A stretch of 61,398 nt of DNA from Myxococcales bacterium (GCA_016794525.1 JAEUJY010000017.1:1-61398), one strand, 5' to 3'. Shown: positions 1-61,398, counted from the stretch's first letter. The notes: a model not told the origin generated them from the letters alone. Numbers and translations: made by a program.

Positions 1-980
1 GTGGTGGGGCGCCCACGCGGCGGTGGCGGCGGCGCGGGCGGCGGCGGCGCGGCGGCGGCCGGGGCCGGCTCCTCGAGCGGGGGCAGCTCGATCGCGGCGT
101 CGCTGGCCGGCAGCGGCTCGAGGTCGGTGAGGCTGAGCGAGGCGCTGACCGACTCGAACGTCTCGAGCGGCTCGAGGGGTTCGATCGACTCGGGGATCAC
201 GCCCTCGGCCAGCGGCAGCGGCGCCGGCGCGGCGATCGGCTCGGGGATCGCGGCCTCGACCTCGATCGACGGCTCGACGATCGGCTCGGCGATCGGCTCG
301 ACGATCGGCTCGGCGACCGGCGCCACCGGCGGCGCCGGCGTCGGCGACGGCGTGCGCGCGAGCGCGGCCTGCGCGGCCTCGATCGGCATCGCGTCGGTGA
401 GCGCCGCGAACGCGGCGTCGGTCTCGGCGTCGATCAGGTCGTCGAAGCCGGTCGACGAGTGCACCGTGTGGGCGCCCTCGTTGAAGTCCTCGCCGTCGCC
501 GAGGTCGAGCGCGGCGCTGTCGACCTCGTCGACCAGCACGTCGTCGTCGATCGCGACCTCGTCGACCTCGACCGGGATCGCCAGCTCGCCGTCGCTGGTC
601 AGCTCGCCCAGGCCGATCAGGTTGTCGAGCTTGCCGAGCAGCTCGGCCGTCGAGAGCCCCCGCTTGTCGAGGTACTCGTCGGCGTGGACCTTGAGCTTGC
701 GGTGCGCCGCGAACGCGTCGATCGCGACGCTGCTCGTGACCAGCACCACCGGCACGTTGGCGGCGACGCCCTTCTTGGCCTTGTTGAACGTCGCGTAGCC
801 CTTCTTGTCGGGTTCGTCGACGGCGATCACCACCGCGACGACGCCCAGCTTGGCCACCTGGGCCAGCGCGTCGGCGGAGGTGTCCTGCACGACCTGGAAC
901 CCGTAGGGCCCCAGCTCGCGGCTGAGCAAGGCGTGGAACTCGCGGTCCGGATCGACAAGCAGGATCGGGCGCTGGCTCAT
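1..980 (-). CDS. FrzS-like pseudo-receiver protein (N-terminal part, runs off the window)
   Basis: The ATG is at 980 and the frame stays open to base 1, so only the N-terminal ~326 residues are here. Residues 1-125 form a receiver-like fold. D10 and D12 sit where the acidic pocket lies, but the phospho-acceptor position appears to be Ala53, with D55 two residues later. The stretch AAHRKLKVHADEYLDK closely matches the receiver of Myxococcus FrzS, a polarity protein of type IV pili motility that does not rely on phosphorylation. From residue ~127 the protein is an acidic, then Pro/Ala/Glu-rich linker with repeated EPI units. FrzS itself has a C-terminal coiled coil; that part would lie outside the window. 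The family call is from recognised sequence; a role in polarity is inferred. Confidence 0.75.
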   Translation of the reverse strand, partial: MSQRPILLVDPDREFHALLSRELGPYGFQVVQDTSADALAQVAKLGVVAVVIAVDEPDKKGYATFNKAKKGVAANVPVVLVTSSVAIDAFAAHRKLKVHADEYLDKRGLSTAELLGKLDNLIGLGELTSDGELAIPVEVDEVAIDDDVLVDEVDSAALDLGDGEDFNEGAHTVHSSTGFDDLIDAETDAAFAALTDAMPIEAAQAALARTPSPTPAPPVAPVAEPIVEPIAEPIVEPSIEVEAAIPEPIAAPAPLPLAEGVIPESIEPLEPLETFESVSASLSLTDLEPLPASDAAIELPPLEEPAPAAAAPPPPAPPPPPRGRPT

Positions 981-994
981 GGGGCGGCGATAAA

Positions 995-1000
995 ATTGTA
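995..1000 (-). promoter_or_regulatory. Candidate -10 element (TACAAT) of the FrzS-like gene
   Basis: Read on the minus strand, TACAAT matches the sigma-70 -10 consensus at five of six bases. It lies in a short AT-rich island and ends 14 nt before the ATG at 980. No convincing -35 hexamer is visible 16-18 nt upstream. The position would give a very short leader. Confidence 0.35.
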
Positions 1001-1083
1001 TCCGCTCCCACGGTGGCGCGCGCGCCGCGACGCCAATGTTTCCTCGCCCCCGTCGCCAGCCGCCGCGAAATAACTGGCGGTCG

Positions 1084-1824
1084 CTACCGCCGCGGGTCGT
1101 CGGCGCCGATGCGCGAGACCAGCTGGGTGCCGCGGACCAGCACCTTCAGCGCGTCGGTGCCCAGCGGCGACGACAGCCGGATCGCCCGGGCGCCGTCGCG
1201 CACGATCACCACGTCGGGCAGCGTCCAGGTCTCCCACCCGTTGAGCACGACCCGGCTGCTGGGGTCGAGGACGAGCCGCGCGGCGTCGTGGACGGTCGCG
1301 TAGACCGGGTAGCGGGCGCCGTCGGGCGCGACCGCCCAGTAGGTCAGGTTGGCGACGTCGGCGCCGAGCAGCTCGGTGCCGGTGCGCTGCAGCACGACGT
1401 CGTGGACCGCGGCGCCGTCGCGGAACGTGACCCGGTCGGTCGGCAGCGGCGCCCGCTCGACGGCGGCCGTCGGCTTGGCCGTGTGGCGGGTCGGGCCGTC
1501 GCCGACCACCACGAACACCACCAGCGCGGCGGCGGCGGCGACGGCGGCCGCGCCGGGCAGCGCCAGCGCGCGCCACGACGGGCGGGCCTTGCGGTCGACC
1601 GCGTCGAGCTCGCGGCCCAGGCGCTGGCGCAGCAGGTCGGGGGCCTTGGGCGGCGCCAGCCGCTGGCGCAGCTCGCCGAGGAAGCCGCGGTCCTTCTCGA
1701 CGTGGGCCCGGCAGGCGTCGCAGTCGATCAGGTGCAGCTCGACGTCGCGCAGCTCCTGATCGGCCAGCTCGCCGTCGCACAGCATCATGGACAGCGTGTC
1801 GATGTCGTCGCAGAGCTTGAGCAT
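1084..1824 (-). CDS. Anti-sigma factor with zinc-finger domain and one membrane helix
   Basis: A 246-residue protein. The N-terminal zinc-binding anti-sigma domain has the HxxxCxxC motif (H31, C35, C38) that holds an ECF sigma factor inactive. A single membrane helix follows at about residues 86-109 (Ala/Val-rich), and a ~135-residue C-terminal domain that should face the periplasm. The start ATG lies two bases after the stop of the sigma gene, so the two are co-transcribed and probably translationally coupled. It is the predicted membrane-bound inhibitor of the sigma factor encoded just upstream. The C-terminal sensor domain matches nothing I recognise, so the signal is unknown. Confidence 0.85.
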   Translation of the reverse strand: MLKLCDDIDTLSMMLCDGELADQELRDVELHLIDCDACRAHVEKDRGFLGELRQRLAPPKAPDLLRQRLGRELDAVDRKARPSWRALALPGAAAVAAAAALVVFVVVGDGPTRHTAKPTAAVERAPLPTDRVTFRDGAAVHDVVLQRTGTELLGADVANLTYWAVAPDGARYPVYATVHDAARLVLDPSSRVVLNGWETWTLPDVVIVRDGARAIRLSSPLGTDALKVLVRGTQLVSRIGADDPRR

Positions 1825-1826
1825 GG

Positions 1827-2471
1827 TCACGACTTCTTGCGGCGGTAGGCGGCCAGGTCGATCGGCGCCGCGGCCTCGGTTGCGGGGGGAGCGGCCTCGT
1901 CCTTGACGTAGCCCTCGGCCACGGCGAACGACCGCAGCTGGGCTTCGAGCAGGCGACGACCGCGGAACAGGCGGCTCATGACGGTGCCGACGGGACAGTC
2001 CATCGCGTCGGCGATCTCCTTGTACGACAGGCCCTCGACGTCGCACAGCACGACGGCCATGCGGAAGTCGGCGGGCAGCGCCTCGAGCGCGCGCTGCACG
2101 TCGTCGGAGACCGAGCGCTCGATCAGCGCCTTCTCCGGGCTCTGCTGGCTGGGCCGCAGCTCGTGGTGCAGCACGCCGTCGACCGCGTCTTGCTCGGCGG
2201 TGGCGGCGTCGAGCACCTCGCGCTGGCGGCGCTTGCGCTGGTACTCGTTGATGAACGTGTTGGTGAGGATCTTCAGCAGCCACGCCTTGCAGTTGGAGTT
2301 CTGCTCGAACGTGTCCCAGAACCGGTAGGCGCGCAGCAGCGCCTCCTGGACCAGGTCCTCGGCGTCGCGGGGGTTGCGGGCCAGCCGGAACGCCGCGCCG
2401 TACATGGCGTCGAGGTGGGGCAGGGCCACCGCCTCGAACTCGGCTCGGCGCGCGGGTTTCTTCGCCAGCAT
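1827..2471 (-). CDS. ECF-family RNA polymerase sigma factor
   Basis: A 214-residue sigma-70 family protein of ECF type. Region 2 includes [17 protein letters not shown] and the following [18 protein letters not shown]. Region 4 includes [20 protein letters not shown] and the helix-turn-helix [18 protein letters not shown] short Ala/Pro-rich tail of about 30 residues follows. Longer open frames extend upstream, but the ATG at 2471 directly precedes the family's usual N-terminus. The anti-sigma gene starts two bases downstream of its stop. A minus-strand TACAGT lies ~15 nt before the start, without a clear -35. The stimulus and regulon cannot be read from the sequence. Confidence 0.9.
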
Positions 2472-2551
2472 GGGAACGCTGCCTACTGTACCGGCCGGCC
2501 GGCCGCCCGCATTCCCGGCCGCGCGCAAACTGGCCGGCCCCCAAGATCGCC

Positions 2552-2580
2552 CTGGCACCCCCGGCACCCCGGGGTAAACT
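2552..2580 (+). promoter_or_regulatory. Candidate sigma-70-like promoter for the small membrane protein gene
   Basis: CTGGCA (2552-2557, four of six bases of the -35 consensus) and TAAACT (2575-2580, four of six of the -10) are separated by 17 nt. The -10 ends six bases before the ATG at 2587, so transcription would begin at or next to the start codon (leaderless). Confidence 0.4.
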
Positions 2581-2586
2581 GCCAGC

Positions 2587-2931
2587 ATGGCGGCTTCGCT
2601 CCAGGTTGCTCCGTGGTTCCAGCCCGCGCGGCGCACGATCATCGCGCTGGCGCTGGTCGGCACCGTCGCCGCGGGCGCGTTCGCGCTGCTCCGGCCCACC
2701 CCGCACCACGCCCGGTCCGAGCGGACTTCGCACTGCGAGCGCGGCCGGCACCACGGCTGGCACCGCTCGCCGCCGCCGCCGCCGCGTCACCACGACGACG
2801 ACGAGGACTGCGCCGCCGCGCTGGCCGCCCACGCGGCCGCGCGCCAGGCCTCGCCCGATCACGTCGCGCCCGCCGCCCCGCGCGATCACGCGCTCGGCGC
2901 CTGCGGGGCGCGCCACCCCCACCGCTTCTAG
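2587..2931 (+). CDS. Small His-rich single-pass membrane protein of unknown function
   Basis: 114 residues. One hydrophobic helix at about residues 18-36 ([18 protein letters not shown]) is followed by a His/Pro/Asp-rich tail with HH pairs, a run of five prolines, DDDED and four cysteines. The tail composition would suit metal binding, but no family is recognised. Codon use shows strong G/C at third positions, supporting real coding. It is divergent from the sigma/anti-sigma pair (116 bp apart) and nearly abuts the end of the convergent alanine dehydrogenase gene. A -10-like TAAACT precedes the ATG by six bases. It could belong to the same envelope response as the sigma pair, but only position suggests that. 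Confidence 0.55.
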
Positions 2932-2943
2932 CGCGCTCGCGAG

Positions 2944-4050
2944 CTACGCCTTGTAGGGCGTGTGCGCGACGCCGAGCGCCTCGGCGACGGCCTTGTGCGG
3001 GACGGTGCCGCGGAACGTGTTGAGGCCGCTCTCGAAGACCGGGTCCTCCTTGATCGCGCCCTCGAGGCCGCGATCGGCGAGCTTGACCGCGTAGCGCATC
3101 GTCGCGTTGGTCAGCGCGTAGGTCGAGGTCCGCGGCACGGCGCCCGGCATGTTGGCGACGCCGTAGTGGATGACGTCGTGGACCACGTAGGTCGGCTTGT
3201 CGTGGTAGGTGACGCGCGCGGTCTCGACGCAGCCGCCCTGATCGATCGACACGTCGACGATCACCGAGCCGGGCTCCATCGCCTTGACGTGGGCCTCGGT
3301 CACCAAGCGCGGCGCGCGGGCGCCGGGCAGCAGCACCGCGCCGATCACCAGGTCGCTCTCGAGCACGGCGCGCTCGATCGCCATCGGATCGGAGTACTGG
3401 GTCGAGACGCGGCCCATGTAGATGTCGTCGAGGTACGCCAGCGTCTTGAGGTTGACGTCGAGCACCGTGACGTTGGCGCCCAGGCCGACCGCGATCTTCG
3501 CCGCGTTCGAGCCGACGACGCCGGCGCCGATGATCGTGACGCGGCCGCGGCGCACGCCGGGCACGCCGCCGAGCAGCACGCCCTTGCCGCCGCGCTCGCG
3601 CTCGAGGTAGGTCGCGCCGGCCTGGACCGCCATGCGGCCGGCCACCGCGCTCATCGGGGTGAGCAGCGGCAGATCGCCCGGGGTCGGCTCGATCGTCTCG
3701 TAGGCGACGCCGTCGACGCCGCGCTTGAGCATCTCGTGGCCGAGCTCCTGCGCGGCCGCGAGGTGCAGGTACGTGAAGAGGATCTGGCCCTTCCGCATCA
3801 GCGGATACTCGGGCGCGATCGGCTCCTTCACCTTCACCACCATGTCGGCCTCGCCCCACACCTCGTCGCGGGTGGCGACGATGCGCGCGCCCGCCTTGAC
3901 GTAGTGATCGTCGGGGATGCTCGAGCCGAGGCCCGCTCCCTGCTCGACGAGGACGGTGTGACCACGGCCGGTGAGGATGGCCACGCCAGCCGGGGTCATG
4001 CCGACGCGGAACTCTTGGGTCTTGATTTCCTTGGGGACGCCGATACGCAT
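2944..4050 (-). CDS. ald: Alanine dehydrogenase
   Basis: 368 residues, the usual length. Catalyses reversible NAD-dependent deamination of L-alanine to pyruvate and ammonium in the cytoplasm. The N-terminus [17 protein letters not shown] is the family hallmark and fixes the start; a frame extension of 15 residues upstream is not family-like. K75 (in VKVKEP) and H96 (in TYLHLA) match the pyruvate-binding Lys and catalytic His of characterised enzymes. The Rossmann motif [15 protein letters not shown] lies near residue 170 and [10 protein letters not shown] follows later. It appears monocistronic, with 142 bp to the next minus-strand gene. Confidence 0.95.
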
Positions 4051-4192
4051 GTGGCGCGCACTATCGAACCGCCGCCGCGGTGGAGTCAATGCCATCGCTC
4101 GACGGCGCGCAGCCCGATCGCGCGATCCGTCGCGCTGCGATGCGTCATGGCGTCCGCCGGCGCGGCACGTGGTCGCGGGGACGATCGAGGCG

Positions 4193-4825
4193 TCAGTACC
4201 AGCTGCGGACGCCGAGCAGGTAGCGCAGCGCGCCGACCGGCTCGGTCTCGACGCCGAGCGTCGCCGACCAGATCCGCGGATCGTCGACGGCCTGGGTGGC
4301 GGTGGCGACGACGCGCACGCCGATCATGTAGCGGGTGGCGCCGTGGCGCGGGTGCATCAGATCCCACGGCGCCTGGTAGCCGTAGCTCACCGCGGCGGTG
4401 GCGAGGTCGCGGTTGCCGCCGGCGCGCAGCGCCAGCACGCCGCGGCCCTCGTACCAGAACATGTCGAGCTTGCGCGGCAGGCCGGTGATCTGCAGCTCGC
4501 CGCCGATCATCGCGTCGCTCGACGTGCGCAGCTCGACCCACGGCCCCAGCCGCACGTCGCCGTCGGCGCCGACGCCGACGGTCGCGTCGGCGCCCAGCGC
4601 CACCTCCCAGCCGTGGTCGCGATCGGCGCCGGGATCGACCGGGCCGACCACCCGGGCGGCGGCGGTGGTGGGCGCCGGGGCCGAGCCGTAGGCGACCCGC
4701 AGCCACGACGACCACTCGAGGCGGGCGCGGCGCGGGGCTGCCGGCTCCTCGGGCGGCGGCGGCGGGTGGGCGAGGGCGGTGGCGGTCGAGGCGAGGAAGG
4801 CGAGGAAGGCGAGGCGCGCGCGCAT
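4193..4825 (-). CDS. Exported protein of unknown function
   Basis: 210 residues with a clear signal peptide ([19 protein letters not shown], cleavage before HPPPP). The mature part begins with a Pro/Glu linker and continues as beta-rich sequence with alternating hydrophobic residues and many Gly and aromatic residues (for example [15 protein letters not shown] and YLLGVRSWY at the very end). A C-terminal aromatic residue after a beta strand is typical of outer-membrane barrels, so a small barrel or outer-membrane-associated protein is possible. The ATG at 4825 is the only start that gives a signal peptide. It is divergent from the next exported protein, with 127 bp between the starts. Confidence 0.65.
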
Positions 4826-4952
4826 GGGGGCAGGGGTGAAACGCACGATCCGGCGGATCGACCCAATCGATCGGCGATCGCCGGGGTCGCTGTGCCCGTG
4901 AGCACACCGTGAGGGGGCCCCGGGGGGCCGGCGCGGCGAGGTACCGAGGGAC

Positions 4953-5894
4953 ATGCACCTCTTCGCGCGTGTCGGCGTCGTGACGTTGTTCGGGATGGCC
5001 GCCAGCGCCGCCCAGGCCCAGGACCTGCCAGCGCCCGGCGCCGGCGCGCCCGCGCCGGTGGCGCCGAGCGACCCGGCCGCGACCAGCGCGCCGGCCGACC
5101 CCGGCGCCCCACCGCCGCCGACCAAGGCCGGGCCCCGGCCGCCGCGCCGCGGCGACTTCGACGCCGGCGGCCAGCTGCGCCTGCCCAGCGGCCCCGACGA
5201 GATGGGCGCGTTCGCGTCGTTCAACTGGGTCGCGGTCGACGCGGTCGGGCGCTACTACCTGCTCGACACGGTGACCGTCACCGGCCGCGCGCCGCTGGCG
5301 ATCGTCCGCCCCGACACCGTCGGTGGCGCAGGCGGCGGCGCGATCGAGCCTGCGATGGTCGGCGGCGTCGACGTCGCGCTGCGCGCCGCGCTGCCGAAGG
5401 GGCCGTTCGCGCCCACCCGCTACAAGACCGACGTCGCGCTGACGGTGTCGGGCGCCTACGCGCGGGCCGGCGCGATGCTGCTCGGGCCCAAGGACTACCC
5501 GCTGTTCGTCGGCGACTTCGAGCCCGGCCTGACCGCCGGCCTCGAGGCGCGGGTCAAGCTCAGCTCGCTGGTCGACTTCGTGACCACGCCGGTGTGGATC
5601 TACCAGCGCGGCGACGTCGAGTCGGTCAGCGGCGTGCAGGTGCCGATGACCGCGGTGGTGGCGCTGGGCTCGCTGGTCAAGGTCAGCGCCGATCTCGCGG
5701 TCAATACCGGCGACGACTACGCGTTCGGCGCCGACGACGGCGGCCGCATCGCCGCGGGCGGCTCGCTCACGGTCAAGCTCGGCCCGATCCTCACCCACGT
5801 CGGCGCCGGCACCGCGAGCCTCCTCGCCGGCGGCGTCTACCCCACGGTGACGGACGGCATCTACCTCGACCTCGACGTGAAGTACGCCAAGTAG
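4953..5894 (+). CDS. Exported, probably outer-membrane beta-rich protein
   Basis: 313 residues. A signal peptide (MHLFARVGVVTLFGMAASAAQA) is followed by a long Ala/Pro linker to about residue 62, then a beta-rich domain starting FDAGGQLRLPSG and ending in YLDLDVKYAK. Repeated strand-like segments (GGVDVALRAALP, DVALTVSGAYARAGAM, GSLTVKLGPILTHVGAGTA) resemble a transmembrane beta-barrel. No specific family is recognised. It probably forms an operon with the lipoprotein gene 29 bp downstream. The divergent neighbour has similar features, so the three may form one envelope module. Confidence 0.65.
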   Translation: MHLFARVGVVTLFGMAASAAQAQDLPAPGAGAPAPVAPSDPAATSAPADPGAPPPPTKAGPRPPRRGDFDAGGQLRLPSGPDEMGAFASFNWVAVDAVGRYYLLDTVTVTGRAPLAIVRPDTVGGAGGGAIEPAMVGGVDVALRAALPKGPFAPTRYKTDVALTVSGAYARAGAMLLGPKDYPLFVGDFEPGLTAGLEARVKLSSLVDFVTTPVWIYQRGDVESVSGVQVPMTAVVALGSLVKVSADLAVNTGDDYAFGADDGGRIAAGGSLTVKLGPILTHVGAGTASLLAGGVYPTVTDGIYLDLDVKYAK

Positions 5895-5923
5895 CGCGCC
5901 GCGATCGCGTATGCTCGCCGCCG

Positions 5924-7300
5924 ATGCGGCGCGCGATCGCGATCGGCCTGGTGCTCGGCGCCTGCGGCGACGCCGGGCCGCCGCGGCTGGTGGCGCACCG
6001 TGCGGGCGAGCTGGTCGAGGGGCTCGGCTGTGGGCCCGACGGCTGCACCGCGGCGTGTGCCGCCGCCGGGTGCGACGACGGCCGGCGCGCCGGCCTGGTC
6101 GTGGTCGACAGCGACCAGCCGCTGACCGCGGCCCGCGCCGCGCTGGTCGGCTCCGACGTGCCGGTGACGGTCGAGGTGCTCGGCGCGCGCACGGCGGGCG
6201 ACGTCGTCCGCACCGCGATCGCGGTGCGCATCCCGGTCGCGGTCGGGCTGACCGCGCGGACGTACCCGCTCGCGCTCACCGTCGTCGGCGCCGGCGGCGA
6301 GGCCACGCTCACGCTCGACGCCGTCGGCCTGCCCGAGCTGGTGATCGCCGACGGCCCCGCGCCGGCCGATGGCCGCTACGCGTCGATCGTGCTGCCGACG
6401 GCGATCGCCGCGCGGCTCACTGGCGTCGCGCCGCTGCGGCTCGAGGCCACCGGCGACATCACGCTGGCCGGTGCGGTCGATCTCGGCGGCGACGCGATCG
6501 GCCCCGGGCCCGGCGGCTGCGCCGGCGCCGCGCCGTCGACCACCGCGTCGCCGTGCGGCCCGGGCGGCGGGCTGGGCGCGCTCACGGTCTACGGCGGCAG
6601 CGGCGGCTACGGCACCGCCGGCGCCGACTCCGGCGACGGCCCCGGCACCGGCGGCATGATCACCGGCAACCCGACCGCGGTGCCGCTCGGCGCCAGCGCC
6701 ATCCTCGCCGACGACAACCGCGGCCACGGCGGCGGCGCCCACGGCGACAGCCGCGGCGGTCACGGCGGCGGCGCGGCGTACCTCGGCACCGCCGGCAAGG
6801 TCGCCGTCGGCCAGTACGCGCAGGTCACCGCGCGCGGCAGCGCCCCCGGCCAGGGCAGCTCGGCCCAAGAGGGCGGCGGCGGCTCGGGCGGCGCGCTCAT
6901 CCTCGCCGCCGGCGCCGGCTTCGCGATCAGCCCGGCGTCGACCGCGGCGCTCGACGCCACCGGCACCCGCGGCGGCGGCGACGGCCGCATCCGCGTCGAC
7001 GGCCCCGGCCCGCTGCCGGCGGCGACGCCCGCGCCGTGGCTCGGCCCGCGCTGGGTCGACGCGCCGCTGGTGCTCGCCGACGGCGCCGCGCTCACGCTCG
7101 CCGTCGATCCCCGCGCCACCGCGCCGCTCGCCGTCGCGATCGACGGCTCGGTGATCGCCACCTGCACGCCGGTCGCCGGCGCCTGCACGATCACGCCCGC
7201 CCTCGCCCCCGGCGTCACCCGCCTGTGTGTGCTGGCCCGCGCCGACGCCGACCCGACGCTGCCCGAGAACCGCGCCTGCATCGACGTCGCGCGGCTGTGA
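5924..7300 (+). CDS. Large lipoprotein with a Gly-rich central region
   Basis: 458 residues. The lipoprotein signal MRRAIAIGLVLGAC (lipobox LGAC) fixes the ATG at 5924; an earlier ATG at 5911 is in another frame. Residues ~20-175 include a Cys-containing segment and a beta-rich domain. A glycine-rich stretch follows at about residues 190-350 with many GG pairs and HGGG units, resembling the Gly-rich cell-surface layers of myxobacterial lipoproteins. The C-terminal ~90 residues are beta-rich and end with CIDVARL. A TATGCT hexamer lies eight bases before the ATG. The last 62 bases of the gene are duplicated at 29004-29065. It converges with the next minus-strand gene with only eight bases between stops. 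Confidence 0.75.
   Translation: MRRAIAIGLVLGACGDAGPPRLVAHRAGELVEGLGCGPDGCTAACAAAGCDDGRRAGLVVVDSDQPLTAARAALVGSDVPVTVEVLGARTAGDVVRTAIAVRIPVAVGLTARTYPLALTVVGAGGEATLTLDAVGLPELVIADGPAPADGRYASIVLPTAIAARLTGVAPLRLEATGDITLAGAVDLGGDAIGPGPGGCAGAAPSTTASPCGPGGGLGALTVYGGSGGYGTAGADSGDGPGTGGMITGNPTAVPLGASAILADDNRGHGGGAHGDSRGGHGGGAAYLGTAGKVAVGQYAQVTARGSAPGQGSSAQEGGGGSGGALILAAGAGFAISPASTAALDATGTRGGGDGRIRVDGPGPLPAATPAPWLGPRWVDAPLVLADGAALTLAVDPRATAPLAVAIDGSVIATCTPVAGACTITPALAPGVTRLCVLARADADPTLPENRACIDVARL
7239..7300. repeat. Left copy of 62-bp direct repeat (3' end of the Gly-rich lipoprotein gene)
   Basis: These 62 bases, up to and including the TGA stop, recur at 29004-29065 in the same orientation with one mismatch (G/A at 7272/29037). 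The sequences diverge at once on both sides. The two copies enclose the whole nine-gene minus-strand block, like the duplicated target end seen at integrated islands. Confidence 0.8.
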
Positions 7301-7308
7301 TCGCCGCG

Positions 7309-9036
7309 CTAGGGCTGGTGCGGCGGCGCCTCCACCGCGCGGTCGAAGCGCAGATCGGCGCTCCCTTCGCTGGTGCCGATCCGCCGCGTCCGCGCCAGCC
7401 AGACGTAGGTCGAGCCGTCGGCGCCGCGGGCGCGCCGGTGCCCACGTCGCACGTGCGTGCCCTCACGCGGCACGTGCTCTTCACGGACCCGTAGCGGCGT
7501 CCCACCGCCGGCCGCCAGGATGCGCCCCTCCGGGGTAGGCAGCGTCGGCGCCGCCGCGTCGGTGGTGAGCAGACCGGCCAGCTCGAGGACCACTTCGTGA
7601 CTGGGCGCCAGCTTCACCGGCTGCAGCGGAAACCAGTGACGAGGTACTGGCGACTGCAGGCGGTAGCGCAGCGCGGCGCCAGCGGGCAGCGGCGCTTCGC
7701 TCGGCGCGGGCGCGGACGGCCGATCCGCCGCGCGGCGACCGCCGCCCAGCGCGCCCTGGGTCGTGTGCTCGACCGCCCAGACCAGGTTGGCCATCTCGTC
7801 GCGCAAGAAGCGCACCTCCTCGATGGGCGGGCCTTCCTGGACCGACGCCGCGCACGATCGTGGCACCAGGTGGAACGGCGCGAGCGCGGCGCTGTCGTCG
7901 GCGATCGCGAACATCGCGAAGCGACCGTTGCCGGCCGTGCCCGACTCGGCCCGAGGCACGTCGGTGGCTTCACCGAACACGTCGATGACCGTCACCTCGC
8001 TCGCGCACAGCGAGCCGCAGGGCTGCTCGAACGGGACGAGGTACCAGTCGTTGCCGTGGACCAGCATGAAGTCGAGCAGCAGCATCGACGCCAGGTTGCG
8101 GCGGTCGGGGCGGATCGCGTCGATCGGAAACCGCGCGTCCTCGAAGTCCCAGAACCGTTCGTTAGGCATGCCGCGGAAGCGCACCGGTCCGGGGATCACC
8201 GCACGGATCTGGTGGAGCGTCTCCCCTGCCGGGATCGCCGACGACGGGGCCTCGAGGCGGCGATCGAACGCGAACCAGTCGAGGTCGCCGCGCCGGTCCG
8301 GGTTCGCCGTGAACGACTCCGGCGTGGCGCCGGAGACCGCGCTGTAGACGGCCGGCGCCGCGCTGAGCGTCTCCGTGCGCCACCCGGGCGGCGCGCCCTG
8401 GCCTGGTCCGCCGAGGCCTTGCTCGATCCAGGCGGTGAGGCTCGCGATCGCCGCGGCGGCCTGGCCGCGCCATGCCCCGCCAACCGTCCAAGGCACGCCC
8501 GGGACTGGTGCCGGCGTCGGGTCGGCGCCAGGCGGTGGTGGCGGGACCGGCAGGCGGGTCGCGGCCCACAGCGCCTGGCCGTCGATCGCCCGGCCGCGCC
8601 ACAAGGCGCGCAGCCGCGCTGCGCGCGGGTCGTCATCGGCGGTGTCCGGGATCGGGTAGGCCGCCACGAACAGCGGCCGCAGGTGCGCCGCCCCTGCATC
8701 GGCCAGCAGCCGCTCGAACGTCTGGCCGATCTCGACCGCGCGCGCGAGGTCGTCGGGCGACGGTGGCTCGGCTGTCAGGCTGGCCTCGAGCGGCGCCGCC
8801 GGAGGCAGCGGCGCCGCCGGGCCGCCCGCCTCGCCCCAGGCGGTCAGCGGCGCCGTCGAGGTCGACACGCGCACGTAGGCCGGCGCGCCGGCGTCTTCGC
8901 CCTGGAACTCGCCGAGCTGCCACTGGCGCGCGAGCAGCCACGCTGGGTCGTAGGCGCGGGCCGCGAGCGCCTCGCTGAGGTCCACCGCGCGCGGGCGAGG
9001 CTCGAGCCGGTTCCAGTAGGTGATGGACGACGGCAT
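7309..9036 (-). CDS. Uncharacterised 575-aa protein, last gene of the large operon
   Basis: 575 residues, no signal peptide or membrane helix. The N-terminus MPSSITYWNRLEPRPRA is followed by AYDPAWLLARQWQLGEFQGE. From memory, WLLARQWQLGEFQGEDAG-type sequences occur in hypothetical proteins of actinobacteria and other bacteria; I know no function. A proline/alanine-rich stretch lies near residues 180-200. The middle (about 280-370) has aromatic-rich segments such as NERFWDFEDARFPID and MLVHGNDWYLVPFE. The start ATG is two bases beyond the TGA of the 1418-aa gene (TGA-CC-ATG), so translation is probably coupled. Conserved presence with the next two genes would suggest one complex, but that is inference. 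Confidence 0.8.
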   Translation of the reverse strand: MPSSITYWNRLEPRPRAVDLSEALAARAYDPAWLLARQWQLGEFQGEDAGAPAYVRVSTSTAPLTAWGEAGGPAAPLPPAAPLEASLTAEPPSPDDLARAVEIGQTFERLLADAGAAHLRPLFVAAYPIPDTADDDPRAARLRALWRGRAIDGQALWAATRLPVPPPPPGADPTPAPVPGVPWTVGGAWRGQAAAAIASLTAWIEQGLGGPGQGAPPGWRTETLSAAPAVYSAVSGATPESFTANPDRRGDLDWFAFDRRLEAPSSAIPAGETLHQIRAVIPGPVRFRGMPNERFWDFEDARFPIDAIRPDRRNLASMLLLDFMLVHGNDWYLVPFEQPCGSLCASEVTVIDVFGEATDVPRAESGTAGNGRFAMFAIADDSAALAPFHLVPRSCAASVQEGPPIEEVRFLRDEMANLVWAVEHTTQGALGGGRRAADRPSAPAPSEAPLPAGAALRYRLQSPVPRHWFPLQPVKLAPSHEVVLELAGLLTTDAAAPTLPTPEGRILAAGGGTPLRVREEHVPREGTHVRRGHRRARGADGSTYVWLARTRRIGTSEGSADLRFDRAVEAPPHQP

Positions 9037-9038
9037 GG

Positions 9039-12000
9039 TCACTCCGCTCCGAGGATGAGGTTCTCGTCGATCGTGTGGACGGCGAGATCGTGCGAGATCG
9101 CGTCCTCGCCGACGTTCGCCGCGAGGAACGTGGTCGGCGCCAGGAGACCGAGCCCGCCGAGTTGCTCGGCGTCGACCGCGCGGATCTTGGCGAGGTCGAG
9201 CGTCTCGTTGACGATCGCCTCGAGCCCCGGCAGCGTCCATGGTCCCTTGCGCGTCGGCGGCACGGCCAGGAGGACGCACTGCGCGGCCTCGGCGCCCGGC
9301 GCGTCATGATGCACGGCGAAACACGTGTCCTGCGCCGCGGCCGGGATGAGCTCCGACCACTCGTCGAAGACGACGCCAGAGATGGCGCCACCGGTCCCCG
9401 CTGCCGGCACCCCGAACGGCACGTCGGCGACGAGCGACGCCGTGCCCGACCGCGGTCGCAGCCCGATGGACGGATCGAACGTGCCACCGGCCCAGGGCCG
9501 CTCGAGGTCGTGCGGGAACTGCGCCACCTGCAGCTCGATGGGCGTCGCCGTCAGGGCCTCGCCGACCAGGTGCGCCAACCGCAGCGCCGCGAGCGGCTCG
9601 CGCACCGCGGCAGCACCCTCGAGCCACCGCCGGACCGCGCGCGGGTCGCCGACGATCGTCGGGCCGTGGGCGACCGCCGCCTCGATCTCGGCTCCGTTGT
9701 TCGGCACGAAGGTCGGCAGCACGGTGAAGTCGCCCCCAAAGGCTGCCTGGATGCGCGTGACGTCGCTGGCAGCGCTTGTGCACGCGGCGATCGCGCGATC
9801 GGCATCTGCCAGCGCGCGCGCCGCCGTTGCGCGCAGCGTGACCCGCTCGTCAGGATTCTCATCGTCGACGCCGCGTGGGATGGCGCTGCGGACGCCAAAG
9901 TCCACGACCTGCCAGAGCCGGCCGCGGAGGTCGCGCGCCGCCACGACTGAATCGTCCATCTCTGCGTAGGCGAGCGCGGCGGCGAGATTCGCCCGCGCCG
10001 CGGTGAGCTCCGCGACCGTCGCGGTCGCGCGCGCGAGCAGCTCGTTCTCATCTGCCGTACTGACGACGTCGGCTCCGACGCCGGCGAGGTCAGTCGCGGT
10101 CAGCGGCCGGCTGTGCCGCAGCGCCTCATCGAGCAGGCGCGCCAGGTCGAGGAGATCCGGGAAGGACACCACCGCGATCTCCGGGTGCCGCTCGTACGAG
10201 ACGTCCACGTCGTGGCTGGCGCCGATGCCGGTCGCGGCGTAGCCGCGCACGCGCGCCTCGAGTTCGCCCTGGCCGCTCGCGTCGGTCGTTCGAGTCAACG
10301 CGAGGAGATCGAGCGGACCGATGCCGAGTTCGGACGGCGTCACCCAGACCGAGAACCGCGTGCTCGTGCCGTCCGATCCGGTCCACGGGTAGGTGACCTT
10401 GCACTGCACGAAGTTCGGGAGCGGCAAGCGCTGCGCGACCCACGCCGCGAGCCGCGGCTCGGCGCGTGAGCGTGGCGTCTCGGGCCAGGTCGCGGGCGGC
10501 GGCGCGCCAAGCAGGAGACCGACCCGGTGCATGACGCTGGTGCCGCGTTGCGGCGTCCGCGCCACCTCCGGGTCCGGGATCGCGCCGCCGCCGGCCAGGG
10601 ACGCGAGCGTCGCCGCGGCGCGCTCGGTCTTGCCCTGGATCGTCTGGTGTACCGACTCGGCCAGGAGCACATCCGCGACCGCGTCGACGTCATGGTCGAG
10701 CGCGGCGAGCACCGCCGCGACCGCGGCTTGATGAGCTCCGGCGACGAACGATAGGGTCGTCGACCACGGCAGGGTCGCGAGGTCGAGCCCGGCGAACGCG
10801 GTCCGGACGGCCAGACCGTCAGCGACGTTGCGCGCCGCGATGCGCTCCCCTTGCAGCTCTGCCGCGATCGCGGGATCTCGCCCGAGCGGAAACGCCGTAC
10901 GGAATGGCGCGATGTACTGATCGAGTTGCCGATCGTGCAGCGCTCGCTCGAGGCGGAAGCCGAGGATCGCGCCCAGGGGCTGCCCCTGGCGGACGCCGTC
11001 GAGCAGCTCGAGCGCGCCACGGACCCGGGGCGACGACAGATCGACCGCGGCCTGATCGCGCAGCGCGCCGGTCCGGGTTAGCTGGGCGTTGCGCAGCACC
11101 GCGGCGGTCGCCGCGTGCGCCGCCGACGGCGCGTGGATGAAGCCGCCGGCCGTGCCAGGCCGTGGCGCGACGCGGGGGCGCAGGTTCTCGACCCAGCCAT
11201 AGGCGCCGAGGTACACGCCTTCCGGGTTGGTCTCGCGCATCGCCGCCAGGCGCCGGGCGGCCAAGGACGTCAGCCAGGCGTCGAGGCGGTGCGAGCAGGT
11301 GTCGAGGGTCTCGGCGGCGAGCCGCGCGAGCTCGGCCGTCGGTGTCTCCGACAGGGTCGCGAGGGCCGCGCGGTGTTCGCGCACCGTCGCCCGGATCGCG
11401 TCGGTCGACGCGGGATCGGTGAGCCAGGTGCCGAGCGGGTGACCATCGGTCACGCCGGCGATGGGGGCGTCGAGGCGCTCCCACGCGGTCAGCCGCGTCT
11501 CGGTTCCCGGACCGATGCGGTACAGCTCGCGCTCGACTTGGTCGATGGCGTCGGCCGTGCCGGCGACCACCGCGATCCCGGTGCCCACCCGCGCGAGCTC
11601 GACCAAGGTCGCCTGGCGCAGCAGGTGGTACAGGAGCGGGTTGCCGAAGGCCGGGTGCTGCGCGCCGCCGGCCTGGCGGAGCGCCTCCACCGTGGCCGCG
11701 CGGATCTCCTCGATGTAGTTCGGTTCGAGCCGGCTCACCTCGGAGAGCGGCGCGGTGGTCACCAGCGCGCGCCCGATCCGGAGCGCCCGATCCGCCAGGG
11801 TCATCTGGGCCAGCCGTGGCGCGAGGCCGGTCAGCCCAGCCTCGGCGAGCGCCTGGGCGATGAGCGTCGGGCGCGCCAGATCGAGCCCCTCGGCGCTCGA
11901 GCCGAGGAGCACGAGCACGTTGTGGATGAAGGCTGGCCCGTAGACCGCGCGGGACCGTAGCTCGCGGCTCTGGGCCCCGCGGGTCAGCACGCCGAGCAGG

Positions 12001-13295
12001 TCGGCGTCGGGATCGTTCGACGCGCCGACGCGTGGCACGTTCGCGGCGCGCGCGATGAACGCTGCGCGCCACGCGACCAGGAGGGAGGCGAGCCCGTGCT
12101 CGATCGGATCGCTCGGCGCGCTCGCGGGCTCCCACGCCGTGATCGAGGTCGTCGGGAGGACGCCATAGGGCACGCGACCGATGCGCACGAGCGGCAGCGG
12201 ACCGCGCCCGCGCACGTGATCGCGGAAGTGCGCGCGCACGTCGGCGATCTGCGTCGGCGACAGGTGCGGCGCGATCATCTGCTCGAGGTAGTAGCCGAGC
12301 GTGCATGGCCACAGCGCGACGTTCATCGCCGCCGCGCGGGCCTGCTCGAGACCGTCGGTACCCGCGACGTGCGCGAACGGCAGCGGCTTGGCCACCGCGC
12401 CGAGCGCCGTCGCCAGGGCGCGGCCGTCGGTGCCTGGAAGGCTCGCGCTGCCGCCGCGCTCGACCGCGAAGCGACCCGCCGCGTCGTCCGGTGGCGGGTA
12501 TCCGGACGGCGCGCTCGCGGTGTTGTTGGTCGGCGTCCCTTGCGGAACCAGCGCGACGCCCCGCGTGAAGCGATGCGCGGCGAGCAGCTCGGTGAGCTCC
12601 GCGGCGGCGACCGTCTCGCTCGATTGCGTGCGGACGCCGAGCACCACGACGCGATCGAAGCCCTCGGCCAGGTCGTCCGCCGTGAGCGGCATCGTGACCG
12701 CCATGCCGACGCGCTCGGCCTCGGCGTAGTCCATGGTCCAGAGCAACGAGCGCTCGATCGTGAGGTCCCCGAGGGCGACGAGGTCCGCGTCCCCTTCGCC
12801 GACGTCGGGCGCGAACGACAGCGCGAGTGGCTCGATGATGTCGCCGCTCGACACGCGCGCCCGCTCGATACCGCCACGATAGGCGATGACGGTCCAGGCG
12901 CGCGGCAGCGCGGCGGCGCGCACCTCGGGCAAGCGGTCGTCTCTCAGCTCGACCGCCGGGAACGCCGGCGCCTGCGATGGACGCGCCGCGAGGTTCGTCG
13001 GTGTCGAGACCTCGACGAGCCAGGCGGCGCGCTCCGGGGCATACCGCGTCGTCAACGCGCGCCAGGCGTCGAGTTCGGCGCTTGGCTCCCAGCCAGTCGT
13101 CCAGTAGGCGATCGCGTCCTGCCACTCGGCGCTGGTCGGCGCGCGACGGTGGCTGTCGGCGAAGATCTCGTCGGGGTAGATGCGGATCCGCAGCGCCGGC
13201 GGGCTCTGCGAGAAGCGCGTCTCCAGGCGAACCGGGAGGAGCGCGATCGGAAAATCGGAGCTGAGCCCTTGGAGCTCGAGCGCAAGGTCACCCAT
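9039..13295 (-). CDS. Uncharacterised giant protein (1418 aa)
   Basis: 1418 residues without signal peptide or membrane helix. It opens with MGDLALELQGLSSDFPIALL, then PVRLETRF and RIRIYPDEIFADSH, a block I recall from other large hypothetical proteins but cannot tie to a function. Further recognisable points are PLVRIGRVPYGVLPTTSI (near residue 375), several Ala/Leu-rich helical stretches in the middle, and a beta-rich C-terminus containing SGVVFDEWSELIPA. The ATG at 13295 follows a good ribosome-binding site (GAGGAAG, five bases before). It lies 22 nt after the preceding stop and two bases before the next start. Its size and position with the 925- and 575-aa proteins point to a multi-protein assembly. 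Confidence 0.8.
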   Translation of the reverse strand: MGDLALELQGLSSDFPIALLPVRLETRFSQSPPALRIRIYPDEIFADSHRRAPTSAEWQDAIAYWTTGWEPSAELDAWRALTTRYAPERAAWLVEVSTPTNLAARPSQAPAFPAVELRDDRLPEVRAAALPRAWTVIAYRGGIERARVSSGDIIEPLALSFAPDVGEGDADLVALGDLTIERSLLWTMDYAEAERVGMAVTMPLTADDLAEGFDRVVVLGVRTQSSETVAAAELTELLAAHRFTRGVALVPQGTPTNNTASAPSGYPPPDDAAGRFAVERGGSASLPGTDGRALATALGAVAKPLPFAHVAGTDGLEQARAAAMNVALWPCTLGYYLEQMIAPHLSPTQIADVRAHFRDHVRGRGPLPLVRIGRVPYGVLPTTSITAWEPASAPSDPIEHGLASLLVAWRAAFIARAANVPRVGASNDPDADLLGVLTRGAQSRELRSRAVYGPAFIHNVLVLLGSSAEGLDLARPTLIAQALAEAGLTGLAPRLAQMTLADRALRIGRALVTTAPLSEVSRLEPNYIEEIRAATVEALRQAGGAQHPAFGNPLLYHLLRQATLVELARVGTGIAVVAGTADAIDQVERELYRIGPGTETRLTAWERLDAPIAGVTDGHPLGTWLTDPASTDAIRATVREHRAALATLSETPTAELARLAAETLDTCSHRLDAWLTSLAARRLAAMRETNPEGVYLGAYGWVENLRPRVAPRPGTAGGFIHAPSAAHAATAAVLRNAQLTRTGALRDQAAVDLSSPRVRGALELLDGVRQGQPLGAILGFRLERALHDRQLDQYIAPFRTAFPLGRDPAIAAELQGERIAARNVADGLAVRTAFAGLDLATLPWSTTLSFVAGAHQAAVAAVLAALDHDVDAVADVLLAESVHQTIQGKTERAAATLASLAGGGAIPDPEVARTPQRGTSVMHRVGLLLGAPPPATWPETPRSRAEPRLAAWVAQRLPLPNFVQCKVTYPWTGSDGTSTRFSVWVTPSELGIGPLDLLALTRTTDASGQGELEARVRGYAATGIGASHDVDVSYERHPEIAVVSFPDLLDLARLLDEALRHSRPLTATDLAGVGADVVSTADENELLARATATVAELTAARANLAAALAYAEMDDSVVAARDLRGRLWQVVDFGVRSAIPRGVDDENPDERVTLRATAARALADADRAIAACTSAASDVTRIQAAFGGDFTVLPTFVPNNGAEIEAAVAHGPTIVGDPRAVRRWLEGAAAVREPLAALRLAHLVGEALTATPIELQVAQFPHDLERPWAGGTFDPSIGLRPRSGTASLVADVPFGVPAAGTGGAISGVVFDEWSELIPAAAQDTCFAVHHDAPGAEAAQCVLLAVPPTRKGPWTLPGLEAIVNETLDLAKIRAVDAEQLGGLGLLAPTTFLAANVGEDAISHDLAVHTIDENLILGAE

Positions 13296-13317
13296 GTACT
13301 TCCTCGGCGTGAAACGG

Positions 13318-16095
13318 TCAGGGCAGGAGGTCGGCGCCGTAGAGCGCGACGCGCACCGGCCGCTGGAGCGTGATGACGGCGTGGTCGGCGCCTCGCGCCA
13401 CGCGCCCACCCGGCGGACCGGCGTGCCAGACTGGCCCCGTCGCGGTCTCGAGCGCGCCGGTCGCAGGCTCGGCGCGGTTCAGGTCGATGTAGTCGATCGT
13501 CGTGACCGGCGCTGGCGCGGTGATCAGGTGCTCCCACGCCAGGTCGTCCCAGGTGCCGGGCGCGGTCGTGGCGCCGCTGTCCAGACCGAAGCGCGGGTCG
13601 CCCGGCTGCTCCTCGAAGACGAAGAACCAGCCCGGAACCCCGGCGGCCAGATCGCCGCGCACCTCGGCCTCCGTCAGCGCGAAGCCGAACAGCGCGACGT
13701 CGGGTTCGATGCGCGCCGTGAACACCGGGCGCCGCTGCTGGTGGTCGGCCGCCAGGCCGAGGACGCCCGACGCGATCGCCGCGCGCTGGGCGTAGACCAG
13801 CGTGCCCGGGTAGCGGCGAAGCGCCTCCCCGCGCACCACCAGCACCAGTTCGTCGCCGGCGCCTGGGCGCGCCGGGTGCTCGCCCAGCGGCGTCGCGCCC
13901 CAGCCATGGATCGGAGTGATGTCCGGCGCCGGGGCTGCGCCGTTCGGTTCCCAGAACTGACGGAAGTAGCTGCCGCGCTGATCCGACGGGTACTCGCGCC
14001 ACAGGAGCTCGCGAGCGAACTCGTGGTTGAGCCCGACCATGTACGCCTCGATGAACGGCTGGTTGGTCTTGGCCAACGTCACGCGATCGGCGGGCACGTC
14101 GAAGAGGCCCGGCAGGATCCAGTCGGGTGACAGCGCCGCGAGCGGGCGGAACATCGGCTGCGGGAACTCCGGGTGCGCCATGACCGGCTCGAGCGGATCG
14201 GGCGGCGCCCAGCTGAAGCCGGCGGCAGGGATCGTGCGGACGACGAAGCCCTGCGCGATCGTCGTGCGCGGGTCGATCGCCGACTGGACGACCGTGCGCA
14301 GCGCCGGAATCCCGAGCTGGCGCAAGATCTGGCCTTTGTCGGGCACGATCTCACGCCCGAGCAGCGCCTTGGCGGCGGAGCGAAACGCGGCCATCGACGG
14401 GCTGTCCTCGCCGCGTCCGGTGTCCCACGTGTCGGGCGCCTTCCCGTCGACCGGGTCCCACGCACACGCCGCCTCCGCGATCGGCGCGTTCTCGACGTCC
14501 TTGCCGCTCGGGAATGGCGCCTTGGTCACGCCTTCGAACCAGGCCACGGTCGGCACGTCCGAGGACAGCGGTGGCGGAGTCTCGGCCAACACCTGGAGAG
14601 ACGCGTCGTTGACGCGCTCGAGCGCGCTCGGAGCGACCCGGTCAGGGCGCCCCTGACGGCGGCCCACCGGCCCGAGCGGCCGGGCCAAACGGCGCAGGCC
14701 CCCGCCGACGAGCGCGTGGCGCGCCGGGCTGGCGTCGAACGAGGCCCTCACGGTCCGCCCGGCCCCGCGCACCTGGGCATGCACGGTCGCGGTCAGCGAG
14801 AGCGCGCTCGCGTCGTCGGCCGCGACGACGTGCCGCTGGTACAGCCGCTCGCCCACCGCGCGCGCCACCTGCGCCGCACGCAGCTGCTGATTCGCCTCGC
14901 GGATCCCGGCGACCTGCTCCCAGGCCGAGGCCATCAGGTCCTCTTGCTTCTGTTGCACGACGGCGGTGCCGGCCGCCGCGGCGACGCGGGGCTCGGGCCC
15001 GGTGTTGAGCGTCGCGAACCACCCCGGGGCATCGGTCGCGAGGCGCTCGCGCTTGGCGTGCCAGGCGCCGTAGAGCGGCGGCGCGACCACCGGCGTGCCG
15101 CCGCTCGCGCGCACGTCGGCCGGGATGCTCAGGAGGTCTGTCAGCCCGGCGGTGAACGCTGGGGCGATCGCCACCGGCGTCGCGGTGCCCGGCGGCCGCA
15201 GCGCACCTCCCAGCGGCAGCGGCGCCGCCGTGGGCGCGGGCAACCCCGCGCCCGGTTGCGCCACGTCGAGGCCGCGGGTCCCGACCGTCGCGGGCAGCGG
15301 CGCGGGCTTGAGCCGGCGCACCAGCGACTCGAAGTCGCCGTCGAACCCGGTCGTGAACGTCCACCGATGGTAGATCGGCAGCTCGAGCGGCGCCGCGAGC
15401 GTCGTGCCGGCCCACGCGGCTTCCAGCGTCGTGCCGCTGATCGCGAGACGGAGGCCGGCGCGCCGTCCGACCTCGAACGTCGGCACGAGGAGCATCCAGT
15501 ACTTGGTGCGCGGATCGAGGCGACGCGGGCACAGCAGGCGCGAGAGGCAGCGGTGCGGTGACTTCGTCACGACCTCGAGCAACGGGAGATCGTCGTCGCC
15601 GCTCACCTGCACGTGGGCCCAGGCCCAGGTCTGGTCGGGCGGAGGCATCGGCGTCCCCGTCTTGACGACGACCGACTCGAGCGAGCGCCCGGCGGTCGCC
15701 GGCACGATCGCCTCGAGCTCGGTCTCTTTGAACGCGAGCAGGCACAGCCATGGCCGCACGCGTCCGCTCGCGTCCTCGCGGGCAGGCGTGTACCGCCAGG
15801 GCAGGTCGGCCTGGTCGAACTCGACGGCCGGGAAGTAGTTCGGCTCGGCGTCGAGCGTGTGCACGGGTGGCGAGCGGCGGCTGATCGACCGGGCATCGAA
15901 GCCGACGATGTCAGCGGGACCGACGAGCTCCAGCGTCGTGCTCGCCGTGAGCCCATCGGTGGCGGCGTTCACCGTCACGGTCGCGTCCAGGGTCGCCCGT
16001 ACCGCGGCGGTCGCGGCATCGGGCGTCGTCAGGTACGCGGTGCCGCCGCGTCGGACCCAGGGGTAGAACCGCAACGCCGCGCGATCGTCACTCAT
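13318..16095 (-). CDS. Uncharacterised large protein (925 aa)
   Basis: 925 residues, no signal peptide or membrane segment. The start ATG overlaps the stop of the DUF6603-like gene by four bases (ATGA), with GAGGTGG just upstream as ribosome-binding site. N-terminal part: beta-rich, including VGPADIVGFDARSISR and EPNYFPAVEFDQADLPWRYT. Conserved-looking block near residues 675-705: FIEAYMVGLNHEFARELLWR, YPSDQRGSYFRQFW. Near residue 815: VPGWFFVFEEQPGDPRFGLD. I have a memory of such blocks in hypothetical proteins of other phyla but know no assigned function. It likely works with its operon neighbours of 1418 and 575 aa. Confidence 0.8.
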   Translation of the reverse strand: MSDDRAALRFYPWVRRGGTAYLTTPDAATAAVRATLDATVTVNAATDGLTASTTLELVGPADIVGFDARSISRRSPPVHTLDAEPNYFPAVEFDQADLPWRYTPAREDASGRVRPWLCLLAFKETELEAIVPATAGRSLESVVVKTGTPMPPPDQTWAWAHVQVSGDDDLPLLEVVTKSPHRCLSRLLCPRRLDPRTKYWMLLVPTFEVGRRAGLRLAISGTTLEAAWAGTTLAAPLELPIYHRWTFTTGFDGDFESLVRRLKPAPLPATVGTRGLDVAQPGAGLPAPTAAPLPLGGALRPPGTATPVAIAPAFTAGLTDLLSIPADVRASGGTPVVAPPLYGAWHAKRERLATDAPGWFATLNTGPEPRVAAAAGTAVVQQKQEDLMASAWEQVAGIREANQQLRAAQVARAVGERLYQRHVVAADDASALSLTATVHAQVRGAGRTVRASFDASPARHALVGGGLRRLARPLGPVGRRQGRPDRVAPSALERVNDASLQVLAETPPPLSSDVPTVAWFEGVTKAPFPSGKDVENAPIAEAACAWDPVDGKAPDTWDTGRGEDSPSMAAFRSAAKALLGREIVPDKGQILRQLGIPALRTVVQSAIDPRTTIAQGFVVRTIPAAGFSWAPPDPLEPVMAHPEFPQPMFRPLAALSPDWILPGLFDVPADRVTLAKTNQPFIEAYMVGLNHEFARELLWREYPSDQRGSYFRQFWEPNGAAPAPDITPIHGWGATPLGEHPARPGAGDELVLVVRGEALRRYPGTLVYAQRAAIASGVLGLAADHQQRRPVFTARIEPDVALFGFALTEAEVRGDLAAGVPGWFFVFEEQPGDPRFGLDSGATTAPGTWDDLAWEHLITAPAPVTTIDYIDLNRAEPATGALETATGPVWHAGPPGGRVARGADHAVITLQRPVRVALYGADLLP

Positions 16096-19000
16096 GCCGC
16101 CACCTCGAACGAAGGCACCACCTGAAGTCGACCCGCATCGCCAGGATTGGCCGCGAGGTGCGCGCGCAGCGCCAGCTCGACCTGCCCGCGGGTGCCCGCC
16201 GCCGCCAGGTCCCATCGCGGCGCCAGCTCATCGGTCGACGCGATGACGAACGTCTCTTCGACCAGCCGCAGCCGCGGCGGCTGTCCCGCGGGCGGCAAGA
16301 ACGCCGCGGCCCCGGTCGCGCGCAAGGGCGGCCGGGCCGACGTCGCCACGAGCGTGCCTTCGATCTGCTGGTCGCGCGTCGGGCGATACCCCGAGGCCAC
16401 CTGCCGCTCGCCGTTCACAACCACGACGGTGTCGTAGTCGAGCGCCCGCACCAGCGGCGCTCCGGCGCGGATCGTCGCGGCGCCGATCGAGACGCCTCCG
16501 ACCATCTGCTCGAAGCCAGGTCGCGACAGCTTGTCGGCCTCGCTCATCTCTTCAAACTGTGCCGGCGCGAACCACTCGGTCACCGAGGTGATGTCTGCTG
16601 CCGGTACCGCGGAGGCGCCGAACTGGACGCCGGTGACGCGGAAGCGGTCGACGCCTTCCGGTCGCCCATGGGCGAAGGCCGTGATCTGCCGATCGAGCGG
16701 CACGACCTTCTGGGTCACCGTCAGCGTGGCGCACGGCTCGAGCCGGGTGGCCGGCACCGCGCCGCTCGCGGGCGCCGTGACGGCCGCTGCGAGCCCGGGC
16801 GGGACCGCGCTGGCCCAGGCGGCCGGCGTCGCCAGCGCCTCGTGGAGCGCCGGCCAGATCTGACGACTCGGCAACGCGACGGCATCCCCGCCGCCGAACG
16901 ACACGTGGATCGGTACGCACAAGTCGACGAACCACAGCGACAGGCACGCCTTGCCATCGAGCCGCCAAGGCTTCGGCCCGCTCAGGTGGCCGTCGAAGTG
17001 GATGCTCGCGAGGGTGCTGGTGCCGCGGCGCAGCGCGACGCCCGCCCACACGTCGACCTGGAGCTGGAACGGCGAGAACGTGAGCAGCGTCTCGAACCCG
17101 AGCCCGCCCTTGATGTTGAGCGGCCCGGCGGACGCGTACAGGTCGATCCGCGCGCCGATCTGCGCGGTGTTCGACGTCAGCGCCAGGAAGCCCTGCGCGT
17201 CGAGCCGCGGGTCGTCGCCGGCGCCGAGCGGGATCTGGATGCGGCGCAGCTCGGGGAACCCGGGCGGCGTCGGGAACTGCGAATGGAACCCGCCGATCGC
17301 CAGCGCGAAGCTCGGCGGGCTGCCCCAGGCCATGCGGAACGCCATGTCGCCGGTGATCGGGAATCCAGCGATCGTCGAGTTGCGCAGCGAGGCATCGATC
17401 GCCACGCGCTTCTGCGCGAAGTCGACCTCGCCGACGACGTCGACGTTCAGGTCGACGATCGCGTGGTCGACCGTGGGCAGCTTGGCCGACACCGTGCCGA
17501 GCACGACGCCCCGCGCCGGCGCCGGCAGCTCGAGCAAGACCGCAAGCTCGCCGCGGACCATCGTCGGCGTCCCCCACCCGAACTTCACCGCCGGCCCGAA
17601 GACGTGGCGGCCGTTGGCGGATGGGAAGTAGGTCGCCAGGTCGGTCGTGATGCGATCCGCCTGCGCGACGGGATCGGCAGGAAAGAAGATGTCGCCCATG
17701 CCCGCGGGCGTGCGGAGGGAGGCGCGCAGTGCGTCCGTGTCGACGCGCCGGTGGATGGCGATCAGGCCGCCGATGCCGTCGAGCGTGAAGCCGAGGCCCA
17801 GCGGGACGGCAGGGAACTCGGCACCGATCGCGGCCACCAGCGAGTAGCCAGCGCCCGTGGCGTCGAGCACGGCGACTGCGCCCGCCGCCACCCCCCGCAC
17901 CGCCAGCGCAAACGTACCGAGATAGCGCCGCCCCGCTGAAGGGCCGGTCTCGACCTGAATCCGGCCTCCGCCTGACACCACGCCCGCGTCGATGTGGACT
18001 CCAACGCCATCAGGCCAGCGTGGCCCGAAGGACAGATCGGCAAGGCCGAGCGGACCGCCCGGAGCGCTGGGATCGACCTGCAGCGCGAGCCCAACGTTCT
18101 CGGCCAGCAGCTCAACAGGCCCAACGGTGAGGCGAACGTCGCCGCCGACCTCAAGGGCTACGACTCCGGACACCGTGCGAACGCCGATCCGGATCGCATC
18201 GAGCGCGATGACGTGGGACGCCCCGCCGACCGGAATCCGCGCGGCAAGGTCACCACTTCCGCAGAAGCGCAGGCCGCCCCCAAGCGTCCATTCGAGCACG
18301 GCATCGAACGTCGACGCGGCCGCTCCCGACGGGGCGACGCGGGCGAGGAACCCGTCGCCATGAGTGGTCGAACCCAGCGCCAGTCGGGCGCCCCGCAACT
18401 CTGCACGAATCGCCACGTCGCGGGTACTCGCGGCCAAGGCGATCCGAGCGGCAACCGAGACGGCGCCAGGGTCGAAGCTCCCATTGGGCACTTGCGCTGG
18501 CGGCCGAGCGAGTCGCAGTTCGACCTCGGCCGCTGCCCCGGCGCCGCGCGTCTGAAGACCGCCCGTCGTCACCAGGAGCGCCTCGAGGCTCCCTGCGATG
18601 CGCGTCGTCAGCGTCCAGGCGCCGATGGGGGACGAGAGCTCGCCAGTCCCCCACGGTCGGATCAGCAGCCCTGGTCCACCGCGAGTCCCGGGGACGATCG
18701 CCAGAACCGCACCGAGCGTTCCAGGGACCCCATCCACGCGATGAGTGACCGCCATCATGTGGCGGAGGTCAGCGGTCGCGGGTCCGAAATCGTAGCCGTA
18801 CCTGGACTTGAGGCCGTACGACGTCTCAAGTCCGCACCACGCGAGGAATTCCGCCAGGCGTGGCAAGAGCCGGCTAGCTACCGCACGGGCACCTACCTCG
18901 CTGCCGAGGTCGTCCCCCGCGACGTACTCCTGACGAAGTGTGGCCACCGGGGCTTCGACGAGCGCCGGCAGCCGATCGAGGCGCACACGATCAACGATCC

Positions 19001-19493
19001 GCGGGCGCCGCAACAACGTGCCCGTGGCGTCGACGATGGGCGGTTGGAGTCCCGCCTCGCGATCTCGGGTCACGAGCCCGAGCAGGACCGCAGCCTGAAA
19101 GGCGGCGGGCTTCGCGCGGAGGGCCACGGCGAGCATCACCTCGAGCAGGTCAACGACGAACCGCCCGAACTCGGGTGGCGCCGTGCTGAGGTCGAAACCC
19201 TCGGTCAGCGCGAACGCCTGGTCGACCAACGCTTGAACCGCGGCCAGCGCCTCGAGCGCCGTCGCCACATCGGTCGGCGGTGACTCAATCCAGCGCTCGA
19301 GTGAATCAAGCCCCGACGCGAGGGCCGCGAATCGTTCGACAACCTGATTCGTCGGTACGCCTGTGACGCGATCGAGTTCCCAGCCCAGCGCGCCCACGAG
19401 CTCATTGCCGAACTCCCGTGACGCCCCAGCGATGCGAACCGTGGTGCCGACCGCCCGCGCCCAACGCACAAGCTGATGGATCACCCCGATCAC
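16092..19493 (-). CDS. Large beta-rich protein resembling the DUF6603 family
   Basis: 1133 residues. GTG start at 19493, chosen because it overlaps the upstream stop as GTGA. The N-terminal ~180 residues are helical. A long beta-rich body with alternating hydrophobic residues follows, including LGFTLDGIGGLIAIHRRVDT (near residue 580), then GRHVFGPAVKFGWGTPTMVR and ASAGPLNIKGGLGFETLLTF. These match my recollection of DUF6603 proteins, which are uncharacterised. A Cys-containing segment (CLSLWFVDLCVPIHVSFGG) lies near residue 865. No signal peptide. The long run of amphipathic strands could form a groove- or barrel-like fold; that is only a structural guess. Confidence 0.75.
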   Translation of the reverse strand: MIGVIHQLVRWARAVGTTVRIAGASREFGNELVGALGWELDRVTGVPTNQVVERFAALASGLDSLERWIESPPTDVATALEALAAVQALVDQAFALTEGFDLSTAPPEFGRFVVDLLEVMLAVALRAKPAAFQAAVLLGLVTRDREAGLQPPIVDATGTLLRRPRIVDRVRLDRLPALVEAPVATLRQEYVAGDDLGSEVGARAVASRLLPRLAEFLAWCGLETSYGLKSRYGYDFGPATADLRHMMAVTHRVDGVPGTLGAVLAIVPGTRGGPGLLIRPWGTGELSSPIGAWTLTTRIAGSLEALLVTTGGLQTRGAGAAAEVELRLARPPAQVPNGSFDPGAVSVAARIALAASTRDVAIRAELRGARLALGSTTHGDGFLARVAPSGAAASTFDAVLEWTLGGGLRFCGSGDLAARIPVGGASHVIALDAIRIGVRTVSGVVALEVGGDVRLTVGPVELLAENVGLALQVDPSAPGGPLGLADLSFGPRWPDGVGVHIDAGVVSGGGRIQVETGPSAGRRYLGTFALAVRGVAAGAVAVLDATGAGYSLVAAIGAEFPAVPLGLGFTLDGIGGLIAIHRRVDTDALRASLRTPAGMGDIFFPADPVAQADRITTDLATYFPSANGRHVFGPAVKFGWGTPTMVRGELAVLLELPAPARGVVLGTVSAKLPTVDHAIVDLNVDVVGEVDFAQKRVAIDASLRNSTIAGFPITGDMAFRMAWGSPPSFALAIGGFHSQFPTPPGFPELRRIQIPLGAGDDPRLDAQGFLALTSNTAQIGARIDLYASAGPLNIKGGLGFETLLTFSPFQLQVDVWAGVALRRGTSTLASIHFDGHLSGPKPWRLDGKACLSLWFVDLCVPIHVSFGGGDAVALPSRQIWPALHEALATPAAWASAVPPGLAAAVTAPASGAVPATRLEPCATLTVTQKVVPLDRQITAFAHGRPEGVDRFRVTGVQFGASAVPAADITSVTEWFAPAQFEEMSEADKLSRPGFEQMVGGVSIGAATIRAGAPLVRALDYDTVVVVNGERQVASGYRPTRDQQIEGTLVATSARPPLRATGAAAFLPPAGQPPRLRLVEETFVIASTDELAPRWDLAAAGTRGQVELALRAHLAANPGDAGRLQVVPSFEVAA

Positions 19494-21925
19494 GCCGGGC
19501 GCTCCCAGTCAGCGATCGGATACTCATCGTCGTCGACGTCGAAATCAACGACGAACTGACTCCACGGCTCCGGCAGCGCGCCCGCCGCCATTCGCCACCA
19601 AAGATTCTGGGTTGCCGTCGAGACGACGCCGGGCTCGGGGCCATCGAGGACGATCTCTCCCAAGTTGTTCTTGCCCACAATCTCCTTCCCGTTTCCAAAG
19701 GAGTCCTGATGACTCTGATAGGCGCTTGCGATGGCCGACCAATTGGCGAGGTGGTCCGGATCAGAATGCAACGGCGGCGGCTCTTCGAAGGCCTCCGCGA
19801 TCATGTAGTCGATGCGATAGCGCCAGTCTGGAGGCGGCCCGAGACCGATCAGGTTGCCCAACTCGGCCTCCGTGCGAAGCGTCAGCGGGCTACCCGTCTG
19901 CACACGCCTAGGCCCTCCTGGATGGGTGCGCCAGTAGTCAACATTGTCGATCTGCGTCGAGTCAATATCGTGCGCGACGGCCTCTGACCACCCGAACCAG
20001 GTCTTCGGGTCCGGAATCGAGTCATAGATCTCGGGAAAGTTGTATCCCCATCGGTGTTGCCGGTTTGAGTTCTCGCTTTCACGACGGCAGCCGCTCGAGA
20101 CGAAATGCGCGATAACCGCGCGATGCGTGGCCGGCTCGCTCCGTCCGATGAGACGGCTAGCCGAATAGGCGAGTCGGGCGGCGTACGAATAGTGCAGGTC
20201 GCCTGCGAGGACGATTACCTTTCCATCGTGCGTCGGCGATGCCGCTCGCCCCACCATCGCTGCCAGAAAGCGCTCGAGCGGAACACTCTCTAGATACCAG
20301 ATATCACCGACCTCTGGCGAGTATGCAACGACCCAGTCCCAACTTCGGCTCGGCCCGGTCCCCTGATAGCTCTTCCACCACTCGTAGACGTTTTCACACC
20401 ATTGCCCAATGCGCGCGATCCATGGCATGGGGGCCTGGATCGTCGCCGAAGAAGACATGACAAAAGTGACTTCGGGCGGCGGCTCGTCGGTAGAAGGAAG
20501 CTGAGCTGCTAACGCCAACTCGGACAGCAACTCGCCGGCGGCCAGTCGATCTTCCTCGGCCGGGGAGAACTTGCGCCACGTTCGTTCGTCTAGGCCAAGC
20601 AGCTGATACCCGGGCCCCGAGGCGGAGAAATGAAAGGAGAGTGGAAGTAGCGGTGGTTCGCCCGGCACCGGCGCCACCTCGTCTGGCGGGGACTCTCCGT
20701 GCCACAGTCCGAGGTCATTGATCGGAGGAGAATCAAGGGAAGACGGATCCGGGACCGACAAGGCCCATGACAGGACTTTCTCGTGCTCGGCGAGAATGAC
20801 ACGACCGATAGCAACTGATCGGAGTACGCCCAAGATCACGTCAAAAGACCGCCATCCCTGTTCCTGAGGGGCATTGCCCCAGCCCTGAAACAGTGCAAAT
20901 GACAGAAGCGCATTCGTAACAGCGCGCCGACCCAGCGGCTGCCGGTACATGCGACGGCACCACTCGTGATTAAGATTCCAGTTATTCTTCACCTCGTGGT
21001 CGTCGAAGATCATGTACGTTGGGACGTTTGCGAGCGCTCTCCGCACCCCCGCGAGGTCGGTCACGAAATCGATTGTCTTCTGATTCCACCGGGTGATGTC
21101 TGGCCAGAGGACTGGCGACCACCAGAGCAAGTAGGATGCGCAGAACTCGGCAAGAGAGAGACGTAGGCACCGCGGCCGCTCATCGAGTTCGAAGATGTCC
21201 GCGATGCCTTCGCGCTCGCCAGGGGGGAGTTCGCTGCCAATGACATCTACTTGCGGCAAGACCTCTGGCCATCCAAGCAACGCCTCACCGATCTCACTGC
21301 ACGCGGCCAGGAGTTGTTCGGAATGCTCGTCCGCGTAGATCTGATCACCGGTGAGCGCCAAGAGGTGAGGGCGGTTGAGTGGCTGCGACACGGTATCGGC
21401 AATCATCACATCCAGCGCGAGCAGCGCGTCGTCCCCATCGTAGTCGGGATCCCGGCATGAGCCATGGACGACGCGTAGGCGGCGGACATCGTTGGGTGAA
21501 AGCGCGAACGAAGGGAGCGGAATAGCCTGCGTGTACGTCAGGGCAGCAGCCGCGGCCGCATGTGCGTCACCAGGATCGGAGAATCGAGTCAGGACCCCAA
21601 CGGAGAAGAGCGAACTGCCGCCCGGTGGATCCATCGGCGAACTCGAAGCGCCCGTCGGCATGAAATAGAGATCGTAGGTGTAGAGTGTTCCCCATGTGAG
21701 CGAGATGTTGGACAACGTCACGAGCGCGACGTGGAGATGGTCGCCGACTCGCTGCGATGCGGCGGTGGCCGTCCCTATCTGTGTGGATGTCGAAGCATCG
21801 AAGAGCTGAAGTGTGACGTCGCGCGCATCGCGCAAAGCAAGCCAGATGTTGACTTCGACGTTGGTGACCCGTCGAACGATCGGGCCCGCGAGCACAAGCG
21901 GCAGGCTCGCGATATCGACGCTCAT
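19490..21925 (-). CDS. PhoD-like metallophosphatase domain protein
   Basis: 811 residues. An N-terminal beta-sandwich-like domain (about 1-150) precedes the phosphatase domain. Metal-site motifs of the PhoD family: HGSCRDPDYDGDD near residue 158, LTGDQIYAD near 195, FDDHEVKNNWN near 308, and AGDLHYSYA near 577. PhoD enzymes are Ca/Fe phosphodiesterases/phosphatases acting outside the cytoplasm, often through Tat export. Here there is no signal peptide, so location and substrate are unclear. The Asp, Asn and His ligands appear present. The gene overlaps both neighbours (ATGA upstream, GTGA downstream). Base composition is visibly less GC-rich than most of the window, suggesting later acquisition. 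Confidence 0.85.
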   Translation of the reverse strand: MSVDIASLPLVLAGPIVRRVTNVEVNIWLALRDARDVTLQLFDASTSTQIGTATAASQRVGDHLHVALVTLSNISLTWGTLYTYDLYFMPTGASSSPMDPPGGSSLFSVGVLTRFSDPGDAHAAAAAALTYTQAIPLPSFALSPNDVRRLRVVHGSCRDPDYDGDDALLALDVMIADTVSQPLNRPHLLALTGDQIYADEHSEQLLAACSEIGEALLGWPEVLPQVDVIGSELPPGEREGIADIFELDERPRCLRLSLAEFCASYLLWWSPVLWPDITRWNQKTIDFVTDLAGVRRALANVPTYMIFDDHEVKNNWNLNHEWCRRMYRQPLGRRAVTNALLSFALFQGWGNAPQEQGWRSFDVILGVLRSVAIGRVILAEHEKVLSWALSVPDPSSLDSPPINDLGLWHGESPPDEVAPVPGEPPLLPLSFHFSASGPGYQLLGLDERTWRKFSPAEEDRLAAGELLSELALAAQLPSTDEPPPEVTFVMSSSATIQAPMPWIARIGQWCENVYEWWKSYQGTGPSRSWDWVVAYSPEVGDIWYLESVPLERFLAAMVGRAASPTHDGKVIVLAGDLHYSYAARLAYSASRLIGRSEPATHRAVIAHFVSSGCRRESENSNRQHRWGYNFPEIYDSIPDPKTWFGWSEAVAHDIDSTQIDNVDYWRTHPGGPRRVQTGSPLTLRTEAELGNLIGLGPPPDWRYRIDYMIAEAFEEPPPLHSDPDHLANWSAIASAYQSHQDSFGNGKEIVGKNNLGEIVLDGPEPGVVSTATQNLWWRMAAGALPEPWSQFVVDFDVDDDEYPIADWERPA

Positions 21926-24147
21926 CGCTTGGACGCTCCCAGCTCGTATGTGCAGCCCTCCGGTGTGACCGCAAGGAACGACTTACGCCGCGCGACGATC
22001 CGGCAGCCAGTGCTGTCCGGCGGAAGGTCATCGGCGCGCGCCCACGACGCGGTCGCGGGATTCCAGAGGATCGTGCGATCGCAGGCAGCAATCGCGACGC
22101 GGCCGTCGGCGAGCACACGGGCGGCCTGTGGGTCGCGCGGGGCGTCGAACTCGGGCAGCGCCAGGGCCGACGACGCGGTCGGCGCCCAAGTCTCGATCGG
22201 CAGGCCGTCGCGTCTCGGCGCGGTGCTGGCGCCAGCCGAGCCGCCGGCGATGAGCACCGCGCCGTCGGCGAGCTGGACCGCGAGTGGCGACGCCCGGGCG
22301 ACACGGAGCTTGCCCGCGTTGGCAAAGCCGTTCGTCCGCGGGTCGAGCGCCTGGAGCAGGTCGAGCGGCGACACCTCGTCGCCTTCCGGGAGGCCGCCGA
22401 GCGCAAGCACCCGGCCATCCTGCAGGACCAGCGCACCGACGCTGTCGCGCCGCGGCACCGCGTTGATGGTTGTCACGCGCTCGGTGGCCGGATCCCAGAC
22501 GAACACGCCTCCGAACTTCCACGTGGCATAGCGGATGCTCCAGTGGCCACCCGCCATCCGCCTGGGGACGCGGCGCTTTGCCTGGCCGCCGAGAAACGCG
22601 ACCCGGCCGTCCTGCAGCGCGACCGCCGACTGCTCGGTCAACGGCACGGGGAAGCGCCCCGCGGCGCTCCAGGCGCCAGTCCTGGGGTCCCAGATCTCGA
22701 GCGTGTCGTGGTCGATGACGCCCTCGTCATAGTCCGAGGGGCGCGGCATCGTCATCGAGCGCCAGTAGGTGACGTCGATGATGCGGTTGTGGTCCGTGCC
22801 GCCGGCGACCAGCACACGTCCATCGGCGAGGAGCGTCGCGGTGTGATGGGTCCGCGGCGCGGACATCGCACCGGTCTCGGCCCAGACACCGGTCTCAGGG
22901 TCCACGACGATCGCCCGCGCCGAGGTCTGGGAGTCGCCCACGTTGCCCCCAGCCACGAGCAGCCGCCCATCGGCGAGCGGCGTCACCGTTGCGCCGGCCA
23001 GGACGTGAGGCACCGCGGCGAGCCGGTGCCACGCGAGGTCCATCGTGGCGGCGGCGCTCCAGATCGTGGTGCGTCCGGTCGCGTCGACGGCGAGGATGCG
23101 GCCATCCGGGAGCGCCGCGAACACCCGGTCGACGTCATGGGGGCTCGCGATGCGCTGCCACCTATCGGAGCGTGTCGAGAAGAGACTCGCACTGGTTCTT
23201 GAACGGTTCGGACGCGCGACCAGGACACGGTCGTCTCCCAGCGGCGCTGAGCGTATCCCCCCTCCGCGGTATGACTCTGGCGGTGGCGCAATCTCGCGCC
23301 ACGTCGAGGAAGAGGGGGCCCAGAGTAGCCATCCGCGGGTCGACCTCGCGATGATATGTTGCCCTGCCTCGGCGATAGCGTAGTTCAGCGACTCACTTGG
23401 TCGCGCCTGAGCAATCAGGACAGCAGCGATATCTGGCGCCGGAGATCGCATCACGGATGTGTCGTCCAGGAACCACGTGATCGTCCGGTCCGGTAGAGCA
23501 AGCACCCCGCGAACGCCGTAGTACGGCGTTCGGTATGGGGTGAGGGCATTCGCGAGACCACGCGATGACCACGCAAACGCCCTGAGGAAGCTGTCGTGGT
23601 CGAACCCAACCACGAGCACCTCGCTTCGGCCGAGTGGCAGAAGGCGCTGCAAGGTGAACGGCGCCGCCGCGTGCGCGACCTCCATCCACTGGTTAGTGGC
23701 CACCTCGTAGACGATGAACACGGCTTCACCGCGGCGCCAATCGCTCGGCGGCCCAGGCACCTGGACACCGACGAAGATGCGGCCATCGTCGAGTTCAACG
23801 CCGGCGCCGTTGCACAGCGCGATCGGCAGCGGCGCGAGCCGGCGCCACGCCATGGTCGCGGGCTCGAACAGCTCGACGTCGGTGACACAGGGCGCGTCTG
23901 CGCCCCCGACCCGACCACCTGCGAACAACACACGCCCACCCGAAAGGGCCAGCATGAGCCCCTCGGTGCGGCGCGTCGACGCGGACGGCCCGGCGCTCCA
24001 CGCACCCAGCGGCGGCTCCTCGAGCGGCGCGCTGCAGGTGCCCATCGGCGGCAACGGCGCCAGCGGCGGTGGACGGCACCCGCCGCACACCAGCGTGAGT
24101 GCCACCACGAGCCCCATCCCCCGTCCGCCCGGACCAATTCCGCTCAT
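21922..24147 (-). CDS. Kelch-type beta-propeller lipoprotein
   Basis: 741 residues from the ATG at 24147; an internal ATG at 24117 (MGLVVALTLVCGGC) is a possible alternative. The lipobox-like VCGGC followed by RPPPLAPLPP indicates a lipoprotein. The rest consists of kelch/galactose-oxidase-like blades with recurring units such as LADGRLLVAGGNVGD, LADGRVLVAGGTDHN, LQDGRVLALGG and LADGAVLIAGGSAG. Such propellers usually bind proteins or sugars at the surface. The C-terminal half is about 90% identical by eye to the next gene upstream, so the pair arose by tandem duplication. The stop overlaps the start of the PhoD-like gene (ATGA). Confidence 0.85.
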   Translation of the reverse strand: MSGIGPGGRGMGLVVALTLVCGGCRPPPLAPLPPMGTCSAPLEEPPLGAWSAGPSASTRRTEGLMLALSGGRVLFAGGRVGGADAPCVTDVELFEPATMAWRRLAPLPIALCNGAGVELDDGRIFVGVQVPGPPSDWRRGEAVFIVYEVATNQWMEVAHAAAPFTLQRLLPLGRSEVLVVGFDHDSFLRAFAWSSRGLANALTPYRTPYYGVRGVLALPDRTITWFLDDTSVMRSPAPDIAAVLIAQARPSESLNYAIAEAGQHIIARSTRGWLLWAPSSSTWREIAPPPESYRGGGIRSAPLGDDRVLVARPNRSRTSASLFSTRSDRWQRIASPHDVDRVFAALPDGRILAVDATGRTTIWSAAATMDLAWHRLAAVPHVLAGATVTPLADGRLLVAGGNVGDSQTSARAIVVDPETGVWAETGAMSAPRTHHTATLLADGRVLVAGGTDHNRIIDVTYWRSMTMPRPSDYDEGVIDHDTLEIWDPRTGAWSAAGRFPVPLTEQSAVALQDGRVAFLGGQAKRRVPRRMAGGHWSIRYATWKFGGVFVWDPATERVTTINAVPRRDSVGALVLQDGRVLALGGLPEGDEVSPLDLLQALDPRTNGFANAGKLRVARASPLAVQLADGAVLIAGGSAGASTAPRRDGLPIETWAPTASSALALPEFDAPRDPQAARVLADGRVAIAACDRTILWNPATASWARADDLPPDSTGCRIVARRKSFLAVTPEGCTYELGASKR

Positions 24148-24243
24148 GGCGTGGACCTTATGCTTCAATGCTATACTCGTCAAGCCGGTCCGGTGCACGA
24201 CGTGATCCGGGACAACAGGCCCCCCCTGTTCCGTGCCGCTGAT

Positions 24244-26832
24244 TCACCAACAGCGGGTGATATGTGACGCATCAGTCGTCGCCAAGCGCCGCATTCCAAT
24301 CCGTTGCGACGCTCCCAGCTCATAGGTGCAGCCCTCGGGGGTGATCGCGAGGAACGACGCACCCCGCGCGACGATCCGGCAGCCGGCGCTGTCGGGCGGC
24401 AGGTCGTCGGCACGCGCCCACGACGCGGTCGCGGGATTCCAGAGGATCGTGCGGTCGCACGCAGCGATCGCGACGCGGCCGTCGGCGAGCACGCGGGCGG
24501 CCTGTGGGTCGCGCGGAGCGTCGAACTCGGGCAGCGCCGGGGCCGACGACGCGGTCGGCGCCCACGTCTCGATCGGCAGGCCGGCGCGGCGCGGCGCGGT
24601 GCTGGCGCCCGCCGAACCGCCGGCGACGAGCACGGTGCCGTCGGCGAGCTGGAGCGCGAGCGGCGATGCCCGCGCGACGCGGAGCTTGCCCACCGTGGCA
24701 AAGCCGTTGGTCCGCGGGTCGAGCGCCTGGAGCAGGTCGAGCGGCGCCGGCTCGTTGCCTTCCGGGACGCCGCCGAGCGCAAGCACTCGGCCATCCTGCA
24801 GGACCAGCGCGCCGACGCGATCGCGGCGCGGCGTCGCGTTGATGTCGGTCACGCGCGCGGTGGCCGGATCCCAGACGAGCACGCCGCCGAACTTCCACGT
24901 CGCGTAGCGGATGCTCCAGTGGCCACCGGCCATCCGCTTGGGGACGCGGCGGCTCGCGTGACCGCCGACAAAGGCGACGCGGCCGTCCTGCAGCACGACC
25001 GCGGTCTGCTCGGTGAGCGGCACGGGGAAGCGTCCCGCGGCGCTCCAGGCGCCTGTCCTGGGGTCCCAGACTTCGAGCGAGTCGTGGTCGATGAGGCCCT
25101 CGTCGTAGTCCGCCGGGCGCGGCATCGTCATCGAGCGCCAGTAGGTGACGTCGATGATGCGGTTGTGGTCGGTGCCGCCGGCCACCAGCACGCGGCCGTC
25201 GGCGAGGAGCGTCGCGGTGTGATGGATCCGTGGCGTCGACATCGCGCCGGTCTCGGCCCAGGCGCCAGTCTCGGGATCGACGACGATCGCCCGCGCCGAG
25301 GTCTGGGAGTCGCCGACGTTGCCGCCGGCCACGAGCAACCGGCCGTCGGCGAGCGGCGTTACTGTCGCGCCAGCCAGGACCTGCGGAACCGCGGCGAGCC
25401 GATGCCAGCTGAGGTCCATCGTGGCGGCGGCGCTCCAGAGCGTGGTGCGTCCGGTCGCGTCGACCGCGAGGATGCGGCCGTCCGGGAGCGCCGCGAACAA
25501 CCGGTCGACGTCGTGAGGGCTCGCGATGCGCTGCCACGTATCGGTGGGTATCGAGAAGATGCTTGCGCTGGTGTTGGAGCGGTTCGGACGCGCGATCAAG
25601 ACGCGGTCGACGCGGTCACCTTCCAGCAGCGCCGCGCGTAGCCCGCCTGTTCGGTCGTGTTCCGGCGGCGACGCAATCTCGCGCCACATCGAGGAGGAGG
25701 GGGCCCAGAGTAGCCATCCCCTTGCAGACCTCGCAATGACGTGTTGCGCGGCCACAATGGCGTAACCGAGCGACTCTCGCGGTCGCGCGGCAGCGATCAG
25801 GACGGGCGCGAGGTCCGGCGCCGGCGACCGCAGCACGGATGTGTCGTCTAGGAACCACGTGACTGTTCGGTCGCGTGAGGTGAGTACCCCGCGGACCCCG
25901 TAGTACGGCGTTCGTGGCGGAGGGAAGGATTTCGTGAGTCCATTCGATGACCATGTGAACGCACTGATGAGGCTGTCTTGGTCGAACCCAGCCAAGAATA
26001 CTTCGTTTCTGCCAAGTGGCAGAACTCGCTGCAGGTTGAACGGCGCCGGGACGTGCGCCACTTCAGTCCACAGACTGGTCGACGGCTCGTAGACGATGAA
26101 GACGGCCTCGCCGTATCGCCAGTTGCTGGGCGACCCAGGCACCTGGATGCCGACGAAGATGCGGCCGTCGTCGAGCTCGACGCCATCGCCGCTGCACATC
26201 GCGATCGGCAGCGGCGCGAGCTTGCGCCACGCCATGGTCGTAGGCTCGAACAGCTCGACGTCGGTGACACAGGGCGCGTCTGCGTCCCCGACCCGGCCCC
26301 CGCGAACAGCACACGACCACCCGACAGCGTCATCATGAGGCCGCCGGTGCGTCGCGTCGGTGCGGACGGCCCCGCGGTCCACGCGCCGAGGGCTGGCGCC
26401 TCGAGCGGCGCGCTGCAAGTACCGATCGGCGGCAAGGGCGCCAGCGGCGGTGGGCGACACCCGGCCCACAGCCCCACAACCGCGAGCACCAGCCAGAATC
26501 GCCGCCTGCCCCCGCCGGCGCCCGCGCGCGTGCGAGCACGAGCACATCACTCCCAAGACAGTGTCGTGCACTGAGACTTGCACTGGGACCTTGAGGATGT
26601 CGTTCCCTTGACCGTCTTGAATCGCAAGGAAGTCGATGTCCGTGCCCTTCGCCGACGCCGACGCGGTAAGCCGGCGGCTCGATAGCGTCGCGAGCGACAC
26701 ACTCTGCGCAAGCGCAAGCGGGTTGTTGACGAGAATCCAGGCGTTCGTGCCTAGATGGTTCATGAACAGTTCGAGTTCAACGGGCTGCCCGCGCAAGAGG
26801 TGTAGCTCGGCACTCGGATACAGCTTGATCAT
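24244..26832 (-). CDS. Kelch-type propeller paralogue, N-terminally chimeric or frameshifted
   Basis: A single 862-residue frame starting MIKLYPSAELHLL, whose ATG overlaps the preceding stop (ATGA). Residues 1-~95 are a small beta-rich domain unlike the neighbouring paralogue. Residues ~97-176 are out of frame with respect to that paralogue: its lipobox region (WAGCRPPPLAPLPP) and first blade are present, but in another frame. From residue ~177 (VTDVELFEP) onward the kelch repeats align in frame to the end, with 18 extra C-terminal residues. A one-base deletion in the C run at 26297-26301 relative to the paralogue explains the shift. Either this is a decayed lipoprotein gene fused to an upstream small gene, or the fusion is functional. 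Confidence 0.65.
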   Translation of the reverse strand: MIKLYPSAELHLLRGQPVELELFMNHLGTNAWILVNNPLALAQSVSLATLSSRRLTASASAKGTDIDFLAIQDGQGNDILKVPVQVSVHDTVLGVMCSCSHARGRRRGQAAILAGARGCGAVGRVSPTAAGALAADRYLQRAARGASPRRVDRGAVRTDATHRRPHDDAVGWSCAVRGGRVGDADAPCVTDVELFEPTTMAWRKLAPLPIAMCSGDGVELDDGRIFVGIQVPGSPSNWRYGEAVFIVYEPSTSLWTEVAHVPAPFNLQRVLPLGRNEVFLAGFDQDSLISAFTWSSNGLTKSFPPPRTPYYGVRGVLTSRDRTVTWFLDDTSVLRSPAPDLAPVLIAAARPRESLGYAIVAAQHVIARSARGWLLWAPSSSMWREIASPPEHDRTGGLRAALLEGDRVDRVLIARPNRSNTSASIFSIPTDTWQRIASPHDVDRLFAALPDGRILAVDATGRTTLWSAAATMDLSWHRLAAVPQVLAGATVTPLADGRLLVAGGNVGDSQTSARAIVVDPETGAWAETGAMSTPRIHHTATLLADGRVLVAGGTDHNRIIDVTYWRSMTMPRPADYDEGLIDHDSLEVWDPRTGAWSAAGRFPVPLTEQTAVVLQDGRVAFVGGHASRRVPKRMAGGHWSIRYATWKFGGVLVWDPATARVTDINATPRRDRVGALVLQDGRVLALGGVPEGNEPAPLDLLQALDPRTNGFATVGKLRVARASPLALQLADGTVLVAGGSAGASTAPRRAGLPIETWAPTASSAPALPEFDAPRDPQAARVLADGRVAIAACDRTILWNPATASWARADDLPPDSAGCRIVARGASFLAITPEGCTYELGASQRIGMRRLATTDASHITRCW

Positions 26833-27446
26833 CGCGCCACCGCAGGTGGTGGTACGAGCTTGTGAGTTTCGTAAGTGTAGACGCCGGGCGCCGTATACTG
26901 GACGCCTTCGTGGGCCGTTGTCGCGGGCGCCGTACCCCAGCCGCGCCGCGTACGCGCAAGCTCACCGTGTTTCCACTCGAGCCAGGTGCCGGCAGGGAAT
27001 CCCTCGACGCAGAAGCCCTGGACCAAGAGCGAACCATCGGGGGCGACCACCTCGACAGGTCCGTCGAGTCGCTTGTCGGCGCCTCGGCACACGAGGGCGT
27101 GACTTCCAGCGGGAGCCTCGAATGCGATGCCACAAAGCGCTATCCCACTCAGACACGACTCCATCGGCCAACCAATCGGGTCGTAGACGAGCTGTCCGGG
27201 AGCTAGCTCACGGGGCGGCTCGATACTAGGCCAAAAGTGCCCGGCTTCATATCCGATGGCGCACGTCATCGGGTATTCTTCCGGCTTGGGCGAAGTGTCT
27301 GAGCATTCAAACGCCACCGCCCGAGATCTTCCTGCGAGCGGAGGTGCTGGAACTGCTTTCACTGGCGACACGCCCCGACCACAGCAAGCCGAGACGAAGG
27401 AGAGAAGGAGAACAAGGAGTAGCCGCGCCGCGCCGCCGAAGCTCAT
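26829..27446 (-). CDS. Small lipoprotein of unknown function
   Basis: 205 residues starting MSFGGAARLLLVLLLSFVSAC, with lipobox VSAC followed by CGRG. The mature part is rich in Gly/Pro and cysteines (SCLSGIALCGIAFEAP, ALVCRGADKRLDGPVEV, GFCVEGFPAGTWLEWKHGEL). It ends with YTYETHKLVPPPAVAR. The segment FPAGTWLEWKHGELAR resembles MORN-like antitoxin-type repeats only loosely. The ATG overlaps the stop of the upstream exported protein gene (ATGA), and its stop overlaps the start of the chimeric kelch gene (ATGA). It is less GC-rich than most of the window. No family recognised. Confidence 0.75.
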   Translation of the reverse strand: MSFGGAARLLLVLLLSFVSACCGRGVSPVKAVPAPPLAGRSRAVAFECSDTSPKPEEYPMTCAIGYEAGHFWPSIEPPRELAPGQLVYDPIGWPMESCLSGIALCGIAFEAPAGSHALVCRGADKRLDGPVEVVAPDGSLLVQGFCVEGFPAGTWLEWKHGELARTRRGWGTAPATTAHEGVQYTAPGVYTYETHKLVPPPAVAR

Positions 27447-28496
27447 TGGGCACTCACTAGGAAATGGACGTTCCGCATCAGTCGCGCAGTGTATGACCCA
27501 GCGGCGCAGATGTACTCGAGCAGTTTCGCCCGATCGAACACCTGCCGCAGGTATGGCAGTCGTCCTGGCGCCGCTGCCGCCGAGTCCACTCGGACGATGC
27601 CAAGAGCGTCGAACACAGCATGCCAGCCCGGGAAGTGGCTGCGCAGTTGCTCGACGAGCAACGCGTCGACGAGTTGCCCTGGGAGCTCGGCGCGCATCGC
27701 GGGCAGGAGATCGGCCGCGGCCGTGAGCGCGTCGATGGCGCCCCAAAGCGAGCAGCACTGACGGGATCAGCACGCCGAGGTCGACCTCGATGCCGTCACC
27801 GCCGCTGCAGCCCGCGCAGCCGCGTCTGGCGACCGGTGGCGGATAGCGCTCGTAGCACTCGTACTCGGCGTAGTCGGTCACCATCGGTGGCGTGGCGATG
27901 AAGGTCGTGCGGTAGAGGGCGAACCGGCCGCGCTCGCCGACCCCGACCCGGTACGGGCGCGCGCCGGTGAACGTGAGCTCGGCACCGGCCTCGCCGAGCA
28001 CGACCGCGTCGACCTTCACCCGCACGCGCACCGTGGGCAGCGGCCGGCTCGCCCGGACGTCGATGGTCTGGCCAGCCCCGACCGCGACGGCGCACGTGAT
28101 CGGCTCGGCGTCGTTGGCGCACAACGTGACGTCGTAGGTGTCGGGCGAGAGCGCGCACACGCGAAGACGATCGAGTCGCGGCGCGCCGGGCACCGCCGTG
28201 ATTGACGACGGCGTCGTGATCAGCCGTCCGGCCGACCGGACGGTCGCCGTGACGCCGTTCGCGCAGCCCACCAGGCGGGCCGTGAGACAGGTCTCGCCGC
28301 CCGTGGCCACGAGCTCGGGCCAGCACCGCGCGCGTGGCACATCGACCTCGAGCACCGTCCCGTCGACGACCACCGTGGGGGCGGGTGGACAGCGGGGGGC
28401 GGGGCGCGCTTCATTCCCCTCGGCCCGGTGGTCTTCGGCCAGCGTGGCGCCGAGCGACAGCACCACGGTGAGTCCGAGTCGACCTGCCGCGCTCAT
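27443..28496 (-). pseudogene. Exported protein gene with an apparent one-base frameshift
   Basis: The first frame starts at ATG 28496 with a signal peptide (MSAAGRLGLTVVLSLGATLA) and a Cys-rich beta domain through CAGCSGGDGIEVDLGVLIPS. It then turns Arg-rich and out of character at the G4 run (27741-27744 on the plus strand). In another frame a coherent helical protein continues as GAIDALTAAADLLPAMRAEL and ends with MRNVHFLVSAQ at 27443, overlapping the next start (ATGA). Removing one G joins both parts into one ~350-residue protein. The total span (1054 nt) is one base over a multiple of three. It may be a genuine mutation or a sequencing error. It is the promoter-proximal gene of the operon. 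No family recognised. Confidence 0.7.
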
Positions 28497-28564
28497 CGGT
28501 GAGCGCCTGGGTACGCGTGATGGTACTTCCAAGTGCCCCGACCAATGCCCCGCATGGTGACGAC

Positions 28565-28594
28565 CCTAGGACTCTTGCGATGGGCATGTCAAGC
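28565..28594 (-). promoter_or_regulatory. Candidate sigma-70-type promoter of the nine-gene operon
   Basis: On the minus strand a perfect TTGACA (28594-28589) is followed after 18 nt by TAGGGT (28570-28565; the TANNNT pattern). Transcription would start near 28558 and give a leader of about 60 nt before the ATG at 28496. It is the only perfect -35 hexamer I noticed, and it sits exactly upstream of the first gene of the block. Confidence 0.5.
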
Positions 28595-28596
28595 TT

Positions 28597-28613
28597 CGCG
28601 TCAAACGCGAACC
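28597..28613. promoter_or_regulatory. Inverted repeat next to the operon -35 box (possible operator)
   Basis: TTCGCGT and ACGCGAA form a 7-bp inverted repeat around three bases, two bases upstream of TTGACA. Such symmetry next to a -35 box fits a dimeric regulator site. It could instead be a short hairpin; no T-run follows, so a terminator is unlikely. Confidence 0.4.
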
Positions 28614-28667
28614 GGGAGAGTTGTCCGGCCACCCTGACCAGACCGTGCCGGCCGAGCGCGGCCGCGT

Positions 28668-28738
28668 GACCGCGCCGCGCCGGACAACCTCGATGGCGCC
28701 GATCCGCAGGCCGAGCCGCGTCGGACACGCCGGCGTTA
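28668..28738 (-). pseudogene. argJ fragment
   Basis: This stretch matches the argJ coding region around 30504-30580 in the same orientation. Translated on the minus strand it gives TRLGLRIGAIEVVRRGAV against TRLGLRIGPVEVVKRGAV of the intact gene, with a few bases missing before it. It covers only about 25 codons and cannot function. The flanking 28614-28667 and 28739-28797 match nothing I recognise. Confidence 0.7.
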
Positions 28739-28797
28739 TGGCCCTGATCAGAGCAAGGCTGTCACTGAGTTCGAGGCCCATCCGACTTGGCGCATGA

Positions 28798-29003
28798 ACG
28801 TCGATGATGCGGTTGTGGTCCGTGCCGCCGGCGACCGGCACGCGGCCGTCGGCGAGCGGCGTCACCGACGCGCCACGCAAGACCTGCGGAACCGCGGCGA
28901 GACGATGCCGGCTGTGGTCCATCGTGGCGGCGGCGCTCCAGAGCGTGGTGCGTCCGGTCGCGTCGACGGCGAGGATGCGGCCGTCCGGTAGCGCCGCGAA
29001 CAA
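28798..29003 (-). pseudogene. Internally deleted kelch-gene fragment
   Basis: Two pieces of the kelch paralogue are joined here in the same orientation: one corresponds to about 25150-25200, the other to about 25343-25500. The join lies in CGGCCGTCGGCGAG, a sequence present at both source sites, as expected for slippage or recombination between blades. Translation gives FAALPDGRILAVDATGRTTL and further on GGTDHNRIIDV. It resembles the 24244-26832 gene more than the 21922-24147 gene. The right end is fused to the lipoprotein-tail repeat. Confidence 0.8.
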
Positions 29004-29065
29004 GCGCCGACGCCGACCCGACGCTGCCCGAGAACCACGCCTGCATCGACGTCGCGCGGCTGTGA
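29004..29065. repeat. Right copy of 62-bp direct repeat (lipoprotein 3' end)
   Basis: 61 of 62 bases match 7239-7300, including the in-frame TGA, in the same orientation. On its left it is fused to the kelch fragment; on its right the sequence continues into the 3' end of the Sel1 lipoprotein gene. It marks the right boundary of the putative island. Confidence 0.8.
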
Positions 29066-29079
29066 CCGGCGGCGACCGA

Positions 29080-30351
29080 TCAGAGCTCCTGCAGGACGTG
29101 CCGGACACAGCGCGCGAACGACACCGGCATCTTGGGGAGGCCCCAGAAGACCGCCCGCACCACGCCGTCGCCGTCGACGATCGCGTTGGTGTGTGCGATC
29201 CGATGGCCCGAAACATCGTGCCTCCCCGTGACGACCGGCTCGTCGGCCAGGGCCGCGTCGATGACGACACGCACCGCGCGCGTCAGCGCGCCGCGCGGGG
29301 CCTCGTCATCGGGTGCGGTGGCGACGAAGACCGGGACGTCGACGTGGCGGGCGACCTCGTCATACGCGGCCGGCGGCACCGCGTCGTGGTCCACGAGCAC
29401 CAGGATCCGCGCGGCGGGCGCGGTCCACGGCTGGTGCGCGGCGTCGACGCCGCGTAGCCGCGAGAGCGCGCGCCGGTGGTCGGGCGCGATCACGTAGGTC
29501 AGAAACCCGACGCACCCGTTCGCGAGGTCGCGGGGGCGCTGCGCGTACTCGCACGCCGTGGACGCGCCGAGCCGGCAGGCACGCTCGAGGCGCTCGGCCA
29601 CGCGCGGATCGGGTGGCTCCTGCTCGAGCCCCCGCAGCCCGAGCCGCTCGCACGCCTCTGCGAGCTGGTTGTCGCAGGCGATCGTCAGCGCGGCCTCGTC
29701 GTCGACGACGATACACGCCGCGAAGTCACCGGCGTCGCAGAGCTCGCGCGGCGGGATCGGCGTCTCGATCGCCGCGCAGGCGTCGGCGTCGCCACCGCGA
29801 CACGCGGCGCCGAGACGCTCGCGGGCGACCTCGTCGCCGGGGGCGCCGCCGTCGAGTCCGCTCGCGGCGATCGCCAGGCAGCCCTCGAGCAGGCCGGCGC
29901 GGCAGGCCGCCTCCTCGTAGTCGCGGCGCTGCGCGTCCAGCGTGCCGCTCTGGCTCCACGCCCACAGCGTCGTGATGGCGAGGCACGCGGCGTGGTCGCC
30001 GCGATCGCACGCTGCCTGCGCGTGAGGTTCGTCGAACGGGATCATGCCGCCGCACGCGAGCCAGTCGCCGCGCTGGCACGCCGTCGTGAGCAACGGCAGG
30101 ACGAACGGCTCGACGGGCGTGCCGCGGCCCTGCGCGCGGGCGAAGGCCAGGCGTCGGCAGGCCGCCGCGACCCCGCGACCCTCGGCGCAGCTGCGCGCGA
30201 GGAGCGCCGCCGCCTTCCGGAAGTCGCGCGGGACGCCGTCGCCGCGCTCGTAGCGATCGGCGAGCGCCAGATCGGCGCGGCCGGCGCCGCCGCGGGCGCA
30301 GGCGCACAACGCCGCCGCGAGCAGCGCCACGCCGCGGCCCGCCACCCTCAC
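29080..30351 (-). CDS. Sel1-like repeat lipoprotein
   Basis: 423 residues with a GTG start at 30351 that overlaps the argJ stop (GTGA). The N-terminus is a lipoprotein signal (GVALLAAALCAC). Residues ~25-265 contain Sel1-like helical repeats with the recurring pattern CxxGDxxAC (for example ACQRGDWLACGG, ACDRGDHAACLAI, ACRGGDADACAAI), which mediate protein-protein contacts. The C-terminal ~150 residues form a separate domain with ILVLVDHDAVPPAAYDEVAR and VVTGRHDVSGHRIAHTNAIV, of unknown family. The coupling to argJ is odd, since no biosynthetic link is obvious. It would have been the convergent neighbour of the Gly-rich lipoprotein gene before the island. Confidence 0.8.
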   Translation of the reverse strand: MRVAGRGVALLAAALCACARGGAGRADLALADRYERGDGVPRDFRKAAALLARSCAEGRGVAAACRRLAFARAQGRGTPVEPFVLPLLTTACQRGDWLACGGMIPFDEPHAQAACDRGDHAACLAITTLWAWSQSGTLDAQRRDYEEAACRAGLLEGCLAIAASGLDGGAPGDEVARERLGAACRGGDADACAAIETPIPPRELCDAGDFAACIVVDDEAALTIACDNQLAEACERLGLRGLEQEPPDPRVAERLERACRLGASTACEYAQRPRDLANGCVGFLTYVIAPDHRRALSRLRGVDAAHQPWTAPAARILVLVDHDAVPPAAYDEVARHVDVPVFVATAPDDEAPRGALTRAVRVVIDAALADEPVVTGRHDVSGHRIAHTNAIVDGDGVVRAVFWGLPKMPVSFARCVRHVLQEL

Positions 30352-31526
30352 GAGCGGTAGTCGGCGTTGATCGACACGTACTCGTGCGACAGGTCGCAGG
30401 CGAGGACGCGGGCGCGGGCCTTGCCGCCGCCGAGGTCGGCGGTGATCGTGTAGGCGGGCGTCTGCATCACCGCGGCGGCCTGCGCCTCGTCGTAGCCGGG
30501 GGCGACGGCGCCGCGCTTGACGACCTCGACCGGGCCGATCCGCAGGCCGAGCCGCGTCGGATCGATCGGCACGCCGGCGTTGCCGATCGCGCACAGCACG
30601 CGGCCCCAGTTGGGATCGCCGCCGGCGATCGCGGTCTTGACCAGCGGCGAGGTGGCGATGCGCCGCGCGACGGCGGCGGCGGCGCGCTCGCTGGCGGCGC
30701 CGCGCACGTCGATCGTGACGACGTGGTGGACGCCCTCGCCGTCCTTGATGAGCTGCGTCGCCAGATCGGCGAGCAGCTCGGTCAGCGCGGCGGTGAAGCC
30801 GGCGACCGCGCGGCCGGCGAGCGCCGGGCCGGCGGCGCCCGAGGCCAGCACCGCCAGCGTGTCGTTGGTCGAGGTGTCGCCGTCGACGATCAGGCTGTTG
30901 TAGGTGGGCTCGACCGCGGCGCGGGTCGCGCGGGCCAGGAGCGCGGGCGCGATCGCGGCGTCGGTGCACACGAACGACAAGGTCGTCGCCATGTTGGGCG
31001 CGATCATGCCGGCGCCCTTGGTGCAGCCGACCAGCGTGACGCGCGCGCGGCCCAGCCTGACGGTGCGGGTCGCGACCTTGGGCCCGCGATCGGTCGTGAG
31101 GATCGCGTCGGCGAAGTCGGCGAAGCCGTCGGGGGACAGCGCGGCGCCGGCGGCGGCGATGCCGGCGGCCACGCGATCGATCGGCAGCGGCTGGCCGATC
31201 ACGCCGGTCGAGGCCACCAGCTGCTCGCCGGGCTTGCCGCCGATCGCGGCGGCGGCGGCGGCGGCCATGGTCCGCGCGTCGGCGGCGCCGGCGGGGCCGG
31301 TGCACGCGTTGGCGTTGCCGCTGTTGACGACGACGCCGCGCAGCCGGCCGCGCGTCGCCTTCAGGTGCGCCGCCGACAAGAGCACCGGCGCCGCCTTCAC
31401 GCGGTTGCCCGTGAAGACGGCGGCGGCAGCGACCGGCGCGTCGGCGGCGATCAGCCCGACGTCCTTGCCGCCCTTCTTCTTGATGCCGGCGGCGACGCCA
31501 GCGAAGCGGAACCCGGCGACCCGCAT
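30348..31526 (-). CDS. argJ: Bifunctional ornithine acetyltransferase / N-acetylglutamate synthase
   Basis: 392 residues. Transfers the acetyl group from N-acetylornithine to glutamate in arginine biosynthesis; some members also use acetyl-CoA. The precursor cleaves itself before the catalytic Thr in KGAGMIAPNMATTLSF (near residue 179), giving alpha and beta subunits. Other hallmarks: VVVNSGNANACTG, ASTGVIGQPLP, SLIVDGDTSTNDT and AGGDPNWGRVL. The ATG at 31526 overlaps the upstream stop (TGATG) and the end overlaps the Sel1 lipoprotein start (GTGA). A fragment of this gene is found at 28668-28738. No other arg genes are in the window. Confidence 0.95.
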   Translation of the reverse strand: MRVAGFRFAGVAAGIKKKGGKDVGLIAADAPVAAAAVFTGNRVKAAPVLLSAAHLKATRGRLRGVVVNSGNANACTGPAGAADARTMAAAAAAAIGGKPGEQLVASTGVIGQPLPIDRVAAGIAAAGAALSPDGFADFADAILTTDRGPKVATRTVRLGRARVTLVGCTKGAGMIAPNMATTLSFVCTDAAIAPALLARATRAAVEPTYNSLIVDGDTSTNDTLAVLASGAAGPALAGRAVAGFTAALTELLADLATQLIKDGEGVHHVVTIDVRGAASERAAAAVARRIATSPLVKTAIAGGDPNWGRVLCAIGNAGVPIDPTRLGLRIGPVEVVKRGAVAPGYDEAQAAAVMQTPAYTITADLGGGKARARVLACDLSHEYVSINADYRS

Positions 31527-31972
31527 CACGCGGTGCCCTGGGCCATGGCCGCGCAGCGCTCGGCCTCGGTGGCCTCCCACACCGGCCCGGCCGCCGCCCG
31601 CGCCCGCGCCTCGGCGGCGTCGTGCGCCCAGTCCTGGGTGGCGGTCGCCGGCGTCCACGCCGCGGCCCGCGCGGCCAGCATCGCCGCCTCGGCCGCGTGG
31701 ACCGCGCGCTTGAGCGCGACCAGGTCCTTGGTCACGCCGGACGACTCGTCCCACGACAGCCACGCCTTCTCGATCAGCGGCGCCGCGGTCGCCGAGGCCT
31801 GCGCGGCGCGCGCGACGTCGCCGTCGACCAGCCACTGCTGCGCCGCCGCCAGCGCGGCGTCGGTGGGCGCCACCAGCGTCGGCAGCGCCGTCGCTCGCAG
31901 CGTCAGGATCGGTCGCGCCTTCACCGCCGCCGCCACCGCCCGCTCGACCAGGGCCCGCTTGGGATCGCTCAT
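31526..31972 (-). CDS. Small Ala-rich helical protein of unknown function
   Basis: 148 residues, starting MSDPKRALVERAVAAAVKAR, largely alpha-helical and Ala-rich, with no signal or membrane segment. It overlaps the argJ start by one base (TGATG), so the two are probably expressed together. No family recognised. The 105 bp upstream, to the secA stop, hold no obvious terminator or promoter. Confidence 0.65.
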   Translation of the reverse strand: MSDPKRALVERAVAAAVKARPILTLRATALPTLVAPTDAALAAAQQWLVDGDVARAAQASATAAPLIEKAWLSWDESSGVTKDLVALKRAVHAAEAAMLAARAAAWTPATATQDWAHDAAEARARAAAGPVWEATEAERCAAMAQGTA

Positions 31973-32077
31973 GGCCGGCAGTCTCGCACAGCCGCCGGCG
32001 ATCGTGTCACCGGCCGGCGCCCACCGCGCGAGGGCCCGTGCCGCGCCGACCCAGCGGATAGCCTCGCTGGCGCTCGG

Positions 32078-35257
<3,180 letters not shown>

Positions 35258-35419
35258 GGTGCTTCCGATCGTGTGCGGCCCGGCGACTGACCCGGGCCAA
35301 GGCGGCGTGTCTTAGCACAGCCAAACACGCGGAAGCTAACCATCCCCGCCGCCACGTCAATCGGCCAAGGCCAAGAAGTTCGCGGACCTAGCCCGTCGGG
35401 CAGGTGTCGAGATCACGTT

Positions 35420-35860
35420 TCAGGCGAGGCGGAACGAGCGCACGAACGCGATCGAGTCGCCCCGCAGGTCGAAGCGGGTGAGCGCGGTGCCGATGACCAT
35501 GCCGACGCCATCGCTGAGCTGGCCGGGCAGCTCGGTCCAGGTGCGCAGCGGATCGAGCCAGCGGATGTCCTTCTGGCCGGCGAAGCTGTAGGGCAGGCCG
35601 TCGTCGCCCTTGAACTCGAACTGGTAGCGGATGATCCGGCGCAGCCACGGCCGCAGCTCCATCGTGCCGGTCAGCGGCCGGCCCCGGGCCAGGCCGTCGG
35701 CGTCGACGGTGCCCTCGATCGCGGCGAGCCGCGACCTGCGGAAGTCGAGCAGCGAGCCGGCGCGGGCGGTGACCGTGAACTCGAAGCGACCGCCGCCGCG
35801 CTCGCCGTCGGTGCGCGCCCAGGTGCCGCGCATGGTCTCTCGGAAGCCGAACCCAGCCAT
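35420..35860 (-). CDS. Conserved small protein of unknown function
   Basis: 146 residues. Starts MAGFGFRETMRGTWARTDGE and runs through IEGTVDADGLARGRPLTGTM, ELRPWLRRIIRYQFEFKGDD and GLPYSFAGQKDIRWLDPLRT. The alternating pattern suggests a lipocalin-like beta sandwich. I recall similar domains accompanying sterol or GMC-type oxidoreductases, but no such gene is nearby, so the role is open. The ATG at 35860 directly precedes the family-like segment. It is divergent from the SGNH hydrolase gene, with 105 bp between starts. Confidence 0.65.
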   Translation of the reverse strand: MAGFGFRETMRGTWARTDGERGGGRFEFTVTARAGSLLDFRRSRLAAIEGTVDADGLARGRPLTGTMELRPWLRRIIRYQFEFKGDDGLPYSFAGQKDIRWLDPLRTWTELPGQLSDGVGMVIGTALTRFDLRGDSIAFVRSFRLA

Positions 35861-35929
35861 GGGCGCAATGTACCGCAATCCGCGCGAGCGGCTCCGCGCC
35901 GATTTCCCGTCGGTCGCCGCACTTGGGAA

Positions 35930-35958
35930 TTGACGGCGGCCGTCGCGCGCTTTAGTAC
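35930..35958 (+). promoter_or_regulatory. Candidate promoter of the O-acetylation operon
   Basis: TTGACG (35930-35935; five of six bases of the -35 consensus) and TAGTAC (35953-35958) are separated by 17 nt. The -10 ends seven bases before the ATG at 35966, which implies a leaderless mRNA and argues against the in-frame TTG at 35930, which would lie inside the -35. Confidence 0.45.
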
Positions 35959-35965
35959 GCCCCCC

Positions 35966-37387
35966 ATGGCGCACGCCGCGCGTCAACCTTGGACCGTGGC
36001 CCCGACGCTGGGGGTGTTCGTTGCCGCGCTGGCTGGCGCGGTGTTCCTCGCCGACGGCAACCTGCGCGCGCTGCGCGGGCTGCCGACCCGACGTCCGCCG
36101 GCGCCGCCGGCCGCGCCTGCCACCCCGGCCGCCCCCCAGGCGATCGAGGGCGCGCCCGGCGAGGTCGCGCCGCCGCTGCCGCCCAAGCCCGACCTCGCGC
36201 CCGAGCGCGTCGCCGGCGGCCACGCGCCGTCGGTCCCGGGCAAGACCGTCGAGGACACCTGCCTCGCGCCGGCCGGCGCGACCACCGGCTGCACCCGCTG
36301 GGCGCTCGACGACTTCTACGCCGCGCTGGCCGCCACCGAGCAAGGCACCGCGCGGCGGCCGACCCGGCTGTCGTGGTACGGCGACTCGGTGTCGGCCACC
36401 GACGCGCTGCCCGGCCGCATCCGCGCCCGGCTGCAGGACGTCTTCGGCGACGGCGGCCCCGGCTTCGTCCACGCCGTCGCGCCGCACCGCTTCAACCACA
36501 GCCTGGCGGTCGCGCGCACCGCGTCGGGCTCGTGGCGCTCGTTCGGCGTGTCGCTGGCCAACGTCGGCGATCACCTCTACGGCCTGGGCAACGCCACCGC
36601 CGAGGGCCAGGGCACGATCAAGCTGTCGGCCAAGACCCCGAGCGGCAAGCTGACCTCGGTCGACGTCTACTACCTGGCCCAGCCCAGCGGCGGCACCGCC
36701 GAGCTCGACGTCGACGGCGAGGTCAAGGCGACGATCGACACCAGCGCCGAGAAGAAGACCGCGCGCTTCGAGTCGGTGCGGGTACCCGACGGCGACCACC
36801 AGGTCCAGCTGAAGGCTACCGGCAAGGTCCGGCTGTTCGGGTTCGCGCTCGAGCGCGACGCCGGCGTCGTCGTCGACAACATGGCGCTGGTGTCGGCCAC
36901 CGCCAAGAACATGCTGCTCAACCAGGCCGACCACTGGAAGGCGCAGCTGGCCCACCGCGAGACCGACCTGGTGCTGATCATGATCGGCACCAACGAGGCG
37001 CAGTGGCTGTCGGGCAGCGAGCGGTCGATGGCCGAGTACGAGGAGATCTGGCGGAAGCTGCTGACGCCGGTGCGGGCGGCGCGGCCCACCGGCGCGTGCC
37101 TGGTGGTGTCGCCGCTCGATCAGGCCGAGGCCGACGGCGACGACCTGCGGGCGCGGCGCGGCATGCCGGCGATGGTCGCGACCCAGCGCAAGGTGGCGTT
37201 CGAGCTCGGCTGCGGGTTCTGGGACACGTTCACCTGGATGGGCGGCTCGGGCGCGTCGATCAAGTGGCGCAAGCGCGGCCTGGTCGGGACCGACTTCGCC
37301 CACCTGTCGGGCCGCGGCACGGCGATGGTCGCCGACGGACTGGCGGACGCGCTGGTCGCGGGCTACAAGGCCTACAAGGGCCGGTGA
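35966..37387 (+). CDS. Membrane-anchored SGNH hydrolase-type esterase
   Basis: 473 residues. An N-terminal anchor (LGVFVAALAGAVFLADG) is followed by a Pro/Ala linker to about residue 95. The SGNH domain has block I SWYGDSVSATDA (Ser near 141), block III LVLIMIGTNEAQW (near 338) and block V VGTDFAHLSGRG (Asp and His near 440). The insert at ~190-300 is a beta-rich module typical of AlgX/AlgJ- and PatB-like O-acetyltransferases and esterases. Together with the MBOAT gene two positions downstream, it probably transfers or removes acetyl groups on a surface polysaccharide or peptidoglycan. Its stop overlaps the next start (GTGA). Confidence 0.85.
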   Translation: MAHAARQPWTVAPTLGVFVAALAGAVFLADGNLRALRGLPTRRPPAPPAAPATPAAPQAIEGAPGEVAPPLPPKPDLAPERVAGGHAPSVPGKTVEDTCLAPAGATTGCTRWALDDFYAALAATEQGTARRPTRLSWYGDSVSATDALPGRIRARLQDVFGDGGPGFVHAVAPHRFNHSLAVARTASGSWRSFGVSLANVGDHLYGLGNATAEGQGTIKLSAKTPSGKLTSVDVYYLAQPSGGTAELDVDGEVKATIDTSAEKKTARFESVRVPDGDHQVQLKATGKVRLFGFALERDAGVVVDNMALVSATAKNMLLNQADHWKAQLAHRETDLVLIMIGTNEAQWLSGSERSMAEYEEIWRKLLTPVRAARPTGACLVVSPLDQAEADGDDLRARRGMPAMVATQRKVAFELGCGFWDTFTWMGGSGASIKWRKRGLVGTDFAHLSGRGTAMVADGLADALVAGYKAYKGR

Positions 37388-38787
37388 TCGCTCCGCGCTT
37401 CATAGCCGCGCTGTTCGCGCTCGGCGCCTGCAGCAGCACGTCGTCCGACGCGATGCCGCGCAGCCCGTCGACCGCCGAGGCCGCGCCGCCCGCGGCGCTG
37501 ACCGACGCCGGCGTCGACGACGCGCCGCCCGACGCCGCGGCGACGCTGCCGGTCCTGACCGCGCCGGCCGGGGCGCTCGACGCCTTCCACGCCGCGCTCG
37601 ACCGCGCCGCCGCCAAGGATCCCGGCGGCCGCGCGCTGGTGCTGGTGTTCGGCGACTCGCACACCGCCGGCGATCAGCTGACCGGCACGCTGCGGCGCGA
37701 GCTGGGCAAGCACTTCGGCCAGGGCGGGCGCGGGTTCGTGCTGCCGGGCAAGCCGGCGATCCGCCACTACTACCTGCGCGACGTGGCCTACGGCTCGAGC
37801 GGCAAGTGGCAGGCCGAGCTGGGCGGCAAGCGCGACAACCTCGAGCCGTTCGGGCTGGCCGGCGTGCGCAGCCACACCGCCGACAAGAAGGCCACGGCGT
37901 GGGTCGCGACCTGCGCCAGCTGCCCGGTCGACAAGGTCGCGCGCTTCGACATCTTCCACCTGCGGACCAAGGCCTCGGGCGCGTTCAGCTACCAGGTCGA
38001 CGACGGCGCGTGGATCAAGGTCGCGACCAAGCTGCCGGCCAGCGCGGCCGAGGCCCAGCTGCCGGCGGTGACCTCGGTCGAGGTCCCCGACGGCCGCCAC
38101 AAGCTGTCGCTCAAGCCGGCCGGCGGCGGGACGATCGAGCTGTTCGGCGTCGCGCTCGAGCGCACGACGCCCGGCGTCGTGGTCGACGCGCTCGGCGTGG
38201 TCGGCCGCCGGCTGACCCACCTGCGGTCGTGGGACTGGTCGGTCATCGGGCCCCAGGTCTCGGCGCGCGCGCCGGCCTTGGTGATCCTGCAGTACGGCAC
38301 CAACGAGGCCGACGACCCGAAGCTCGATCTGGGGGCGCTGGCCAGCGCCTACGACGAGGTCATCGCCGACGTCCGGGCCGCCGCGCCCGGCGCCTCGATC
38401 TTGATCCTGGGGCCGCCCGACATGGGCGTGCGCGACGCCGGGGCCGCGTGCGACAAGCTGCGGCCGCCGCCCGACGCCGACGCCGGCGTGCCGTACGAGT
38501 GCCAGTGGCACACCCCCGGGGTGCTGCCGCTGGTGATCGACGTGCAGCGCCAGGCCGCCGCGCGCAACCAGGTCGCGTTCTTCGACACGTTCGCCGCCAT
38601 GGGAGGCGGCAACCTGATGGACACGTTCTTCCACGCCGATCCGCCGCTGGCGTACTCCGACCACATCCACTTCACGCAGCCGGGCTACGAGCAGTGGGGG
38701 CGCGCGCTCGGCGCGGCGCTGCTCGACGATCACGCCCGCTGGACCCAGACCGATCCGACCGCGCGCTCCTCCGGCCACCAGCCGTAG
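37384..38787 (+). CDS. SGNH hydrolase-type lipoprotein, paralogue of the preceding gene
   Basis: 467 residues with a GTG start overlapping the preceding stop (GTGA). Lipoprotein signal with lipobox LGAC followed by SSTSSD. The catalytic blocks are VLVFGDSHTAGDQL (Ser near 94), LVILQYGTNEADD (near 305) and YSDHIHFTQPGYEQW (Asp/His near 425-430). The beta-rich insert matches that of the upstream gene (for example VEVPDGRHKLSLKPAGGG against VRVPDGDHQVQLKATG), so the two arose by tandem duplication. One is anchored in the inner membrane, the other by lipid, perhaps to act on either side of the periplasm. Three bases separate it from the MBOAT gene. Confidence 0.85.
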   Translation: MIAPRFIAALFALGACSSTSSDAMPRSPSTAEAAPPAALTDAGVDDAPPDAAATLPVLTAPAGALDAFHAALDRAAAKDPGGRALVLVFGDSHTAGDQLTGTLRRELGKHFGQGGRGFVLPGKPAIRHYYLRDVAYGSSGKWQAELGGKRDNLEPFGLAGVRSHTADKKATAWVATCASCPVDKVARFDIFHLRTKASGAFSYQVDDGAWIKVATKLPASAAEAQLPAVTSVEVPDGRHKLSLKPAGGGTIELFGVALERTTPGVVVDALGVVGRRLTHLRSWDWSVIGPQVSARAPALVILQYGTNEADDPKLDLGALASAYDEVIADVRAAAPGASILILGPPDMGVRDAGAACDKLRPPPDADAGVPYECQWHTPGVLPLVIDVQRQAAARNQVAFFDTFAAMGGGNLMDTFFHADPPLAYSDHIHFTQPGYEQWGRALGAALLDDHARWTQTDPTARSSGHQP

Positions 38788-38790
38788 GCC

Positions 38791-41136
38791 ATGCTCTTCT
38801 CGAGCCCGCAATACCCGCTGTTCCTGGCAGCGGTGTTCTTCCTGTACGGCCTGGCGCGCACCGGGCGGTGGCCGGCGTCGATCGCCCGCGTCGCGCTGAT
38901 GCTGCTGCTGGCCGACGTGGTCTACGTGCTGCTCACCCACGACGTGGGCACGCTGTGGGATCCGGTCGGCGGCACCGTGCTGGCGTGGATCACCGACACC
39001 CCGGCGCCGTCGGCGTGGCGCTGGCCGCTGGGGCTGATCGTCGTCGGCGGCGCGTTCCGGCTCGGGCTCGAGCTGGCCGGCCGCCACCGCGCGGTGCCGA
39101 CCACCGTCGCGCCGGTGGCCCCGGCCCGGGCCGCGGCGCCGCGGGCGGTCGCGCGCAAGAAGGGCAAGGGCAAGAAGAAGGGCAAGCGCGGGCCGCCGCC
39201 GCGCGCCGCCGCGCCGACCACCGTCGCGGTCACCGGCGATCCGGCCGCCGCCGAGCGGGTCAGCGCGTGGACCGGGCACGCCCTGGCCGGCGCGCTGGTG
39301 GCGCTGGGCCTGATCGTGCTGATCGGCGACCGCACCGGCACGCTGCCCGCGTTCACCAGCGCGTTCGCCCACGTCGGCCACCTGATCTACCTGTGCGGCG
39401 TCGGCTTCGCGCTCGGCGCGGCGCAGACCGAGCGCGGCCGCCACCTGGGCCGCGTGCTGATCCTCGGCCTGGTCAGCGCGGTCTTCTACCACGCGTGGGC
39501 CGCCGGCCAGCACGGCGCCTACCAGTACCTGCTGGCGCTGATCGCCGCGACGATCGTCCTCGACTTCTACCTGGCGCGCGCGATCGAGGCCAGCGAGCAC
39601 CAGGGCGTGCGGCTGACGCTGTTGATCGTGTCGCTGGTGTCGAACCTCGGCATCCTGGCGGTGTTCAAGTACGCCGACTTCTTCCGGCTCGACGTGCTGC
39701 ACACCGGCGGCGCGCCGTGGCGCCTGATCCTGCCGGCCGGCATCTCGTTCCACACCTTCCAGTCGCTGAGCTACACCGTCGACGTCTACCGCCGCGAGAT
39801 CCGCGCCACCCGATCGGTGATCGAGCTGGCGACGTTCGTGCTGTTCTTCCCGCAGCTGGTGGCCGGCCCGATCGTCCGCGCCACCGAGCTGTTGCCGCAG
39901 CTGCGCGACCTGCCGCTGTTCGATCACGACCGCGCCGCCGACGGGCTGTTCCGGATCGTCGTCGGGCTGGCCAAGAAGATCGCGATCGCCGACTTCCTCG
40001 GCGACGCGCTGGCCGATCGGGTGTTCGCCAACCCCGAGCTGTACTCGTCGGTGGAGGTCGGCGCCGGCGTCGTCGCCTACGCGTTCCAGATCTACCTCGA
40101 CTTCTCGGCGTACTCCGACATCGCGATCGGCTCGGCGCAGCTGCTGGGCTTCACGCTGCCGGAGAACTTCCGGACGCCGTACCGCTCGGCGTCGCTGCAG
40201 GAGTTCTGGCGGCGCTGGCACATCTCGCTGTCGTCGTGGTTGCGCGACTACCTGTACATCCCGCTGGGCGGCAACCGCGGCGGCGAGCTGACGACCTACC
40301 GCAACCTGATCCTGACGATGCTGCTCGGCGGGTTGTGGCACGGCGCCAGCTGGACGTTCATCGTCTGGGGCCTGCTGCACGGCGGCGGGCTGGCGGTGAC
40401 GCGCATCTACCAGCGCGCGACGCGCCGCGGGCGGGTGCTGGCGATCGCGACCGCGGCGTTCGTCGTCGGCTGCGTCGTCGAGCTGGCCGGGCTGGCGCCG
40501 AGCCGGCCGTGGGCGCACCTGGCGTTCGCGTGGGCGTTCACGGTGCCGCTGTGGGCGGCGCTGACCGCGATCCTCGAGGGGCTGCCGGCGCCGACGATCG
40601 TCGGGCAGCCGCGGCCCACGCTGGCGCTGGGGCTGCGGCTGGCCGCGGCGGTGCAGTTCGGCGTCGCGCTGGCGGCGCTGCAGTGGGGGCCGAGCGCGTT
40701 GGTCATCCCGCTGATCGTCGTGGTCGCGGCGCTGACCTGGGCCGCCGACGCCGCCGAGGTCGGGCCGACGCCCGCGGCGGCGCTGCGCTGGCTCGGGTGG
40801 GCCGCGGCGCGCGGCGCGGCGGTGCTGCTGGTCTTCGCCTACGTGTGCCTGGCGTGGATCTTCTTCCGCGCCCAGAGCTTCGCGCAGGCGCTGGCGGTGC
40901 TGCGCCGGCTGGGCGCGCACGAGTACGACCACCCCAACCTGATCCGCGTCGTCCTGACCGCGCTGGTGGCGGCGCTGGTCGCGCACTGGTTCGCGCCGCG
41001 GACGTTCGCCGAGCTGCGCCGGCGGTTCGTCGCGGCGCACCCGATCGTCCAGGGCCTGGCGCTGGCCGCCGCCGCGCTGGTGCTGCGCGAGCTGGCGCAC
41101 CCGAAGATCGTGCCGTTCATCTACTTCCAGTTCTGA
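38791..41136 (+). CDS. MBOAT-family membrane O-acyltransferase (AlgI/PatA-like), enlarged
   Basis: 781 residues, polytopic. The MBOAT core contains FHTFQSLSYTVDVYRRE (near 320), FFPQLVAGPIVRATELLPQL, FWRRWHISLSSWLRDYLYIP (near 472) and MLLGGLWHGASWTFIVWG (near 510) with the presumed catalytic His. These proteins pass acetyl groups from cytoplasmic acetyl-CoA to the periplasm, where SGNH partners such as the two upstream proteins use them. It is much longer than typical members (~470-520). Extra membrane segments precede the core, with a very basic loop (RKKGKGKKKGKRG, near residues 122-134), and helices follow it. It lies three bases after the lipoprotein stop. Confidence 0.9.
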   Translation: MLFSSPQYPLFLAAVFFLYGLARTGRWPASIARVALMLLLADVVYVLLTHDVGTLWDPVGGTVLAWITDTPAPSAWRWPLGLIVVGGAFRLGLELAGRHRAVPTTVAPVAPARAAAPRAVARKKGKGKKKGKRGPPPRAAAPTTVAVTGDPAAAERVSAWTGHALAGALVALGLIVLIGDRTGTLPAFTSAFAHVGHLIYLCGVGFALGAAQTERGRHLGRVLILGLVSAVFYHAWAAGQHGAYQYLLALIAATIVLDFYLARAIEASEHQGVRLTLLIVSLVSNLGILAVFKYADFFRLDVLHTGGAPWRLILPAGISFHTFQSLSYTVDVYRREIRATRSVIELATFVLFFPQLVAGPIVRATELLPQLRDLPLFDHDRAADGLFRIVVGLAKKIAIADFLGDALADRVFANPELYSSVEVGAGVVAYAFQIYLDFSAYSDIAIGSAQLLGFTLPENFRTPYRSASLQEFWRRWHISLSSWLRDYLYIPLGGNRGGELTTYRNLILTMLLGGLWHGASWTFIVWGLLHGGGLAVTRIYQRATRRGRVLAIATAAFVVGCVVELAGLAPSRPWAHLAFAWAFTVPLWAALTAILEGLPAPTIVGQPRPTLALGLRLAAAVQFGVALAALQWGPSALVIPLIVVVAALTWAADAAEVGPTPAAALRWLGWAAARGAAVLLVFAYVCLAWIFFRAQSFAQALAVLRRLGAHEYDHPNLIRVVLTALVAALVAHWFAPRTFAELRRRFVAAHPIVQGLALAAAALVLRELAHPKIVPFIYFQF

Positions 41137-41177
41137 TCCGCGGTCACAACCGCCGCGCGCGGCGCGCTACCTCGGTG

Positions 41178-42116
41178 ATGCGCCCGCTCGTCGTGTCCCT
41201 GATCCTCGGTGCCCTCGCCGCTTGCGGCAAGGACGCCGCGCCGCCCGCTCCCACCGCCGCGCCGCCGCCGCCGGTCCCGACCGCCGTCGTGCCCGCCGCG
41301 CCCGCCGGCGACGCCGCGCCCCCGGGCGTCGCCTGTGCCGCGCTGCCCGCGCCCGTGACTGGCCACGCGATCGTCGAGCTCGACCTCGACGGCCGCGGCG
41401 CGCGCGAGCGCCTGGTGCCGACCGCGTGCGACGGCGACGGCACCTGCGCCTGGGCGGTGTTCACCGGCGACGCCGGCTGCGCGCAGCCGTTGGGGACGAT
41501 CGCCGAGGCCGATCGGATCGAGGCGCTGCCGATCACCATCGACGGCGTCGCCGCGGTGCGCACGCTGGCGGTGTCGCCGTACTACCGCACCGAGGCCGCG
41601 CTGGCGTGGCGCGACGGCGCGTGGGCGACGATGTTCACCGGGGGTTGCGCCGCGTCGCTGGAGGCCGACGCGCGCTGGTGGTGCGAGGCGCGCCACGACG
41701 ACCGGCTCGCCAGCGGTGCGCCGGCGCCGGCGCTGCCGTGCGTGGTCGCGACCGCGCCGACCACCGCGCTCGACGTCGATCGCGACGGCGCGGCCGAGGC
41801 GCTGCTGCCGGTGGCGTGCGGCGACGACCTGCAGTCGGTGTGCGGGACGCTGGTGCTGGCGACGCGCGGCGGCTGCGTGCGGCCGCTGGGCTTCCTGCCG
41901 GCGGGCGACGTCGTGCTGCCGCCGCGGCCGAAGCGCGGCGCGCCACCCACGATCTGGGTGCAGCGGCCCGACGAGGCCGGCACCGAGGAGCAGATCGAGC
42001 TGACGGTGCGGCGCGACGCGGGCGAGCCGGTCGGCTTCGAGGTGCTGGGCGTGCGGACCTGCGATCGCGACGCGTGCGGTGGCTGGACCGCGCCCGACCG
42101 CGGCGCCGAGCGGTGA
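41178..42116 (+). CDS. Lipoprotein of unknown function
   Basis: 312 residues; ATG at 41178 (a GTG directly before it is also possible). Lipobox LAAC in MRPLVVSLILGALAAC. A Pro/Ala linker follows, then two related halves, each with an aspartate-rich segment (VELDLDGRGARERLVPTACD and ALDVDRDGAAEALLPVACGD) recalling FG-GAP/EF-hand-like calcium loops (DxDxDG). Paired cysteines occur in both halves, likely disulphides. It is 41 bp after the MBOAT gene and may be in the same operon. It converges on the WS/DGAT gene with 12 bp between stops. Confidence 0.7.
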   Translation: MRPLVVSLILGALAACGKDAAPPAPTAAPPPPVPTAVVPAAPAGDAAPPGVACAALPAPVTGHAIVELDLDGRGARERLVPTACDGDGTCAWAVFTGDAGCAQPLGTIAEADRIEALPITIDGVAAVRTLAVSPYYRTEAALAWRDGAWATMFTGGCAASLEADARWWCEARHDDRLASGAPAPALPCVVATAPTTALDVDRDGAAEALLPVACGDDLQSVCGTLVLATRGGCVRPLGFLPAGDVVLPPRPKRGAPPTIWVQRPDEAGTEEQIELTVRRDAGEPVGFEVLGVRTCDRDACGGWTAPDRGAER

Positions 42117-42128
42117 GCCGGATCGCCG

Positions 42129-43574
42129 TCAGCGCGCGGTCGCCGCCGCGGCGTCGGTGGCCCTGGGCGGCGCGGCCCGGGCCACCGCCTGCAGCTCGGC
42201 GAACGCGGCCCGCACGTCGGCGGCCAGCGCGGCCAGATCGGGGACGGTGTGCCAGCAGGTCACCAGCCCGACGTCCAGGCTGCCGGCGTAGCTGAACAGC
42301 GCGACGCCGACCGCCTGGCGCTCGAACAGCGGCACCAGCGGGTAGATGCCCTCGAGGCGTGCGCCCAGCAGGTACAGCGGCATCGGCGGGCCGGGCACGT
42401 TGGTGACCGTGACGTTGAACGCGCGCAGCCGCGCCGCCAGCCGGAACACGTTCGACACCAGCCCGGTCGCGATCGCGTCGGCGATCTGCTCGAACAGCGC
42501 GACGCCCGCGACCTGATCGGACTCGGTGCGCAGGCGCTTCGACGCCGCGCTGACCGCGGCCAGGCGCCGGGTCGGATCGGGCTCGTCGACGGGGAGCGGC
42601 ACCAGCAGCATCGCGACGTGGTTGCCGCCGGCGGCGTCGGTGGCGGCGCGGATGTTGACCGGCATCAGCGCGCGCAGCGACCCGAGCCGATCGGGATCGT
42701 CGCCGTGGCGCTGCAGGTAGCGGCGCAGCCCCCCGGTGACGGTGGCCAGCACGACGTCGTTGATCGTGCCGCCGAGCGCCGCCTTCACCTGCTTGATCGC
42801 CGCGAGGTCGAAGCCCAGCGTCGTGAAGCGGCGGTGCGGGCCGATGCGCGGCGGGTTGAGCCGCGTGGCGGGGGCCGGCGCCAGCCCGGCGCGCATCGCC
42901 TCGACGATGCCGCGGCCGCTGGCCCGCAGCTCGGCGGGCACGCCGGCGCGCAGGTGGTCCCGGGCCCAGGCCAGCCCGGCGCCGACGCGGCGGTTGTGGT
43001 GGCCGATCTCGGCGCGCAGGAGTTCGGCGCCGCGGGGGTGGGGGCGCGGCGTCCACGGCGGCGCGGCGGCGACGCTGGCGTCGGGGGTGAAGCGCAGCAG
43101 CTGGGCCAGCAGATCGGCGCCAGCGACGCCGTCGATCATCGCGTGGTGGACCTTGGTGATCAGCGCGAAGCGCCGGTCGCGCAGGCCCTCGACGATCCAC
43201 GCCTCCCACAGCGGGTGATCGCGATCGAGGCGCTGGCTGAACAGCCGGCCGGCCAGCGCGTCGAGCTGGGCGTCGTCGCCCGGCGCCGGCAGGCGGGTGT
43301 GGCGCACGTGGAAGTCGAGCACGAAGCGCTCGTCGTCGACCCACACCGGCTGGCCGACCACCGGCACCCGCACCATCCGCTGCCGGTAGCGCGGCAGACG
43401 CGCGATCGCGCCCTCGATGTAGGCCCGCACTCGCGCCGCGTCGACCGCGCCGGTGGCGTCGACCACCTCGCCGCCGGCGAACACGCACACCGCGCCGACC
43501 GCCATCGACGACCGCGGCGTCTCGATCTCGAGGAAGGACGCGTCCAGCGCGGACAGGCGCTCGAAATGACCCAT
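42129..43574 (-). CDS. WS/DGAT wax ester synthase / diacylglycerol acyltransferase
   Basis: 481 residues, the normal length. Condenses acyl-CoA with a fatty alcohol or diacylglycerol to make storage lipids at the membrane. The active-site motif HHAMIDGVAG (HHxxxDG) lies near residue 142. Other family marks are MGHFERLSALDASFLEIETP at the start, HPLWEAWIVEGL, NDVVLATVTGGLRRYL, and NVPGPPMPLYLLGARL followed by YPLVPL. The ATG at 43574 begins the canonical N-terminus. Myxobacteria accumulate lipid bodies during development, which fits. The 208 bp between this start and the divergent lipoprotein gene hold no recognisable feature. Confidence 0.93.
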   Translation of the reverse strand: MGHFERLSALDASFLEIETPRSSMAVGAVCVFAGGEVVDATGAVDAARVRAYIEGAIARLPRYRQRMVRVPVVGQPVWVDDERFVLDFHVRHTRLPAPGDDAQLDALAGRLFSQRLDRDHPLWEAWIVEGLRDRRFALITKVHHAMIDGVAGADLLAQLLRFTPDASVAAAPPWTPRPHPRGAELLRAEIGHHNRRVGAGLAWARDHLRAGVPAELRASGRGIVEAMRAGLAPAPATRLNPPRIGPHRRFTTLGFDLAAIKQVKAALGGTINDVVLATVTGGLRRYLQRHGDDPDRLGSLRALMPVNIRAATDAAGGNHVAMLLVPLPVDEPDPTRRLAAVSAASKRLRTESDQVAGVALFEQIADAIATGLVSNVFRLAARLRAFNVTVTNVPGPPMPLYLLGARLEGIYPLVPLFERQAVGVALFSYAGSLDVGLVTCWHTVPDLAALAADVRAAFAELQAVARAAPPRATDAAAATAR

Positions 43575-43782
43575 GCCGGTCGACCGAAGCAAGCGGTGTG
43601 CGCGGTCGGCGGCGGGGATCCGTGCGGGGAACGCGCACGGCTTGCCGGATGCCGCGCAGCGGCGTGCAGCGCCTGCGAGCGCGATCGTCGACGGATGGAC
43701 CGCGCGGTGTCGGTTCTTCACCGCGTCGATCGCGTGATCGCGCCGACTTGCGCGCGGCACCGGGCTTGCTCGATGGCGCGCC

Positions 43783-44157
43783 ATGCTCCGCCCCGCGCTG
43801 CGCGCCGTCACCCGCACCGCCACGCTCGCCGCCGCGCTCGCCGCCTCGCTCGCCGCGTGTGGCCCCGCGATCGAGGGCGAGGTCACCGTCGTCGGCGGCA
43901 CCGACACCTGCCGCGACCGCAGCGGCGCCGCGATCGCCGGGGTCACCGTCGAGGTCCGCGCCGCCGGCGACACCCGGGTCGCCGAGGACGTCCCCTGCGG
44001 CGGGCGGTTCTCGCTCGACTCGGGCAGCGGCAGCTACTACCTGCACGCGCTGGTCTACACGGCCGACGGCACCACCCGCCTCGGCTACACCTCGGTCGGC
44101 CCGTTCGAGGTCGGCGAGCAAGACCTCGACGTCGGGACGCTGGTGGTCTCGCTCTGA
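43783..44157 (+). CDS. Small lipoprotein with a carboxypeptidase-regulatory-like fold
   Basis: 124 residues. Lipobox LAAC after a classical signal (TATLAAALAASLAAC). The mature domain (TCRDRSGAAIAGVTVEVRAA, later GRFSLDSGSGSYYLHALVYT) resembles the small beta-sandwich found in carboxypeptidase regulatory-like/transthyretin-type domains, often an extracellular binding module. Two cysteine residues may pair. Monocistronic, convergent with the zinc-ribbon gene (47 bp between stops). Confidence 0.7.
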   Translation: MLRPALRAVTRTATLAAALAASLAACGPAIEGEVTVVGGTDTCRDRSGAAIAGVTVEVRAAGDTRVAEDVPCGGRFSLDSGSGSYYLHALVYTADGTTRLGYTSVGPFEVGEQDLDVGTLVVSL

Positions 44158-44204
44158 CGCGCGGCGGGGCCAACCGACGGGGCGTGCGCCGTGCGCCGTG
44201 TGCG

Positions 44205-44708
44205 TCAGCGGCCGCGCTGCCGCCGCCGCACCGCGAGGTGCTCGCCGGCCACCGCGCCGGTCAGCGCCAGCGGCCACAGCGCCGCGGCCAGGACCACCAC
44301 CGCCAGCACCACCCACACCGCCGACGGGTGGGCGGCGCCGTGATCGAGCAGCGCGGCCAGCCGCCGCTCGGTCGGCGTCACCTGATCGACGATCGTGAAG
44401 AACACCACGATCAGCAGCGCCAGCACGCCGCCCAGCGACGCGGGGGCGACCGCGTTGCCGCGCGCCGCGAAGCTCGCGACCAGCGGGCCGTAGAACATGC
44501 CGAACGCCAGCGCCGCGCCGCTGCCGAGCCCGAGGAAGCGCGCGACGACGTAGACCCCCATCGCCGCGCCGAGCGCGACGTAGGTCGCCCGCAGGCGCCG
44601 CTCGTCGACGACGTGGGTGTGCAGCGGCGCCTTGCAGACGACGCAGCGCGAGGCGGCGGCGTCGTTGTCGACGTTGCAGCGCGGGCAAGCGATCACGGTG
44701 ATGGTCAT
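44205..44708 (-). CDS. Zinc-ribbon membrane protein
   Basis: 167 residues starting MTITVIACPRCNVDNDAAAS. Two CxxC pairs (CPRC, CVVC) form an N-terminal zinc ribbon of the type found on membrane proteins. Four hydrophobic segments follow (near 48-64, 68-84, 95-112 and 130-150). The ATG at 44708 is preceded by a good ribosome-binding site (GAGGAG). Function unknown. The 157 bp before it, to the DUF2171 gene stop, contain nothing recognisable. Confidence 0.75.
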   Translation of the reverse strand: MTITVIACPRCNVDNDAAASRCVVCKAPLHTHVVDERRLRATYVALGAAMGVYVVARFLGLGSGAALAFGMFYGPLVASFAARGNAVAPASLGGVLALLIVVFFTIVDQVTPTERRLAALLDHGAAHPSAVWVVLAVVVLAAALWPLALTGAVAGEHLAVRRRQRGR

Positions 44709-44865
44709 GGGCTCCTCGCCGGATCGTCGCGTCCTCGCCGCCGGCCAGGCCGAGCTTGCCACCACGCGGGCGGCGCCCGGGCCGCGCCGGGCATCGAAAC
44801 AAGGCGCCGGCGCGCCGCCCCCGCGACGGTCGCGCCGCCGCCGCGCGCGGCCGCGGGGGGCTTGG

Positions 44866-45324
44866 CTACTTGCCCGCCGGCGTCGGCGTCGCGGGCTTAC
44901 CGCCCGGCGGCTTGCCCGCCGGCTTGCCGGCGTCGCCGGCGCGACCGGCGCGGGACTTGTCGGTGTCGACGTCGGCGTCGGGCTTGTCGGTGCGCGGCTT
45001 GTCGGCGCCGGGCTTGCCGGCGCCGCTGGCCTGGGCGGCATCGACGCGCTTGCTGGCGTCGCCCATCTTGCTCGGCGCCGGGCCCAGCGCGGCCGCCGGC
45101 GGCGAGGTCTTCCACTCGCGCATCGCCTGGTCGCCCGGGCGATCGACGTGGACCTTGTCGTCGACCGTGCGCACCCAGCTCAGCGGGATGTAGTGGTGCG
45201 TCCCGGTGGCGTCGCGGGCGAGCTTGATGGTGTCGCTGCCCTCGAGGTGGTCGACGACGGCGAACTGGACGTCGTTCGAGCAGACGACGGGCGTGTTGGG
45301 CTTGATCTGGTTTGCGTTGAGCAT
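44866..45324 (-). CDS. DUF2171-family protein with charged C-terminal tail
   Basis: 152 residues. The N-terminal ~70 residues (VVCSNDVQFAVVDHLEGSDT then HHYIPLSWVRTVDDKVHVDR) match the DUF2171 family, small PRC-barrel-like proteins of unknown role. The remaining ~80 residues are low-complexity Lys/Pro/Asp/Gly, including GKPGADKPRTDKPDADVDTD, an unusual appendage. The ATG at 45324 gives the usual family N-terminus MLNANQI; upstream codons are Arg-rich and not family-like. Confidence 0.8.
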   Translation of the reverse strand: MLNANQIKPNTPVVCSNDVQFAVVDHLEGSDTIKLARDATGTHHYIPLSWVRTVDDKVHVDRPGDQAMREWKTSPPAAALGPAPSKMGDASKRVDAAQASGAGKPGADKPRTDKPDADVDTDKSRAGRAGDAGKPAGKPPGGKPATPTPAGK

Positions 45325-45433
45325 CCCCGTCGCTACTGCACCCGACGTGCCGTCGAGGTGGCGGCGTCGCGGCGCGCCGCGGGCGGTCGATGGCGACGCG
45401 CGCGAGCGGCGACGCACGGTGCGCGCGCGGCGC

Positions 45434-45670
45434 TCACCCGCGGCGACCGGCGACCAGCCACGCCAGCAGCGCGCCGCCGCCGCTGGCCAGCGCGATCGCG
45501 GTCAGCGGCCGCGTCTGCACGGCCGCGACGACGCGCGCCGACGCGTCCGGGGCGTCGGGTGGGTCGGGATCGAGGGGGCGCAGCGGGTTGCCGTCGTCGT
45601 CGAGGTTCGCGTGCGCGGTCAGGTCGCTGGCGCGGCGCGCGGTGGGATAGGGCCCGGTGGTGGTTGCCAT
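45434..45670 (-). CDS. Small protein with C-terminal membrane anchor (DUF883/ElaB-like tail)
   Basis: 78 residues. A charged N-terminal part (YPTARRASDLTAHANLDDDG) is followed by VQTRPLTAIALASGGGALLAW and LVAGRRG. This layout, a hydrophobic Gly-rich helix with a terminal RR, resembles the tail of DUF883/ElaB proteins that anchor to the inner membrane and bind ribosomes in stationary phase. The similarity is limited to the tail. It lies in a run of small minus-strand genes with the DUF2171 and zinc-ribbon proteins. Confidence 0.55.
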   Translation of the reverse strand: MATTTGPYPTARRASDLTAHANLDDDGNPLRPLDPDPPDAPDASARVVAAVQTRPLTAIALASGGGALLAWLVAGRRG

Positions 45671-45708
45671 CCGGTTGGCTGCTGCAAGGTCCGGACCGCT
45701 CGCGCCGG

Positions 45709-46620
45709 TCACTGCGGCACGTGGTGGGCCCACAGGAAGCACATCTCGTCCTCGGCCGAGAGGCCGAAGTTGACCGTCTGGTTCGACTGGTTGTCGAAGT
45801 CGCAGGTGAGCCGGAGCCGCGCGTCGGGGCCGATCGCGATCGGCGCGAACTGATCGAGCGGGCGATCGGCCCAGTCGGTCGAGTCGTGGAGCACCAGCGG
45901 GCTCGGATCGCCCGCCGAGCGCAGGAGCTCGACGGTGGCGTGCCGGCCCCACTGGTGGGTGTGGGCGGTGGTCGCGAACAGCCGCGTGCCTGCCGGCAGC
46001 GCGTGCTCGCTGGTGAGGTGCGCGGTGGTGTGGGGCGGGATGCTGATCGCCGAGTTGCCGGTGAAGGTCAGCGCGACCGGCGCGAGGGCGGCGCTGGCGT
46101 CGGCGAGGTCGAGCGTCACCGTGCCGCCGATCGCCAGCGGCTGATCGCTCGCGTTCAGGTAGTGCATCTCGAGGTGGACGCCCTGGTGCGCCGTGATCGG
46201 CAGGCCGGCGCCGTCGGGGTACGCCAACACCGCCGACGGCTGCTGCGCGATCGTCAGGATGCCGCTGCCGGGCCCGCCGCCGGCGAACGCGCCGCACGGC
46301 GTCGGCGTCGCGGTCGGCGCCTCGGTGGTCAGCGTCGCGATGACGTGGTGCGTGCCGTCGGTGAGGCTGGAGCGCACCGCCCGCACCATCCGCGGCACCG
46401 CGTTGCCGAGATCGACGACCAGGCACACCGTCGCCTCCTGCCCGGGCGCGATCGCGAGCGGCCCGATCTGCACGCTGCGCGACTCGACGACCGTCTGGTC
46501 GGCCGCGTCGGCGGGCGGCCCGTCGACGCCGGCGTCGGGCGCGGGCGTCGCGCTGGGGTCGTCGCCGCACGCGGCGGCGAGGCATCCGACGAGGGTGGCG
46601 AGCAGGGCGGCGCGGCGCAT
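45709..46620 (-). CDS. Copper type II monooxygenase-like (PHM-type) lipoprotein
   Basis: 303 residues. Lipoprotein signal MRRAALLATLVGCLAAAC, then an Asp/Pro-rich linker. The fold resembles the copper type II ascorbate-dependent monooxygenase catalytic core, with candidate copper ligands in TDGTHHVIATL (near 90), GVHLEMHYLNAS (near 150) and TTAHTHQWGRHATVELL (near 215). The known enzymes hydroxylate peptides or catechols using two copper sites; bacterial members are mostly uncharacterised, so the substrate is unknown. The ATG at 46620 is the only start giving the lipobox. Confidence 0.75.
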   Translation of the reverse strand: MRRAALLATLVGCLAAACGDDPSATPAPDAGVDGPPADAADQTVVESRSVQIGPLAIAPGQEATVCLVVDLGNAVPRMVRAVRSSLTDGTHHVIATLTTEAPTATPTPCGAFAGGGPGSGILTIAQQPSAVLAYPDGAGLPITAHQGVHLEMHYLNASDQPLAIGGTVTLDLADASAALAPVALTFTGNSAISIPPHTTAHLTSEHALPAGTRLFATTAHTHQWGRHATVELLRSAGDPSPLVLHDSTDWADRPLDQFAPIAIGPDARLRLTCDFDNQSNQTVNFGLSAEDEMCFLWAHHVPQ

Positions 46621-46846
46621 CCTGGTACGTGACCGCACCGCGGCGGCGCTGTCACGCAAATCGAGGCGGACCGGGCGGCGGTGTGCGCTGGCGCACCGAT
46701 CGCGCGCGGGCGCACAGGTGTGCTCGCCGGTGTACCGCATCGGTTGCGTGGTGACGTGGCGCGGCGCGAGCGGTGCGGGGCGCGCCTGCGCGGGGAGGGC
46801 GCCACGACACGTCGCGGTGGGCATGCCCGATGCAACAACCGGCGGC

Positions 46847-47848
46847 ATGCGCCGTGCTCGATCGCTGGCCGTGCTGGTCGTGGTGGCGTTGACCACGTCG
46901 CCCGTGCGCGCCCAGCCGCCAGCGCCGCCGCCGCCGATCGCGGCAGCTCCGTCGTCGGAGCCGACCGCGGTCGACGCGACCGCGCCGGCGCCGCCGCTCG
47001 ATGGCGATCACCCCACCAACCGCAGCCTGGTGCTGTCGGCGGCCGGCACCGCGGGCGTCTACGCCGTGCTGTACGGCTGGCTCAGCCTGGCCTGGTTCGT
47101 CCGCACCACCGACGCCGACCACTTCGCGTTCCACGACGAGGGCTGGTTCGGCGCCGACACCTACGCCGGCGGTGCCGACAAGCTCGGCCACATGTGGGGC
47201 AACTACGCGATGACGCGCGGCGTGAGCCGGATCCTGCAGTACGGCGGGTGGCCGCGGACCGGCAGCATCCTCGTCGCCGGCGGGTTGTCGCTGGGGTTCT
47301 TCACCGTGTCGGAGATCAAGGACGGCTACAAGGTCGAGTACGGCTTCTCCTACGGCGACATGATCGCCAACGCCACCGGCGTCGCGCTCGGCGTGCTGCT
47401 CGAGTTCGTGCCGGCGCTCGACCGCCGGTTCGACGTGCGCATGAGCTACCTGCCATCGGACGAGTACCTGGCGCGGCTCGAGGAGGCCGGCCCGTTCAAC
47501 ACGCCCGAGGACTACTCGGGGCAGACCGTGCTGGTGGCCTACCACCTCGGATCGATCCCCGCGGTCCGCGCGCGCCTCGGCTGGGTGCAATACCTCGACC
47601 TGTCGATCGGCTACCGCGCCCGCAACTACCTGCCGCTGCCCGACGACGGCGCCGACCGGTCGCAGGCGCTGTTCGCGGGCATCTCGCTCGACGTGCAGGC
47701 GATGGCCGCCGCGATCGCCGGCCGCGGGGTCGGCGGCCGCGTGCTCGACTTCGTCACCGAGGTGTACCAGCCGCCGTTCACGACGCTCGAGCTGGGCGCC
47801 GCGAGCCGCGCCCGCGCGCAGCCGATGGGGTCGGCGATGACGCCCTGA
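46847..47848 (+). CDS. DUF2279-family periplasmic/outer-membrane protein
   Basis: 333 residues. Signal peptide MRRARSLAVLVVVALTTSPVRA, then a Pro/Ala linker. The body matches DUF2279: GADKLGHMWGNYAMTRGVSR, then LSLGFFTVSEIKDGYKVEYG and FSYGDMIANATGVALGVLLE. The C-terminal half (YHLGSIPAVRARLGWVQYLD, RNYLPLPDDGADRS) is strand-rich. The function of DUF2279 is unknown. The ATG at 46847 gives the signal peptide. Its stop abuts the stop of the convergent gene with no base between. Confidence 0.85.
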   Translation: MRRARSLAVLVVVALTTSPVRAQPPAPPPPIAAAPSSEPTAVDATAPAPPLDGDHPTNRSLVLSAAGTAGVYAVLYGWLSLAWFVRTTDADHFAFHDEGWFGADTYAGGADKLGHMWGNYAMTRGVSRILQYGGWPRTGSILVAGGLSLGFFTVSEIKDGYKVEYGFSYGDMIANATGVALGVLLEFVPALDRRFDVRMSYLPSDEYLARLEEAGPFNTPEDYSGQTVLVAYHLGSIPAVRARLGWVQYLDLSIGYRARNYLPLPDDGADRSQALFAGISLDVQAMAAAIAGRGVGGRVLDFVTEVYQPPFTTLELGAASRARAQPMGSAMTP

Positions 47849-48784
47849 TCACGGCGGCGTCACGTCGATCCACACCGGCCAGTGATCCGACAGCGCGATC
47901 GCGCGCTCGACGGCCCCGGGCGCCGCGGTCGCGCCGCGGACGTACAGCGAGTCGAGGCGCGCCGCGACCAGCCCGGCGAACTGCTCGGTCGGTCCCAGCG
48001 TGGCGGTCGGCGTCGCGTAGCCGAGGCCGCGGACGTACCCGTCGATCACCGGCGCTTGGTCGGTGTCGACCACCGTCGAGCCGGGCAGGTCGGGCACCGC
48101 GCCGCCGGTCCAGACGTAGGGGTTGGTGTTGAGGTCGCCACCGACCACCGCGGGGGCTGGTGCGTCGAGGACCGCCGGGCGCAGTTGCAGGATGCGATCG
48201 CGGGCGTTGAGGCGGGTGTCGAGGTGCAGGTCGACCACGCGCAGCGCGGTGGCGCCGACTCGGACGTCGGCGGCCAGCGCCCGCCGCGGCACCTGGCTGA
48301 ACGCGAGGTCGGCGTAGGGCAGGTCCATCACCTGCACCCGCTCCAGCGGCCAGCGCGACAGGATCGCGGCGCCGTGGGTGCCGTCGCCCTCGAGCCGCTC
48401 GGGCGCGTACGCGTAGCCGAGCTCGAGCGCCGCCGCCAGGCGCTGGGCCCGCGCGCCGCCCTCGCCCGGGTGCGCCTCGATCTCCTGCAGCAGGATCACG
48501 TCGGCGGCGGCGAGCGCCGGCGTGGCGCGGATCGCGGCGGCCAGGCCGTCGACGTCGGCGCCCTTGGCGACGTTCCAGGTGACCACGCGGAGGCGGGCCG
48601 GCGGCGCAGGCAAGGGGCGCGGCGGTGGCGCACCTTCCGGGGTCAGCGGCCCGGTGATCGCGTCGGCGTCGACCCACTCCGACGGCGGCCCGAGCTCGGT
48701 CGCGCAACCGGCGAGCGCCAGCGCGGCGAGCGTCGCCAGCGCCGCTGCCGGTACGATCGGCGCGGCGGCGTTGACCGGTGACAT
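47849..48784 (-). CDS. Endonuclease/exonuclease/phosphatase-family lipoprotein
   Basis: 311 residues. Lipobox LAGC in ALATLAALALAGC. The EEP fold is shown by VVTWNVAKGADVD (Asn), ILLQEIEAHPG (Glu), VVGGDLNTNPYVW (Asp/Asn) and ALSDHWPVWIDV at the end (Asp-His). Catalytic residues of the family appear complete. Members cut nucleic acids or phospholipids and inositol phosphates; a lipid-anchored extracytoplasmic form probably acts on extracellular DNA or phospholipid. A minus-strand TAGGCT lies six bases before the ATG, suggesting a leaderless mRNA. Confidence 0.88.
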   Translation of the reverse strand: MSPVNAAAPIVPAAALATLAALALAGCATELGPPSEWVDADAITGPLTPEGAPPPRPLPAPPARLRVVTWNVAKGADVDGLAAAIRATPALAAADVILLQEIEAHPGEGGARAQRLAAALELGYAYAPERLEGDGTHGAAILSRWPLERVQVMDLPYADLAFSQVPRRALAADVRVGATALRVVDLHLDTRLNARDRILQLRPAVLDAPAPAVVGGDLNTNPYVWTGGAVPDLPGSTVVDTDQAPVIDGYVRGLGYATPTATLGPTEQFAGLVAARLDSLYVRGATAAPGAVERAIALSDHWPVWIDVTPP

Positions 48785-48848
48785 CCGAGCAGCCTACGCG
48801 CGCGGGGACCGCCGCCGGGCAGAAATCGACGGCGTCGGGCGGGCGCGG

Positions 48849-50057
48849 TCAGCCGACCGCGACCACGATCGCCGCCTGCAGCGTGCCGATCGCGCCGCCG
48901 AGCACGCCGCCCAGCGTGACCAGGATCCACTCGTCCTCCTCGAAGACGCCGCGGAGCACCCGCTCGAACTCGGCCTTGTCCATCGCGGCCAGCGAGCGCT
49001 CGAGGGTTTCGGCGATGCCGAGCTGCGCCCGCAGCGGCGCGTCGAGGGCCTCGATCACCGCCGGCGCGGTGGCGGTGAGCTCGGCGGTGACCGCGGCGAT
49101 CACCCGGGCCTTGACCTCGGGCGTCGGCGCGGTGCCCGCGGCCATCGCGGCGAAGGCGAGCAGCGGGCCAAGCTCGCGCTCGAGCGTGGCGGTGGCCGCG
49201 GTCACCAGCCGATCGCCGCCGCGCGCCACCACGTGGGCCACCAGATCCTTGGGGCCGATCACCTCGGTCGAGAGCATCGCGGCGTACTCGCGAGAGATCT
49301 CCTCCTGCCGCGCCGGGAACAGCCCCTGGAACGGAAACACGCCCAGGTAGTACGTGCGCTTGAGCGGGCGGAAGATCATCTGGATCGCGAACCAGTTGTT
49401 GATCAGCCCGTCGATGGCGCCGATCAGCGGGAGCAACCACCACTTCTCGAGCGCCGCGTAGCCGCCGACCTCGAGCAGGCCGATCAGGAAGCCGAGCACG
49501 GCGCCGTACCAGATCACCACCTGCAGCTCGCGGCGGCCGACCCGCTGGAACAGCCGGGCCAGGCGGTCGGCGTTCGATCCCGAGAGCTGCTCGACGATCA
49601 GGCCGCGGACGTCGATCACCTCGTGGAGCAGCGGCCGCAGGTCGCGGACCAGGGCCGCCACCACCGGCCGGGTGAGCGGCCCGAGCTGGGCGGTCAGCTG
49701 GTCGCGGACCGGGGGCGGCAGGTTCTCCCAGATCCCCGGCTTGATCGCTTCGAGCGCCGCCCGGGTCAGCGCGGGCCCACGCGCCTGCAGGTGCGGCGCT
49801 AGCAGGTCGGCCAGCTTGTCCGGATCGATCGTCTCGAGCAGCGTGTCGACGCCGACGCCGGTCTTGGCCACCGTGTCGGCGACTCCGCTGGCGAACTTGG
49901 GGGCGCGCCGCTGCACGACGCCCTGCCAGCCGATCGGGCCGACGCCGATCCACCGCGCCGGGTGGAACAGCATCCTGATCGCGACCCACTTGCACGTGTA
50001 GCCGATGATCGCGCCGACCACCGGCAGGAAGATCAGGATCTGGACGAAGTGCGACAC
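48849..50057 (-). CDS. DUF445-family membrane protein
   Basis: 402 residues with a GTG start at 50057, where the hydrophobic N-terminus MSHFVQILIFLPVVGAIIGY begins. Further family marks: TCKWVAIRMLFHPARWIGVG and, in the second half, WLLPLIGAIDGLINNWFAIQ followed by MIFRPLKRTYYLGVFPFQGL. The long middle is helical. The C-terminus is again hydrophobic (VTLGGVLGGAIGTLQAAIVV). DUF445 (YjiN/YheB-type) proteins are membrane-associated and uncharacterised. The open frame continues upstream through the palindrome array to 50849, but that part is low-complexity and not family-like. Confidence 0.88.
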   Translation of the reverse strand: MSHFVQILIFLPVVGAIIGYTCKWVAIRMLFHPARWIGVGPIGWQGVVQRRAPKFASGVADTVAKTGVGVDTLLETIDPDKLADLLAPHLQARGPALTRAALEAIKPGIWENLPPPVRDQLTAQLGPLTRPVVAALVRDLRPLLHEVIDVRGLIVEQLSGSNADRLARLFQRVGRRELQVVIWYGAVLGFLIGLLEVGGYAALEKWWLLPLIGAIDGLINNWFAIQMIFRPLKRTYYLGVFPFQGLFPARQEEISREYAAMLSTEVIGPKDLVAHVVARGGDRLVTAATATLERELGPLLAFAAMAAGTAPTPEVKARVIAAVTAELTATAPAVIEALDAPLRAQLGIAETLERSLAAMDKAEFERVLRGVFEEDEWILVTLGGVLGGAIGTLQAAIVVAVG

Positions 50058-50180
50058 GCGCAGTCCAGGATATCCCGCGGGCCCCGCGGCCCGGGACACG
50101 CCCGCCGCCCGTGAGAGGTCGTGTAACCAGGGGCCCGCGTGGGGAGATGCCCGGGCGCAGGCGGCGCCCGGGCTATCGAG

Positions 50181-51109
50181 CTCCCACGTGGGAGATGGCT
50201 GGGACGGCCGCGCCCGATGCGCGGGCGGCGCCCGGGCGATCGAACTCCCACGTGGGAGATGGCGGGGACGGCCGCGGCGGATGCGCGGGCGGCGCCCGGG
50301 CGATCGAGCTCCCACGTGGGAGATGGCGCGGGGCGCGGTCAGCCGCGCCCGCGACGTCCGAGAACCACGCGTGGGATAATCGGGGCGGGCGCGCCGCGGG
50401 GGGGAACTCCCACGTGGGAGATGGCAGGGCACAGGCGCGGCCCGCCGCGGGATCGAGTGGTCACCTGGGAGGTCGCCGGGGGCGCCGACGCGCGGGTGGG
50501 CCCAGGCCATCGGGTTCCCACGGGAGAAGGCGGCGCGCGACCGGGCGCTGGCCTCCCACGTGGGAGATTGCGGTGGGTGACGTGCGGGCCCCCTGCCGGC
50601 CGTCGAACTCCAAACGTGGGAGATCTCCGCTGCGGCGGGCGCCGGGCGGCCCGCGGGTTCGATCTCCCACGTGGGAGATGGCCGGGGTGCGCCGCGAGAT
50701 CGACGTCGATCGTCCGGGCGGGGGTGGGCGGGGCCTGGCCGATCGGACGGCCATCTCCCACGTGGGAGATGGCCGGGGTGCGGTGGCCGCGAGATCGACC
50801 TCGATCGTCCGGGCGGGGGTGGCCGGGGCCTGGCCGATCGGACGACCATCTCCCACGTGGGGATGGCCGGGGTGCGGTGGCCGCGAGATCGACCTCGATC
50901 GTCCGGGCGAGGGGGGCCGGGGCCTGGCCGATCGGACGGCTATCTCCCACGTGGGAGATGGCCGGGGCCGGGAGATGGCCGGGACCGGCGCGGCCGGAGA
51001 TCGATCGACCTCCCACGTGGGAGATGCCCAGGCGGGGGCGGCCGCGAGCGCGACTTCGATCTCCCGTGGCGGAGACTGCGGGCGGGCTGCGATCTCCCAC
51101 GTGGGAGAG
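50181..51109. repeat. Array of CACGTG-core palindromes
   Basis: Exact copies of the 14-bp palindrome CTCCCACGTGGGAG start at 50181, 50245, 50309, 50407, 50553, 50664, 50755, 50944, 51010 and 51094. Most extend to or towards the full 18-bp palindrome ATCTCCCACGTGGGAGAT. Degenerate copies lie near 50365, 50455, 50515, 50608, 50850 and 51061. Spacing varies from 64 to about 190 bp. The array fills the gap between two minus-strand genes (50058-51128); 50058-50180 shows nothing else. No other copy was noticed in the window. CACGTG is also the core of the ParB site parS, but the flanks differ. Confidence 0.9.
50681..50959. repeat. Tandem ~90-95-bp units carrying the palindrome
   Basis: Three consecutive units (about 50681-50770, 50771-50864, 50865-50959) share the order GGCCGGGGTGCG, GAGATCGAC, TCGATCGTCCGGGCG, GGGGCCTGGCCGATCGGACG, palindrome. 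They differ by small indels. The palindrome in the second unit has lost one base (GTGGGGAT). So the array has grown at least partly by tandem duplication. Confidence 0.8.
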
Positions 51110-51128
51110 GCCGCGCCTGCCCCCCGAT

Positions 51129-52028
51129 TCAGATCGAGCCGGCGGCCGAGCGGCGCACGCCGCCGCCTTTCTGGGTGCACCGGCCGGCGCCGCTCCAGAC
51201 CTCGACGCTCTTTGACCAGCTGTGGCTGCCGCCGCGGCGGGCGAGCGCCTTGTAATAGGCGCGGCGGCCGACGAACAGGTCAAGCTGCTTGCCGTCGATG
51301 CCACCGCCGGTGTCGACCGCGACGACGCAGCCGTCGTGGACGAAGCCGCCGACCCCGGCCGGGCCGGGCATCCGCAGGCCGTCGAGCGCCGGGATGTACA
51401 GCATGCTGCCCATCTTGACGACCTTGGGATCGACGGCGACCGAGCGGTAGGGCACGAGCGCGCGACCGGAGCCACCAGTGCCCCAGGCCTTGCTGGCCGG
51501 GACGATGTGGAAGCAGCGGCGGCCGCACGCGCAGCGCGACGCGACGTTGACCAGGCGGCCATCGCGCAGCCGACCGGTGCCCTGCATCGCGACCTGGGCG
51601 GCGAACGCGGGGGTGACGTGCGCGAGGGGCACGCACGCCTGGTCGTTGAGGGGGATCAGGGTGGGGGCGGCGGGCGCGGCGACCGGGGCGCCGGCGGCGA
51701 GGGCGACGTCGTCGGTGTCGGCGGCGTCGCGGCCGTTGTCGTTGGCGGCCGGGGCCGAGCCCATCTCGGCCTCGTGGATGATGAAGTAGAAGGTCATCTG
51801 GAAGCGCCCGATCGGCGCCTCGGCCGGCGTCGGCGCGGGCAGCACCCGGGCGGCGACGGCAGGGGCCGGCGCGACGATCGGCGGGGTCATCTCCAGCCGC
51901 TGGCTCGGACGATCGCACGCGGCGAATCCGAGCCCGGCCGCCATCCACGCGACGCTGCGTCTCCGGAAGCGGTCCAGGGTCGCGCGGAGGGCCCGGGCGG
52001 CGCGGTGGAGAGCATCGGTGATTCGCAT
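51129..52028 (-). CDS. 3D-domain (double-psi barrel) lipoprotein
   Basis: 299 residues. The N-terminus has an Arg-rich region and a hydrophobic stretch SVAWMAAGLGFAAC (lipobox-like FAAC). The C-terminal 3D domain holds AVDPKVVKMGSMLYIP, later CVVAVDTGGGIDGKQLDLFV (near residue 240), with the Asp residues of lytic transglycosylases of the MltA/YabE type, so a peptidoglycan-cleaving activity is likely. The Cys-rich ASRCACGRRCFH segment before it is unusual. The ATG at 52028 is supported by GAGG six bases upstream; an in-frame ATG at 52106 is less likely. Confidence 0.82.
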   Translation of the reverse strand: MRITDALHRAARALRATLDRFRRRSVAWMAAGLGFAACDRPSQRLEMTPPIVAPAPAVAARVLPAPTPAEAPIGRFQMTFYFIIHEAEMGSAPAANDNGRDAADTDDVALAAGAPVAAPAAPTLIPLNDQACVPLAHVTPAFAAQVAMQGTGRLRDGRLVNVASRCACGRRCFHIVPASKAWGTGGSGRALVPYRSVAVDPKVVKMGSMLYIPALDGLRMPGPAGVGGFVHDGCVVAVDTGGGIDGKQLDLFVGRRAYYKALARRGGSHSWSKSVEVWSGAGRCTQKGGGVRRSAAGSI

Positions 52029-52270
52029 GGTTGCCTCGCGCGGCGGGTTGCTTCCGGTGGCCATGCCTCCGGCGATCACCCGCATGGTTCGCCTCGTCCG
52101 AGCCATCCCCGCGTTTGCGTTGGGACGACCCTTGGAGGGCTGCGGTTGGAGCGGTTCCTCTACGGGGAACCGAAATACTACCCATGATCGGCCGGGGCGT
52201 GGGCCGAAAATCGACCGGCCGGTCGGATTGGTTGGACCGCGTGCTTGGCCGGCGTTGCGACCGATGCCGG
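52029..52270. other. Intergenic region with a GACCGGCCGGTC palindrome
   Basis: This 242-bp gap between two minus-strand genes contains a 14-bp palindrome CGACCGGCCGGTCG at 52212-52225 and a minus-strand TAGTAT (52180-52175) in an AT-richer stretch, a possible -10 for the 3D-domain gene with a long leader. No -35 is convincing. No gene is visible. Confidence 0.35.
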
Positions 52271-53263
52271 CTACCGATCGCCGACGAGCAGCGCGCGCAG
52301 CACGAACGAGCCGAGCCAGTGGCCGCCGGCGTAGCTCGGCGTCTCGATCGCGGCGATCGCCGCGGCGAGGTGCGTGGCGGCCAGATCGCCCAGGCGCGCC
52401 GCGCGCGGATCACCGCCCGGCAGCGCCGCCGCGATCTCGCGCGCCATCCACGCGCGGCTGGCGGCGAGGCCGTCGAGGTGAACCAGCCGCCCGTCGTCGC
52501 GATCGGCGGCGCGGGGCGGCGCCCACGCGATCGTCGCCAGCTCGGGCAGCGCCCGATCGATCCACGCCGCCAGCTCGACCGGCGACAGCACGCGGGCCAT
52601 CAACGCCGCCGCACCCAGGCCCGGCGACAGGAAGTCCTCCCCCGACGGCTCGAGGTGCAGGGCCGGCCCGCGATCCGCGTCGTGCAGGCGGCGCGCGGCG
52701 GCGACGATCCGTTCGGCGATTTCGGGTGCGCCGGTCGCCCGGGCCCAGTCGAGCGCGAGCGCGGCGCCGAACGCCGACTGCGCGTGCGTGCCGGCGCGCA
52801 CCGCGTGGGACAGCCGCTCGAGCCACGCGGCGATCCGCGCCGCGGCCAGCGCGGCGATCGGTGCGGCGTCGGCGGCCCAGGCCGCGGCCGGTGGCCACGC
52901 GACCAGCTCGCCGTGCAGCGCGCACGCCCAGGCCAGGCCGTACGGTCGCTCGAAGCTCGGGTGCGCGCGCAGGTACGCCAGCTCGCCGGCCCAGGCGTCG
53001 GCGGTGAACGAGCGCGCGAGCGCCGCCTCGGCGTCGGCGGCCAGCGGGTGGGCCGGCCAGCGGCGGGCGAAGGCGGCCAGGGTCCAGTGACCGTGGACCG
53101 CCGAGTGCCAGTCGAACGCGCCCCAGAAGATCGGGTAGAGCCCCCGGGGGGTGACGGCGGCGTCGTCGGCGACGACGTGGGTCAGGTGGTACGGGTGCGG
53201 GCGGTGGATGGCCGCCAGGGCGAGCTCGGCGGCGCGGGCCGCGGCGCTCGCGTCGGCTACCAC
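52271..53263 (-). CDS. DUF2891-family protein
   Basis: 330 residues from a GTG at 53263, which overlaps the upstream stop by seven bases (GTGGTAG). The family signature is RPHPYHLTHVVADDAAVTPR followed by GLYPIFWGAFDWHSAVHGHW (near residue 25-60), a His/Trp-rich block likely to be catalytic or metal-binding. The rest is helical, consistent with an alpha/alpha toroid as in glycan-processing enzymes. C-terminal: TPSYAGGHWLGSFVLRALL. DUF2891 is uncharacterised. The overlap suggests co-translation with the small membrane protein upstream. Confidence 0.85.
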   Translation of the reverse strand: MVADASAAARAAELALAAIHRPHPYHLTHVVADDAAVTPRGLYPIFWGAFDWHSAVHGHWTLAAFARRWPAHPLAADAEAALARSFTADAWAGELAYLRAHPSFERPYGLAWACALHGELVAWPPAAAWAADAAPIAALAAARIAAWLERLSHAVRAGTHAQSAFGAALALDWARATGAPEIAERIVAAARRLHDADRGPALHLEPSGEDFLSPGLGAAALMARVLSPVELAAWIDRALPELATIAWAPPRAADRDDGRLVHLDGLAASRAWMAREIAAALPGGDPRAARLGDLAATHLAAAIAAIETPSYAGGHWLGSFVLRALLVGDR

Positions 53264-53700
53264 CAGCGGCTGCCGTACTTGTTGGTCACGTAGGCCATCA
53301 GCACGGCGGCGACGATCGCGACCACGCCGAGCAGCGACTGGAACGGCAGCACCTTCTTCTGCATCTCCATGGCCTTCTGCTCGGCCGGCGACTCGCCGGG
53401 GATCCACTTGGCCACCAGCGGCATGCCGAACAGGAAGCCCAGGCCGAGCTCGGCGACCAGCGTGCCGACCGCCGCCAGCAAGATCGACATCGGGAAGCCC
53501 GACGCGGTCATGTCGTTCATGTGCGGCAGCATGCGGGCCGCGTTGACGATGCCCCAGACCAGCAGCACGACGCCGATGATCCCCTGGAACGGGACCAGCT
53601 TGTCGATCAGGTCCTTGGCCTGGGGCTTCTGGGCGATGATCAGGCCCGAGAGCGCCAGGACGCCGGCCAGCGTGAGCATGATGACGGTGATCCAGTTCAT
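53257..53700 (-). CDS. Small membrane protein with an internal repeat
   Basis: 147 residues with four hydrophobic segments: near 3-23, 38-54, 70-92 and 117-137. The second and fourth are related (KLVPFQGIIGVVLLVWG and KVLPFQSLLGVVAIVAA), so the protein looks like two copies of a helical hairpin. A good ribosome-binding site (AGGAGG) precedes the ATG at 53700. No family recognised. It shares an operon with the DUF2891 gene. Confidence 0.75.
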   Translation of the reverse strand: MNWITVIMLTLAGVLALSGLIIAQKPQAKDLIDKLVPFQGIIGVVLLVWGIVNAARMLPHMNDMTASGFPMSILLAAVGTLVAELGLGFLFGMPLVAKWIPGESPAEQKAMEMQKKVLPFQSLLGVVAIVAAVLMAYVTNKYGSRWW

Positions 53701-53759
53701 GCGGTCCTCCTGGCGGCGATCCTACGCCGGCCCGCGCGGGCCGGGGGCGCGGCGGGCGT

Positions 53760-57422
<3,663 letters not shown>

Positions 57423-57513
57423 CGCCCGTCGGTAGCACGAAGCCCGGGCCGGGCCAACGGGCTGCGCGCCGCCGGCGCCTGTCACGATCGCCGCGCGGTC
57501 GCGTTGTGACCGG

Positions 57514-58224
57514 GTGCGGATCATCGTCGTCGCGGTCGCGCTCGGCGCGGCGGGCTCGGCCCGCGCCGAGGAAGGCGTGCCCTCGGTCCAGCCGGCACGG
57601 CCGCCGTGGCTGCCGCAGCCGGCCATGGTCGGGCCGACGCGCGGGCGGCTGGAGATCGTCGCCGGGCGCGGCGTCAGCGGGGGTCTCGCCCAGGTCTCCG
57701 CCGAGGTGGCGCTGGGGCGTGGCTGGTCGATCAGCGGCGGGGCCCAGGTGACCGAGGCCGGCTCACGGCCGCGCGGCGGGGTGGCGTGGCAGGCGCGCGC
57801 GCCGGTCGGCGATCGGACCGGGGTGCGGCTCAGCCTGGCCTATCGCCCCGAGGGCTTGGTCGAGCCGGAGGGCGAGGTCGAGGCGGCGGTCGCGTTCAGC
57901 CGGCGGCTCGGCGTCGGCGCCGGCGCGCTGGCCGTGACCTACGGGCAGGATCCCGAGGGCCGCGAGCGCGACGCCGAGGTCGCGGTCGCGCTCGGGCGGC
58001 CGATCGCCGGGCGGTTCGCGGTGGGCGCGGTGGTGCAGGGGCGGCGCGCGCTGGGGACACGGCTCGAGGACGAGCGGCGCTGGGACGCGCTGGCGACCGG
58101 CGTCGGCGCGGTGCGCGTCGATGCCGCCCGGTTGGAGCTGGCGCTCGGCGGGGAGCTGCTGGCGCGCCGGACCGATCGGGTCGCGGGCGCGCGGGTGGTC
58201 GCTGGCGTCGGCTACGACTGGTGA
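57514..58224 (+). CDS. Exported beta-rich protein, probable outer-membrane barrel
   Basis: 236 residues from a GTG at 57514 that gives a signal peptide ([18 protein letters not shown]). The mature part alternates polar and hydrophobic residues in many short strands ([40 protein letters not shown]) and ends in VAGVGYDW. A terminal aromatic after a strand fits an outer-membrane barrel. No family recognised. Divergent from metH; the 38 bp to the next gene suggest an operon. Confidence 0.65.
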
Positions 58225-58262
58225 CGGCGCAATAGCCGTCGTCGGCGCGGCGTTGTAGGCGG

Positions 58263-58580
58263 GTGTCGATCGCCGCGCGCTGGCCGCTGGCCCTGGTGGT
58301 GGCCGCGCAGGTCGGCAGCTGCGCGGTCGCGCCGACGCTGGTGGCGCGGCCTGCGGCGCTGCTCCTCACCGCCTGCGATCGCGGCTCGCCGATCGGCGCG
58401 CCGGCGGCGCTGTGCGTGCCGGCGGGGCAGGGCGCGCGCGATCCCACCGACGGCCTGGTGATCGCCGCGGGGCTGGTGCTGCTGGGGTCGCTGATCGTCT
58501 GGGCGTGGCCGCTGGCGGCGCTGGTGCGGCCCGCCGATGACGACGACGATGATGCGGGCGGTGACGTCGACGTCGGGTGA
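58263..58580 (+). CDS. Small membrane protein of unknown function
   Basis: 105 residues from a GTG at 58263. Two hydrophobic segments: an N-terminal one (near 9-36) and LVIAAGLVLLGSLIVWAWPL (near 65-84), followed by a strongly acidic tail (DDDDDDAGGDVDVG). Cysteines at about 20, 38 and 51. No family recognised. Coding is plausible from its codon use and membrane pattern, but it is short and the start is not certain. Confidence 0.5.
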   Translation: MSIAARWPLALVVAAQVGSCAVAPTLVARPAALLLTACDRGSPIGAPAALCVPAGQGARDPTDGLVIAAGLVLLGSLIVWAWPLAALVRPADDDDDDAGGDVDVG

Positions 58581-58637
58581 CCGCACCTCACGGACGTCTC
58601 TCTGGTGGCTCCCGCGCGGCCGCGCGACGCTCGAGGC

Positions 58638-60014
58638 ATGCGGATCACGACGTGGATCGGACTGGTGGCGGTGGCGCTGTCGTGCGGATGTTCGCTGGCG
58701 TTCGTGAAGCGCGCGCCGCCGGGCGCCGCGCCGGGGCCGCAGGTCGCGTGCACCGACACCAAGATCTTGCCGGTCGCCGACGCGGTGGTCGGCACCGCGA
58801 TGGTGATCGGCGCCGCCGGCATCAGCCGCGCCGACATCGATTCCGACGCGCGCAACGTCGTCGCGCCGCTCTACGCCGTCGTCGGTCTCGGGCTCATCTA
58901 CTCGGCGTACGTCGGGTTCCGTGAGACCGGGCGCTGCCAGGAGCTGCGCGGCGCGCCGGCGGTCGCGATGGCGCCGGTGGGTGCGGCGGCTCCGGCTCCG
59001 GCACCGGCTCCGGCTCCGGCTGCGGCTCCGGCTCCGGCTCCGGCTGCGGCTCCGGCTCCGGCACCGGCTCCGGCGCTGGCTCCGGCTCCGGCTCTGGCTC
59101 CGGCTGCGGCTCCGGCTCCGATTCCGGCTCCGGCTCCGGCTCCGACGATCGATCCGTATGCCGCGCCGCCGCCGCCTGCGCCGCGCCCCGAACCTTCCGG
59201 CGAGGGCGAGCTGATCGGCATCGGCGCGTCGCTGGGGTTGCTCACGTCGATCACGCTGATCGATCGCGCGGATGCGGGGGAGTCGAAGTCGGCGTCGCTG
59301 CTGATCGTCGGCGGCGCGCTCGGCGGTGGCGCGCTCGGCTACCTGCTCGCCGACGGCCTGCACGCGCGCCGCTCGGACGCCTACGCGTCGGCGGCGGGGT
59401 TGAGCCTCGGCATCACCAACGCCGCGCTGCTGCTGCGCCCGCTCGGGCGCACCGACACCAGCGAGGAGATCTTGCCGATCTTGCTGGCCGGCAGCGTGGT
59501 CGGCGCAGGCGCGGGCCTCGCGGTCGGTCACGGCCTCGCGCTGACCCGCGGCCAGGTGATGTTCGCCGCCGACCTCGGCTTGCTCGGCGTGGGCACGGTC
59601 GCGCTGACCTCGGGGCTGTTCGACAAGGACGACGAGGCCGACGACACCGAGCTGATCGCGCTGCAGGTCGGGCTCGACGTCGGCGTCGCGGCCGGGCTGG
59701 TGCTCGCGCCACAGGTCGACTGGTCGTATCGGCGCGCGCGCTGGGTCGGCGCGGCGTCGCTGGCCGGCTTCTTCGCCGGCAGCCTGATCGCCGTCGGCGC
59801 CACCGACAAGGGCGAGAACCCAGATCCCGACGTGGTCGGCGCGTCGGTGTTGACCGGCATGTGGGCCGGCTTCGGCCTGGGCGTCTTGCTCACCCGCGGC
59901 TGGGACCCCGACCCCGCTGGCGCGACCGGCGCGACCGGCGCGGGCGCGACGATGACGCTGGTGCCGCGGGTCGGCCGCGATCAGATCGGCGTCGGCGTGG
60001 CCGGCGGCTTCTGA
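58638..60014 (+). CDS. Lipoprotein with an Ala-Pro repeat linker and a membrane-like domain
   Basis: 458 residues. Lipoprotein signal [18 protein letters not shown]. An N-terminal region with hydrophobic segments ([34 protein letters not shown]) is followed by an (AlaPro)n linker at residues ~117-169. The C-terminal ~280 residues consist of repeated Gly/Ala/Leu-rich hydrophobic stretches ([60 protein letters not shown]) like glycine-zipper segments that can span membranes. I recognise no family. It ends [14 protein letters not shown] and converges on the aminotransferase gene with 13 bp between stops. Confidence 0.65.
58988..59144. repeat. GCTCCG-type hexanucleotide repeat encoding Ala-Pro
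   Basis: Imperfect tandem GCTCCG/GCTGCG/GCACCG units, in frame, encode the AP-rich linker of the surrounding lipoprotein. Because units are six bases, gain or loss keeps the frame, so linker length can vary between strains without loss of function. Confidence 0.85.
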
Positions 60015-60027
60015 CGCCGGCGCGGCG

Positions 60028-61179
60028 TCACGCCGTGGCGGCGCGGGCCATGCGCACGACGGCCTCCTCGAGCAGCCGGGCGGTCGTCGCCAGGTTGAGC
60101 CGCGCCCAGCCGTGGCCCTCGACGCCGAAGCTGGGGCCGGGCGACAGCGCGACCTTGCCGCGCGCGAGGAACGCCGCCGCCGGATCGTCGCCGAGGCCGA
60201 GCGCGCGGCAGTCGAGCCACGCCAGGTAGCCGGCGGCCGGCGGCGCGTAGCCGACCGCGGGCAGGTGGCGCGCCAGCAGCTCGGCGGCGAGCGCGCGGTT
60301 GCGATCGAGCATCGCGATCACCTGCGCGCGCCACGGCCCGCCGGCGGTGAACGCGGCGCGGGCGGCGAGGATGCCGAGGTGGCCCGCGTGGTACGAGATC
60401 TCCGCCGGCAGCCGCGCGAGGATCGCGCGCGGGGCGTCGTCGCACGCCACCAGCACCGCGGCCTTGAGGCCGGCGAGGTTCCAGGTCTTCGACGCCGAGG
60501 TCAGCACGATCGCGCGGCGCGCCGCGGCCGCCGACACCATCGGGAACGGCGTGTGGGTCGCGCCGGGCAAGGTGAGCGGCGCGTGGATCTCGTCGGCCAG
60601 CACCAGCACGTCGTGGCGATCGGCCAGCTCGGCGATCGCGGCCAGCGCCGCCGGCGCGTAGACGACGCCGGTCGGGTTGTGCGGCGAGCACAGCACGTGG
60701 ACCCGCGCGCCGGCGGCGTAGGCGCGCTCGATCGCCGCGAGGTCGGGCGCGAAGCCGGTCGCGGTGCGGGCCATCGGCGCGGTGATCACCTGCCGGCCGA
60801 GGTGGCGCGCGGTGCCGGCGAACGGAGGGTACACCGGCGGCTCGATCACGACGGCGTCGCCGGGCGCGGTCGCGACCTGCAGCAGCTCGGCGAGGCCGGT
60901 GACGACGTCGGGCACGACCCGCACGTCGCGCGGCGCGACCTCCCAGCCCCAGGTCGCGCGGGCCCACGGCGCGAACGTCGCGCCCAGCCCGGCGGGGTCG
61001 GCGTAGCCGCAGTCGTCGTCCTCGATCGCGCCGTGCAGCGCGGCGCGGATCGGCGCCGCCAGCGGGTAGTCCATCTCGGCCACCCACGCCGGCAGCACGT
61101 CGACCGGGTAGCGCGACCACTTGGCGCTGTGGCGCCGCCGCAGGCTGGCCTCGGTGATCGCGTCGAACGGATGATCCAT
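60028..61179 (-). CDS. PLP-dependent aminotransferase, PatB/MalY type (cystathionine beta-lyase-like)
   Basis: 383 residues, fold-type I. MalY/PatB enzymes cleave cystathionine (C-S lyase) or act as aminotransferases. Family marks: LPAWVAEMDYPLAAPIRAAL near the start, VLCSPHNPTGVVY, VLADEIHAPLTLPG, and SASKTWNLAGLKAAVLVA with the PLP Lys near residue 228. The ATG at 61179 gives the standard N-terminus, and a minus-strand TAGCAT lies six bases before it, suggesting a leaderless mRNA. It shares methionine/cysteine metabolism with metH nearby, although the two are not in one operon. Confidence 0.9.
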   Translation of the reverse strand: MDHPFDAITEASLRRRHSAKWSRYPVDVLPAWVAEMDYPLAAPIRAALHGAIEDDDCGYADPAGLGATFAPWARATWGWEVAPRDVRVVPDVVTGLAELLQVATAPGDAVVIEPPVYPPFAGTARHLGRQVITAPMARTATGFAPDLAAIERAYAAGARVHVLCSPHNPTGVVYAPAALAAIAELADRHDVLVLADEIHAPLTLPGATHTPFPMVSAAAARRAIVLTSASKTWNLAGLKAAVLVACDDAPRAILARLPAEISYHAGHLGILAARAAFTAGGPWRAQVIAMLDRNRALAAELLARHLPAVGYAPPAAGYLAWLDCRALGLGDDPAAAFLARGKVALSPGPSFGVEGHGWARLNLATTARLLEEAVVRMARAATA

Positions 61180-61269
61180 GGCGCGATGCTACGCGACCGC
61201 GTCGACGCGAACATCCCGGACGCGCGCCATCGCTGGGCGCCGCGCCCCGGTCGCGCCCGCGCCTTGTAT

Positions 61270-61398
61270 GTGTCGCACGTGGGCACCAAGGCGCAGGTCG
61301 TGGCCAAGAAAGTTGACCCGCCCCAGGGGGCCGGTCAGCGTAGGAAGCGGAACCAGGTTTCGGGAGAGGATCGCCGCGTCGCGCGCCGTGAGGCTTCG
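61270..61398 (+). CDS. Possible start of a plus-strand gene, running off the window
   Basis: From the GTG at 61270 the frame is open to the last base (43 codons), beginning MSHVGTKAQVVAKKVDPPQG and continuing with a basic, Arg/Lys-rich segment. No family can be named from so short a piece. It is divergent from the aminotransferase gene (91 bp). Other frames here are also open, so the call is tentative. Confidence 0.35.
   Translation, partial: MSHVGTKAQVVAKKVDPPQGAGQRRKRNQVSGEDRRVARREAS

What the first reader, a model, noticed from the sequence alone, without database searches (positions are those of the whole stretch)
7309..28496. Nine-gene operon of large uncharacterised proteins: candidate new system
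Nine genes on one strand, six of eight junctions overlapping by four bases and one separated by two, code for three unassigned proteins (575, 1418, 925 aa), a DUF6603-like protein, a PhoD-like phosphatase, two kelch propellers, a lipoprotein and an exported protein. The 1418/925/575-aa proteins have distinctive conserved-looking blocks (PVRLETRF; NHEFARELLWREYPSDQRG; WLLARQWQLGEFQGE) that I recall only from hypothetical proteins. Tight coupling implies fixed stoichiometry, and the propeller lipoproteins imply a surface role.
Basis: partly seen in the sequence, partly recalled or inferred. Interest (0 to 1): 0.85.

Follow-up and report, generated by a model that had tools for sequence, protein, structure and literature searches.

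The report
Conserved four-gene module with swappable enzyme
This stretch holds an undescribed set of four large proteins, kept together in the same order in at least twelve bacterial phyla and in salt-loving archaea, with a neighbouring gene that encodes one of at least seven unrelated enzymes, as if the four proteins were a common carrier for exchangeable enzymes.

Summary
The operon is real, with corrections: five (not six) of eight junctions are 4-base overlaps, and two of the nine genes (second kelch, first exported protein) are frameshifted. The three unassigned proteins match nothing in Pfam, NCBIfam, PHROGs, PADLOC or PDB. The system claim holds strongly: DUF6603(D)-C925-B1418-A575 stands in the same order on one strand in 72 of 72 GTDB loci holding all four (eleven named bacterial phyla), plus Gemmatimonadota and haloarchaeal plasmids. 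The gene directly upstream of D is a variable enzyme slot: PhoD-like phosphatase (this window), M64-like metalloprotease, trypsin-like or subtilisin-like protease, phospholipase D, tyrosinase or galactose oxidase, with catalytic motifs mostly kept. Enzyme class changes at least 23 times on the C+A tree of 49 labelled loci. Trypsin- and subtilisin-type versions share one C-terminal ~130-residue domain, also found as a separate gene: a candidate docking adapter. D is predicted as a >30-strand amphipathic beta sheet; C has a confident model without a known fold match. Core proteins lack recognisable signal peptides. Best reading: a carrier complex for exchangeable enzymes, D making lipid or membrane contact. 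Gene set, order and enzyme swapping are shown; assembly, delivery and target are inferred.

The parts
7309..9036 (-). A575: last gene of the core; no known family; in some relatives it carries PA14/F5-8C or LTD domains
   Evidence: ORF; no hit in Pfam, NCBIfam, PHROGs, PADLOC; homologues downstream of B across phyla; extra domains
9039..13295 (-). B1418: third core gene; N-terminal PVRLETRF block; its C-terminal ~110 aa also occur alone in the genome's second locus
   Evidence: ORF; no family or PDB match; 61-row alignment; second locus
13318..16095 (-). C925: second core gene; AlphaFold2 pLDDT 89, beta-sandwich-like domains around a helical region with one 41-residue helix
   Evidence: ORF; model; no PDB or viral fold match with E <= 0.001; 345 relatives in GTDB contigs
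16092..19493 (-). D: DUF6603 protein; N-terminal helical part (about 1-220), then more than 30 antiparallel amphipathic strands (about 246-866)
   Evidence: PF20248 E 2e-106; model pLDDT 81, pTM 0.56; face analysis; fold comparison
19490..21925 (-). X slot: PhoD-like metallophosphoesterase with metal-site motifs GDQIYAD, DDHE, GDLHYS intact; the exchangeable enzyme
   Evidence: PF09423 36.3 bits, cut-off 27; motifs read from the translation; the same slot holds other enzyme classes in relatives
21922..24147 (-). kelch1: kelch propeller with lipoprotein-like N-terminus; accessory (kelch recurs in actinomycete cassettes)
   Evidence: Kelch_6 1.3e-22; hydrophobic N-terminus followed by GGC; actinomycete kelch genes and D-kelch fusions
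24244..26489 (-). kelch2: paralogue of kelch1, frame shift near 26290 in a G-rich run (error or pseudogene)
   Evidence: three-frame translation; Kelch_6 3.3e-20
26540..26832 (-). N-terminal stretch of the ORF from 26832 (MIKLYPSAELHLLRGQPV...), about 90 aa, unrelated to kelch; end unclear
   Evidence: 4-base overlap with the lipoprotein ORF
26829..27446 (-). small lipoprotein-like protein, 205 aa; not part of the conserved module
27443..28496 (-). exported protein, N-terminal signal-like segment, frame shift near 27745; not part of the conserved module

Best explanation
D, C, B and A are a constant four-protein carrier, and the gene directly upstream of D supplies one exchangeable enzyme (here a PhoD-like phosphodiesterase/phosphatase). 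I propose that the proteins assemble in the cytosol, with B and C as scaffold, D's large amphipathic beta sheet making the lipid or membrane contact, propellers (kelch, FG-GAP) and domains such as PA14 in A, where present, giving target or surface binding, and the enzyme docked to the carrier (in the protease versions through a shared C-terminal adapter domain). The loaded complex would then act on a target outside the producing cell or at an envelope, after lysis or by an unknown non-Sec route. Shown: the conserved gene set and order, the enzyme slot with mostly intact catalytic motifs, repeated exchange of enzyme class, the shared adapter, the predicted amphipathic sheet in D. Inferred: assembly into one complex, enzyme loading, lipid contact, release and target.
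For: All 72 GTDB loci that hold all four genes have D-C-B-A in order on one strand; same order in Gemmatirosa, Streptomyces, Rhizobium and haloarchaeal plasmids. 4-base overlaps recur at X/D (16 of 69) and D/C (26 of 75). Among 284 Myxococcota genomes the 5 with A are all among the 10 with DUF6603 over its cut-off (P 1.7e-8). Upstream slot, of 80 GTDB loci: PhoD 17, M64 15, trypsin-like 12, S8 7, PLD 5, tyrosinase 2, galactose oxidase 2; catalytic motifs in most. Enzyme class needs at least 23 changes on the C+A tree of 49 labelled loci, minimum 6; e.g. S8 and trypsin versions in sister Streptomyces rows at 100% support. Shared ~130-aa C-terminal domain in trypsin and S8 versions and as a separate gene (hhalign 98.1%, E 1.2e-13). 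D: one strand face 4% charged, the other 31%; hydropathy difference 2.97 against 1.47 +/- 0.18 shuffled; nearest folds apoB-100 and porin-type barrels. Signal-like N-termini in 0 of 74 A, 1 of 61 B, 0 of 76 C, 6 of 55 D rows. PA14, F5/8C, LTD, FG-GAP and PG_binding domains in some members.
Against: No experiment, no complex prediction, no known homologue of A, B or C. PhoD, M64, PLD, tyrosinase and galactose-oxidase versions do not share the adapter by profile comparison, so a candidate docking domain is shown for proteases only. No export or lysis gene recurs at the locus within the flanks seen. The genome's second locus keeps X, D, A and only the end of B, without C, so B and C are not always needed. 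Fold matches of D have rmsd 11-15 A. The signal-peptide check is a hydrophobicity heuristic and many rows are trimmed at the N-terminus.
Confidence: 0.45

Rival explanations
1. Intracellular conflict (defence or cell-death) system: the constant core senses infection or damage and unleashes the variable enzyme inside the producing cell, as in NTP-dependent conflict systems with exchangeable effectors.
For: Repeated displacement of effectors in a conserved operon context is named as typical of conflict systems (PMC7159879) and is met here; proteases and an adapter shared between unrelated proteases fit; patchy, partly plasmid-borne spread; no signal peptides.
Against: No NTPase family matched in the window's nine proteins; A-D and the PhoD-like protein match no PADLOC model; no nuclease among the identified enzymes; tyrosinase, galactose oxidase and PhoD are odd suicide effectors; PA14, LTD and FG-GAP domains are usually extracellular.
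Confidence: 0.25
2. Surface or extracellular enzyme-display scaffold for nutrient gain or envelope maintenance: a house-keeping device that holds hydrolases or oxidases at the cell surface.
For: The enzymes are classes often found secreted (phosphatase, proteases, PLD, oxidases); kelch1 and two neighbouring window proteins have signal-like N-termini; glycan-, wall- or adhesion-type domains in some members.
Against: The core and nearly all enzyme proteins lack signal-like or membrane segments; rapid exchange of enzyme class is more usual for conflict or delivery than for nutrition.
Confidence: 0.2
3. Intracellular lipid-particle coat: D wraps a lipid core like apolipoprotein B, and A-C and the enzyme decorate the particle.
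For: Best structural row for D is apoB-100 (Z 14.4, rmsd 11.1 A, 293 aligned); amphipathic sheet.
Against: Porin barrels score equally (Z 13-14) and rmsd is above 11 A, so this may be only a common meander; no lipid-synthesis genes recur beside the cassette.
Confidence: 0.1

Closest known systems
DUF6603 (Pfam PF20248)
   Same: D is a clear member (E 2e-106).
   Different: The family has no described function; no held paper names it. Its fixed partners C, B, A and the enzyme slot are new here.
NTP-dependent conflict systems with effector-associated domains (Kaur et al. 2020, PMC7159879)
   Same: Constant core, repeatedly displaced effectors including peptidases, small adapter domains, spread in complex-lifestyle bacteria.
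   Different: No MoxR, STAND or GTPase component matched; different effector set; no shared core family found.
Extracellular contractile injection systems (e.g. PMC8213781)
   Same: Constant machine with exchangeable cargo, components without signal peptides, environmental bacteria and archaea (partly own knowledge).
   Different: No sheath, tube or baseplate match in A-D; sheath genes in the tested genomes lie on other contigs or far away.
PhoD-like phosphatases (PF09423)
   Same: Window X protein, 36.3 bits, metal-site motifs intact.
   Different: No convincing signal peptide; sits in an operon slot shared with unrelated enzymes.
Apolipoprotein B / outer-membrane beta barrels
   Same: Long amphipathic antiparallel meander in D.
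   Different: No sequence relation seen; rmsd 11-15 A; D occurs in monoderms and archaea and has no signal-like N-terminus in the window.

Membership tests
DUF6603 (PF20248) | profile match above curated cut-off | tested here: met
   357 bits against 27
PhoD-like phosphatase (PF09423) | profile match above cut-off | tested here: met
   36.3 bits against 27
PhoD-like phosphatase (PF09423) | metal-site motifs (GDQxY, DDHE, GDxH) | tested here: met
   present in the 811-aa protein; in most relatives
PhoD-like phosphatase (PF09423) | phosphodiesterase/phosphatase activity | not testable with these tools
   needs an enzyme assay
eCIS / contractile injection | sheath gene in the locus | tested here: not met
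   in 14 genomes PF04984 hits lie on other contigs or more than 60 kb from DUF6603; no tail family in PHROGs for A-D
NTP-dependent conflict systems | exchangeable effectors in a constant operon | tested here: met
   at least 23 changes of enzyme class
NTP-dependent conflict systems | core NTPase | tested here: not met
   no NTPase family in the window's nine proteins at E <= 1
Known anti-phage systems (PADLOC) | match to a curated defence protein | tested here: not met
   A-D and PhoD none; only a generic subtilase/IetS match for one S8 enzyme
Outer-membrane beta barrel | signal peptide and outer-membrane host | tested here: not met
   no signal-like N-terminus in D of the window; D in actinomycetes, Bacillota and haloarchaea
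Outer-membrane beta barrel | closed barrel fold | tested here: inconclusive
   Z 13-14 at rmsd 11-12 A; pTM 0.56
ApoB/vitellogenin lipid-binding sheet | lipid-binding amphipathic sheet | tested here: inconclusive
   amphipathic strands; Z 14.4 at rmsd 11.1 A
Polymorphic toxin systems | immunity gene next to the effector | tested here: inconclusive
   no recurrent partner gene at the enzyme in neighbour clustering, but small genes were not searched well

The most novel reading that the evidence does not exclude
An undescribed class of delivery device unrelated to phage tails: a carrier of three proteins without known relatives and a giant amphipathic beta-sheet protein that ferries interchangeable enzymes (phosphatase, proteases, phospholipase D, oxidases) to or across lipid membranes, shared by bacteria and archaea.
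Probability: 0.3. Interest if true: 0.95.

Novelty: categorically new. Interest (0 to 1): 0.8.

Why it matters
If right, hundreds of genomes (345 matched by one strict pattern scan, a lower bound) carry an unnamed module whose core is unrelated to known secretion, defence or toxin families yet shows the hallmark of such systems: repeated replacement of the enzyme. It gives DUF6603 a context, offers a defined candidate docking domain to test, and could be a protein carrier with natural interchangeability.

Tried and rejected
A phage origin: no relative in IMG/VR with the C profile; the only phage-record hit is one unverified faecal record without annotation. Contractile injection: no linked sheath. 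Known families for A, B, C: Pfam, NCBIfam, PHROGs, PADLOC, PDB sequence and profile searches gave nothing above noise; weak coiled-coil matches of B (E 0.006) and of D's helical start (E 1.3e-6 to designed helical bundles) were taken as composition. Homology between A, B and C: no profile match A/C or B/C; A/B 48%, E 1.8e-4 over 104 columns, not trusted. Fold search for C: nothing with E <= 0.001, best VIA Z 4.8. One adapter for all enzyme classes: not found beyond S8 and trypsin; a galactose-oxidase/D match turned out to be kelch repeats. Literature: no held paper with DUF6603 or PF20248.

Full report
What is in the window. The minus strand from 28496 to 7309 holds an operon-like run. Core proteins, in transcription order, are D (DUF6603, 19493-16092), C925 (16095-13318), B1418 (13295-9039) and A575 (9036-7309), preceded by a PhoD-like protein (21925-19490), a kelch lipoprotein (24147-21922), a second kelch, a lipoprotein-like ORF and an exported-protein ORF. 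Pfam recognises only DUF6603 (E 2e-106), PhoD (4.7e-9) and kelch; A, B and C match nothing in Pfam, NCBIfam, PHROGs or PADLOC, nor PDB chains beyond noise. Five junctions are 4-base overlaps, one of them only across a frame shift; B/A are 2 apart, C/B 22, kelch2/kelch1 96. The exported gene and kelch2 are frameshifted, and a further kelch fragment lies at 28566-29270, so the upstream part looks unsettled; the core is intact.

A conserved module. Homologues of B appear in relatives of the same family and on plasmids of Gemmatirosa, Natrinema, Salinigranum, Streptomyces and Rhizobium, with DUF6603, C, B and A in the same order. A scan of GTDB contigs with the C alignment gave 345 relatives; the 80 kept lie in Actinomycetota 29, Bacteroidota 15, Pseudomonadota 13, Myxococcota 7, Nitrospirota 5, Chloroflexota 3, Verrucomicrobiota 2, Bacillota 2 and one each of Cyanobacteriota, Acidobacteriota and Planctomycetota, with one unassigned. 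All four genes are found in 72 of them and all 72 have D-C-B-A in order on one strand; the other eight lack one or two genes, most of them beside a contig end, and one (L061) shows no D within the 9.8 kb held upstream. The loci were chosen by C alone. In 284 Myxococcota genomes A occurs in 5, all among the 10 with DUF6603 over its cut-off (P 1.7e-8). Exceptions exist: the window genome's second locus has PhoD, DUF6603, a 130-aa piece of B and A, without C, and some Myxococcota have DUF6603 with only a weak C-like domain nearby.

The enzyme slot. In most loci a gene of about 400-1050 aa ends at the start of D, with an exact 4-base overlap in 16 of 69 (an undercount because starts were taken mechanically). 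Its identity varies: PhoD-like 17, M64-like 15, trypsin-like 12, subtilase 7, phospholipase D 5, tyrosinase 2, galactose-oxidase-like 2 of the 80 loci, the rest unassigned or truncated. Classes rest on Pfam for representatives and on clustering or motifs for the rest. Catalytic motifs are kept in most: HExxH in 12 of 14 M64-like proteins examined, two HKD motifs in all five PLD proteins, H and GDSG motifs in the trypsin-like ones, GDQIY/DDHE/GDxH in most PhoD-like ones; several subtilases did not match my simple motif patterns although Pfam recognises the domain. On a tree of C plus A (68 rows, quick IQ-TREE) the class changes at least 23 times among 49 labelled rows, against a possible minimum of 6 and a shuffled mean of 29.4: some inheritance, much exchange. 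Two Streptomyces rows that are sisters at 100% differ in class (S8 against trypsin).

A shared adapter. Trypsin-like and subtilisin-like slot proteins, unrelated as enzymes, share a C-terminal helical-looking domain of about 130 residues with a conserved RRVxVAWHR...GP block; it also occurs as a separate 138-140-aa gene in three Bacteroidota cassettes. Profile comparison of the two classes: 98.1%, E 1.2e-13, confined to that end. Other classes lack it. This is the most direct hint of docking, but its partner is unknown.

Structures. C gave a confident AlphaFold2 model (pLDDT 89.1, pTM 0.77) of beta-rich domains around a helical region; Foldseek found nothing with E <= 0.001 in PDB or BFVD and VIA-align reached Z 4.8 at most. 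D (pLDDT 80.9, pTM 0.56) has a helical N-terminus followed by more than 30 antiparallel strands; the hydrophobic faces are 4% charged and the others 31%, a contrast beyond all of 1000 within-strand shuffles. Nearest folds are an apoB-100 piece and porins (Z 13-14, rmsd above 10 A), which says amphipathic meander, not family. It makes lipid or membrane contact plausible, no more.

Location. A, B, C and D lack signal-like N-termini (0/74, 1/61, 0/76, 6/55 rows; kelch1, lipoprotein and exported ORF as positive controls reach 2.4-3.3). Yet some members carry PA14, F5/8C, LTD, FG-GAP or peptidoglycan-binding domains, and actinomycetes add kelch propellers fused to D and as a gene between D and C. 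The first argues for cytosolic assembly, the second for action at a surface.

Mechanism and rivals. I favour a cytosolically assembled carrier with an exchangeable enzyme, used on targets outside the cell or at an envelope (0.45). Rivals: intracellular conflict system (0.25), surface enzyme scaffold (0.2), lipid-particle coat (0.1). Effector displacement in a constant operon is the published hallmark of conflict systems (PMC7159879), but no NTPase, PADLOC match or nuclease was seen. Contractile injection is not supported: sheath genes are unlinked.

Limits. Only the 80 best of 345 loci were read; flanks of about 10 kb miss distant partners; gene starts were chosen mechanically; structures of A and B were not predicted; literature was searched in an open-licence subset only. 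'Categorically new' refers to the core having no relative among the families searched, not to a demonstrated new function.

Noticed in passing
window 28566-29270 (-): Kelch fragment joined to an argJ-like fragment upstream of the operon, similar to the two kelch genes: debris of recombination between repeats.
   Followed up: no
window 26280-26300 and 27740-27750: Frame shifts in kelch2 (G-rich run) and in the exported gene: assembly error or pseudogenes.
   Followed up: partly
own genome C128:139215-148400 (L029): Second, reduced locus: PhoD-like, a 391-aa ORF, DUF6603, a 130-aa B C-terminal piece and A, no C.
   Followed up: partly
G142:C245, G259:C84, G268:C191: DUF6603 followed about 1 kb or more downstream by a weak match to a C-like N-terminal domain: a second DUF6603 lineage.
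   Followed up: no
L016 (MT835531.1): Unverified faecal 'bacteriophage' record holding C, B and A genes; probably a misassigned bacterial contig.
   Followed up: no
L053, L063, L068 upstream of D: Bacteroidota cassettes have two trypsin-like genes plus a separate adapter gene before D.
   Followed up: partly
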